The translations under genes were made by a program, and so were the position numbers. 64,000 nt of DNA from Amphiura filiformis (lineage: Eukaryota; Echinodermata; Ophiuroidea; Amphilepidida; Amphiuridae): positions 7,513,959-7,577,958 of the forward strand of contig NC_092647.1 of the NCBI RefSeq assembly GCF_039555335.1. The letters are read 5' to 3'. Shown here piece after piece: positions 1 through 64,000 of this stretch. Position 1 is the stretch's first letter. Each line of letters opens with the position of its first letter. A model generated the notes under the pieces. That model made no database searches. It had not been told where the DNA came from and worked only from the letters and a program-made list of their open reading frames with translations.

Positions 1-38
1 CAATTTTCATAAGCTATTATAGGCCTACGATTAAAGCT

Positions 39-207
39 ATTTATTTATTTACTTATTATTCATTTATTCATTTATTCATTTATTCATTTGTTAATTTATT
101 CATTTATTCATTTATTCATTTATTCATTTATTCATTTATTCATTTATTCATTTATCCATTTAATCATTTAATCATTTAATCATTTATTCATTTCTTCAAT
201 TAATCAT

Positions 208-258
<51 letters not shown>

Positions 259-293
259 TATATTTATTTATTCATTTATTTATTTATTCATCT
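39..293. repeat. (ATTT/ATTC)n microsatellite
   Basis: Imperfect run of 4-bp TTTA and TTCA units. The middle is dominated by an 8-bp TTTATTCA pattern and the right end by pure TTTA. It sits directly beside the truncated tRNA-Gln copy, in the same relative place as the TTTA runs next to the other two copies, so it belongs to the repeated unit rather than being an independent repeat. Confidence 0.95.
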
Positions 294-328
294 AATTGGA
301 GCAAAAACAAAAACAAACAAAAATACTT

Positions 329-377
329 GGATCGCTGGATTCAAAGTCCAAAGTGCTAACCATTACACCACGGGTCC
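329..377 (-). pseudogene. truncated tRNA-Gln(TTG) copy
   Basis: Read on the minus strand this matches the 5' part of the two intact copies downstream: acceptor 5' strand, D arm and anticodon arm with loop CTTTGAA. It lacks about 24 bases covering the T arm and the 3' acceptor strand, so it cannot fold into a cloverleaf. One acceptor base also differs (GGACC in place of GGTCC). It is a dead member of the local tRNA-Gln family. Confidence 0.85.
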
Positions 378-608
378 AGATGTGTTCAGCTAATCCGTAG
401 ACATGACATTTGATCCAATCATAATAGTCCATAATGTGGGTATTTTAGCATTCTCCCTTTTTAACATTGTTTTATTCAATCCAAAATTTAACAGAATGGT
501 CCTTCAATTTTCATAAGCTATTGGCCTACAATTAAAGCTATTTATTTATTTGTTTATTTATTATTTTTATATTTAATTATCTAAATGAAGAAAAACAGAA
601 AAAATACG

Positions 609-680
609 AGGTCCCGCCGAGACTTGAACTCGGATCGCTGGATTCAAAGTCCAAAGTGCTAACCATTACACCACGGGACC
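609..680 (-). tRNA. tRNA-Gln (anticodon TTG)
   Basis: An intact 72-nt cloverleaf on the minus strand: 7-bp acceptor stem GGTCCCG/CGGGACC, D arm GTG..CAC, anticodon loop CTTTGAA giving TTG, T arm CCGAG/CTCGG with loop TTCAAGT, and a T discriminator. A T6 run lies about four bases after the 3' end and could terminate Pol III. The first anticodon-stem pair is T-G. It is identical over 72 nt to the copy at 3288-3359. It may be a real gene amplified with its surroundings, or the head of a tRNA-derived repeat with a TTTA tail. The intact fold and terminator favour a gene. Confidence 0.8.
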
Positions 681-879
681 GCTGTATATGGCTTCATATT
701 GTTAAATTTGAAATTTTAATTCAACATTTCCGATATATAGGTTATATCCTAGTTCTATAAGCTGCATATCTTATCAGTGACTGCTATACCTTGTTTAGGA
801 CTTTCAAAAGAATTACCTACATGTGCAACCATGACTTACACTTTCACTTACCCGTACACTTACACTTACAGTTTGATAC

Positions 880-2325
880 TGGAGAGAGTAGGCTAGTTGA
901 AGGAGTTTGTTGTCTTGGCATTCACGACGTTTGATGGCAAGGAGTTCCACTGATTGACAACTCTCTGTGAGTAGAAATCTTGTCTGCTCCTGAGCGCTTT
1001 GTGTAGCATTGGTTTGAACAGCTTCTGACTTAGTCTTCTTGTGTCTGTGGTTGCTAGCTTGAAGAATCTGTCTTGGTCCACTCTCTCAAAATGATTCCAG
1101 ATCTTGAATGTTTCGATTAAGTCGCCTCAAAGTCTTCTTTGCTCCAAGGTATAAAGCTTCAGCTTTTGAAGTCTTTCCTCGTAGGTCATGTCTCTTATAT
1201 CTGGGACCAACTTAGTAGCTCTCCTTTGGACTTTTTCCAGAGTGGTGATGTCTTTCTTTAATCAAGGACTCCAAGCTTGAACACAGTATTCCAGGTGTGG
1301 TCTGATGTAAGCTTTGTAAAGAATGGTGAAGCTGTCTCTGTTAATGAACTTGAATGTGCGTTTGATAACCCGCATACAATTTATGGCCTTATGGGCTGCT
1401 TTAGTAACGCTCGACTTGCAGTCACTAGTCAGATAAACACCCAGGTCTTTCTCTTCCTGTGTGGTTTCAAGCGTAACACCTTCCATTACGTAGTCAACTT
1501 CTGGATTGGTGTTTCCAAAATGCATAGTTTTGCATTTCCCTGCATTGAAACTAAGGTAAGGAGCCATTTTGAGGACAATTTCTGGAGCTTATCTATGTCA
1601 CTTTGGAGTTTATCTGCACTCTCCGGGGTTTCAATAGTGGTGAAGATCTTGGTGTCATCAGCAAACATTTGTATACTGGAGTTCACATGTTGCGGCAAGT
1701 CGTTGATGTACAAAATGAACAGCAGCGGTCCCAACACGGATCCTTGAGGAACTCCGTTAAACACATCAGCCTGGTTTGAAGTAGTATTTCTTACGGTGAC
1801 TGTTTGTGTTCTTCCCATTAAGAAATCCTGGATCCAGCTCAAAACTTTTCCAGTGAAGCCATACGCATTCAACTTGTTGATTAATCGCTTATGTGGTACC
1901 GAGTCAAAAGCTTTTGCATAGTCAAGAATATGATGTCGACTCCGGCTCCCTGATCTAACTCAGTAACTTCTACAAGTGTCTCAAGTAAATTTGTAAGGCA
2001 TGACTTTCCTTTCATAAAGCCGTGCTGTCTTTCTGATAGTGCACCATGTTTTTCAACATGTTCTGTCATCTTCTTCTTGATTATGGTTTCCATTATCTTG
2101 CATGGTATATACGTGAGGCTCACTGGCCGGTAATTTCCTGCACTCTTTTTGGAACCTTTCTTGAAAATGGGAGTCACTCTGGCAGTCTTCCATTCTTTGG
2201 GTAAACTTCCTAAATCCAGTGATTTTCTGAAGATTAGGTACAATGACAATGAAACTTCTTCGCTACATTCCTTGAATGAGGAATACTACGGGAACCAGCG
2301 CCTTTTGTTAGAAGTCACACATGAG
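880..2325 (-). mobile_element. 5'-truncated, decayed non-LTR retrotransposon (LINE) reverse transcriptase
   Basis: Reading the minus strand from 2325 down to 893 gives successive pieces of a LINE ORF2. First comes the fingers region (KEWKTARVTPIFKKGSKK, NYRPVSL). Next are the palm motifs: AKAFDS in another frame, GVPQGSVLGPLLFILYINDL, and the catalytic FADDT. Then come the thumb (LYKAYIRPHLEYCVQAWSP) and the C-terminal tail (FYSQRVVNQWNSLP). Two frameshifts (near 1905-1930 and 1567) and two in-frame TGA codons (one after AWSP near 1261, one near 1131) make it inactive. The endonuclease half is absent. The motifs fit the jockey/CR1-like group; the exact clade is uncertain. The 3' end runs into a degenerate TAAGTG-rich simple tail near 830-875. 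Confidence 0.93.
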
Positions 2326-2839
2326 TAAAGTGGATAACCTCTATTGGCCTGAATGGATACATGGATCAGATTGTGTCAAATTTATTTGTTTATTTCGTTT
2401 TTCAGAGATAAAAGTTTATATTTTTTATTTTTGTAAACGATTTGTGAATCGAGTTTTGAAGTGTTAAGTAAACCTATATTTATTTATTTTTAATTATTGT
2501 TGCAACCGATTTTGAGATTATTTCAGCCGATACATTTTACACATTTTTAAACAATACTTTAATTGTATGCAAAACAATCACCATCTGTGATACGGCAATC
2601 AACGCACGCAATAATGAATGACTAATCATTGAAATGCTAATGTGCTGAATAGGGAAATTATCCGGAAATTTTGTGAAATATTTTCATGAATAGCAACAAT
2701 ATCGAATTAAAAAAAACAATGTTTGGTAAATAATTGGATATAATGCTAATATTTTCTTGGCAAACAAATTAGCAAGAGAAAGTTTATGTAATATTACTTG
2801 AAAAATCGTAACGCCAGAAAAATCGTAACTGCGCTTATT

Positions 2840-2855
2840 TCTTTCTTTCTTTATT

Positions 2856-2930
<75 letters not shown>

Positions 2931-2935
2931 TTCAT

Positions 2936-2986
<51 letters not shown>

Positions 2987-3000
2987 TTCATTTATTTATA
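2840..3000. repeat. (TTTA)n microsatellite
   Basis: About 150 bp of almost pure TTTA repeats, interrupted by two TTCA units. The open reading frame of FIYL repeats seen here is a by-product of the 4-bp repeat and not a gene. Confidence 0.97.
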
Positions 3001-3077
3001 ACAAGTTTACTTTACAAGTGACTAACTTTGGAATTTAAAGTGCTCAAACCCATTACAGGTGAGCTATAGAAACAAAT

Positions 3078-3155
3078 TTTCACGGAATACCCTCACTTAC
3101 GATCATTGGGTATACCGATCATCAGACGGATCGTAAGTGAGGGTATTCCGTGAAA
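3078..3155. repeat. perfect 27-bp inverted repeat (foldback)
   Basis: Arms 3078-3104 and 3129-3155 are exact reverse complements over 27 bp, separated by 24 bp. The arm starts TTTCACGG and ends ACGATC. No gene is attached. It could be a tiny foldback element, a recent inverted duplication or a small hairpin RNA locus; the sequence alone does not decide. Confidence 0.9.
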
Positions 3156-3169
3156 CTTCAAGTAACGGT

Positions 3170-3935
3170 TGCCTTGCCAGAGGTCTATACTTTGAATTTT
3201 ATTTATTTATTTATTTATATATACTTATTTACTTATTGTTTAATCATCCAATTGAAGAAAAACAAAATAAAAGCATTAAAAAATACGAGGTCCCGCCGAG
3301 ACTTGAACTCGGATCGCTGGATTCAAAGTCCAAAGTGCTAACCATTACACCACGGGACCGCTGTATATGACTTCATATTGTTAAAATCGTTTACATAATC
3401 TCCGGACCATTAGGACGATGTTCGTATTTTGATAACGTATAGCTCCTTCTATTTTTAATTCAACATTTCCCATACGAGTCTGAATGGATACATGGATCAG
3501 ATTGTGTCAAATGTATTTGTGTATTTAGTTTCTCAGAGAAATAAAGTTCAACACATTAGTTTGTGAACGATTAGTGAACGATATCCGGGTTTGGGGTTTT
3601 AACTAAACCTGTTTTTAATTATTGCTGCATGCCGATTTAGAAATTTTACACATTTTAAAACAATACTTTAATTGTATGCAAAACAAATACCATCTGTGAT
3701 ACGGCAATCAACGCACGCAATAATGAATGGCTAATCATTGAATTGCTAATTTACTGAATAGGGAAATTATCCGGAAATTTTTGTAAAATATTTTCATGAA
3801 TAGCAACAATATCGAAATAACAAAAACAATGTTTGGTAAATAATTGGATATAATGCTGATATATTCTTTTCAAACTATGTACTTAGAAAGAGAAAGTTTT
3901 AAGTAATAATACTTGAAAATCATAAGGCGTCAATT
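3170..3935. repeat. tRNA-Gln-bearing repeated unit, copy 3 (uninterrupted)
   Basis: This holds a TTTA run, the tRNA-Gln at 3288-3359, the flank gctgtatatgacttcatattg, about 60 bp absent from copy 2, then aattcaacatttcc followed directly by the gaatggatacatgg block. It gives the uninterrupted order that shows the LINE insertion in copy 2. Confidence 0.75.
3288..3359 (-). tRNA. tRNA-Gln (anticodon TTG)
   Basis: A 72-nt cloverleaf identical to 609-680, with a perfect acceptor stem, TTG anticodon and intact T arm. On the minus strand a T6 run follows within a few bases, as in the other intact copy. The 5' flank (gctgtatat.acttcatattg on the plus strand) is also conserved, so the copies arose by duplication of a larger unit. 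Confidence 0.8.
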
Positions 3936-6900
3936 AGAGTGTTTACATGCAAGGTAATACAATATACACAACGAAGTCACATAGACGGGTGTACATGCCC
4001 CCCACCCATAACGCCTCAAGAAATGTATTGCAATGTCACTTTTTAATTATTTCATGTATTTCGCACTTTTTTACTCTGAGATTAAACTTGGATCAAATTC
4101 TCCTTGTTCAAGATTAACCGATTACTGTTAATTATAGTTGCATTTGAGAAAATACAAACGATTTGTTATTTCCTTTGTTGTACTTTATACAGAGCTGTTA
4201 ATCTGCTGAAAATTAAAATATTAATTCGTTCTTAGGACTTAATTATTTCATATTAGATGGGTTGTTAAGCTGGCCACCACAGCTGTTCCACAAATCAAAA
4301 AAATTAATTATTAGAAAATATTGTTGCAACGTGTTATTTTTATATTAATAATCATTTCTATGCATGATTGAAAAGATTAATTATATTATGAAAAGATACT
4401 TATTATTGGATTCTCCGGGATTTATTGAGTAAATAATTTGCTTGAAGTTTTAATAAAACTAGAATGTGGCGCAAACAAAAAGTTGTTAATTTTATAATTT
4501 GACTTTTCAATTTGCGTAATATCTTTGCCAAAAGTGCATTGATTCTCAACCTACAATCTGATAAAAATGTGAAGGGAATTGATTGCTATCTAGAGAGAAA
4601 AAGAGAGAGAAGAATAAAACCGAAGTCAAATAAAAAAACAGTAATCGTAAAATGGTATGCGTAGATGGGGCCATCGCGGAACATCACGAAGTCCCCACAA
4701 TAATACGGTATGTCAGAAAAATGAGAAAGACACCGTTTCTAAGAGTGGGGACTATTATAGGGTTCCCCACCTATCTCGCCGTTTTACGTGCATGTAAAGA
4801 GAGGGGCTTGGTGATAGGAGAGGTTTATTTTTTATTAAAAAGTGGGGACAATCCAAAATGGCCCCCAGAATGTAGGTGAAAGTTACTAGTATACACTCCG
4901 CACTATTTGTGAGAGCATAATGCTCTCTCTCTCTCTCTCTCAACTTTTAAAGAAGCATATATCGGGGTGAGAGATGGGGTATGTCAAAAAGAAATAGGGG
5001 ATGCTCTATCGAATCGAATGATCATTCTAGGACCTATGTTTAGCGTGTAGTGGGGACCGAATTCACACAAATTTGGTACCCAGAAGGCGATATGTTCCCA
5101 CTATTACGATTTGGCGATGAGGGGAGAGAGAAAGGGGAGATATATACAAACATATATTAAAACCCAAAAGAAATAGGAATATAAAAGATATTGATATTAA
5201 TTTTGAGAAGGGGGTTCATATAGGTTTGCTGACTGAAGTAAGATAACATTGTTTAAACTCTTCATTCCAGGGTGACAAAAACGAGAAAGTGAGCGACAAG
5301 ATAGTGGGAGGGAGCAAAAGAGGGTTGAGAGAGAGGAGGGAGAAGGGGAAAAAGGACAAACTTATGGTCTCTTTTCTAATGGAAATCACGCAAGTTCAGT
5401 TGGCATTTTTGGAATCCATGTGTTTTTTGATCGGCGTGCATCAAGTGCATTTCTCTCATAAAGAAATATTGGAATTTCGGTCGGTATACCGCCCGACTGA
5501 AGGGTGATACTGGGTATATGAGGTGACATGCTAGACAAGAACACATGTCGATGATATCATATCATGGTATATACATTCACAAGTCTGAGCCTTCCCCCTT
5601 CCCCGGCCCCCTCCCCACCCATCCCCCGTTCATAAAAACCTGGCTCTACGCCACACACCGACATCGCCTGGCTAATAATTACTTGGTGCAGCAGAGATAC
5701 TGAAATAAATACCCGGGATCGATACACGTGAATTGCTATGCACGATTTTGATATCAGACGAAAATCTTTGGATACCGGGGTAGAAAATGATGAATATCTC
5801 CCGTAAATGATTTCCTCTAAAGAAACCAGATCTGGTTCCTTACACTTGAAAATACATGTTGAACAGATATGATAGTCGTTAGTTAGCGTCTTGAGAAAGA
5901 AGCGTGCGTCTTGAACTCAAAATCTGACCAAAATTTTGATTTTATATTGCGTTGGTCCTGTATGGACTACAGCGCGCAGGCTATAGCTGCACTCACTACT
6001 CCCGTGGAGGCAGTATAAAAGTCGATGATCATTGACCTCAATGTCGTATATAAGCTTACTCACACACAGCAGAAATCAATTACCCGGCTATTGTCAGTAG
6101 CCTTAGTCAGGTCCCTCGAATCATTATGCGTCTCAAAGGTCGGGAAAAAATGGCCATGCGTGGCTGTGGATTCAACCTACCATGGCGATTTCTGTGAAGA
6201 TATCGGGGCGATGACACTGTGCCACTGTTTTTCAATCATAACAAAAGTTACACTGCATGCGTCAATAACAGAGAAAGCATGTCATAATTATTGATTCATG
6301 TTCCATTTATTCCAATGTGAATTAACGAGAAGGTATTTTATTTGCCATTACAATTTAATTAACGCATTCGAATTAACACGTTGTTATATAGCATTATCAT
6401 AAAGTGACTGCGTAATTCATTGCTTGAACATGAACCAGGTGTCAGGTGAAAGAGAGAGAGAGTAGGGTGTGTGAGAGATTCATATTAATTCATAATACTG
6501 ATGATATCCAAATGATCAGTTTGACATCACTAATAATTCTCCAATAATCTTGGAGAAAGGAATAATAAAGAAGGCCTAACAAGCTATAATGAACAATTTG
6601 TTATTTTGATTAATTATTTTGTTAATCCTTTTATCGGTACAGATATTCAACGATATTATCGGTGATATATTGTACCCTTAAGAGACTCACTTTATAAAAT
6701 GTCTTCTGGCTTCATTGGGACAACGTGCGCGCGCAGCGAGCACAAATTTGTATTTTACACTATTTTGGCCCATGATCTGGGTAAAATTCGGTGGGAAACA
6801 GGCAGCACAGAAGATGCACCGGCCCGGGCAACTTGGGAGCTTAAATTTCGTCCTTTCTTTTCCTTTTAACCCTTCCCTTTTCGATTCCTTTTCCTTTCCT

Positions 6901-9900
6901 CTTTGTCAGGGGGCACTTTTTTCTTTCATTATGTTGCCCCTCCCCCTTACATGAAGATATTTATAAAAAAAATACTTTCGTGATTTTATTATTGCGCGAG
7001 TGAGGCTGTCGAATTCGGCAACCACAAGATGCGGCTTTGTACACCTACAGAACGAATTATCTGTAATGTTTAATGAAATACACAGAATATTTCATAATCA
7101 TTTTATTTTGTTAATCGTCGATTGTTTGGTGCACATGGTACGGTTGATTCTGTATACAAAAATGTCTGATGTTTTCAAACTGTTCTTATCACGTCTATGT
7201 CCACCTCACAAAGGAATATCCAGCACGTGCCTTCATTCCAATAAATGGCAATATTTAATCTCTGCTGCACAGGTGTGTTGCTTGTATGCTTAGTAAAAGG
7301 CTTAGATCGGCTTAGAGTGCTTAGTGCTGAAATAAGAACACTATTATGTGGATCATCATTTGCGTGGCAGGTCATTGTCATTATTAGAAACCAATATCAT
7401 TTAAAAGATTCATTTCAGATCCATTAAGATAACCCCTTGTATGCAATGCCGTGTACATAAAGATACGATTTAAGTACAACACAAATTCAAATTTATGAAA
7501 TATATATATATGAACTTTTTAAATAAAAGTGCACATCGGCCTAAATATATTGAGTTTGTAACTATAGTGGTTCATATCGGGAGGATATACATTAATGTTG
7601 GAATAATACGTTAACACTGGTAATAAATCTGACTGGATTTAACCATCACACCAGGTGATTTTTGTTCACCACATGAAATAAGTATATAGATATGCGGCAA
7701 ATAAAGTACATCCAAACTTGCACTGACCGGGCATGTAAGAGATCATTTAACAAATTGAATAGCACGATTTGTATTCGGTAATTGTTGGGGAGTTTTACCT
7801 TAGTGTAACAGTCAGTCCGGTTAAGATTTATGTGAAATGTATAGCAAGGTGATAGACTTGAACTATTCGGTGTATTCGCTTAAATAATTTTGTTCTATGT
7901 GTACAAGAAGAAAGTAACTGAACAGCTGCTGTGAACCAATTTTCACATAGTAATTAGAAATGCACAGAAAGTCACCATTTTGTAAAGAGGGTCATGAATA
8001 TTACAAAATTCCTATTGGATTTTGAAATACTTTGAATGGAGTGTTAGGGCATTACGTCGCTATATAAACGGTAAGGTGTTATGTCGCCGTTTTACTAGTA
8101 CTCCTTCATATCAGCACATTGTGTATTGTAAAAGGTAAGACAGATCTTAGTTAGACATTTTAGAGGAATTAAAATCTACATCCGATTCAACAATGCTTCA
8201 ACTTGTGAGAAAAACAAATACAAAACATTAGTTTTTGATCATCAAAATCTGAATTCAATTCTAAATTAAACTATTCCAGCTATTTACACATACAACCTTC
8301 TTGCTTATCTACAGACTTTGTGATTGTATATTGAACTTTGACGATAAATTCACAGTATACACGTCATGGTACACAAATGCGTTATTGATGGGGCTATCAA
8401 CTTCCAACTTTTTTGGTGGATATTAGTAATTTTGCCGACATTTTACACATTTTCTTTTCATATTGTTTCTTCATATATACACCCCGTGATAAATGGTTCT
8501 TCTATATGGGTACACAATTGAGAAAAGTACATGAAGGGTGAAAGTTAAGTGTGCTGCGGTATTTTTGATAAAGTTATGTCTATTGTTTTGCTAACACACG
8601 TCTATAAACTATATGCCTCATTAACTTAATGACCTTAACACTTAACTTACTATAACTAAAGAAATTTATACATTTAAAAAGAATTAACAAAATGATATTA
8701 CTTTGCGATTGGTCTTAAAGGATTTGAAATCCGTATACGTTAAAATAAGTGAAAACGTTTGTTTTTTTGATCACATAACACGGAGGAGTAAACTTCTATA
8801 ACGTATTGTCCGCTCAAGTGTCTATCACAGACACATTGCCGCCGATTTCTTGTATTTTATTATTTTTGAAAATGAAGATGAGTTCAAATTGTATCTGTAT
8901 TATTTTAAGAATCACGCACCATGCAAATATGTTTCAGACCAGGGGATAAATTATGCATGGCGAATGAGTATAATGATTGATTAAAAACAAAAACCTGTCT
9001 ACATCATTAGGACGCACTGCTGACCATCACTGATTTAAATGATCCTAGGTATTGTCACTTGTTAAATGACATCTGTAAACGCAAATGAACCATTTGGTAT
9101 AGTTAATCCAAAGTTCATCCCACATGTTGGGAAATATAATGTTGTCAAAAGTGCATCTATGGCGCGCACAACACACACATTCAGTAGGAAATTAAAACTG
9201 ATGATTAAAAGTATATCTTTAAAAAAAATGTTGTTAATTTAACACCCCATTTATTATAGGCGGTCCCCATGTCAAGAGTACAAATGATACCCAAATCCTA
9301 TATAGATTGAAAGCGGTATTGTATTTCTTTACTGTTTTCTTTTCAAGAGTTCTTCATTGTAAATATGGCATCGAATTGAAGGTGTATCACCTGTATTCAC
9401 TCGATTGACTACGCAGTGAATGCCATTCCAAACTTAATGCGTTATTCCAAATAATAATTACATTTTTCGATTACCCATTCAATTGGTTTTCAAAATTGTA
9501 TCAAAGTTATCTTATACCATTTGACGTTCTATTCATGTGGTTTCAATAAACACCTTAGTCATAAACCAATTTTACTGCTTTCACACCAGTCCTTGTTTCA
9601 CAAAAGAAAAAGTTCAACCTGTTCAAGTCTTTGTGAGTTTGATAAAAGTTTGGTAATTACTTTCGTGGTTCTTGTTCAAGGGCAACAAAAAGTGTTCAAT
9701 TTTACAGTAATGAAAAAGATTTTTGATTACGCCAATCATGAATTTGTATATATATGGTCAGCTAGCGTTAAATAAGCTAAAACAGTTGTGGAGCTGAATT
9801 CCTATTCCGTACAAAGACATTTATCATGCATGTAACCAGCTATCTTATCTGGAAAATTGGAAAGATTAAAAAAGATAATGAATTTGTGTTATTACTGAAA

Positions 9901-10522
9901 TGCAATTTGATGCAGCTAACACCCATTAAAGTTGAAGGAATTACTAGCGTCACTTCTTGTGTGAAATTGCAGTCGTTTTGAGTAAGTTGACTTGCCGCAA
10001 ATGCGTAGGTAAGATACATAGGCTCGAACTTGAATCAAAATAATTTGCGTTCTGATCATTTGACAATGACTGCATAATTCGGCAGTTTGTATCATGCACA
10101 CGTAAACGACTAAAATGTGTTCAATGAAATGACGATTTGCGTATGTAACGCACGCGATGTACGTCCAATTTGGTTTAATGTTAATTTGGGTACATATAAA
10201 CAGACAGTAGTTTAAGTAACGACATATGCGGAAACATAACAACAATTCACTTAAATGTAGTAGTTTGGCCTCAACAATTTTAGCTAACATGTTAGAAAGT
10301 GACTATATTATTGATATGATCTGAAGCGCACGTGACCATTACGTGTGTCACATCGATTTGAACTTGGTATAAGTGTTTGCAAGTATAGCTTCTAGCTAAT
10401 TCTTTGGCAATATTTCATTAAGAATTATTATAAGACAATATATAGTTGCAATTGATAACAAGAGTGAATTTGTTAAGTAATTCACGTGTTTTCATTTTAG
10501 CAGAAACAAGACTTCTTCGATA
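3936..10522. other. unique AT-rich tract, no gene recognised
   Basis: No recognisable protein homology and no large repeat. Short purine and CT runs occur near 4592-4612 and 4922-4940. The 9-mer AGTGGGGAC recurs near 4745, 4840 and 5050. A C-rich stretch at 5585-5630 ends in a TATA-like CATAAAAA, but nothing recognisable follows. Open frames up to 124 codons (for example 9916-10290 minus and 7000-7293 plus) look like chance frames: no domain, no splice support, and biased towards AT-rich codons. Confidence 0.6.
5247..5507 (+). other. weak exon candidate, unknown product
   Basis: An open frame follows a reasonable acceptor (ttcattccag, ending near 5270) and runs 79 codons to a TGA. The translation is basic and lysine/arginine-rich at first (for example GGSKRGLRERREKGKKDK) and then hydrophobic. 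I do not recognise it. No partner exon or second copy supports it, so it may be chance. Confidence 0.15.
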
Positions 10523-10852
10523 AACAAACGTCAAGATAACGTTGATAACGAATGTTATCTTCAGTAGGCCTAGATAGCAAGAGATAATTTCAAGATAACA
10601 GTGGGAAATGTATAAGCTCGTGCAAATTGTTTAATTTTTGTAAATTCTTTCAAATTAAACACTATATATCTTTATTTTTGTTATCTGCATCTTTAAATGT
10701 TTAATGTATTTGAATGTGTTGGAGTGTGTTTGAATGTTATTTTTTAATGTGCTCTTATCTTGTAGAAAATTTGAGCTTCTTCCCTTCTACGATTTGCATA
10801 ATATACAAAGTGTCTGCTATATGTAAAGAATTACAGTGGATAAGAGCGATTT

Positions 10853-12545
10853 GTAGATAACAAATATTATCTTCAATATAACAAGTGCTATCTTCAGTAG
10901 ATAGCGAATGTTATCTTCAGTAGATAACAAGAGCCATCGTCAGTAGATAGCGAATGTTATCTTCAGTAGATAACAAGAGCCATCTTCAGTAGATAGCGAA
11001 TGTTATCTTCAGTAGATAACAAGAGCTATCTTCAGTAGATAGCGAATGTTATCTTCAGTAGATAACAAGAGCCATCGTCAGTAGATAGCTCTTGTTATCT
11101 TCAGTAGATAACAAGAGCCATCTTCAGTAGATAGCGAATGTTATCTTCAGTAGATAACAAGAGCCATCGTCAGTAGATAGCGAATGTTATCTTCAGTAGA
11201 TAACAAGAGCTATCTTCAGTAGATAGCGAATGTTATCTTCAGTAGATAACAAGAGCCATCGTCAGTAGATAGCGAATGTTATCTTCAGTAGATAATAAGA
11301 GCCATCGTCAGTAGATAGCGAATGTTATCTTCAGTAGATAACAAGAGCTATCTTCAGTAGATAGCGAATGTTATCTTCAGTAGATAACAAGAGCTATCTT
11401 CAGTAGATAGCGAATGTTATCTTCAGTAGATAACAAGAGCCATCGTCAGTAGATAGCGAATGTTATCTTCAGTAGATAACAAGAGCTATCTTCAGTAGAT
11501 AGCGAATGTTATCTTCAGTAGATAACAAGAGCCATCGTCAGTAGATAGCGAATGTTATCTTCAGTAGATAACAAGAGCTATCGTCAGTAGATAGCGAATG
11601 TTATCTTCAGTAGATAACAAGAGCCATCTTCAGTAGATAGCGAATGTTATCTTCAGTAGATAACAAGAGCTATCTTCAGTAGATAGCGAATGTTATCTTC
11701 AGTAGATAACAAGAGCCATCGTCAGTAGATAGCGAATGTTATCTTCAGTAGATAACAAGAGCCATCGTCAGTAGATAGCGAATGTTATCTTCAGTAGATA
11801 ACAAGAGCTATCGTCAGTAGATAGCGAATGTTATCTTCAGTAGATAACAAGAGCCATCTTCAGTAGATAGCGAATGTTATCTTCAGTAGATAACAAGAGC
11901 TATCTTCAGTAGATAGCGAATGTTATCTTCAGTAGATAACAAGAGCCATCGTCAGTAGATAGCGAATGTTATCTTCAGTAGATAACAAGAGCTATCTTCA
12001 ATAGATAGCGAATGTTATCTTCAGTAGATAACAAGAGCCATCGTCAGTAGATAGCGAATGTTATCTTCAGTAGATAACAAGAGCCATCGTCAGTAGATAG
12101 CGAATGTTATCTTCAGTAGATAACAAGAGCCATCGTCAGTAGATAGCGAATGTTATCTTCAGTAGATAATAAGAGCCATCTTCAGTAGATAGCGAATGTT
12201 ATCTTCAGTAGATAACAAGAGCTATCTTCAGTAGATAGCGAATGTTATCTTCAGTAGATAATAAGAGCTATCTTCAGTAGATAGCGAATGTTATCTTCAG
12301 TAGATAACAAGAGCTATCTTCAGTAGATAGCGAATGTTATCTTCAGTAGATAATAAGAGCCATCGTCAGTAGATAGCGAATGTTATCTTCAGTAGATAAC
12401 AAGAGCCATCGTCAGTAGATAGCGAATGTTATCTTCAGTAGATAACAAGAGCTATCTTCAGTAGATAGCGAATGTTATCTTCAGTAGATAATAAGAGCCA
12501 TCGTCAGTAGATAGCGAATGTTATCTTCAGTAGATAACAAGAGCC
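10853..12545. repeat. 46-bp satellite made of two 23-bp hairpin monomers
   Basis: About 36 copies of a 46-bp unit. Monomer A has the core AGATAGCGAATGTTATCT and monomer B the core AGATAACAAGAGCTATCT (or GCCATCG). Each core is framed by TCAGTAGATA and TATCTTCAG, so each 23-bp monomer can fold with AGATA/TATCT arms. Variation is confined to a few sites: C/T in gagC/Tatc, G/T before tcag, and A/T in ataAc. Neighbouring variants are intermixed rather than blocked. Degenerate relatives lie at about 10523-10600 and 12705-12880, so the array was once larger. Confidence 0.97.
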
Positions 12546-12605
12546 AGTTGGTAGAGCATCGGTCCGGTGATCCGAAGGTCCCAGGTTCAAATCCTGGATA
12601 GTCAG
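12542..12605 (+). pseudogene. tRNA-like sequence fused to the satellite end
   Basis: The satellite's last unit passes straight into a tRNA D arm (cagttggtagagc), an anticodon arm and a full T arm (CCAGG-TTCAAAT-CCTGG), then atagtca. The 5' acceptor strand is replaced by satellite. The anticodon stem has a T-T mismatch and position 33 is C, so this is not a working tRNA. It shares the 3' string TGGATrGTCAGTGA with the cloverleaf at 55494-55566, so the two belong to one tRNA-derived family. A T8 run at about 12611 follows. Confidence 0.75.
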
Positions 12606-13478
12606 TGAAATTTTTTTTCACTGGCTGTCATTTATGTATGTGTTGACTTGTGTTAAAAACCTTTCTTATATTTAATTTTCCACATAGATTAAACTTTATT
12701 TCTCCGTTTCAGTAGATAAGAAATGTTTCGTAAATAAACAGAAAATGCTATCATTATCATATTCGGTAAGTAGCAAGAGATATCTGTAGTAGATAGGAAA
12801 GTAGTTATTATTGTAATTAGCAAACACTATCTTCAGTGGATACATAAAGAAGTCTCTAGTAGATAGTAAACACTAATTGATTAGTAATGAACTTTCTCCT
12901 ATAACAAAAGGGCCAAAGAACGACAAATTAGTTAATTTATTTCCTCAAAGCTATCATTTAAATCAGGAGAAAAAGCTCATCACACAGTGGTGCGCACTTT
13001 TTATTGATGCGCCTGCGTGTATAGAACATGGTGGTTTTTATGGGCTATTTGGCTAAGCATGTCATGACAGGTGGTTGGTCGTATTAACTGTATAAGATTT
13101 GGTAAAACTGCATCATAACAAACACACAAACAAATGCTGCAAATTTGAACGACTTTGAAAAATAGAAAAGCAGTGAATTGGCCAAGATTCGTTCGAATTA
13201 TTCTTTGTACCCTTTCAGCCACCCTACGGCATGTTTAGAACAACCAAACTCTTTCAAGTTTTAAAACATCATTTATAATCTCCTTATTTATTCAGTAGGT
13301 CAATTTCAGTCAGCCTGAAGAGCAATCGCAACTTTCCTTTGGTTTGGAAGAAGACGTGATTTTCGTAGTTAAAGGCTACATATAAAATCAATTTGAAAGA
13401 AAAATCCAATTTTTCTCAAATGGTTGGAGGGTGTACCATTGTTTGCTTTTTTTGCCAACTGACCATCAAGAAACGTTC

Positions 13479-13646
13479 GGCTATTCCATACATCCCCTAT
13501 GGAAGATATGACCTTAATTTCTCACACAGAGAGAGTGGTGAGTGTAAATTTCAAATGGAGTCACTCAATTAGGTAACCCCATTTGAAATTCACAGTCTCT
13601 GTGTCATGGAAGATATCGTGTGTATGGATTTCAACTGGAATATCCC
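13479..13646. mobile_element. palindromic MITE, family shared with 61793-61969
   Basis: Imperfect palindrome. The left arm has ggctattcc, atacatcccctatggaaga and gaccttaat; the right arm has ggaagatat, gtgtatggatttca and ggaatatccc. The centre has tttcaaatgg facing ccatttgaaa. The same ordered words occur at 61793-61969. It is short, has no ORF and is made of inverted repeats, as expected of a non-autonomous DNA transposon. Confidence 0.8.
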
Positions 13647-14463
13647 ATGTCATCCTAAAGGACTAACTTTGTTCGTTGCATAACGTTTCCTCCGTGTACA
13701 GATAGTCAGATAGAGATTAACCCTACACCGCAGTCAGTTTCAAAAAGAGTAGGGTATAAACCTCTGATTGTTCTATATGTCTTTGTGGGTGGAATTGCTT
13801 AATAATGTTGCAGCATCCATGGCAGTTGCCGAATGAAAGAGACAAAACAAATAAAAAGAATATTTAATAAAAATTACTCTTTTCAACTTATCATTCTAAC
13901 CTGTAAGTGTTTCAACGAGAACAATGACAATTAACTTCAACTCCTTTTTACAGTGTCTGGTTTGAATGAAAATCCAATATAAGTTTGCAAAGACATATGT
14001 AATAAATAAACTTAGAAGCGAAACCAATTGAATAGAAAATGCATTTCTTTTGTCTTTTTGTGTTCAAATTTTGAGATAGACGCTAATTTATTAGGGTTAA
14101 AAAATATTGGATATCATCATCAATTAGGACTATGGATTTTATACAATTATAGTCATATTATTTTAACCATCCCGTGTTTAACATTTTCAAAAATCCTGAC
14201 TCTATTATACTTGTTCCAAATCAAAAATAAAAGTATGACCACGATTTAAACGATTCTAATGTATAGCTAAGGTTGCGAAATTATTGTTTATCTTTTATTG
14301 ATACAAAGTCGATTACCAATTACAGAAACATTTCATCTTTTATTGTCATTTAACATGTTAAACACCTCATGAAAACTGTTCTTTTCACTTTCTTCTTTTA
14401 GACATAGAACAAAATGAGCTGATTGAAATGGTTGTTACTCTATTAGTTAAGTGTTAGAATAAG

Positions 14464-14585
14464 TCACAAGTCTGACGGTGCAATCCATTTGGATTTGAAG
14501 TCATAAATAATGTAGTTCACTTGATGCAATTGGGTATCATTATAACAGGGAACCCTAAAGGTGCTATTGGCGGTGATCGGTCGCC
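14464..14585 (-). CDS. possible terminal exon, unknown protein
   Basis: On the minus strand a strong acceptor with a T-rich tract (tttctttgttactttgcag) is followed by 39 codons and a TGA. The translation includes the words RPITANSTFRVPCYNDTQ and NYIIYDFKSKWIAPSDL, with balanced composition and little of the bias seen in chance AT-rich frames. Two bases precede the first full codon, so the upstream intron would be phase 2. I do not recognise the family and found no upstream exon with a matching donor. Seen: the acceptor and the open frame. Inferred: that it is an exon. Confidence 0.35.
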
Positions 14586-16727
14586 CTGCAAAGTAACAAA
14601 GAAACAAAACAAAATCGAAATTGACGCTTGTTCTAAAGCCCATTTGACGTAAAAGTTTAGCTGCTGTTAACCGAGGCACTGCCGATGAAAATACAAGCTC
14701 ATTTATTTTATTTCCAAGCCAGCAAACAAGGGCATGCATATAAACAGTCAACCTTTCTGTTGTTAAATTGAGCGAAAAATCGTAAACATGGTGCATTTGT
14801 GGCAAGAAAGAAGAACGTCCCGGGAAGAAAGTGGATACAGTACGTTATATAAATCATAGTAAGTGTTTTACAGATTTTACACGTTTTGATTATACAGGCG
14901 ATACATTAATCTGTTCTAACATTCATGTCAATGTTAAGTGCCTGGATATGATAATGTAACATAATCACATATGCAATAACACTTGTTCAAAAGGAGGGGA
15001 AAAAGAAACGATATCTCTAAATCTTACCAGAAGGCGGGATAAACCTGTTTGCCTAACTAGAGTTTGGCGGGGATCAGCGCTGTAAGATCGGTGCCTGCGG
15101 ATAAAATAAATACACCTCGGTCACTTTGTTTTTTGTCAGTGAGTAGACGAGTTAAATTTGATACTTAACACGCGGTTAAGGTGACCTAAGCCGCGCGGAA
15201 GGTTAGGTTGCTTACACGGGCAGCTTCCCGTGGGCTATCGTTCGTATTGCTGCCAATGCGCATATTTTATCCCGTGATTGCTTATATCGATATAAGGTTA
15301 GATTACTAATACGAGAGGAGGTAGCGTGATTAACAGTGATAAGAAACCAAAACATCGTGTTAAAAAGAGTAACGTCATTTTTATTAGCAAGATATTTGGG
15401 TAAGGGGCTAGGGTGTTTTAGATAATAATGTCTTTTGGCGATTGGAATTTCATAATTGCTTTGCAATCGTTTTATTCTGAGCACGTTTTGAAATGCAAAA
15501 ATAACGAATAGAAACAATGGCATGTAATCGTGATACTAGCCCGCTAGCATTTGGGTGTTTTGTTAGTTTCCAGAAATTGAAATTGGTACATTTGGTTGGA
15601 AGGTTCAATTAGTTTTAATTATACTTTCTAACTTGCTTTTAGAAAGTTTTGTTCTTTTTATAACAATGCAAAATAACAAGTTGAACTTATTTGGTTAAAG
15701 AGTGTGGAAAAGGAATTTAATGCTGACTGGTTCAACTTCTTGAGTGTTTTATATAATTTTCAGTAAAGCAACCATTAGAACTTGAATAGAAACGAAGAAG
15801 AAAAAAACAGAAAGAGGAAGCAGGCAGAAAGACAGACACACAGATTCACAGACATATAGACAAAAGAAATATTTTGTGAAGTGCTTCATAAAAGGTGATG
15901 CTGAAACGTGTAAGATAACATTGGCGGCAGCATTGTTTTACCTTAAGTTCTATTAGCCTCCAGTAACAGATGCGACAGTATACCGTAAGATGGGGTAACT
16001 CGTCAGCGGGGTAACTTTGGTCCGTAAAATCTTTCGGTCATATTTCCAAAACAGCAATGTTGTTTTTAGTTATATTTGGTGTCAAATTATTGAGAAATAA
16101 TTATTATTATGATAATTATTATATTTGGAAGAAATAATATTCTCTCAGGTCTAATTTCCTCGAAATTGACTAAATAATTGGGATTTATGACCAGAAATGA
16201 GCATTTTAGACTAACTGGTCCATGAACAATGACGTGATCATGGTGAGTGAATGAGGTTCAGAATTATTCAGAAAGAAAGACAATCAGACAGATCAGGCAG
16301 ACACCCAGGCAGACAGACAGACACCCCGAGTGACATACAGATAGACAGACAGACACACAGATAAACAACTTGGTTGTATTTGACCTTGGTGTAAAAGATC
16401 CGTATTCATTGCTGGAATTTAGCAAGAACATCGTATGTCAACATGGTGAGCAGCCCAGAGTGAGATATCAAAAGTACATGACCACTCGGTGATTCTATTC
16501 TATATACATGTTTTATATGATGAAGAGTTTATTAATGAGCAAACTTTACTAATTTATATAACATTATAATATACAGAATGATTTAAAGGATCATCTTGAC
16601 AAATGGGCAGCGTCTAGATCATTTCGGTTAGTCATGTTAGTACTACAATGTTTACAAAGTTGTGCTAAAGGAAATATATATATATCCGTTTCGCCAGAAT
16701 GTCATAATGTTTGCAGTGGTATTGGAA

Positions 16728-17336
16728 TAGTTTGGTGAGGCAGGTTCAATTCTTGGTAAATCTAAGCTGTACTGAATTTTGTTGTACTCGTTCATTTCAT
16801 TCTTATCTAAACCTCTCTGCACTGTTAGAAATGGTTGGTAAAGTTATACTCAACCAAATTCTACCCCATAACAGTTTTTCCCTTGTTCCAACAGTGTGTC
16901 AGTGAATTAAAAGTGTGCCCTGAGTGACAGCTTCTGAATATTATATAAATATTCATATGCAAATATTTTAAAATACAAATAGGCAACTGCGCAAGAGATA
17001 CATTTATGTAGCATATGCTTTAGTCTAACTTATACCAACCATGGTATATTGTCAGCCAGTATACGCCGAAAGATATAAGCCTGACAGAAAGTAACTGCCG
17101 AAAAGCGTCGTTAGCTTGGAAGATGTTCCATACCAGTTCCAGCATCATAAACTAATAAAGTGAGCTCCATAGTTTAATCAAAGTTCTACTTAAAGTTTCA
17201 CTCATCAAAGATTTGTATTTATTTGGTAATTTCCTGTGGTAAATTTGAATGTTGTTTCAGTACAATGGGGACAAAAAAAATCGTCGAAAGAGAATAATTA
17301 TTTCAATAATGTGTTTCATTAAATTAGATTATACTT
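16728..17336. repeat. duplicated unit X, copy 1
   Basis: Aligns by eye in the same orientation with 19121-19905. Shared landmarks include caattcttggtaaatct, gagatacatttatg, gccgaaaagcgtcgttagc and tttcactcatcaaagattt. The alignment breaks after attatactt at about 17336, where LINE-derived sequence begins; in copy 2 the same point continues into unit Y. Confidence 0.85.
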
Positions 17337-17806
17337 TGGGGACAGATCATAGTGCATGGGCACCCACATTGGGTAGATAATGGGCTGGGAAACTCCATTT
17401 GATCTTAAGCATGAGTTGAAAAAAATCAACAACAGAGAAGAAAAGCTTACTCCAAAAACTGGTTATATGCAACACATAGGCTTCCAACACAGATAATGTG
17501 GAAAGGCAACATGGACATCTCTCTGTGGACAGTATAAAAGTATGATTGCCTTCATCATAACCCAACAAAACAACTTGAAAACCTTCAGAATAGCTGCAAA
17601 CCATAGTGTTCAGCTGATGTCAGACCACAATCTCCACGGTGCTGGCTAACGTACATCCACAGTACCGAAGAGTTATGATGCCAGTCGTTTCAATGACACT
17701 ACAATTGCAGAAGAGTTTGGGGCAAAGATATGTGGAGTCTTTGCACCGCTCCTTCAACTTATATTGTAAGGCGCTGTGATCTCTGTAGAGCGCCATATAA
17801 GTATTC

Positions 17807-17854
<48 letters not shown>

Positions 17855-18940
17855 TAGAAGACAGCGACAAATGAAATGGCTACCTGAAGAAGTACGAAAG
17901 GCTTGTCAACAGAGAAGGTCGTCAATGATCGACTAGTATCCTTATGATGAACAACCCAACTGCACATAACATGGACCAGCTACTCCAAACTGAACAAGTC
18001 AGTCAAATATCAAGTTAAACAATAGAAGCAAAGTGGAAGATACAAATGCCAGAAACAACATCACGAACTCTTCAACATGTTCAAGAGCGTCCGAAAAACA
18101 ACTGGTGAAAGAGTGCGACTACACGCAGCCGCCAAAGATAAACACGGCTCTCTCAAAACGAAGTAATGAAATGCTTAGAAGAACACTTCAGCTAACATCT
18201 GAACACCGAATTCCCCCGAGATGATGAAGTACTACACTCCATCCCAAAACCTACCTACCAATCCAAATTCAACAGGCACACCTTTTCTCATTTGAGAAAA
18301 TAGAAATGTCACAAAGAGATTGAAAAACAATGTAAGCATGTGGATGGGACTAAATCTCCGCTAAAACTATGAAGCCCGGTTATGAGACAGCTATTGCTGA
18401 TAATAATCAACATGCCTGAACAGAAGGGGACATATCGGAAGACTGGAGCAAGGGCATGATTACCCAAGTATTCAAGAAAGATGAACAATTGGATCCAGTC
18501 AACTACAGGGCAATTTCCCTTCTTTCTATCACCAGGGAAAGTATGTGACGATCTTGAACCGTATCCAGGACACCTTAAAGATGAACAATGTGGATTTAGA
18601 AGCTCTGAATGATGTATTCATGGTTGATCTAGTAATAGAGAAGGCTAATAAAAGACGCATTCTAAATCCAATACACCGGGACATTGTTCATTTCAAGGTA
18701 TAGCATTCAACAACATATCTGGAGAGAGTTAATGCTTGAGATCAATAATTAGAGATGATATGGTTGTGCAAGCTAGTAATAGTAGATATCTCATTGAGAA
18801 GATGTATGAGCAGCAAATGTTCCGTAATGGTAAGGTTAGGATGGACAAGATTGGAAGAGATCACATGGCAGAGGGGAAGGGTCACCAAGCAGTTACGTCA
18901 AGTATAAGTCAAGTATTGTTTAACAAGTTAACCATCACAA
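17337..18940 (+). mobile_element. decayed LINE (endonuclease end to RT), inserted in a duplicated unit
   Basis: Scattered plus-strand fragments follow LINE ORF2 order: TWTSLCGQYKS near 17510 (endonuclease, before the usual D-Y-I), SDHNL near 17618 (endonuclease C-terminal motif), SYDASRFNDTTIAEEFGAKI near 17670, DKHGS near 18135, VNYRAISLLS near 18500 (RT), DEQCGFR near 18580, and a degraded AFDS-like region near 18690. Many stops and frameshifts separate them. The set resembles endonuclease-RT proteins often annotated as craniofacial development protein 2-like, probably an RTE- or L1-like clade, but the clade call is uncertain. Confidence 0.85.
17765..17853 (+). mobile_element. short element tail with GGCGCT hairpin and (AAT)n
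   Basis: A GGCGCT/AGCGCC stem is followed by atataagtattcgtt and then about 15 AAT units ending at 17853. It splits the surrounding LINE reading between the IAEEFG fragment and the part that follows, so it looks like a later insertion ending in an AAT tail. Hairpin plus (TAA)n tails are common 3' ends of invertebrate SINEs and LINEs. Confidence 0.6.
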
Positions 18941-19110
18941 AAGAAAAATTCCAATAGTTATTGTTTATGATCGATGTTGTTATTTTCCTTAGGAATTTGA
19001 ACAATTAAATTAAATCAGTCTCCATATTTCTAATTTAAACAAAATGAGGCAATTGTTAAATCATTTATATTATATATATCTTGCTTTCGCACCACCTGTT
19101 TTAGCCACAA
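18941..19110. repeat. duplicated unit Y, copy 1
   Basis: Aligns with 19915-20110. Landmarks are caatagttattgtttatga, ggaatttgaacaatta, tctccatatttct, aggcaattgttaaatcatt and gcaccacctgt. In copy 2 unit Y follows unit X directly; here LINE sequence separates them, so X and Y were once one unit. Confidence 0.85.
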
Positions 19111-19120
19111 CTTTGTTAAA

Positions 19121-19905
19121 GTAGTTTGATGAGCATGATGAGGCAGGTACCTCTTCAATTCTTGGTAAATCTGTATAGTGATTCTTGTTGTATTCGCCCT
19201 ATTTCATTAAAATTATGTCCAAAGTGACGTCAGAGGTAACTGCCTGACTGGATGCTCTGAATATGATATCCAGGAGATACATTTATGCAACATACGGTAA
19301 TTCGACTGCACAGTGCCAGAAATGGGTAAGTGCAATAGCTGCCCTGTGAACATTTGACGATTTACGCACAGTATACTGTACTAATCTACACATGGCAGTT
19401 ATAATTGCACTTACCCACTTCTGGCACAGAGCAATCGATATGCTTTAATCTAACTTATAACCATGTAAGTTAGACAAACTAATTCTACAACTTATATGGG
19501 TCAAACATAATGATATAGATGTCATCCTGTGTAGACCGAAAGATATAGGCCAAACAGAAGTTAACTGCCGAAAAGCGTCGTTAGCTTGGAAGATGTTCCA
19601 TATCGGTCCTAGAATCATAAACTTATAAAGTGGGCTCCATAGTTTGATCCAATTTCTACTTAAAGTTTCACTCATCAAAGATTTGTATTTATTTAGTAAT
19701 TTCCTGTGGTAAAATTGAATGTTGTTTCAGTACAATGGTAAAAAATATGACTGATCTTGTTATTAAATATGAAAAGAAACCAATTTCAAATCGTCGAAAG
19801 AAAATAATTATTTTAATAATGTGTTTCATTAAATAGTGGAAATACTAATAATTATTTTGAATAATGTGTTTCATTAAATGGAATTATACTTATTGTTTAA
19901 TATAT
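19121..19905. repeat. duplicated unit X, copy 2
   Basis: Same-orientation copy of 16728-17336. It is longer because it carries a palindromic insertion at about 19297-19439 and an internal duplication of the words taataattattt, aataatgtgtttcattaaat near 19805-19880. Confidence 0.85.
19297..19439. mobile_element. small palindromic insertion (filled site)
   Basis: Core arms GTGCCAGAAATGGGTAAGTG (from 19313) and its near reverse complement ending at 19427, with a second paired block tgccctgtg/cacatggca inside. The paralogous site in copy 1 reads gtagcatatgctttag with nothing between, so this block is an insertion. Flanking TA dinucleotides are compatible with a TA target-site duplication but are too short to prove it. 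Confidence 0.7.
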
Positions 19906-19914
19906 ATCATCATA

Positions 19915-20110
19915 AAACAAATGTTGCAATAGTTATTGTTTATGATGGATGTACTTATCTTCCTTGAAGGAATTTGAACAATTAGGTTAAATCAATCTCC
20001 ATATTTCTGGTTTAAAGGAGGCAATTGTTAAATCATTAAACAATATATCTCATGTCAAATTGGAATTATGTTTGCTTTGGCACCACCTGTCTTTGTAAAT
20101 GACACTTTGC
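19915..20110. repeat. duplicated unit Y, copy 2
   Basis: Contiguous with unit X copy 2 and matching 18941-19110. Together they define the ancestral X+Y unit of roughly 0.8-0.9 kb. Confidence 0.85.
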
Positions 20111-21984
20111 GCGAATTTGTCTAATAATATTATTGTAACAGTATTGATGTTCCAAGAATTTTCACCAAATTTCACATCATAATTTAAGAACCACTGAACC
20201 AATACTAAGCATGTTTGTACTCGTTTGAATGCATTTTTCATGCATTTTTCAAATATGTTCACGAATATTACAAATTCTTAAAATCTTGTAAAAATATATA
20301 GGATTTTTTTTTTTTTCGATATGTGTACTCGTGGAAAGGGTTTATCTGAGAAAGTATGGCAATTTTCTTCGCTGCCACATTGACTTAATAATACCATGTC
20401 GTGTTAAATATAATCAGACTAAGCTGCATATATCGGTTAATGTGCAAATCTAAAGCGGGAAAATATTGCAAATATCTAAGTCTGAAAATTGGTTTAGGAT
20501 TACGATAGGATATGGACTTTGTAAGTTTGTAAAATATCCGGGCATAAATATGGGAGATTGTCAGGCAATATTATTAAGCCTGTTCAATTACCACATGCCA
20601 CCTGCGTTGCCGAGTACCAGTAGCACTGCAATAATGGCGATTTTAATTTCGTATTGGACTGAAAACGAACACAAATAAAACAAGAGAAAAACGGTATACA
20701 GATATTATGGAGATATATAAAATTATATATATATTTGCACGTGTTTTGTTTATATTTTATTGAGCTAATTGCCTGGAAGTTTTATGGTATACGATTATAA
20801 CAATATAATTTTTGTTTTAATTTGTACCAGGTATAAGAATGATGAAATTAATGATCCCCGTAATTGTTGAATACATATATCCAATACATTATCATAAACA
20901 TTTTATAGTTTATTACCTAAGTTCATAATAGTCTTTGTTTCTTAGTTGAATAACTGACAAGAATATTAACAAAATACTATTATAGATATTAATGGTCTTT
21001 AACGTGTTAGTAACAATTAGGAAAAAATTATATTTATGTTATCATTTGTATCACTATAATTCAAGCATGGAACCGACTTCAATGTTAAACATACTATTTT
21101 ATTATGAAAGGTCACTCGAAGGTTTCATTTCGTTTTTTCTTATGTTAAAAACTACCATTTTTCTTGACAATCATTCATATATTATTCTTTCAGCAACAAC
21201 GATCAGGTTTTAATTGTTTGACGATCAGAATAATCATATCTTTTGGCTTTTGTTTGCAATCGTTATCTTTCGATCTTTTCCCTCCAAAAAGGTTACATTT
21301 AACGGTGTTGGTTCGAATTGTATCACCTATATTATCATGTTATCTACGTTTTACAGTTGATTGATTATATTTTACATTTGCACTTTTTCCCCTTTGGACG
21401 ATTGACATGTAGACTGCTGTAAAAGACGTACCTGGGGTTTGCATTTATATATTGTATTACTCAAACAGTCACAATAAACATTTTTAAATTGATCAAGTTT
21501 GGGAAGACTCGAAATTCTACCCAAACTTTATAAACAAAAAGAATATAAATTTGGAAGCATACGACATATAAAATACTATAATCAACGAAGAGTAACTTCT
21601 GACATTTAAAGGTTATTAAAACGTTTTGACCATATCCAAAACGCGTTTATAACACGTTTATAACGTTTTACAAACATTTTTTTGTGTTTGCTGGATACTG
21701 ACACTAAGTCAGTATAGACAGATAGAAATGCAGACATACATGTACATGCAGATAGGCAGACAAAGACAGAGAAGCACATATATGACAGCAGACAGACACT
21801 GATGCAGCAGACAGACGCAGCATTACAGTATAACAGCCAGACTGCATGTTAAACAGGCAGACAAAATACTAGGCCTTAAATCGGGATTTTTTTATACGCA
21901 GATAGCAGTGTTATTTATCCAAACTATATAGTTATAATTAAGCATGCTGCCAGGATGGGAAGCCAAGATTCACAAAGTGAAATA

Positions 21985-22275
21985 CTCTCCAAAAACTGTG
22001 TTTAGCAATTGAACACATTCTTGCCTTCACTTCTTCACTTTGTAAAGCTAAACAAATTCCTTAACATCAACATAATTATCAATGGCTTAACATTATCCAC
22101 CGATACTCTACAAATGTTAAGAATTTGAAACACGTTTTCATAGTGAAGGCAAGATGGGTTAAGAACAGTGTTTAAAAATGTTTTAAACACTTTTTAACAC
22201 TTTTCTTAACCCATCTTGCCTCTAGCTTTAACAGTGTTTAGCATTTAAAAATGTAAAACACTGTTTTTGCAGTGT
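21985..22275. mobile_element. foldback element with AAAAACTGTGTTT-type ends
   Basis: The left end has ccaaaaactgtgtttagca; the right end, on the opposite strand, has gcaaaaacagtgttttac and later tgctaaacactg. Inside, 22148-22220 is a strong palindrome with arms GGCAAGATGGGTTAAG and CTTAACCCATCTTGCC. No ORF. Structure is typical of a MITE; the family is not identified. Confidence 0.6.
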
Positions 22276-23941
22276 ATTTATATTAATCTCGAGAACCACT
22301 TACCCTTAACTATACGCATATGTTTATATTTACATATAACTACAAAAGTATTTTGACATTGTTGCATAATAGTTGTAAAGGTTTCAAACAAATGATGCTT
22401 AATTGCACGAGATATAGCTGGTTTTGATATTCATACAAAAGTACACACCTATCAACTGAACATGTTTAGAAAAAACATACTGTGTTTGACGTTTCCATTG
22501 ATAATTGCAGTTGCGTATCAGTCACGATCGCGGTAATGAGGCAGCTGACTTCAATTTGGGTTTTGGAAACTAACAAAAAAGTAATCATTTGGCATGTTTG
22601 AGATAGGAGAAATTGATAATAGCTATACCTCATGACCAAATTAGGGCAATAAATGTCCTTAAAGAGCTTAATCTGCACCTATTATGAGACAGCAAGGTGA
22701 AATTATCAACTTCACTTTATATTTAAGAATAAGAGTGATGAGGAAAAACTTAAACAAATAAGTTGATCAATCGATTGCAAGTTAACCATAATAGCCTATC
22801 TATATGATTAACAAAAAAACAACAGTCCTTATTATGACATGAATGATTGTTTCCAATTTGAAGAATAATTCCATCAACTTAATGTTTTGCTTTTTAAGTG
22901 TTTTGTCATTTCATCTGTGATAAGATTCAAGGTGTTTATATAAGAATGATAAATAACAACCCATTGTGGCTCATAATCTACAGATCAGTTAGTGAAAACA
23001 GAACAATAACTAAAATCCAAATGTCTTTTATTTCGGAATACAAACACAACGAAGACTCGACAGAGAAGTATTTAAGAACGCAATTTCCGGTAAATGCTAA
23101 ATCCCCATCATTTAAATTTGCGAAACTTGGGCTACTCAATTTTCAATTTGCATATTTAATTGGTGAGCACAGATTAAGCATCTATTGGGCCGTCGTTTCG
23201 GCATCAAGATCACTTCAATCAATCGGCTCGACAGTATTCAGCACTATATTGCCTCTCGCGTAGCACGTCTGTAATGATTGAACCACGCGATACCGCAGTT
23301 TGGCGTTTGAACAATGTTCACCACGGAGCACTGGCCCTGTGCAGAGTTGCTTCATTTATAAGTAAACCCGCCATTTCCCTCAACTTAAGAGATATAATTT
23401 GCCGTTGTTTTTATATTACAACATCTGGCTTTTGATGTGGTGTATAGATCCATCATTTTAAGCATCAAAGATCGGGCACCTGGGCTACCAAAAAGCGTTA
23501 GTCTCTGCGTACCCTTACTAATCCTTCTGGCTCGCCAGCTATGAAAATGCTTTCTATTTTATATCATTCATTTTCCATTTCATACACCATTTAGTTTTAG
23601 AAAAATTTTCAAAATATCGAGACCTACTTTAAGAACCACTCAAGCAATACCAGGTATATAAAATTTGTGTTCATTTTATTGCAACGCACAGATTACAAAA
23701 AACAACAACATATAGTCGTGGATTAATGTGTGCTGCTACTGTCCATTCAATTAGCTTAGATTATTGATTTTTTAAAGATATTTGTAAAAATAAAACATTG
23801 TGATATCATAGTCATCAAAGAAAAGTGTTAGCACACCCTTAGATCCAACGTGATAATACTTTTCATAAGTTTTGGGTCCACCAAAAGGGTTCGCGACCTT
23901 CCACCTTCGCGACCTTCTACCTTCCACCTTCATCAGAGCTC

Positions 23942-23973
23942 ATGGAACGTCCCACCTTCGTGGGACGTTCCAT
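23942..23973. repeat. perfect 14-bp-stem hairpin
   Basis: Arms ATGGAACGTCCCAC and GTGGGACGTTCCAT are exact complements around the 4-nt loop CTTC. Immediately upstream is an ACCTTC-rich stretch (23895-23935). The hairpin is not followed by a T run on either strand. Confidence 0.85.
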
Positions 23974-25090
23974 TCTCAACTTAGTAGTAGATGGTTATTT
24001 GTTTTGGGCAATTTGGTAAACTTTTTGACGTGAATTTATTAGACACCCGCATTGAAAGGGTTAAAATCATTAAGAGCAGGTTCTTCTAAGCATAATAATA
24101 CTCACTTACTGCTTTAAGCATTAAGACATACTTAAGATTACGGCATAATTAAGTGTTTTACGTGTATCAAAGGCACAGCATTGATTGGTATTGGTTGAGC
24201 GTTTCATATTTTGCCCATGCTCAATTAGGTAGGTAACATTCAGGTAACTTTTCTTCGTTTAGGTAAATAATTACAATTATTCTAAAAGCAAAATGTTATT
24301 TCAACGGAGAGCTATCTTTTGAATAACGACAAAACGTATGTTTAGATAGCTGCGTTCGCCAAACATTTAGCAAACGTTTTAACGTTTTGGAGAATGAGTA
24401 CATCATAAAACGGCCATCAAAGATTTGTCTATAAACTATTGCCAAACATCTGCATATAAGTTCAACATTTTGCGAAATCGGCTGTAACGTTTACCATATA
24501 TAAATTTGTAAATAGAATTTAATGCTTAAACCATACTTAATAACAATCCGGGGACCACAATCAACCAAACTGTTTGGTATGTTACGCTCCGATATTAATC
24601 AGGAAGGTGGGCAATTTCTACAGACATTTTCACATGTCTATATTAGTCCAATATTATATCTAATTGATATCGTGGAGGTGGGAATATACAAGTGATAAAA
24701 TCACCTTAACAGTCGCTTATTGTTACAAATCACAATAATTGTTGTCAACCTTCCCACACATTTTAGCTCCATTTTTTCCAGACATGTTTGCGTGTTACAG
24801 AAACCTAAATATATACTGATAGTGATCGAAGATAAGACAGCGCAGCGTTTAACGATTCGTATGTTTTTTGTCCTTCATTAAACTTGGTTGTGGCTGATTA
24901 ATAATGATACAACATTTTGCAATTCATAGTAAATCTCTCACGGTTTTGAACAGGTTCATAAAGCATGTGTCATATTTTAAAGTGAATGATAAACAATTTT
25001 ACAAATAAATGCAATTTTAGCGCTTCACATTTACAAGGACACTCTCTTTTCTTAACTTTGGAAGAAGAGTGATTAATGGATGAGATAAGA

Positions 25091-25275
25091 GAGAGCGTGA
25101 CACAGTGGTTAGGGTACTTGCCTATGGTAAATGAGGTCCAAGGTTCAATTCCTGACGGTAGCCACTACACTGGCAACCTTTTGACGTATTGGGTTATAGG
25201 TAAATGCTAGTTAGGACTTTTAGCTTTCCCCTTCGGCGGTACATATATACAATGTACAGAGAGCTATTATAATAC
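25091..25275 (+). mobile_element. tRNA-derived SINE
   Basis: A Pol III A-box-like block (cgtgacacagtggttag, from about 25096) is followed about 30 bp later by a B box (ggttcaattcc, 25142-25152). The body reads gtagccactacactggcaac and continues to about 25275. The anticodon stem is not intact, which fits a SINE head rather than a tRNA gene. It ends just before the TTAA MITE. Confidence 0.6.
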
Positions 25276-25287
25276 CTGTATATTTAA

Positions 25288-25690
25288 AGGGGGACTCCGG
25301 CAATCATAACATTATGCCTTATATGTTAGAAAAATAATTATCAAGCATGAATCACATTTGTTTTATTTAAAACAAATTCATATTGACCATAAAAACGAAT
25401 AAAAACAGTCGGCTTTCAACACGCGATATTCAAAATTCCCGCGCCGAAATTGTCTAAGTGCAATGACGTAATGGTTATTTGTGTTCAATTGTCGTCAGCC
25501 TTCATTGTATTACTGGGACGTCATTGCACTCGGCGCCCGGGAATTGTGAATATCGCGTGTTGAAAAACGGATGTTTTTATTCGTTTTTATGGTCACTATG
25601 AGTTTGTTTTCAATAAAACCATGTGATTCGTGCTTGATAATTATTTTTCTAACATATAAGGAATAATGTTGTGATTGCCTGAGACTTCCT
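25288..25690. mobile_element. 403-bp TTAA-flanked MITE
   Basis: Near-palindromic over about 165 bp per arm. The left arm starts AGGGGGACTCCGGCAATCA; the right arm, on the opposite strand, starts AGGAAGTCTCAGGCAATCA. Both contain ttatatgttagaaaaataat and caacacgcgatattca. TTAA lies at 25284-25287 and again at 25691-25694, as expected for a piggyBac-type target duplication. No transposase frame. The right boundary coincides with the start of the 12.8-kb duplicated segment. Confidence 0.88.
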
Positions 25691-26756
25691 TTAACTCGCA
25701 GTCCATTTCGACAAGAGCAGGGTGTAACCCATGACGACTGTCCAAATCTGTTTTGATATACTTCGGACAGATATGGATTTAAGGAGGAAGTGAAATGATT
25801 CTGATATGCAGCAGGATCACTTTGGGATGTGGCACCACAATTATGTGGAAGTCGCTATACAAACCAAACAAATCCATTCGAAAGTTCACGAGAATTAATT
25901 AGGACAACCATAGGCTTATACCTTTTTATTATACCTTGATCACATGATCGCCTAATCACATAATGATCATCTTCTTGAAACAAAATTGAAAGATTATGCT
26001 TTAAAATAGCATTTGCGTCCTTCATTTGGGTGTGTGTGAAAAAAGGAAAAGCGCAACAATCCGCCATTGCCCTTGTTTCTTCCATTGAAAAATATTGCGA
26101 GAGTCATAATAATAATTGTTACACGAATGAGATAATGAAGATGTTTATCTTAACAACTCTCATCAAGATTATTGATAACCTATTTTTATGCTCTAGTTAT
26201 TTTGATCATACTAGTAGTATAAACATGGTGAAGTAAACATGTTTTAACAATTTGTTGTGCCACTCATTTACACTATACAGAACGGAACATAATGCAAAAT
26301 GTCTACAATGTAAAATGTCTATTGCTCTGATAGAAGACAAAATATATCAGGACTAAACCTTGCCATTAATTAACCTATTGCAGGAATTTGGTATATTTTT
26401 CATTTCGTAGTAAATGAATATTTTGAGTACAACAAACAAATAAACAAACAAACAAAACAACGGTAATTCTAATTCATATACAAACAAAGGCAATAAAATT
26501 TTAATTTAATCTTAATTAATTTCCGAAGCAAATATAGGATTGGAAGCAAATTAATATCTTTACAAATAGCCTACGGAAGTTAAGTGTCATGGAATACATA
26601 AAAATCATTAAGCGATTATAGTCCGACTTCTATGTTTGGTTAATCAAATTCAGCACTACAAAACGGTTTTAAAACAAAGCACCTTATATGTTCGTATACG
26701 TTTGCCAATATTTACGTTTCATTTCAAGGTGCAAAATTTTGCTCTTCTTCTTCAAG

Positions 26757-26862
26757 CCACTTCTATGTCAAATTTGAAGTTATTAAGGTTAAAACTCCCA
26801 GCACGAATGCGAAGAACCCCGCGGGTGATGACTGCGTAAATATAGCACTCTCAGAATTCTGA
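26757..26862 (+). CDS. possible terminal exon, unknown protein (copy A)
   Basis: A pyrimidine-rich acceptor (ttttgctcttcttcttcaag) precedes 34 codons and a TGA. The frame reads HFYVKFEVIKVKTPSTN, then AKNPAGDDCVNIALSEF. Another frame through the same bases is also open but highly basic and less protein-like. The region is GC-richer than its surroundings and shows no difference in copy B (39770-39875). No family recognised and no upstream donor found. Confidence 0.25.
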
Positions 26863-26938
26863 GCGATAACGTTGAGATATTCACGCGTTACCGCGTCTTC
26901 ACAGAAACTTGCCGCCTTGACAAGCAGTCACCAAATAA

Positions 26939-27385
26939 CTGCCATGGTGTCGAACTCAGCACCTCAGGGAGTTAACTTTTCAAGTTTGTCTTGATGACAC
27001 TGCGGTCGCGTATGGTGAAACACTGGCGAAAGGTGTCGATATTGTGCGCACATTTCGCTAGGAGATGCGTGCAGGGAATGTTCAATTTGATATGGTCAAA
27101 AACCTTCCCGCGTTTGTTTTATTGTTTGATATTGAAAGGCAACATTATGTCAAAATTGAAATACTTCATATGACCAAGATGCTGTTAGCTAAATTGCAGT
27201 CAATTAACACAATTGAATGTTTGGGCACACTGTACGTAATGTTTATCATTAGTCATTGGGTAGTAAATAATAGAACAATTTATCCTTTCCCGTGCGAAAA
27301 TCATAAGCAGACGACATGGCCTGCAAGTTTATTAGAAATGTATTATTTGTTACCGTATTTTAGTAATCATGTTGATTCATGTTAA
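26939..27385 (+). pseudogene. coding-like frame interrupted by one TAG, unknown product
   Basis: One frame stays open for about 149 codons except for a single TAG at 27059-27061. Before it: FQVCLDDTAVAYGETLAKG and VDIVRTFR; after it: EMRAGNVQFDMVKNLPAF and further residues to 27385. Both copies carry the TAG. Copy B also loses one A in gtcaaaaacc (near 40110), shifting the frame. It looks like a decayed gene or a chance GC-richer frame; I recognise no domain. Confidence 0.3.
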
Positions 27386-27746
27386 ATATATGTATCAAAA
27401 TTGTTTTCGGCTTTATGACAATTATTGGTCTGGTTTTTCTGCCAAAACTCTCTTGGGTTTGTCATGATTCTTGACACTAAATTTTTCTTGTATAAACTCT
27501 TAATGGTTGTGACAAATCAATGCCAAAACGAGAAGTCACTAAGACTTGCATGCACTCTTGCAAGGCGAATGATCTGTAAGTATTCATGTTGTGTATGCAA
27601 ATTCAGCCAATGTAAGATAGTCCTAGCGTACCATTTGCCAGACCTCAAAACATATTTCTGCGACACCAGGCAACATAACACTGATCGCATTATAAACAAC
27701 AAATGATGATAATAATCCGATGACACCAGTCGACAATATTCCTTAA

Positions 27747-27966
27747 AGAGGAAGCCCCGCCAGAGCAGTTCTTCTAGGGTGAACCAAACCTGCCTGGTTA
27801 TCATATTAATCAGTGACAAGGTTATCTCTGAATGTAAAAGGTGCTAAGTGATGTTTTAATTAATGTTATTGCATCAATTAGTACCAATTCAGAAATAACC
27901 TTTTAATTTTGATAACCAGGCAGGATTGGTTCACCCCAGAAGAACTGCTCTGATGGGCCTTCCTCT
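27747..27966. mobile_element. 220-bp TTAA-flanked MITE (copy A)
   Basis: Arms begin AGAGGAAG and pair over about 60 bp, including gagcagttcttct, ggttcaccc and tgataaccaggcag on the right arm. TTAA lies at 27743-27746 and 27967-27970. Ends and arm sequence differ from the MITE at 25288-25690, so this is a separate piggyBac-like family. Confidence 0.88.
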
Positions 27967-28418
27967 TTAATGCTAACCCTAACTCGTTACCATAACCTAA
28001 ACACTAATAACCGAAATACTCACCTTAAGTGGCCATTACCATAATTACCCGTAACCATAAAGCATAATTACCGTACCTTAACACCAACTTTAGCCACAAA
28101 CTCTAAGGTACCATACAATTATGGCCGTAAGGTACTATGAACCCGATATATTCGGCACCAGTGATGGCACCAGTCAATGACACTGTATGGGCGTATACAT
28201 CTGGTCGCTAACAACTGAAAGCACGTCATTAACATACCATATCCTTCTATAACATCACCTAAAGGCTGATCGTAAGGTGTATAGCCACCCCCTCCCCTAA
28301 CCTCCCTTCTCTCGTCAAAGACAAAAACGACTTTGGATACAAACATGGTATTATGTTACTCGCAGATGCCCTTACTACTGAAAGCAAGTACTTCAGTATT
28401 TGAACATTACCGTCTTAC

Positions 28419-28571
28419 ATGAAAGAAGGGATACATTATCAGATTCAAGGGGGTAAGAAAACAAACCTATTGATGATTAACAAGAAGTACATGTCAAACA
28501 TCAAAAGACCCTTACTGAAACTTGAAACTTTGGCGTTGGATGCTGTCAAGTTAGTTGAAAAGGCAAGGTAA
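28419..28571 (+). other. weak short ORF or exon candidate
   Basis: A 50-codon frame from ATG ends with KLETLALDAVKLVEKAR and overlaps a good donor (gcaag|gtaagg). In copy B a G is missing in the G5 run (near 41496), shifting the first half of the frame, so either only the part after 28490 is an exon or the frame is not coding. No family recognised. Confidence 0.15.
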
Positions 28572-29859
28572 GGTGAGAGGGGTATAGCCAACTTCATGTG
28601 AAAGAAACTTTGTTTTCATTATTACTTTTATACTTATACTAAAGTGAAAAGTTCTTCAATTTGATCAAGAGTTATTGTTATATTAATTACGACGTTATCA
28701 GCTTGTATCAAATATATCTGATAATCGTTCATTGGCATAGAACATGATTTTATTCATAAACATATCATACCAATCTTGTATGTATCACAAAGCATTCTGA
28801 ACACCTGTCAAACAGCAGACATAGAGAGAGTATAGTAAAATGTGATTCTAGTACCAGTGCCGTTATGTTAGAATGATTTGAGAATATCGACACGTATTCG
28901 CAACAGAATAAATGGTATCTTTACCATGTTTACATGGGATGCTGTACGTCAAAGGACAGAATAACTAACATCTTATATCTTGTAACATAAATACTACCTA
29001 TATTGGGTATCACTATATAATTATGTTTCGAAGAAGTCTTTCGGTCGTACCATGATCATTCGTGACAAAAAGGTTATCTCAGTTGCCACTGAAGAGCTAC
29101 AATCCAGGAAAAAGAGGTTGGAACACTTTGCCTGTCTTTTAGTATATCTCTGCCCCCGCTCCCCCAATTGAATGTTGGACCAAGCCATGATGTCAAAAGG
29201 CCCGTGAGACCCTCCAACATTGAAAGATGGGAAGTGGGGAGGGGTGCGATATAGAGGAGAGTCTGTACTTTACATATATTGCATGCATGTTTCACTCGCC
29301 TCTCCAATTTTGATAGGGCACGCATTTCAATTGTTTAGTGCAAGTGTTCCAACTTCCTGGATTGTAGTATTACTATTAATGGTACGTGTAGCAACATACT
29401 GTTTCGATATCTGTGGTAGCACAAGACTAATTTGAAAACAACTGCATTTATTTATTTACATCTCAGAAGATATTCCACCTTTGCTACAATGTATATTCCT
29501 CGATCATGGTCAACACATGGTCAAAATAGGTATTACTTGAAAAAGACTTGAGAAGAACATGAATAACTTGTGTTGCGTAAACATTACGGGAAGAATGCGT
29601 TGCGTAAACGTAGCTGAGAAGACATGAGGAACATGCATTGCGTACAGGGTTGCTAGGTCATATTGAAACACAGATGCACAGTTAAATTTTCCTCCGAATA
29701 TGGACCCAGAGTAAAGAAGAAATAAACAAAACAAACAAACGTGAGACTCGAAAGAGTACAGATGAAGACCCATGCAGACCCCTGCAGAACAATCGAAAGC
29801 TCTTATATGTGAGCTGGGAGTAAGTAATATTGATACAACTACCATGACTACAGTCTTAC

Positions 29860-29949
29860 CATTTTCAAAATTTTGTCTGGGCAGAACTCGAGCTCTGCTC
29901 TGATTTGGTCTCCTGTCAGTTGTTTCTTGGTACGCCATCGCTCATGATC
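29860..29949 (-). CDS. possible internal 30-codon exon (copy A)
   Basis: On the minus strand, acceptor cagtttatttcag, then exactly 90 bases open only in frame 0, then a donor gtaagac. The translation starts DHERWRTKKQLTGDQIRA and ends ELEFCPDKILKM, hydrophilic and charged as in a structured protein. Both other frames have early stops. Copy B (42906-42995) keeps both splice sites and the frame, with one Thr-to-Ile change. A phase 0-0 exon of this kind would add 30 residues. I do not recognise the protein. This is the best coding candidate in the window. Confidence 0.5.
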
Positions 29950-30199
29950 CTGAAATAAACTGAGAACAATATTATTTACTGCAATGAATACATATCTCTT
30001 TTGTAAGCTTTCCTTTAGTAACACGTTTGATTACACCGTTCACACCTTACATTACATCATTGTGTTCTTAGTTCTGCTAAATTAACATCGCGACACGTTC
30101 TGCTTGATGTTATTGTTAATATTTATTGGTGTTGTTGTTGTTGACCACTAGGCATAGCCCGGCAAGCCGCCACTGAGACAAACGTTAGTCATTTACAGT

Positions 30200-31530
30200 C
30201 ACAATATGGTAAAAGTTTGCATCAGTTCCACCAAGAATCTATTTCTGGTATTATTAATACTTCTGGCAACAACAAAAAAACATTTGAAAGTTGCGCAGGA
30301 TTGTGGACATTTTATGTTTCATGATAAAAGTAGTCACTTTGGTGTATGTGTAGTACATCAGGAATTATTTTATTTGTACATCTGTAAGCCGAATTTGAGA
30401 CTCTGTTGTATTCTGGCATAATGTTGGAAAAGTGCGCTAAATTTACTATCTAATTGCTTGGTGCACAGATATTGCTTGGTGGTAATCATGGTATAAATTC
30501 AGCGGAAACACTCCAAGTTGCGCAAAATTATGGACATTTTCGGTTTGGGTATGCCACAATATTGGAAAAGTGCGTTTTATTTACACCATGAAAATATTCT
30601 GATCCTCTAAAGTATCTATTTGCTTCTGGTAATTCCGCGCAGAATTATAGGTTTCAGGATGAAAGTAGTTGGCATTACATCAGGATAAATCTTTATAACC
30701 TGAAACTGAGGCAAGCGTTAGTCGGTTGCTGCCACACTCTGGAAAAAGTGTGATTTACTTACACTATATGAATCTTTCAATTCTCTAAGTACATTATTAT
30801 TTGCTTCTGGTAATTCTGCGGAGTTATAGACATTTTAGGTTTCAGGAAAAATGTATTCGGTTTGGCGATGAAGGGCCTTAAAAGCAGGAAAGGTTTTTAT
30901 AATCCAAAACTTACACTATTGCTGCCACAATGTTGGAAAAGTGTGTTGTATTAACAGTATGATTTTTTCGATTCTCTAAGTATCTATATTTTGATTTCTG
31001 GTAATTCACGTAATTCCGGAAACACTCCAAAGTTGGGCACAACTATCATGACTATAGACATTTTTAAAAGGTTTCAGGATAAATGTAGTCGGTTTGGCAA
31101 AATGCATTAATATATCAGGAAAATTGCTATAAACCGAAACTAAGGCCGGTGTTGGTCGGTTGCTGCCACTTATAATATTGGAAAAGTGTGATTTATTTAC
31201 ACTGATATGCATCTACCTGATTCGCTAAGTATTTGCTTCTTGTAATTCCGCGGAAACACTCCAAAATTGCGCAGAATTATAGACATTTTAGGTTTCAGGA
31301 TAAATGTAGTCGGATTGGCATATTTGAAATGGTCTAGAAGTAGGAAAAGTTTTTATAAGCCGAAACTTATACGGTTGCTGCCACAATGTTGATAAACTGC
31401 GTTTTATTCACATTATAAATATATTTGATCCTCTATTCTGGGAATCCACGGAAATATTACAAAATATTACACAGAATCATAGTCATATATAGCAGGTTTC
31501 AGTATAAAAGTAATCGGTTTGGGGAAAGAG
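30200..31530. repeat. degenerate tandem repeat, unit about 125-230 bp, ~7 copies (copy A)
   Basis: Words recur in the same order: gcgcagaattatagacattt, ggtttcaggataaatgtagt, cggtttggc, ggttgctgccacaatgttgg, aaaagtg.gttttatttac and gcttctggtaattccg. Copies of the gcgcag word lie near 30295, 30515, 30637, 30818, 31035, 31267 and 31468. The units are strongly diverged, so this is an old array. No ORF runs through it. Confidence 0.8.
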
Positions 31531-33084
31531 AAAGCTTTTACATTAAGTGTAGCCATTTGAATAGCGACCCGTGACCTTCAACGATTTCAGATACATCGGT
31601 ATAAGAATGATATTGAATTTAGTACATATAAAGGCATACTACGATTCGCTCTATAGTCACATCACGAGGATTCATAAAAATATTGTGAGTCTTCTATTCT
31701 TGGTAAGGACTGATTGGTACTCGTTTAGACATAATTATTCATTATTTCAGCTGAATGTAGATATCAACGCTTATCTGACCAGTAACACTATGGACCACAA
31801 TGGCCTCATCCCAATGGCATAGTTCAATAATCTCAATTAAACAATCATAGTACACAATTTGACCTCAAGTTTCAGAGTATGAGTTTTTGTACCCCAAATT
31901 TTCAAAGGTCATTCAATGAATGTGCAAATGTAATGGGGTTAAAGAACTGTGGCCTTAAAAACACTGTACTCTCCGTGCGTTGTGGAGAGGTACATTGAAG
32001 ATCATCCTTAAGATATAAATAATGGCAAGAGTCCGGACAGGCATGACAGGCAAACAATTCCTCTTCACTGTTCGAGAATTGGTGAAGAGAACAAAATATA
32101 TCCAGTTACAGATGACGATAAAGGTTTTTTTTGTTATGTTTGTTGGTTGGTAAATTCTGTACTGTACCCTGCCTTGGGTCTTTGCGATGTAATGGGTACT
32201 TCTGTCTCGGAGAGTAGAAACATTGAAAAGTTGTGAGCATATTGAAAGGAAACGATCGGAGTGTAAACTGGTAAGAAAATAGAACACCACACGAAGTACA
32301 ACATCAGTTTTAGCAATAATAACAAGAAAGACAACTGATCTCATTTCAACGGTCATGAAAAGGCGGTTTGTTTGCACTTTTATTCGGTAACTTTGGTTCC
32401 TTAATCATCGGTTACTCTGACATGTGGTTTATTGGGTTTTTTTTTATTTTACTGTGTTGTAGCACAGTTGTAGAACACATTGCCTTATTGTGACTCAAAC
32501 TGAATAACTTTTTATTACCGAATGGAAGTTGATGAGGTTGATGCTCTGTTTTGACAACTAATTCATAAGGAAATATCCACTAGTTTGACAAAATAACATT
32601 TATATTAATAAACCAAGTTTTGTATTGAAATAATACCAATGAATAATGAGGCCATCTTGTAATATTTAAAAGCGGTCCGGTAGTATATTTAATTATAATA
32701 AAAATTTCAGCTTAATTAGTGGACATACCGGTAATAGTATAAGATCTATAAAGCTCAAACGATAAAATAATCGACAAAATTATGATTCACTAATAATTAT
32801 GCATCAATTTATCATCGGTCCCTTGTATGATAATGATTTCGTGTATTTTGACCAATATATGAAAGTACAGATACCTGTTACCATTAGTTATACTTTAGGC
32901 TACACAATAAGTGATTAGTCCTTTATTAAGATACTAGTATTACAGTTTTGGTGATTTCGAGCATGTTGAAGTACAATGACTTATTTTAAAAGTAAATTTT
33001 ACTGTTTAGATCTCAAATAATATTATAAGTCGATAGTCCAAGTGGTCATTAATAGTCAACAAACCCAATATCTAAGTTTAAACC

Positions 33085-33290
33085 ACAATCCTTACCCTAA
33101 CCTAACCCTAAACTTCACCCTAACCTATAGCAAAAACCCTAATCATAACCCTAATCTTAACCCTTAAACCTAACCCTGACTCTAATCTTAAATCTGACTA
33201 TATCACTATTAGCATACCCTAGCCAAACTTATCCCTGGCCCTAATCCTAACATAAAATGTCATAAACCCTGATTTTAACCCTTATTGGAC
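33085..33290. repeat. degenerate CCCTAA-like simple repeat (copy A)
   Basis: About 200 bp rich in ccctaa, ccctaac and taatcctaac words with irregular spacing, grading into unique DNA. It resembles a decayed CCTAA-type minisatellite or interstitial telomere-like DNA. Only short runs match the perfect hexamer, so a true telomere origin is not established. A weaker stretch of the same type lies at 27970-28120. Confidence 0.7.
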
Positions 33291-34234
33291 TAATATCCTT
33301 CGGACCGTAATGGCTGTTCTAAATAATTAACGAAATGCATAATTATGTTTCGTTTACCTTCGAAGCTAAAATGACGCAAATTATACAACATATTTTGTTT
33401 CCTGAATTTCATAGACATGAACATCTACACAATCTCCGTGCAAGATGTACCCACCACAAACAATAGCCAACGAAACACACAAGTCGACAGGGGCGAGAAT
33501 CTAAATTCGGCACTGCAGTCCATGTAATTTTCGAATATCCAAATTAGCTAAAATGTATATCTACACCTTATAATCAATATTAATCTTCAAGACATTTATA
33601 GCGCTGATGAAATGATATAATATTGCAGAAAACTACACCATGGTAAATGCATTTGCAGCAAAGTCTTCAAGACGAATAACGATCTATTATTAGATAATCC
33701 ATTTAATTTCGGAACTTGTTTAAATTTGCATAATTTATGCAGATTGGCCAGTATATTTTAATCCATAATCTCAAGGACATTTACATGACATAAACTATTC
33801 CCTCGTGCAGGCAGTAACCGAGATAGAATATAATAAATGACCGGCAAAAAACCTACAACAAATGAGCTTAAGTTTACGAGAAGAAGAACGATCTATCTTA
33901 TCCCAACCCATGTAATTTTAAAACTGTCATTATTAGCTTGGAGGCCTGAGACTTTGCCATATGAAGTAAGTGTAATAATCACGTCCATAGATTAACACGT
34001 CTTATGACTTTGTGTCCCAATGGCGATCATAATTATGGGTAAAACCGAGGCCCACGATTAACTATATCATGGCGGGTATGATAGTTGAGCGAGTTTTTCA
34101 AAGATGAATTGAAGAACTCGCTATATAGGGTGTATCTTTCCTCACTATATGTGAAAGTAATATACATACACTTAAAACTGTAAGAAGACTGAATTCTAGC
34201 TATTTGACTCTATAGAGAGGAGTGCAATTCAATA

Positions 34235-34394
34235 TACAGTTTGTCCACTCTGAAGTACAAAGTGACAACGCTAGCGTATACAGCGCGTAAACAGTGCGCA
34301 GTGCTGCGTCTCTGCTGAGGTATGCGTGCCTTCAAAGTCGGCACAATGTGTGCGTCCGCGTCGGTACTTTGTACTTCAGATTAGATTGACTGTA
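34235..34394. mobile_element. 160-bp MITE, TACAGT ends (copy A)
   Basis: Terminal TACAGT/ACTGTA, then paired blocks ctgaagtacaaagt and actttgtacttcag, around a GC-richer centre (cgcgtaaacagtgcgcagtg). No ORF. The same element is at 47302-47461 in copy B. Confidence 0.75.
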
Positions 34395-35018
34395 GTGAAA
34401 TGGCAAAGTTGGAATGTAATGAACTCTTTTCACATTGAAAGTAAAATTCATTCTCAAATGTCATGAAATAGTAATATTTGACTTAATCGAATATCTTTAT
34501 GGGGGTAACAAAGAATATGCACAAAATATTTGATGAACGATCTTGCCAGCTTTCCTGTCGATAACTAACATGTTCTGCTATTAGGTTGGTTGTCTGATAC
34601 GTGTCTAGTACAAACTAAGATTGATTGTATTTCTTTCCTTTAATCCTCCTTAGCAAACACGATTGTGTAAAAGCTGATGACATAAATATATTTTGGTCCC
34701 GCCTACCTTATTTTTATTTGTATCTACTGATGAATGCATGTCACAAATCCAATGATTAAGTACGTCTTATGTCGGCATAAAATATTAGCATTTGTCACGA
34801 AGCTTGACGTGCAATTTGTGTAAATAATTATTACGAAATGTAATGATACAGTTAACAAATCAATTATTGTACAGATGAAAGTCAATTAAAAAGAATATAT
34901 ACAGACACCCCACCAACACCACACCCACATATACACACATATATGTTGCGAGAAAATATAAATAAAATGAAATATCTTCACATACAAAATACCCTTTTTC
35001 ACCAATATTTAGGGATGA

Positions 35019-35053
35019 CTTCAAACCCATCCCCCGGCGGTTTGGGTTTGAAG
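35019..35053. repeat. 11-bp-stem hairpin (copy A)
   Basis: Arms cttcaaaccca and tgggtttgaag around a 13-nt C/G-rich centre. In copy B one arm base differs (tgagtttgaag near 48108), which breaks one pair, so pairing is not strictly conserved. Confidence 0.6.
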
Positions 35054-35295
35054 CAAGCCATTACAAAACTAGCATTAATATAAACTGTAGAAAATTAGTG
35101 TATACATCTTTTTATTTGAGATAAACTCTTAATCTGATGACCTGGTTATTCCACGCCTTGTAACAAATTAATGTTAATTCCCCGCCAATTATTAACATAC
35201 CCCCTTTTCATGTTTTTCGCATATCCATAAACACTAATAAATTGATATTCTTGACATCTAGTTTATCATCTGATATCTATAGATAGTAAAAAATA

Positions 35296-36756
35296 CTGAA
35301 TGATAAGCAGTTTGGTTTTCGAAACAACCATTCTACATACATGGCAATAACACAACTAGTTGATCAGATTAATTATGCCGTTGAAAGAAATGAAACCACA
35401 ATCGGAATATTTTTAAACCTATCCAAAGCCTTTGACACTATTGGCCATAACATATTAATTCATAAATTGGAACACCATATGGTTTTCGTGGTATCGTACT
35501 TGAGTGGTTCACTAATTATCTAAGCAACAGAAAACAATATGTATATTACAACTCGTGTGAATCAGAACTTAAAGATATTATTTGCGGTGTACCTCAAGGT
35601 TCTATACTGGGTCCCTTATTATTCATTCTTGATGTAAACGATATTATCAACACATCTGATGTATTAGACTTATATTATTCGCAGATGATACTACTATACT
35701 GTACTCACATAAAGATGTTGAAAGTAAATATTAATTAATTAATAATGAGTTGAAAGAAATTAGTAACCGGTCAAACAAATTATCGGTAAATGCAATTAAA
35801 ACAAATTACATGGGTACACCACATATGGCATCAAAAAAATGGAACAAAAGAACTTAAACTCAAATATGTGTGATGTATCTCCTGGGATAATCTTAGATGG
35901 GAAAGTTCTGGAACGGGTTACTAATACAAAATTCCAGGGTGTAATTATTGATGAATGTTTGACGTGGAAATACCATAATATACTGCATATCAAAAACCAT
36001 CTCGCGAAATATTGGAGTTATGAACAAAATCAAATTTTATGTACCTGGTCGTATTCTGTATTATTGTACTCTTGTTTTACCTTATTCAAATTATGGAATA
36101 TTGATTTGGGGGGTACGTGTAAAACATACTTAGATAAAATTATGAAATTACAGAAATGGGCTGTGAGGACAATAGCAAATAGTCATTATTCAAGCCATAC
36201 TGCTCCCTTATTTACCAAATACAATATTTTAACTCTTGCCGACACCTACAAACTTGAATTGGGGGTATTTATGTACAAGTACAGTAATACTGAATTACAG
36301 GGTGTATTGGATGATTTCTTTGTACTTTCCAATATTCATAATTACCAAACGAGAAACGCTAGTAAATTCTACTTAATGAAGAACAATAAAACATTTACTG
36401 ACCATGTTCGTACTACTGGTCCAATATTATGGAATTCATTGCCAAACCCAAAAAACAGCAAATTCAGTGAAACATTTCCGAAAAATATATAAACGTGACT
36501 TGATCTCAAAATATGATTAATTCTTGAGCATTGTGTTTCTCGTTTGTTCTGTTTGTTTGTTTTTATTTCTTTGATGGTAACATTTCTTTGTTAAAGGGTG
36601 TAACTCCCTCTGGCCTTACTGGCCTTCTGGTCATCCCCTCCATAATTCGTTGTTGTTTATTTGTTTTTTTAAATAGATACTTATATTTATATTTGATTAT
36701 TATGTGACTTGTTGTGAATTATGGGAAATAAATTATCTTGTATCTTGTATCTTGTT
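35296..36756 (+). mobile_element. 5'-truncated LINE, RT and C-terminus (copy A)
   Basis: Begins at the RT motif KQFGFRNNHST, then NLSKAFDTIGHNIL, CGVPQGSILGPLLFIL, a FADDT box in a shifted frame, thumb/linker sequence, and a C-terminal frame at 35839-36492 with MKLQKWAVRTIANSHYSSHT and GPILWNSLP. The 3' end carries a (TTGTATC)n tail ending at 36756. Frameshifts include a missing T before the catalytic FADD. Motifs fit a jockey/CR1-like element different from that at 880-2325. Confidence 0.92.
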
Positions 36757-36925
36757 TGACTTTGTGGTACATTATTCAACAATAATGTTAATTTTACCAC
36801 TTTCAATTTGTTTCCATTTGCATAATACCCTTTGAAGTTTCCCGGTTCAATTACCATGAATACACTACACTGTGGCTCTAGCGTCACTGAACTCCATGCA
36901 CTGTAGCAAATAAACACCCCTTGAT

Positions 36926-37240
36926 AAATTTGGTGACTAATTTTGCATTTTTCTTAAAAAAATAACTACACACTGATAACAAAAGTTATGTATATTATAG
37001 GGGCAAGGAATCCAATTACTTCATTTGAATTTCAGTGGTTCAAGACAAGTGGTTCATTATATATGTTAAGCAATGAGGTACATTCTAGAGGTACCTCTTT
37101 TCTTATCATAAATAAAGTACTTGTATTGAGTCACTGAAATTCCAGTGTAGTAACTAGATTCCTTGCCCCTATAATATACATAACTTTTGTTACCAGTGTA
37201 TATATATTTTTGAGAAAAATGCAAAAATAGTCACAAATTT
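36926..37240. mobile_element. foldback element with ~100-bp arms (copy A)
   Basis: The arms share tttgcatttttct, aacaaaagttatgtatat and tataggggcaaggaatc with their reverse complements on the right. Between them are shorter paired blocks such as cactgaaattccagtg. No coding frame. The left end differs between the two copies of the segment by an indel, so the exact boundary is uncertain. Confidence 0.75.
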
Positions 37241-37989
37241 AACCATACATTTAATTGTGATTTTTTTAGAATATAACAAGTGCCCAAAGCTTGTTCCACA
37301 AATTAAATTCATTCTAGATATAAAAAAAATCAATAAAAAACGAGAACTAGAGCATCGTTAGTTAACTGACCAGCATAAGAATATCCTCTATATTAACTAC
37401 CCTTAAACAATCCAAAAATACTGTGGGAAATAGTCATGAACAGTTATGATCATTATTCGCTGGTTTTATCTCTCTGTTATGCTGATGAATCGCAGTTTGC
37501 TATTATACAGCTGACCAATAATTATGGACCGTTTTGCATTTTTATTGAGCAATTTAGTCAGAAATTTTAATGGAATATTGTAATTGAAGCAATTACATGA
37601 TAATATAGTGGGATGCTTTCTCCGAGCCAATAACGTGATATGCTAAACCTAGTTACTCTTTCAGGTATTATAGTAAAAACATGAAAAATTTGACACGTCT
37701 AAGTATAGATGAAAAAACAGCCTCTTAAAATTCAGTAAGATGGAAATTCCATGAATGTAAAGTACAACAATAATATACTTCCTAAATTAACAAAGGAAAT
37801 ACTTTCAACGACCAGACATTTTGCTCTTGTCAAATATTTCATTACCTTGCCATTTTTTGTCACAAACTTAATAACTAATTATTTGTCAGCACACCATAAG
37901 AGGATACCAATTGTTTTAAACTATTGTTATTCTGAGCACAAATTTATAAATAGTAGCTGTATTATGCTTATGGATTGACATGTGTGCGT

Positions 37990-38476
37990 TCTGCTTAAAC
38001 TTTTCAAGTTGTTGTCGATCATTGGCCACAGCTCTAGAGCACGGGCGTTGTCCGCAACAATTGTCTTCGCATATTTTCCCAAGTAATGTTCATTGTCCAC
38101 AACTCTAAAGTAACACACATCGACCACATGCAACGACTGCAGAGTAACGATCATTAGCCACAAATCTAGAGCAACGCACATTGTCCGCAACTCTAGAGAA
38201 ATCTTCATTGTCCAGCTCTAGGGTTATGAACACTGTCCGTAACTCTAGAGTAACAAGCATTGTCCACAGCTCTAGAGTAAACACATTGACCACAACTAAC
38301 TGTAGAGTAATCATCATTGTCTACATATCTCTAGAGCATTGTTGTAGAGCAGCGCACATTGTCCGCAACTCTAGAGTAATATTCATTTTCCACAGCTCTA
38401 GATAATGCACATTGTCCGTAACTCTAGAGTAACGCGCATTGGCCATAGCTGTAGAATAGCGCATATTGTCCGCAAC
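37990..38476. repeat. ~26-27-bp CTCTAGAG tandem array, truncated by gap (copy A)
   Basis: Units of the type cattgtccacaactctagag followed by a variable taacga segment recur every 25-28 bp. Each unit is centred on the palindrome CTCTAGAG. The contig ends inside the array at the N gap, a common reason for assembly breaks. Long open frames here are by-products of the unit length being near a multiple of three. Confidence 0.92.
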
Positions 38477-38676
38477 NNNNNNNNNNNNNNNNNNNNNNNN
38501 NNNNNNNNNNNNNNNNNNNNNNNNNNNNNNNNNNNNNNNNNNNNNNNNNNNNNNNNNNNNNNNNNNNNNNNNNNNNNNNNNNNNNNNNNNNNNNNNNNNN
38601 NNNNNNNNNNNNNNNNNNNNNNNNNNNNNNNNNNNNNNNNNNNNNNNNNNNNNNNNNNNNNNNNNNNNNNNNNNNN
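38477..38676. other. assembly gap (200 N)
   Basis: Exactly 200 unknown bases, a round number typical of a default scaffold gap of unmeasured length. It lies between the end of copy A and the first base of copy B. Confidence 1.
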
Positions 38677-39769
38677 AACTCACAGTCCATTTCGAAAGAG
38701 CAGGGTGTAACCCATGACGACTGTCCAAATCCGTTCCCGAATCCGTTTTGCTATACTTCGGACAGATATGGATTTAAGGAGGAAGTGAAATGATTCTGAT
38801 ATGCAGCAGGATCACTTTGGGATGTGGCACCACAATTATGTGGAAATCGCTATACAAACCAAACAAATCCATTCGAAAGTTCACGAGAGAGACATGGAAA
38901 TTAATTAGGACAACCATAGGCTTATACCTTTTTATTATACCTTGATCACATGATCGCCTAATCACATAATGATCATCTTCTTGAAACAAAATTGAAAGAT
39001 TATGCTTTAAAATAGCATTTGCGTCCTTCATTTGGGTGTGTGTGAAAAAAAGGAAAAGCGCAACAATCCGCCATTGCCCTTGTTTCTTCCATTGAAAAAT
39101 ATTGCGAGAGTCATAATAATAATTGTTACACGAATGAGATAATGAAGATGTTTATCTTAACAACTCTCATCAAGATTATTGATAACCTATTTTTATGCTC
39201 TAGTTATTTTGATCATACTAGTAGTATAAACATGGTGAAGTAAACATGTTTTAACAATTTGTTGTGCCACTCATTTACACTATGCAGAACGGCACATAAT
39301 GCAAAATGTCTACAATGTAAAATGTCTATTGCTCTGATAGAAGACAACATATATCAGGACTAAACCTGGCCATTAATTAACCTATTGCAGGAATTTGGTA
39401 TATTTTTCATTTCGTAGTAAATGAATATTTTGAGTACAACAAACAAATAAACAAACGAACAAACAAACAACAACGGTAATTCTAATTCATATACAAACAA
39501 AGGCAATAAAATTTTAATTTAATCTTAATTCATTTCCGAAGCAAATATAGGATTGGAAGCAAATTAATATCTTTACAAATAGCCTACGGAAGTTAAGTGT
39601 CATGGAATACATAAAAATCATTAAGCGATTATAGTCCGACTTCTATGTTTGGTTAATCAAATTCAGCACTACAAAACGGTTTTAAAACAAAGCACCTTAT
39701 ATGTTCGTATACGTTTGCCAATATTTACGTTTCATTTCAAGGTGCAAAATTTTGCTCTTCTTCTTCAAG

Positions 39770-39875
39770 CCACTTCTATGTCAAATTTGAAGTTATTAAG
39801 GTTAAAACTCCCAGCACGAATGCGAAGAACCCCGCGGGTGATGACTGCGTAAATATAGCACTCTCAGAATTCTGA
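39770..39875 (+). CDS. possible terminal exon, unknown protein (copy B)
   Basis: Counterpart of 26757-26862, with the same acceptor, frame and TGA, and no sequence difference that I see. The same doubts apply. Confidence 0.25.
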
Positions 39876-40793
39876 GCGATAACGTTGAGATATTCACGCG
39901 TTACCGCGTCTTCACAGAAACTTGCCGCCTTGACAAGCAGTCACCAAATAACTGCCATGGTGTCGAACTCAGCACCTCAGGGAGTTAACTTTTCAAGTTT
40001 GTCTTGATGACACTGCGGTCGCGTATGGTGAAACACTGGCGAAAGGTGTCGATATTGTGCGCACATTTCGCTAGGAGATGCGTGCAGGGAATGTTCAATT
40101 TGATATGGTCAAAACCTTCCCGCGTTTGTTTTATTGTTTGATATTGAAAGGCAACATTATGTCAAAATTGAAATACTTCATATGACCAAGATGCTGTTAG
40201 CTAAATTGCAGTCAATTAACACAATTGAATGTTTGGGCACACTGTACGTAATGTTTATCATTAGTCATTGGGTAGTAAATAATAGAACAATTTATCCTTT
40301 CCCGTGCGAAAATCATAAGCAGACGACATTGCCTGCAAGTTTATTAGAAATGTATTATTTGTTACCGTATTTTAGTAATCATGTTGATTCATGTTAAATA
40401 TATGTATCAAAATTGTTTTCGGCTTTATGACAATTATTGGTCTGGTTTTTCTGCCAAAACTCTCTTGGGTTTGTCATGATTCTTGACACTAAATTCTTCT
40501 TGTATAAACTCTTAATGGTTGTGACAGATCAATGCCAAAACGAGAAGTCACTAAGACTTGCATGCACTCTTGCAAGGCGAATGATCTGCGAATGACTCTG
40601 CACTCTTGCAAGGCGAATGATCTGTATTTCATGTTGTGTATGCAAATTCAGCGAATGTAAGGTAGTCCTAGCGTACCATTTGCCAGTCCTGAGAACATAT
40701 TTCTGCGACACCAGGCAACATAACACTGATCGCATTATAAACAACAAATGATGATAATAATCCGATGACACCAGTCGACAATATTCAGCTTAA

Positions 40794-41011
40794 AGAGGAA
40801 GCCCCGCCAGAGCAGTTCTTCTAGGGTGAACCAAACCTGCCTGGTTATCAAATTAATCAGTGACAAGGTTATCTCTGAATGTAAAGGTGCTAAGTGATGT
40901 TTTAATTAATGTTATTGCATCAATTAGTACCAATTCAGAAATAACCTTTTAATTTTGATAACCAGGCAGGATTGGTTCACCCAGAAGAACTGCTCTGATG
41001 GGCCTTCCTCT
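40794..41011. mobile_element. TTAA-flanked MITE (copy B)
   Basis: Counterpart of 27747-27966 with TTAA at 40790-40793 and 41012-41015. The left flank differs (attcagc instead of attcc) by a small indel next to the target site. Confidence 0.88.
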
Positions 41012-42905
41012 TTAATGCTAACCCTAACTCGTTACCATAACCTAAACACTAATAACCGAAATACTCACCTTAAGTGGCCATTACCATAATTACCCGTAAC
41101 CATAAAGCATAATTACCGTACCTTAACACCAACTTTAGCCACAAACTCTAAGGTACCATACAATTATGGCCGTAAGGTACAATGAACCCGATATATTCGG
41201 CACCAGTGATGGCACCAGTCAATGACACTGTATGGGCGTATACATCTGGTCGCTAACAACTGAAAGCACGTCATTAACATACCATATCCTTCTATAACAT
41301 CACCTAAAGGCTGATCGTAAGGTGTATAGCCATCCCCCTCCCCTAACCTCCCTTCCCTCGTCAAAGACAAAAACGACTTTGGATACAAACATGGTATTAT
41401 GTTACTCGCAGATGCCCTTACTACTGAAAGCAAGTACTTCAGTATTTGAACATTACCGTCTTACATGAAAGAAGGGATACATTATCAGATTCAAGGGGTA
41501 AGAAAAAAAACCTATTGATGATTAACAACAAGTACATGTCAAACATCAAAAGACCCTTACTGAAACTTGAAACTTTGGCGTTGGATGCTGTCAAGTTAGT
41601 TGAAAAGGCAAGGTAAGGTGAGAGGGTATAGCCAACTTCATGTGAAAGAAACTTTGTTTTCATTATTACTTTTATACTTATACTAAAGTGAAAAGTTCTT
41701 CAATTTGATCAAGAGTTATTGTTATATTAATTACGACGTTATCAGCTTGTATCAAATCTATCTGATAATCGTTCATTGGCATAGAACATGATTTTATTCA
41801 TAAACATATCATACCAATCTTGTATGTATCATAAAGCATTCTGAACACCTGTCAAACAGCAGACATAGAGAGAGTATAGTAAAATGTGATTCTAGTACCA
41901 GTGCCGTTATGTTAGAATGATTTGAGAATATCGACACGTATTCGCAACAGAATAAATGGTATCTTTACCATGATTACATGGGATGCTGTACGTCAAAGGA
42001 CAGAATAACTAACATCTTATATCTTGTAACATAAATTCTACCTATATTGGGTATCACTATATAATTATGTTTCGAAGAAGTCTTTCGGTCGTACCATGAT
42101 CATTCGTGACAAAAAGGTTATCTCAGTTGCCACTGAAGAGCTACAATCCAGGAAAAAGAGGTTGGAACACTTTGCCTGTCTTTTAGTATATCTCTGCCCC
42201 TGCTCCCCCAATTGAATGTTGGACCAAGCCATGATGTCAAGAGGCCCGTGAGACCCTCCAACATTGAAAGATGGTGGGGAGGGTGAGATATAGAGGAGAG
42301 TCTGTACTTTACATATATTGCATGCATGTTTCACTCGCCTCTCCAATTTTGATAGGGCACGCATTTCAATTGTTTAGTGCAAGTGTTCCAACTATTTATT
42401 TCCTGGATTGTAGTATTACTATTAATGGTACGTGTAGCAACATACTGTTTCGATATCTGTGGTAGCACAAGACTAATTTGAAAACAACTGCATTTATTTA
42501 TTTACATCTCAGAAGATATTCCACCTTTGCTACAATGTATATTCCTCGATCATGGTCAACACATGGTCAAAATAGGTAGTACTGGAAAGAGACTTGAGAA
42601 GAACATGAATAACTTGTGTTGCGTAAACATTACGGGAAGAATGCGTTGCGTAAACGTAGCTGAGAAGACATGAGGAACATGCATTGCGTACAGGGTTGCT
42701 AGGTCATATTGAAACACAGATGCACAGTTAAATTTTCCTCCGAATATGGACCCAGAGTAAAGAAGAAATAAACAAAACAAACAAACGTAAGACTCGAAAG
42801 AGTACAGATGAAGACCCATGCAGACCCCTGCAGAACAATCGAAAGCTCTTATATGTGAGCTGGGAGTAAGTAATATTGATACAACTATCATGACTACAGT
42901 CTTAC

Positions 42906-42995
42906 CATTTTCAAAATTTTGTCTGGGCAGAACTCGAGCTCTGCTCTGATTTGGTCTCCTATCAGTTGTTTCTTGGTACGCCATCGCTCATGATC
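42906..42995 (-). CDS. possible internal 30-codon exon (copy B)
   Basis: Counterpart of 29860-29949. Acceptor, donor and the 90-base open frame are all kept. The one difference that I see changes ACA to ATA (Thr to Ile). Confidence 0.5.
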
Positions 42996-43249
42996 CTGAA
43001 ATAAACTGAGAACAATATTATTTACTGCAATGAATACATATCTCTTTTGTAAGCTTTCCTTTAGTAACACGTTTGATTACACCGTTCACACCTTACATTA
43101 CATCATTGTGTTCTTAGTTCTGCTAAATTAACATCGCGACACGTTCTGCTTGATGTTATTGTTAATATTTATTGGTGTTGTTGTTGTTGACCACTAGGCA
43201 TAACTCGGCAAGCCGCCACTGAGACAAACGTTAGTCATTTACAGTCACA

Positions 43250-44590
43250 ATGTGGTAAAAGTTTGCATCAGTTCCACCAAGAATCTATTTCTTGTATTAT
43301 TAATACTTCTGTCAACAACTAAAAAAACATTTGAAAGTTGCGCAGGATTATGGACATTTTATGTTTCATGATAAAAGTAGTCACTTTGGTGTATGTGTAG
43401 TACATCAGGAATTATTTTATTTGTACATCTGTAAGCCGAATTTGAGACTCTGTTGTATTCTGGCATAATGTTGGAAAAGTGCGCTAAATTTACTATCTAA
43501 TTGCTTGGTGCACAGATATTGCTTGGTGGTAATCATGGTATAAATTCAGCGGAAACACTCCAAGTTGCGCAAAATTATGGACATTTTCGGTTTGGGTATG
43601 CCACAATATTGGAAAAGTGCGTTTTATTTACACCATGAAAATATTCTGATCCTCTAAAGTATCTATTTGCTTCTGGTAATTCCGCGCAGAATTATAGGTT
43701 TCAGGATGAAAGTAGTTGGCATTACATCAGGATAAATCTTTATAACCTGAAACTGAGGCAAGCGTTAGTCGGTTGCTGCCAAACTCTGGAAAAAGTGTGA
43801 TTTACTTACACTATATGAATCTTTCAATTCTCTAAGTACATTATTATTTGCTTCTGGTAATTCTGCGGAGTTATAGACATTTTAGGTTTCACGATAAATG
43901 TATTCGGTTTGGCGATGAAGGGCCTTAAAAGCAGGAAAGGTTTTTATAATCCAAAACTTATACTATTGCTGGCACAATGTTGGAAAAGTGTGTTTTTTAC
44001 AGTATGATATTTTCGATTCTCTAAGTATCTATATTTTGATTTCTGGTAATTCACGTAATTCCGGAAACACTCCAAAGTTGTGGCACAACTATCATGACTA
44101 TAGACATTTTTAAAAGGTTTCAGGATAAATGTAGTCGGTTTGGCAAAATGCAATATATCAGGAAAATTGCTATAAACCGAAACTAAGGCCGGTGTTGGTC
44201 GGTTGCTGCCACTTATAATATTGGAAAAGTGTGATTTATTTACAATGATGTGAATCTACCTGATTCACTAAGTATTTGCTTCTTGTAATTCCGCGGAAAC
44301 ACTCCAAAGTTGCGCAGAATTATAGACATTTTAGGTTTCAGGATAAATGTAGTCGGTTTGGCTTATTTGAAATGGTCTAGAAGTAGGAAAAAGTTTTTAT
44401 AAGCCGAAACTTATACGGTTGCTGCCACAATGTTGATAAACTGCGTTTTATTCACATTATAAATATATTTGATCCTCTATTCTGGGAATCCACGGAAATA
44501 TTACAAAATATTACACAGAATCATAGTAGCAGGTTTCAGTATAAAAGTAATCGGTTTGGGGAAAGAGAAAGCTTTTACATTAAGTGTAGC
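43250..44590. repeat. degenerate ~200-bp tandem repeat (copy B)
   Basis: Counterpart of 30200-31530 with the same unit order. Small indels differ between copies, for example the stretch tgcattaatatatcagg in A against tgcaatatatcagg in B. Confidence 0.8.
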
Positions 44591-46144
44591 CATTTGAATA
44601 GCGACCCGTGACCTTCAACAAATTCAGATACATCGGTATAGAATGATAATTGAATTTAGTACATAAAAGGCATACTACATACTGCATTCGCTCTATAGTC
44701 ATCAGAGATTCATAAAAATATTTTGAGTATTCTATTCTTGGTAAGGACTGATTGGTACTCGTTTAGACATGATTATTTTATTTCAGCTGAATGTAGATAT
44801 CAACACTTATCTGACCAGTAACACTATGGACCACAATGGCCTCATCCCAATGGCATAGTTCATCTCAATTAAACAATCATAGTGCACAATTTGACCTCAA
44901 GTTTCAGAGTATGAGTTTTTGTACCCAAATTTTCAAAGGTCATTCAATGAATGTGCAAATGTAATGGGGTTAAAGAACTGTGCCCTTATAGATATGCATG
45001 TTGTGGATCCTAGTGTAACAAATTACACACTGTACTCTCTGTCCGTTGTGGAGAGGGCCATTGAAGATCATCCTTAAGATATAATCATGGCAAGAGTCCG
45101 GACAGGCATGACAGGCAAACAATTACTCTTCACTGTTCGAGAATTGGTGAAGAGAACAAAATATATCCAGTTACAGATGACGATAAAGGTTTTTTTTGTT
45201 ATGTTTGTTGGTTGGTAAATTCTGTACTGTACCCTGCCTTGGGTCTTTGCGATGTAATGGGTACTTCTGTCTCGGCGAGTAGAAACATTGAAAAGTTGTG
45301 AGCATATTGAAAAGAAAAGATCGGAGTGTAAACTGGTAAGAAAATAGAACACCACACGAAGTACAACATCAGTTTTAGCAATTGGTAACAAGAAAGATAA
45401 CTGATCTCATTTAAACGGTCATGAAAAGGCGGTTTGTTTGCACTTTTATTCGTTAACTTTGGTTCCTTAATCATCGGTTACTCTGACATGTGGTTTATTG
45501 GGTTTTTTTATTTTACTGTGTTGTAGCACAGTTGTAGAACACATTGCCTTATTGTGACTCAAACTGAATAATTTTTATTACCGAATGGAAGTTGATGAGG
45601 TTGATGCTCTGTTTTGACAACTAATTCATAAGGAAATATCCACTAGTTTGACAAAATAACATTTATATTAATAAACCAAGTTTTGTATTGAAATAATACC
45701 AATGAATAATGAGGCCATCTTGTAATATTTAAAAGCGGTCCGGTAGTATATTTAATTATAATATAAATTTCAGCTTAATTAGTGGACATACCGGTAATAG
45801 TATAAGATCTATAAAGCTCAAACGATAAAATAATCGACAAAATTATGATTCACTAATAATTATGCATCAATTCATCATCGGTCCCTTGTATGATAATGAT
45901 TTCGTGTATTTTGACCAGTATATGAAAGTACAGAATAATACCTGTTACCATTAGTTATACTTTAGGCTAAACGATTAGTGATTAGTCCTTTATTAAGATA
46001 TTTTTAGTATTACAGTTTAGTGATTTCGAGCATGTTGAAGTCAATGACTTATTTTAAAAGTAAATTTTACTGTTTAGATCTCAAATAATATTATAGTCGA
46101 TAGTCCAAGTGGTCATTAATAGTCAACAAAAACCAATATCTAAG

Positions 46145-46350
46145 TTTAAACCACAATCCTTATCCTAATCCTAACCCTAAACTTCACCCTAACCTATAGC
46201 AAAAACCCTAATCATAACCTAATCTTAACCCATAAACCTAACCCTGACTCTAATCTTAAATCTGACTATATCACTATTAGCATACCCTAGCCAAATTTAT
46301 CCCTAGCCCTAATCCTAACATAAAATGTCATAAACCCTGATTTTAACCCT
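46145..46350. repeat. degenerate CCCTAA-like simple repeat (copy B)
   Basis: Counterpart of 33085-33290, with a few base and length differences. Confidence 0.7.
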
Positions 46351-47301
46351 TTTGGACTAATATCCTCGGACCGTAATGGCTGTTCTAAATAATTAACGAA
46401 ATGCATAATTATGTTTCGTTTACCTTCGAAGCTAAAATGACGCAAATTATACAACATATTTTGTTTCCTGAATTTCATAGACATGAACATCTACACAATC
46501 TCCGTGCAAGATGTACCCACTACAAACAATAACCAACGAAACACAACACGCAAGTCGACAGGGCGAGAATCTAAATTCGGCACTGCAGTCCATGTAATTT
46601 TCGAATATCCAAATTAGCTAAAATGTATATCTACACCTTATAATCAATATTAATCTTCAAGACATTTATAGCGCTGATGAAATGATATAATATTGCAGAA
46701 AACTACACCATGGTAAATGCATTTGCAGCAAAGTCTTCAAGACGAATAACGATCTATTATTAGATAATCCATTTAATTTCGGAACTTGTTTAAATTTGCA
46801 TAATTTATGCAGATTGGCCAGTATATTTTAATCCATAATCTCAAGGACATTTACATGACATAAACTATTCCCTCGTGCAGGCAGTAACCGAGATAGAATA
46901 TAATAAATATGACCGGCAAAAACCTAAAACAATGAGCTTAAGTTTACGAGAAGAAGAACGATCTATCTTATCCCAACCCATGTAATTTTAAAACTGTCAT
47001 TATTAGCTTGGAGGCCTGAGACTTTGCCATATGAAGTAAGTGTAATAATCACGTCCATAGATTAACACGTCTTATGACTTTGTGTCCCAATGGCGATCAT
47101 AATTATGGGTAAAACCGAGGCCCACGATTAACTATATCATGGCGGGTATGATAGTTGAGTTTTTCAAAGATGGATTGAAGAACTCGCTATATATAGGGTG
47201 TATCTTTCCTCACTATATGTGAAATAATATAGATACACTTAAAACTGTAAGAAGACTGAATTCTAGCTATTTGACTCTATAGAGAGGAGTGCATTTCAAT
47301 A

Positions 47302-47461
47302 TACAGTTTGTCCACTCTGAAGTACAAAGTGACAACGCTAGCGTATACAGCGCGTAAACAGTGCGCAGTGCTGCGTCTCTGCTGAGGTATGCGTGCCTTC
47401 AAAGTCGGCACAATGTGTGCGTCCGCGTCGGTACTTTGTACTTCAGATTAGATTGACTGTA
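47302..47461. mobile_element. 160-bp MITE, TACAGT ends (copy B)
   Basis: Counterpart of 34235-34394, the same length with the same paired arms. Confidence 0.75.
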
Positions 47462-48355
47462 GTGAAATGGCAAAGTTGGAATGTAATGAACTCTTTTCAC
47501 ATTGAAAGTAAAATTCATTCTCAAATGTCATGAAATAGTAATATTTGACTTAATCGAATATCTTATGGGGATAACAAAGAATATGCACAAAATATTTGAT
47601 GAACGATCTTGCCAGCTTTCCTGTCGATAACTAACATTTTCTGCTATTAGGTTGGTTGTCTGATACGTGTCTAGTACAAACTAAGATTGATTGTATTTCT
47701 TTCCTTTAATCCTCCTTAGCAAACACGATTGTGTAAAAGCTAATGACATAAATATATTTTTAGTCCCGCCTACCTTATTTTTATTTGTATCTACTGATGA
47801 ATGCATGTCACAAATCCAATGATTAAGTACGTCTTATGTCGGCATAAAATATTAGCATTTGTCACGAAGCTTGACGTGCAATTTGTGTAAATAATTATTA
47901 CGAAATGTAATGATACAGTTAACAAATCAATTATTGTACAGATGAAAGTCAATTAAAAAGAATATATACAGACACCCCACCAACACCACACCCACATATA
48001 CACACATATATGTTGCGAGAAAATATATATAAAATGAAATATCTTCACATACAAAATACCCTTTTTCACAAATATTTAGGGATGACTTCAAACCCATCCG
48101 CCGGCGGTTTGAGTTTGAAGCAAGCCATTACAAAACTAGCATTAATATAAACTGTAGAAAATTAGTGTATACATCTTTTTATTTGAGATAAACTGATGAC
48201 CTGGTTATTCCACGCCTTGTAACAAATTAATGTTAATTCCCCACCAATTATTAACATACCCCCTTTTCATGTTTTTCGCATATCCATAAACACTAATAAA
48301 TTGATATTCTTGACATCTAGTTTATCATCTGATATCTATAGATAGTAAAAAATAC

Positions 48356-49813
48356 TGAATGATAAGCAGTTTGGTTTTCGAAACAACCATTCTACATACA
48401 TGGCAATAACACAACTAGTTGATCAGATTAATTATGCCGTTGAAAGAAATGAAACCACAATCGGAATATTTTTAAACCTATCCAAAGCCTTTGACACTAT
48501 TGGCCATAACATATTAATTCATAAATTGGAACACCATATGGTTTTCGTGGTATCGTACTTGAGTGGTTCACTAATTATCTAAGCAACAGAAAACAATATG
48601 TATATTACAACTCGTGTGAATCAGAACTTAAAGATATTATTTGCGGTACCTCAAGGTTCTATACTGGGTCCCCTATTATTCATTCTCTCTGTAAACGATA
48701 TTATCAACACATCTGATGTATTAGACTTTATATTATTCGCAGATGATACAACTATACTGTACTCACATAAAGATGTTGAAAGTAAATATCAATTAATTAA
48801 TAATGAGTTGAAAGAAATTAGTAACTGGTCAAACAAATTATCGGTAAATGCAATTAAAACAAATTACATGGGTACACCACATATGGCATCAAAAAATGGA
48901 ACAAACATAACTTAAACTCAAATATGTGTGATGTATCTCCTGGGATAATCTTAGATGGGAAAGTTCTGAACGGGTTACTAATACAATATTCCAGGGTGTA
49001 ATTATTGATGAATGTTTGACGTGGAAATACCATAATATACTCCATATCAAAAACCATCTCGCGAAATATTGGAGTTATGAACAAAATCAATTTTATGTAC
49101 CTGATCGTATTCTGTATTATTGTACTCTTGTTTTACCTTATTCAAATTATGGAATATTGATTTGGGGGTACGTGTAAAACATACTTAGATAAAATTATGA
49201 AATTACAGAAATGGGCTGTGAGGACAATAGCAAATAGTCATTATAGAAGCCATACTGCTCCCTTATTTACCAAATACAATATTTTAACTCTTGCCGACAC
49301 CTACAAACTTGAATTGGGGGTATTTATGTACAAGTACAGTAATACTGAATTACAGGGTGTATTGGATGATTTCTTTGTACTTTCCAATATTCATAATTAC
49401 CAAACGAGAAACGCTAGTAAACTCAACTTAATGAAGAACAATAAAACATTTACTGACCATGTTCGTACTGCTGGTCCAATATTATGGAATTCATTGCCAA
49501 ACCCAAAAAAAGCAACCAATTCAGTGAAACATTTCCGAAAAATTTAAAACGTAGAATTTAAATCTCAAAATATGATTAATTCTTGAGCATTGTGTTTCTC
49601 GTTTGTTTTGTTTGTTTGTTTTTATTTCTTAGTTGGTAACATTTCTTTGTTAAAGGGGGGGGGGGGGACTTCCTCTGGCCTTACTGGCCTTCTGGTCATC
49701 CCCTCCATAATTCATTGTTGTTTATTTGTTTATTAAAATAGATACTTATATTTATATTTGATTATTATGTGACTTGTTGTGAATTATGGGAAATAAATTA
49801 TCTTGTATCTTGT
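48356..49813 (+). mobile_element. 5'-truncated LINE, RT and C-terminus (copy B)
   Basis: Counterpart of 35296-36756. Here the frame from VPQGSILGPLLFIL to the FADDT box is open (48598-48915), where copy A is shifted. Two bases are lost just before VPQGS, where copy A is intact. The C-terminal frame is at 49197-49547. The 3' TTGTATC tail is shorter by about one unit. Both copies are inactive. Confidence 0.92.
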
Positions 49814-49999
49814 TTGACTTTGTGGTACATTATTCAACAACCTGGGTAATGTTAATTTTACCACTTTCAATTTGTTTCCATTTGCATAATACCCTTTGAA
49901 GTTTCCCGGTTCAATTACCATGAATACACTACACTGTGGCTCTAGCGTCACTGAACTCCATGCACTGTAGCAAATATTCACTTTGAATTTGTGACTCTG

Positions 50000-50330
50000 T
50001 AAGGTGGTACTACACCCCTGATAAATTTTTGTCAAAAAATAACTACACACTAATATCAAAAGTTATGTATATTATAGGAGCAAGGAATTACTTCACTGAA
50101 ATTTCAGTGGTTCAAGACAAGTGGTTCATTATATATTAAGAAATGAGGTACATTCAATAGGTATCTATTTTATTATCATAAATAACGTACCGCTTGTCTT
50201 CAGTCACTGAAATTCCAGTGTAGTAACTAGATTCCTTGCCTCTATAATATACATAACTTTTTGTTACCAGTGTATATATTTTTGAGAAAAATGCAAAAAT
50301 AGTCACAAATTTATCAAATTTAATCGCACT
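50000..50330. mobile_element. foldback element (copy B)
   Basis: Counterpart of 36926-37240. This copy has extra left-flank sequence (gtaaggtggtactacaccc) and lacks the tttgcatttttctt word of the left arm, so one of the two copies has a deletion. Confidence 0.65.
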
Positions 50331-51079
50331 AAAACCACATTTAATTGTGATTTTTTAGAATATAACAAGTACACAAAGCTTGTTTCACAAATTAAATTCA
50401 TTCTAGATATAAAAAAATTCAATAAAAACTAGAACTAGAGCATCGTTAGTTAATTGACCAGCATAAGAATATCCTCTATATTAACTACCCTTAAACAATC
50501 CAAAAAAAACTGTGGGAAATAGTCATGAACAGTTATGATCATTATTCGCTGGTTTATCTCTCTGTTATGCTGATGAATCGCAGTTTGCTATTATACAGCT
50601 GACCAATAATTATGGGCCGTTTTGCATTTTTATTGATCAATTTAGTCAGAAATTTTAATGGAATATTGTAATTGAAGCAATTACATGATAATATAGTGGG
50701 ATGCTTTCTCCGAGCCAATAACGTGATATGCTAAACCTAGTTACTCTTTCAGGTATTATAGTAAAACATGAAAAATTTGACACGTCTAAGTATAGATGAA
50801 AAACAGCCTCTTAAAATTCAGTAAGATGGAAATTCCATGAATGTAAAGTACAACAATAATATACTTCCTAAATTAACAAAGGAAATACTTTCAACGACCA
50901 GACATTTTGCTCTTGTCAAATATTTCATTACCTTGCCATTTTTTGTCACAAACTTAATAACTAATTAATTATTTGTCAGCACACCATAAGAGGATAACAA
51001 TTGTTTTAAACTATTGTTATTCTGAGCACAAATTTATAAATAGTAGCTGTATTATGCTTATGGATTGACATGTGTGCGT

Positions 51080-52480
51080 TCTGCTTAAACTTTTCAAGTT
51101 GTTGTCGATCATTGGCCACAGCTCTAGAGCACGGGCGTTGTCCGCAACAATTGTCTTCGCATATTTTCCCAAGTAATGTTCATTGTCCACAACTCTAAAG
51201 TAACACACATCGACCACATGCAACGACTGCAGAGTAACGATCATTAGCCACAAATCTAGAGCAACGCACATTGTCCGCAACTCTAGAGAAATCTTCATTG
51301 TCCAGCTCTAGGGTTATGAACACTGTCCGTAACTCTAGAGTAACAAGCATTGTCCACAGCTCTAGAGTAAACACATTGACCACAACTAACTGTAGAGTAA
51401 TCATCATTGTCTACATATCTCTAGAGCATTGTTGTAGAGCAGCACATTGTCCGCAACTCTAGAGTAATATTCATTTTCCACAGCTCGAGGGTAATGAACA
51501 TTGTCCGTAACTCTAGAGTAACGCGCATTGGCCATAGCTGGAGAATAGCGCATATTGTCCGCAAGCTCTAGAGTAACGACATTGACCGCTCTAGACAGCT
51601 AATTGTCTGTACTTTAGGTAATCATCATTGTCTACATCTCAAGAATAGAGCATTTGTCCGCAAATGTAGAGAGTAACGACCATTGTCCACAACTCTGGAG
51701 TAATATTCATTTAATAAATCCATTAGCTCTAGATAGGTGAAAACACAACATGTCCGCTAACTCTAGATTGAACTAATCATTGTGCCATATCTGCAATCAT
51801 AGATTGAACATACTTGTCTTTTCAAAGATACTCATCTTACAGGTGCAAGTGATCAGCGACCATTCAATCCACCGCTCTAAGTATCAGCGCAGATATGTCG
51901 ACAACTTTCACCTAGGGTAATGATAATTATAACTACATCTCAAACTGAATATTGCATTGTCTACATTGTCCGCAAATGTAGAGTAACGACCATTGTCCAC
52001 AGCTCTGGGGTATCGCGTATTGTCAGCAACTGTAGAGTATTGATCATTGTCTACAGTTTGTCTGCAACTCTGGAGCAACGACCATTGTCCACAGCTCTGG
52101 GGTATCGCGTATTGTCAGCAACTGTAGAGTATTGATCATTGTCTACAGTTTGTCTGCAACTCTAGTGTAACGATCATTGTTCTCAGCTCTAGGGGAACAC
52201 ACAGTGTCCGTAACTCTAGAGTAAAGAGCATTGTACACTTCCATAGAGCAGCACATACGGTATTGTCCTAAACTCGAGAGTAATGAACATCAGCTCTAGA
52301 GAAGCTCTAAAGTCATGAAAGTAGTCTGATACTCTAGAATAGTGATCATTGTCTACAGTCTGTTTGTCTACAACTCTAGAGTAACGAACGATCATTGTTC
52401 ACAGCTTTACAGTAAGTCACATTATACGCTACTCTCGAGTTATGGATAATAGTCCATCCTTGAGAGCCACGATTTCGAGT
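51080..52480. repeat. ~26-27-bp CTCTAGAG tandem array (copy B, full length)
   Basis: About fifty diverged units of the cattgtccacagctctagagtaacgat type. Near 52005-52155 a longer stretch (acgaccattgtccacagctc through tgtctgcaactct) repeats, indicating local higher-order duplication. The CTCTAGAG centre is the best-kept part. Confidence 0.9.
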
Positions 52481-52639
52481 ATGAAACAATTGCAATATAA
52501 TTTCACAGGTATACAATCGTGAACAAAGACAAGAGGTACGGCTATGTTTCTTAAGATGTGGGTGATGTGCGTTCCACTACAGTTAGGATAAACAGTCTGA
52601 TTTCCAAGTCGCGTGCAATTTACATTTACCATGTTTACG

Positions 52640-52990
52640 TTGTTGCGATGTGCATTTCTCTAGAGTTGTCCACAAGGTTGGTCATCTTTGTGGTAATCCA
52701 AGACAATAACGCGTTCCTCTAAAGTTGTGGTAACTGTGACTGTGTGTCCATCTAGAGTAAGAGAAAATGTGAGATATTAATGTTATTGACATGTTTGGGG
52801 TCATACCTAAGCGTTCCTAACAAGAGTAAATGAAAATGTACATTCCTCTCAAATTAAGAAAATGTATCTTTTGTGATGTTCCTCTAAATGCTAAATGTGC
52901 ACCTTTTAGAATTAGCATGGTTAGGGGCAATACATGCTTTTCTCTGGAGTTTGGGAACATTTGCATTTCTCTAGAGTTATGAACAACATG
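52640..52990. repeat. degenerate opposite-strand CTCTAGAG relatives
   Basis: Words such as ctctagagttgtccaca (52659), ctctaaagttgtgg and ctctagagttatgaacaa (52972) have the order of the array unit read from the other strand. They are sparse and diverged. This suggests an old inversion at the array's right edge. Confidence 0.55.
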
Positions 52991-54387
52991 GAAATGTGTT
53001 TTACGTACTAGATTACGGATAAAAAGATTCCTATTTGGTCATTTTTATGTGATGTATAGAAAAAATAGGGCACTAAAAATACAATATAGCGCTAACGCTG
53101 CCTTCCAATTATCATAAAAATCGATAACTAGGGTTACGGGTAAAATTATTGTACTGGCACCATCACGTTATCTGTTTTCCTGCGTAATTAGGAGGCAAAT
53201 AGTTGATCTTTGAATTGCGTATCTTACAACTAATTGGTTATATCCACCCTGTTACCCGTAACACTATACAGTGTAATTAACTTTTCCTCGAGCCCGTACG
53301 GTCCTCGTCATTTCACGACGTTCTTTAATCACTCGCAAGGGAGACCTAAACCATTGCAATTTCTATGTTCTTCTTCTAACTCTGTCTTCCCTTCCTTGCC
53401 ACTTGCTAAATTGGGCAGCAATCATGAGTAGAGCTAACTAGGGTAATTTACTTCGATGAAGTGTGACAGAGCCGTTGATGAGCAAGTAAAAGACTGATGC
53501 AGAAACTAGGTCTATGACGACAGTTTTAACGTCTTGGGATGACGAGAGATAATTGGGATCATCATAGCGGTACGGTATGAAGAGGCACAAGGGGAAGACT
53601 CGGGTTGTATTAATGACGATAATCAGCCATATTGAGACGATGAGTACTGATAGTAATCATACCAGTGACGATGCCAGTGGAGACATCATCATTATGCTTT
53701 ACGCATACTAGTATTGCATGCACAATTTTCAGCAATTATTCGTTGCTGTTTTAAAATTCTTTTCAGTGCTATCAGAACTTTTGAGTAGTTACTAGGAATG
53801 TTTGTACTCATTTGAATGCATGTTGCATATAATGTACATGTGCTTATCAGAATCAACAAAAATTACATTTTTTAATATATTTTATGTACGAATTTGAAAA
53901 TATCGTCTGCAATGGCATCCATTAGCAGACGGTTAAGATGTAGTCGTGATCAGGAAGAGTCGTAAAACAGCTTTAAGAAACAACGCGCCAAAACTTCATA
54001 TCATTAAGAAATTCGTGTACGTACGTACTTCCGAAAAGTTGTTTGGATGACAATATCTGATAATGATCATTACCTTATCTACTCTCCCAAGCAAGAACGC
54101 AGTCTTTACCTTGTTAATTACACGTAGATACCTCCTTTTACTTTGAGAGAGCAGACTTGTCTTAAAAACTTCCTTTAAAGTAAGAAAGGCAGCATCTGTT
54201 TTACAGACGTTGACAATTTTACTTCACACTACCAGATTCCTATTAATGCCGACCACAAGGTTCACTGCTGCCCAGCTACTTTCTTCATACTGCAGTTACT
54301 GTCCGTTTTCCTATACACAATACACAGTGCTCTTTCCCATTGACGCGTGACCTCTACAAATAGCCTACGTTAAAAGTATGGGGATAT

Positions 54388-54698
54388 GCCTAGTTAACGT
54401 CGCTGTGTGAAAAATAACCGGCCAATATTAAAAGTACTCTTCTAAAGTTCTAGAAAATATAGTTTTGTAACATGTCCTAAATTTTTAGCTAATTTAGATG
54501 TTTGGAAATATGCGTACTTTGGTGTTTTAGTTAATGTTATAGGTAATAGTACATTGCCTAGTTAACGTCGCTGTGTGAAAAATAACCGGCCAATATTAAA
54601 AGTACTCTTCTAAAATTCTAGACAATATAGTTTTGAAACATGTCCTAAATTTTTAGCTAATTTAGATGTTTGGAAATATGCGTACTTTGATGTTTTAG
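54388..54698. repeat. direct tandem duplication, 168-bp offset
   Basis: About 142 bp starting gcctagttaacgtcgctg at 54388 recurs at 54556 with only a few substitutions, followed in each case by different sequence. No gene is involved. Confidence 0.92.
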
Positions 54699-55493
54699 GA
54701 AGGATATGTAAACGACAGATAACACCAAAAAATATAAAGAAATTATTTCCAAACCGTGTTAAGTCTGCAAACCACCATGTTTCTCATTTTCAAGAACGCT
54801 GGTTAACAATAAGCACGTATTGTCTCATTTCGTAAACAAAGACCACACAGAATTATTCTCTAGCGCTCGCTTTATAATCGTTCACCCAACTGAAAGTATA
54901 ATCCCAGCTGATTGCTCCATTGTACGTGTAAAGCAGACACATATGTTGTGTGTATTTAACCAGAGAAGATATGATTTAATCAGTTGAGCTGTTTTCAATG
55001 AGTGTTATCTTGGTTTAATAGCTTTTAATGGGGTTTAAGTCCTGCAAAGGTCGAGTTGAATTCTACTGTAGACATGACTGCATCATGTTGTGGCTACTCT
55101 AGAGTACCAGTGCAGTACCAACGCAGTACCAGTGTGTGTACTGTACGTGTGATTCTGATACACACGGGTATTCTAGAGTACCGATGAAGTAGCTGGGCAG
55201 CAGTGTACCTTAGGAATTTGGTAGTGATAGGAAATAGACTGTTTACCAAAATAAATACTCTACGTGTCAAAAGGCGGTGTCTATTATGATATTTTATTTG
55301 TATATAATGTGTTGTTACTTGAGAGTGAAGGAATCAAGGGTTGTAGTCTAACCAAGTCAAACAGGTACCAGGTAAGCCAGAGTTGAGATATTCGGGAAAA
55401 AAGTAGCAGCAACATTTAATCTCCTAACAAAAAGGTATGTGACAAAAACAATTCAAACATTTTCCATCACACATAAATAAAGCCATATGTATA

Positions 55494-55566
55494 TGATCAT
55501 TAGCTCAGGCGGTAGAGCGTCGGACTAGCAATCCGAAGGTCCCAGGTTCGAATCCTGGATGGTCAG
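55494..55566 (+). tRNA. tRNA-like cloverleaf with AGC anticodon
   Basis: Full cloverleaf: acceptor TGATCAT/ATGGTCA (one T-G pair), D arm GCTC/GAGC, anticodon stem TCGGA/TCCGA with loop CTAGCAA (AGC, Ala), variable loop AGGTC, T arm CCAGG-TTCGAAT-CCTGG. It lacks the G3-U70 pair that alanyl-tRNA synthetase needs, and its first pair is U-A, so it is unlikely to be a normal tRNA-Ala. A relative at 12542-12605 shares the 3' part and the trailing gtcagtga, which points to a tRNA-derived repeat family. Confidence 0.6.
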
Positions 55567-58018
55567 TGAGTTTATTTTATGTGTTTATGTGCGAAGGATA
55601 TCAAGATAATAAATCATTCGGATTTCCACTCTGTATTGCTCTGTAATCTGCGCGGCTCAAGGTCAGCTACAGGTACAATTGGTATGGGTCAAAAATTTTG
55701 AATTTATTTGCATTTTAGTACTTAGGAACTAAAACGAATATAAAGAACCAATGTGAATATTTTTTTATCACAAAATCACGTTAATCTTCTTCAATAACCA
55801 ATGATAACTAAATACTGCACATGCCAAATTTTGCCAAATTTCCGACTAAAAGTGTATTGTGGGAAACTTGCACACATCCTCAGTGTGCGTAGTTAAAGGA
55901 AACGTTGGCTTCAGTTATTTTATGAAATATAGCATTGGGTTTTGTTTGGTTATACTAAATTATAACTACCCAGATGTAGGTTGGTAATAAAAAAAACACC
56001 ACACGAATAGATGGGTGATTTGTCCATTTGGCCAAATATTAATCAATCCTAAAGAATAATGCTTGCCAAAATATAATTTACAACAACATTTTGACAACAT
56101 TTAAAAATTGTCTTACAGTGTTTTTTTGTTGTTGTTTTTTGGGGGTTTTTTGTTGTTGTTTTTTCATATAAACGTTTTCATTACTTTTAAATAACCCGAT
56201 ATTTAATTGCAATTACAACGTTTTGGCCAAAATCGAGTTTTTAACACATTAAGGTTACGGAGGGTGAAAATTCCACTCAACTTGTCTTTTGTTTTTTAAT
56301 TTTTATTTATGAAGTATATGTATATATTAAACATCTCAGAGATGTAGATTGAAAAAATTGTATCAACAAAGTATTTTTTAAATTATTTTTGTGTATCAAT
56401 ATTTGCTCTAGATATCCCACAGCACTAATTCTTTTTTAAAGACAGTTCTTGTTTTAAGGGGACACTACACTAAATCCTTCCGCATTTGGTGTAACTCATG
56501 GAAGAAAGAGAAGGTGTGAGGGGCTATCATTTTCTTTGGAAGGGGGATCCCAAATATACATGGGGGCCCGTGGGTTAGATTTTAAAAGGTATGCCAACAT
56601 TTCCTGTCATCCTCCCTGGCCCTGCTCTCGGCCAGCCTAACTTTGCCAATGTGGAAACTTTAAATGGCCTAGATATTATGATGCAGATTTGAATGTTTCT
56701 GTAGTGTTTCCTAAGCTTTATAAAGATGCACTGTAAATGTTTGCCAAAAACTGCTCCCCCCTCCCCCATTCTACCCTCCCCCAGGACTCATAATTATTAT
56801 GCACCTAGTTACTTTATTGTATTTTTACATGTATTTCAATGGGACATTTATTTAGTGATGTGCCCCCTTATAGTAATTATTATTCCAGTGCATGAACTGG
56901 CAACCCTATCATTTTCATTTGATTGCTAAAATCACTGAAGCATAGGCACAGTGGAGCATGAGTATTCAACCAGCACTATACTAGACAAAATCAATAAAAT
57001 AAGTACTATCACCTTGGCCCTGGCAACACTAACTAGCATTGTAAACAAGTTAGCACATGGTTTGAACATGATATAGATAGTGTGGACGTTTTGGCAGAAA
57101 TTTGTCAATTTCTGTAAGTTTTGTGAAAATCAATTGATACTTCCCATGCAGTAAGGATTATCAGTAGTAATACAGGAGCACTGCACCTGGAATATTATGG
57201 GATTGTGAATTGATACTGTGAAATAGCAGAAAATGTGAGTACTTGAAACTAAATGTGTGGATATCTCAGAACTCCATTTTGGACCATTTGGCCTGATATG
57301 CTGAGATGAAATAAATTATTTTTAATGTTTCCCGTAGCTGATTCATAAAATTTTGATATGCGTATGATAGCTGATAATTCAAAGAAATAATGTAGGAAAT
57401 AATTGTGACAATATATTGGCACACTAAATTAATAAAAAAAAAAAAAAAAAGATGACATTTACCCCATCATTTTCATTGACATTCTGTGAACATGTAAGCT
57501 TACTGTTTTAAATCAGGAGGACCTATCGAAAGAATAAATAGGTACATTATTTCATTGGGTTGTTTGTAACACATATTCGAAATCGCAATGAAATCGGACC
57601 CTCTCCCATATTTTCCTGGCCTCTTTCCCAAAAACCTCATGCTCATGAAATTGAATACAAATTGAAACACTTACAAAGTACATTTGTGTATGAGCTATGA
57701 CGTTAAAAGTATTACAATAATAATCATTAGAGTGTCAACTTTAAGATGAAGTATGATTTTTAGGCCTGCCATGTTTATTTTTTGAAAAACAAAATATTTT
57801 AGGTGGCTACGTGCAGCCAATTTGCCTACACAAAATTTCAAAATCCTGTATAACCTTAAACATTTTTGTAAACAATGTCAACCAGTGTCAACATATTTAT
57901 GCAACATATCAGGAAATTTGTTGAGGAAGAAGGCTGCCCGGAAGTGGGGCTTGGAAGAAAATAAGTAGCCTACAAAATGGCCGACGTCTTACAAAGGTTG
58001 GAAACTCAGGAATATAAT

Positions 58019-58211
58019 TGACCTTTTCGGTAAATCCCATAACCCTTTGCGAGTACACCTGAGAACTCGTCATTTGACGTCACGCCGACTTGCAATGCGC
58101 AGTAACGATGTTCGATAAGCGATGTGCGCATCGGCGCGGAGCGGCGTGACGCAGAATGACGAGTTCTTAGGTGTACTCGCAAAGGCTTATGGGATTTACC
58201 GAAAAGGTCAA
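58019..58211. mobile_element. ~193-bp MITE with ~55-bp inverted ends
   Basis: The ends pair over ttgaccttttcggtaaatcc and gcgagtacacct, continuing to gaactcgtca. The GC-richer centre (gcgcatcggcgcggagcggcg) contrasts with the AT-rich surroundings. No ORF and no clear target duplication. Confidence 0.85.
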
Positions 58212-58326
58212 TTGCAATAATAAGGTCACGTGGTTACTCCATTAAGGACATAATGACATAAAATGACAAAGACAATGTTTTAGTGTGATTCAACTTTCAA
58301 GGTCGTCGGGTGCCTTATAGGGGAGC

Positions 58327-59543
58327 CACATTATCTTTCTTTCTTCTGAATACCTCAGACCTTGAAAGATCTTTGTCTTCTAAGGGTGTTGATTTCTTCT
58401 ACCCGACACATCCGTGAATCATTGTCAGCCACCATTTCGCGGATCAATACGTGCAGAAACCAATCAAACCATTTTGCGAGCACATTTAAAGCACTTGAAC
58501 ACTTTCTGGACTAAAGTTTCAACCTCTCTGCGTTTCCGCCATTGTATTCACTGGAATACGCACATGATATCATCACAGTTATGACACCTTCCTTCCATTA
58601 CAATATGGTTAGCTTAATCTTAATCTCACACTTTAGTTCAAAAGTTCAGAATTGATCAAAAAGAAAGACAAATCTTAGTTGTAACTAACATTCTAGATGA
58701 ACTTGTTCAAAGAATATGTACAGATTTTGTTCTTGACAAGAATTTTATGCATGTTAATACAACACCATCCAGCCAGTGTTAATTATATACATATTGACCC
58801 CTTTGGGAAACATACAGGGTCTATTACTTTTCATATGGTACCCCCGAAACCTCAAAATCAGTGCATTATGGCGAGTATCTCTGAATACATCAACACCAGT
58901 GCAACATCGCTGAAAAAGAAGAATACGACACAATGTAAGTTGAACCTTGATCATGTTCATCCAATATAATAAATGTCGAATTCACATTATGTGCTAGATA
59001 TAGCACAGTGTTTTTTGCATAAAACAATTAAGATTAAGCTATAAGTTTGATCAGCTCTTAATAGGCGGGAAATGTTAGGCTTTTACCACTACGCCAAAAA
59101 GTAGACCCATGTTAAGAATTCTATTAGTTGACCTGTCTGGCCTATATTTTGTGTGTTAAAGAAAGTAGACAGAGTATAGGACTTCAATAAATAATTTGTG
59201 ATGCTTCTGGCGAGATGTCACAAGACAATTCTCAATATTTTGATATTAATCCGCCGATTACGAGCTGATCAAAGTATAATCAATGTTATGGAAGGAATGT
59301 GTCGTAACTGTGATGATATCATGTGCGTATTCCAGTGATTACAGAGAGGTTGAAACTTTAGTCCAGAAAGTGTTCAGGTGCTTTAAAAATGCTCGCAAAA
59401 TGGTTTGATTGGTTTCTGCAACGTATCAGCGCAAATGTTGGCTGAAAATGATTCACGGATGTGTTGGGTAGAAGAAATCAACATCCTTAAAAGACAAAGA
59501 TCTTACAAGGTCTGAGGGATTCAGAAGAAAGAAAGATAATGTG
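58327..59543. mobile_element. 1.2-kb element with ~275-bp terminal inverted repeats
   Basis: The left end cacattatctttctttcttc pairs with the right end, and pairing continues through ttgatttcttctaccc, cacggatgtgt words, caaaccattttgcgagca and catgatatcatcacagtta. Arms are about 58327-58602 and 59268-59543, clearly diverged. The interior (~660 bp) has a second inverted pair, agcttaatcttaat at about 58613 and attaagattaagct at about 59028. It also has a 90-codon frame at 58697-58969 without recognisable domains. It is a long-TIR DNA element or foldback; no transposase seen. Confidence 0.85.
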
Positions 59544-60094
59544 AGGAAAGATCAACTTTGTATCTTTTTATTGTACAAAAAGAAAGAAAAAAATCCATCG
59601 GGACGGTGCTCTACACACCATCTTTAAATACTAACTATTTAAAACTACCATGCTTTCATGGTTTTTCATCTTTGTCAACATGTGCATGTGATTGCAAGTG
59701 TGCAACACAAGATTTGTTAACACCACTGGTGCAAAATAATTGTTTATTGGTTTTCATTTGAAACATTCTGCTACGCCACTTTTACCGATACATTTGATTA
59801 CACAAAATAAATACTCAATTTGTTTTCAATACCTTCCTTGTTATGGTAAACAATTAATGATAATGAAACGCAATACTTGGAGTTTATCACCCATCACCTT
59901 GTAATGGATCAAGGATTACATGGTCTTTTCAAAATAGTTCATGGTTATGATTTTTCTCACTTAAATACTATTATTGTATTAATTGTAATTATTATGATAA
60001 GGCAGATATGAGATATGAACCAGCGTGACAGTGAACAAAATGAAATACAAAATTCATAATATAGTCAGTGTAAGACCATTTTTCAGAAACTTAA

Positions 60095-60553
60095 AGCCAT
60101 ATTATAACATTTGTTGAGGAGGACGCCCTCACTGATTTTTAAAATTCATTTTTACACGATTATATTGTACTTTATTAAACCAATATACCCTGCAAAATCA
60201 AGACTCTAGGTGCTGTAGTTTTGTCAAAATCCGAGATTTTGAATAAAACAATGGAACCGGCGTCTTATTATTACGATGGAATTATTAGTCGAACGCATAC
60301 ACGATGTTCATAACACACAGTACGTACACGGCATGCGGGACGGTGCTCTACACAACAAAGGGACGTACCATAACATGACCGAAGGAGTGGTACGCATTGG
60401 CGACATAATGCGCTGGTAGTAAATTCCCATTTTCTTTGCTTTGCCGTAGTTGTTCGGCTCAAAAATAAAAGGGGATATATCTGACAGTAAAAACTAACAT
60501 TTGATGGCAAAGAAATGCTAATCTATTTTGTATGAAAATGTTATAATATGGCT
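60095..60553. mobile_element. 459-bp TTAA-flanked element
   Basis: Ends AGCCATATTATAACATTT and AAATGTTATAATATGGCT are perfect inverted repeats of 18 bp, flanked by TTAA at 60091-60094 and 60554-60557. Unlike the other TTAA elements the arms do not pair deeply. The interior is GC-richer near 60250-60410. No transposase frame, so it is a non-autonomous piggyBac-like element, third family in the window. Confidence 0.85.
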
Positions 60554-61792
60554 TTAAAGCTACTTTAGTGTGCTCTGCCACGCGTTTAATTGTCGTGTCG
60601 TACACACATTCCCTGTTTTGTTTCACAGGTTCAATAATTATCTCACTAAATCTTTTCTGTTTGTTTCGTAAAATTACAATTTTAAAACAGAACTGGAAAT
60701 GCAACTAACTTGAAAGTTTGCAACTACGCTCGTATCTTTGACAATTTCTTCGCTGACCCTTATTACTTTTCGATGCCATACGATTGTATGTGTGATCTGG
60801 ATTCCTTTTATGGTGACTGGAGCACCCATGCACAGCCTGTGCAACCACAGATATAAAGTTTGGTCGTAACGATCGATTTTTGAAAAATCCCTAAAACCAC
60901 TGACGTTGTTCAACACAAAAATTAAATCAAGAGCATAAATAGGTGACACGTGTATCATTATATTGTAAGTATTTTGTTCTAATCGGAAAAATACACGGTA
61001 ATGATCATTATGAGACGCCCTGTATTTTTCGTTCTGACATGTACTGTTATGTGTGAAACAATGCTGTGCCGGTCTTGATAATTGACGGCTAAATCAAGAC
61101 ACATGATTAACGCTCGTGTAGCTAAACTTGGCAGCAAAAGGTGAATAACAATGACATGGTTTTGTCTATACACCTGAAGGAGTACGGAAGATTGAGAGAA
61201 TAGAAGAAGCAAATACACCTGTCCCTCCCTCCCACCCACCAGACCCTCCCTTATTGGGCTTTCACATGATGATTTGGTAGTCCACTTCAATTTGGATCTC
61301 ATGATGCAGACCCATAATGTGTTGTGTTGTGTTGTCCATCATAAGTGCATGGAGATGAAAGTGACCACATTGATATTTGTCCTTCTAAATGAATGTTATA
61401 TGAATGTTCATGTCGGTAAATAAAGCAGTGAAGTTTGGTAACTAAAACAGTCATTCAAGACACCAATTAAAACAATAGAGATTTATCTAAATATTTTTGA
61501 CTTAGGAGATGATGTGATGGAGTTGACCCCTTAACCTTATGACAGGAGCTCATCCCTGACTAGGGCCTTGAGATTACTTTACTTTGATTCGACCTAAAGT
61601 CATCTCAGGTCAATCGTGAGGTCAATTCCATCACAACATCTCTGGAATTTGCCTGATAAGGATATAATATCTTCGCGTCGAAATTGTAAGGTACTTTTGT
61701 TTTTGCATTGCATGACTGCTTAAACTTATAGGCTACTTATCAAATTGGTCGTTATTGGAATGCACTGATCTGGATTTAATCCTGAATCAAAT

Positions 61793-61969
61793 TGAAATCA
61801 AAGTTGAAATCCACACACCCCCCATGGAAAACATGACTTTAAATCTGTCACACAGGGAGTGTGAATTCAAAATGGGGTTACCTGAATGGGTGACTCAATT
61901 TGAAATTTGTGTGGGAGATTAAGATCATGTCTTCCATAGGGGGTGTATGGATTTCAAATAGAAGAGCCC
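61793..61969. mobile_element. palindromic MITE, second copy of the 13479-13646 family
   Basis: The left arm has gttgaaatccacacacc, ccatggaaaacatgac and cacacagggagtgtgaa; the right arm has gtgtgggagattaagatca, gtcttccatagggggtgta and gatttcaaatagaa. The centre ggggttacc/gggtgactc is shared with the first copy. This copy is better preserved and defines the family. Confidence 0.85.
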
Positions 61970-62579
61970 AATTACTGAATTAGCGATCGAGTCACAGGTG
62001 CAATTGTTATGTTATCATCTATACTCCTTAAAATGACTAACCGTCCATCAAAATTCATGTTGCTTTTTACTCTTTTACCTTGCCACAAAGATGATGAAGA
62101 AATTAGGGAAGTGGGGATGTGAATTTAATAAGTCAATGGTTACGAGAACAATGACTTGAGTATGTAACAAAAGATGGAATAGATGTTTATCGTCAGAATG
62201 TGACATTGTGTGCGAGAGTGCGTGGGGAAGTAAGGAAGTGCGTTGATCATCTGATGGAGGACGAGACCGAGAGAAAGTGTATGGGGTATATACAATTTGC
62301 CTAAGTGATATCATCATTCATCAAAACAAATAAACTATGACAAACACATTCATCACCCTATAAACATGAAAATAATTACCATCGTATCTAAATTTTGGGC
62401 GAAGATCATTGCGAATATAGTATATATTTATAATAGCGTGATTAGAGACGTGAGCTTTACTCAATTTGTTTTAGCTCGCTTCATGAGGTAGGTCATGCGA
62501 TGTTACTGACAAGAATGAAATTACTGCAAACTAGTTATTGCTTTAATAATTCAAGGACATTAATGTTGCTAAATTTGAG

Positions 62580-62695
62580 AGATATATAGAGAGCGGGAGG
62601 GGCCGGAGAGCGAGAGGGCGGGAACAATAATGAGAGAGGGGGAAGAGAGGAAAGAGGAGGGCAGAGAGAGATGAGAAGAGACGGAAAGAAGACAC
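62580..62695. repeat. GA-rich low-complexity patch
   Basis: Almost pure purine on the plus strand, mixed gagagg, gagcgg and agagag words without a fixed period. Confidence 0.85.
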
Positions 62696-64000
62696 CAGAT
62701 TTTAGTAGTTGCTAACTTGGTACACGGTATTTCCAGAACAGAAAAGGCAAGACTATAATAGCAAACTATATGTTTTAATGGTAATTATATAAACCGTAGG
62801 ATGGCAATTGCGAACATGCGACATCAGAAGACAGATAAAAGGAGAAAATGAACAAAAGAAATGTCCAAAAATGAAAAAGTAAAAGATAACATAACAGAGA
62901 GACCGACTGATAGAGACGGGAGATATGAAGCTATTGGAGAAGAGAGAGAATAGCGAGGCAGGATACAAACAGACAGACAGACAGACAGAAAAAAATGCGG
63001 ATGAGATCAAAACAAAGAACAGCAACTCAACAAGACGGAAGTACAAGATAATGTGTTTCTGCAATGTGCTAACATTATAAACGACTCACCCGACGAGCGA
63101 ATTGTGTTGGCACTTTATCAAATAGGTCCAGAAAACTTAACAACCATTTGAAATGCAATACAAATAAAGAAACAGTTGCAAATTTAAATGAATGGCCTGT
63201 CATATTTCCACTTATTTTAAACGCTCCATTTTCTTAATTAACAAGGTGCTTCAATATTGTAAAAATTAGTAATGTATTACTTCATTTGTGAAAGTTTCAC
63301 CAAATCCGTTGAGATTCATTTGTAAAACCGTTAAACGAAGTATTGTGTAATACGTTTAAAACAATCTGGATATGTACAGTTATTAAACTAATTGCAACCG
63401 TTCACTGGCAACCTTTTTATTAAATTGCGCATCTTAATTCGCTACGCAAAAACAGAAAGTCGAACCACTAGTCAATCGGGAATTGGAGTCAATCGGGAAT
63501 TTACGTTAAAAAGCACTCGGTAGCAATATCCTCATTGGGAGTCTAATACTAACAGCAATACTCGTAATATCTCGATACAGTAAACGTGCCAATTTTAAAG
63601 CCCGTTTTAAAAGATGGATTGACGATTGAAAATATACTTCGGCAATTTCCCCAGATTTCTTTGGCGAAGTCATCTGGGATTTGAGCTAAAATCGTGTAAT
63701 TGACTATTATGATAATAGTGATTTAGGAAACTAAGCTTTCATCATATGTGTGTTTTCAAGTTTTGTTTCACAAAAAATATTAGAGTAGTTTTTTTTCTAT
63801 ATAGGCTGCACTGTAATTTACTGAATGACTGACTTCACTATATGGTAGTGAGATTATGGTTAATTTAATAATTGACAAGTTTGCACCGTGTAATTCCATT
63901 GAAAGAATATCAGAAAGTCATTTTAACATTCAAATCCTCCCCATAGGCACTCTTGATGATTTATAAAGCTGGCAAAAACCTTGAATCGTTCTTCGAAAAC

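Follow-up and report, generated by a model that had tools for sequence, protein, structure and literature searches.

A 12.8-kb same-orientation duplication across a 200-N scaffold gap, very probably two haplotypes of one locus

Results

The window (the whole 64-kb stretch of DNA analysed here) contains a single run of N, exactly 200 long, at 38477-38676, and closely similar sequences lie on its two sides. The final 12.8 kb of the contig to the left (contig 1, whose right end is copy A at 25693-38476, plus strand, proposed haplotype 1) are collinear with, and in the same orientation as, the initial 12.9 kb of the contig to the right (contig 2, whose left end is copy B at 38677-51565, plus strand, proposed haplotype 2). 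Copy A aligns end to end with 38677-51565, and BLAST of the window against itself recovered the match in three same-strand pieces, 25693-27576 with 38677-40588 (97.8% identity), 27551-31957 with 40599-44988 (97.6%) and 31961-38475 with 45027-51564 (96.1%). A global alignment of the two copies spans 12,977 columns with 12,454 matches (96.0%, gaps counted), and includes 242 substitutions among 12,696 aligned bases (1.9%) as well as 77 indel events that comprise 281 bases in total, the longest of 35 bp and 40 of them affecting a single base. Local identity is lower in places, being 90.5% over 36300-37700 and 94.2% over the first 501 bases of B. One of the larger differences, a 33-bp insertion at 40595-40627 of B that A lacks, represents a candidate heterozygous indel marker; judging from a repeated peptide in the overlapping open reading frame, it is apparently a local tandem duplication.

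The copies share 9,072 21-mers (12,751 in A and 12,848 in B), as opposed to none in the five comparisons of A or B with the left flank (12.8 kb before A) or the right flank (12.4 kb after B) and of the flanks with each other, and the match is therefore not due to chance. Similarly, BLAST of 20000-25692 and 52400-60000 returned no match within A or B, except for the last two bases of the right arm of a foldback element, which ends at 25694. The only similarity of the right flank to the copies is contributed by minisatellite units at 51566-52400, which are 66-79% identical to units in A and B as detected by BLAST. Self-BLAST, global alignment and shared 21-mers thus confirm the 12.8-kb duplication across the 200-N gap that a preliminary description of this DNA had reported. 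Its further claim, that the homology is bounded by both contig ends, holds to within one base: the first base of B (38677) pairs with 25693, and the final match joins 38475 to 51564, beyond which the last base of A (38476, C) mismatches 51565 (G). The overlap consequently ends 0 bp from the start of B and 1 bp from the end of A.

Repeats are found at both of these ends. A foldback or MITE-like element without assigned strand occupies 25284-25694, with a 403-bp interior (25288-25690) between TTAA motifs at 25284-25287 and 25691-25694, which resemble a piggyBac-type target-site duplication. Its inverted arms pair 25284-25357 with 25621-25694 (91%) and 25360-25444 with 25535-25619 (89% complementary), and the first base of contig 2 corresponds to position three of the right-hand TTAA. 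At least some eight distinct foldback-like loci are present in the window, among the best 25 of 51 pairs together with BLAST, with a few more if the counterparts in B are considered separately. Among the pairs listed, roughly 80-110 of the 64,000 positions (0.1-0.2%, a rough and post hoc figure) lie within 2 bp of a foldback edge, and the coincidence of such an edge with the start of B points to the repeat as the reason for the contig end. Contig 1 in turn stops inside a plus-strand minisatellite at 38091-38476, the units of which measure about 27 bp (core CTCTAGAG / CATTGTCC). Tandem Repeats Finder delineated 38141-38476, and BLAST among the units extended the array to 38091. The corresponding region of B, 51181-52440 on the plus strand, comprises the counterpart of the part present in A, followed by about 0.9 kb of degenerate units past the end of A. 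The foldback and the minisatellite are plausible stopping places for an assembly, and we infer that both of them stopped this one.

The differences between the copies are unevenly distributed. Substitutions amount to 1.04% over 25693-31192, 2.10% over 31193-36192, 6.3% over 36193-37260 and 1.24% over 37261-38476, and the most divergent patch coincides with a second foldback with inverted arms (36922-37245, no assigned strand). Within 36901-37260, 43 of 351 aligned bases (12%) are substituted, with indels and an alignment that appears partly misaligned; leaving out this interval yields 199 substitutions in 12,345 bases (1.6%), and leaving out all of 36193-37260 yields 176 in 11,644 (1.5%). Substitution counts taken in 500-bp bins (25 in all) have a variance-to-mean ratio of 8.3, whereas 5,000 random placements averaged 1.0 and never exceeded 2.35. 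For 25693-36192 by itself the observed ratio is 4.1, the placement control referring to the full length only. The longest identical run of 579 columns was attained in 0.04% of 5,000 uniform placements. Blocks of unequal age are expected for two alleles of a recombining population. The earlier reading of the substitutions and small indels as allelic divergence is supported by the rate, which is allele-like, by the patchiness and by the indels, none of which exceeds 35 bp.

Transitions and transversions number 108 and 134, a ratio of 0.81 that is low for simple SNPs and counts against an allelic reading. Misalignment at 36193-37260 was considered as the cause and rejected, as the ratio is 0.81 (79:97) also outside this stretch. 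That the copies differ by an inversion at 36922-37245, where A matches B in reverse at 80%, was likewise rejected, because the element is itself a foldback, 83% identical to its own reverse in A and 76% in B.

To assess the coding content, Pfam was searched with six-frame translations, stops being written as X, of 1-10700, 10700-25692, copy A (25693-38476) and 51565-64000, 24 translations in all. The sole family found was RVT_1, in three of the 24. In copy A it marks a decayed reverse transcriptase fragment on the plus strand at 35275-36489, with a counterpart in B at about 48349-49544 and broken open reading frames in both; the domain match itself (PF00078, approximately 35275-35502, E 7.9e-6) scores 26.2 bits, below the curated cut-off of 29.6. 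Six-frame scanning detected no other Pfam domain in copy A, a search that would miss domainless or very short exons, and no match at E 0.01 in the right flank (51565-64000) or in 10700-25692. Nor did the Pfam scans of A and the flanks recover a gene that spans the duplication and whose exon order could expose a false copy. In the whole window, Rfam at gathering thresholds gave three tRNA matches, all outside the duplicated part, in agreement with ARAGORN. As far as Pfam tells from copy A, the doubled sequence would be mainly repeat and intergenic DNA, and gene copy number appears unaffected to the extent detectable. As to the two-fold inflation of gene counts anticipated in the preliminary description, no doubled gene was detected by Pfam in copy A or by Rfam and ARAGORN. 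Copy A also includes a degenerate CCTAACCCTAAA-like tract at 33081-33177, which resembles an interstitial telomere-type repeat.

Several further features were observed in the flanks. Two minus-strand tRNA-Gln (TTG) genes, at 608-680 and 3287-3359, lie within a repeated stretch (539-706 and 3208-3385, 88% alike) that has microsatellites of 4- and 8-bp units nearby and may represent a tRNA-carrying repeat family. Between them, on the minus strand at 1555-2285, a decayed retrotransposon shows a frame-broken RVT_1 that scores 27.0 bits in one frame and 67.6 bits in another, the remaining frames of 1-10700 being devoid of Pfam matches. A satellite array at 10853-12546 consists of about 37 copies of a 46-bp unit (95% matches) and also shows a less pronounced periodicity of 23 bp (72%). 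Some parts of the array are complementary to others at about 70%, and it could therefore fold on itself. To the right of the copies, a 168-bp unit is repeated in about 1.9 tandem copies at 54387-54698 (97% alike), and a long foldback-like inverted repeat is located at 58327-59543, with arms of about 260-276 bp that are 87-88% alike and a spacer of about 680 bp.

Discussion

The overlap runs end to end and is exact to one base, the copies diverge, a gap parts them, and a repeat is present at each contig end. Taking these features together, copies A and B are very probably two alleles (haplotypes) of one locus of about 12.8 kb. Congruent with the preliminary description, an unmerged haplotype overlap between neighbouring contigs is supported by the end-bounded homology, the 200-N gap, the allele-like divergence and the lack of any further copy of the unit in the flanks compared. 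In the sequence of events that we propose, contig 1 would carry one haplotype up to the minisatellite and break there, while contig 2 would carry the other haplotype leftward to the foldback edge and break at that point. Owing to allelic divergence, the overlap would have escaped merging by the assembler or during purging, and the two contigs would then have been scaffolded next to each other across a placeholder of 200 N. The true locus would accordingly be about 13 kb shorter, by one copy and the N. In one assembly scaffolded with YaHS, gaps are marked by 200 N each (PMC12134992), and the gap length is thus probably a placeholder of arbitrary size also in this case; the use of YaHS for the present scaffold is no more than a guess.

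The preliminary description had further argued that the two breakpoints of a real tandem duplication would not be expected to fall exactly at contig ends. This is too strong, as a gap inside a larger repeated unit bounds the homology likewise. A genuine tandem duplication of more than 12.8 kb, perhaps specific to one haplotype, bounded by the foldback transposon and the minisatellite and with its junction lost in the gap, is nonetheless unlikely. If its unit measured 12.8 kb or more and the gap hid the end of the first copy and the start of the second, a real duplication could show this end-to-end arrangement too; the repeats at the contig ends could explain an unassembled junction, and gene conversion between real paralogues could imitate the patchy identity. 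Such a duplication requires, however, missing sequence at the gap, of which there is no sign, and a junction or unit boundary inside a contig was not found, the homology stopping only at the two contig ends. Moreover, copies 2% apart are easily distinguished by accurate long reads. Ko et al. (PMC9516828) tie gaps between copies to false rather than true duplications, and we consider a real duplication of this kind quite improbable. The two alleles are favoured on account of such priors from the literature and the lack of a unit boundary inside either contig.

Allele-like divergence is also what a heterozygous tandem duplication, present on one haplotype only and partly assembled, would lead one to expect, and allele-specific tandem duplication is mentioned by Ko et al. 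(PMC9516828). Their case, however, sat within one contig, and no observation at this locus requires three copies, rendering this arrangement very improbable. The differences could finally be sequencing errors, one haplotype having been assembled twice (a homotype false duplication). Congruent with such errors, 25 of the 40 single-base indels, themselves the larger part of the 77 events, fall in homopolymers of at least 3, and the transition-to-transversion ratio is low for true SNPs. Yet 242 clustered substitutions and several indels of 10-35 bp are unlike the errors expected in consensus contigs, and we give this explanation hardly any credence.

The A/B pair is then most likely an assembly artefact and not new biology. 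The region 25693-51565 should be treated as one locus when repeats, duplications or copy-number changes are counted, and, if the copies are alleles, the 242 substitutions and 77 indels represent candidate heterozygous sites instead of paralogue divergence. Homology that starts and stops at a run of N moreover provides a check that needs no reads and is usable across any assembly.

The class of error is already known, and the pair represents a worked example of it. Duplicated overlapping contigs (DOC) were described as a class of mis-assembly by Kelley & Salzberg 2010 (PMC2864568), with criteria of an identity above 95% over an alignment longer than 300 bp, closeness to contig ends, adjacent placement and mate pairs consistent with merging. 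At the present locus the alignment extends over 12.8 kb at 96.1-97.8% in the BLAST pieces and 96.0% globally, and the contigs are parted by a lone 200-N run; the layout agrees with the alignment criteria of DOC. As in DOC, adjacent contigs in the same orientation match at high identity at their facing ends only, whereas the sequence farther out is unique; unlike the pair reported here, those of Kelley & Salzberg were confirmed by mate pairs (PMC2864568).

According to Ko et al. 2022 (PMC9516828), false duplications are marked by half read depth, by an assembly gap that separates the copies, by discordant read pairs and by one-copy k-mers, and the gap property was not found for true duplications. 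The 200 N between A and B on one scaffold correspond to the inter-copy gap of a heterotype false duplication, and the pair resembles that type in its gap-separated copies on a single scaffold and its haplotype-like divergence, the gap being the one mark assessed at this locus. For purge_dups, Guan et al. 2020 (PMC7203741) describe how overlaps between homologous chromosomes are retained among primary contigs in outbred species, with most insects and marine animals as examples. The A/B pair is similar to this target of purge_dups, a heterozygous overlap between contigs that has been kept in the primary assembly (PMC7203741).
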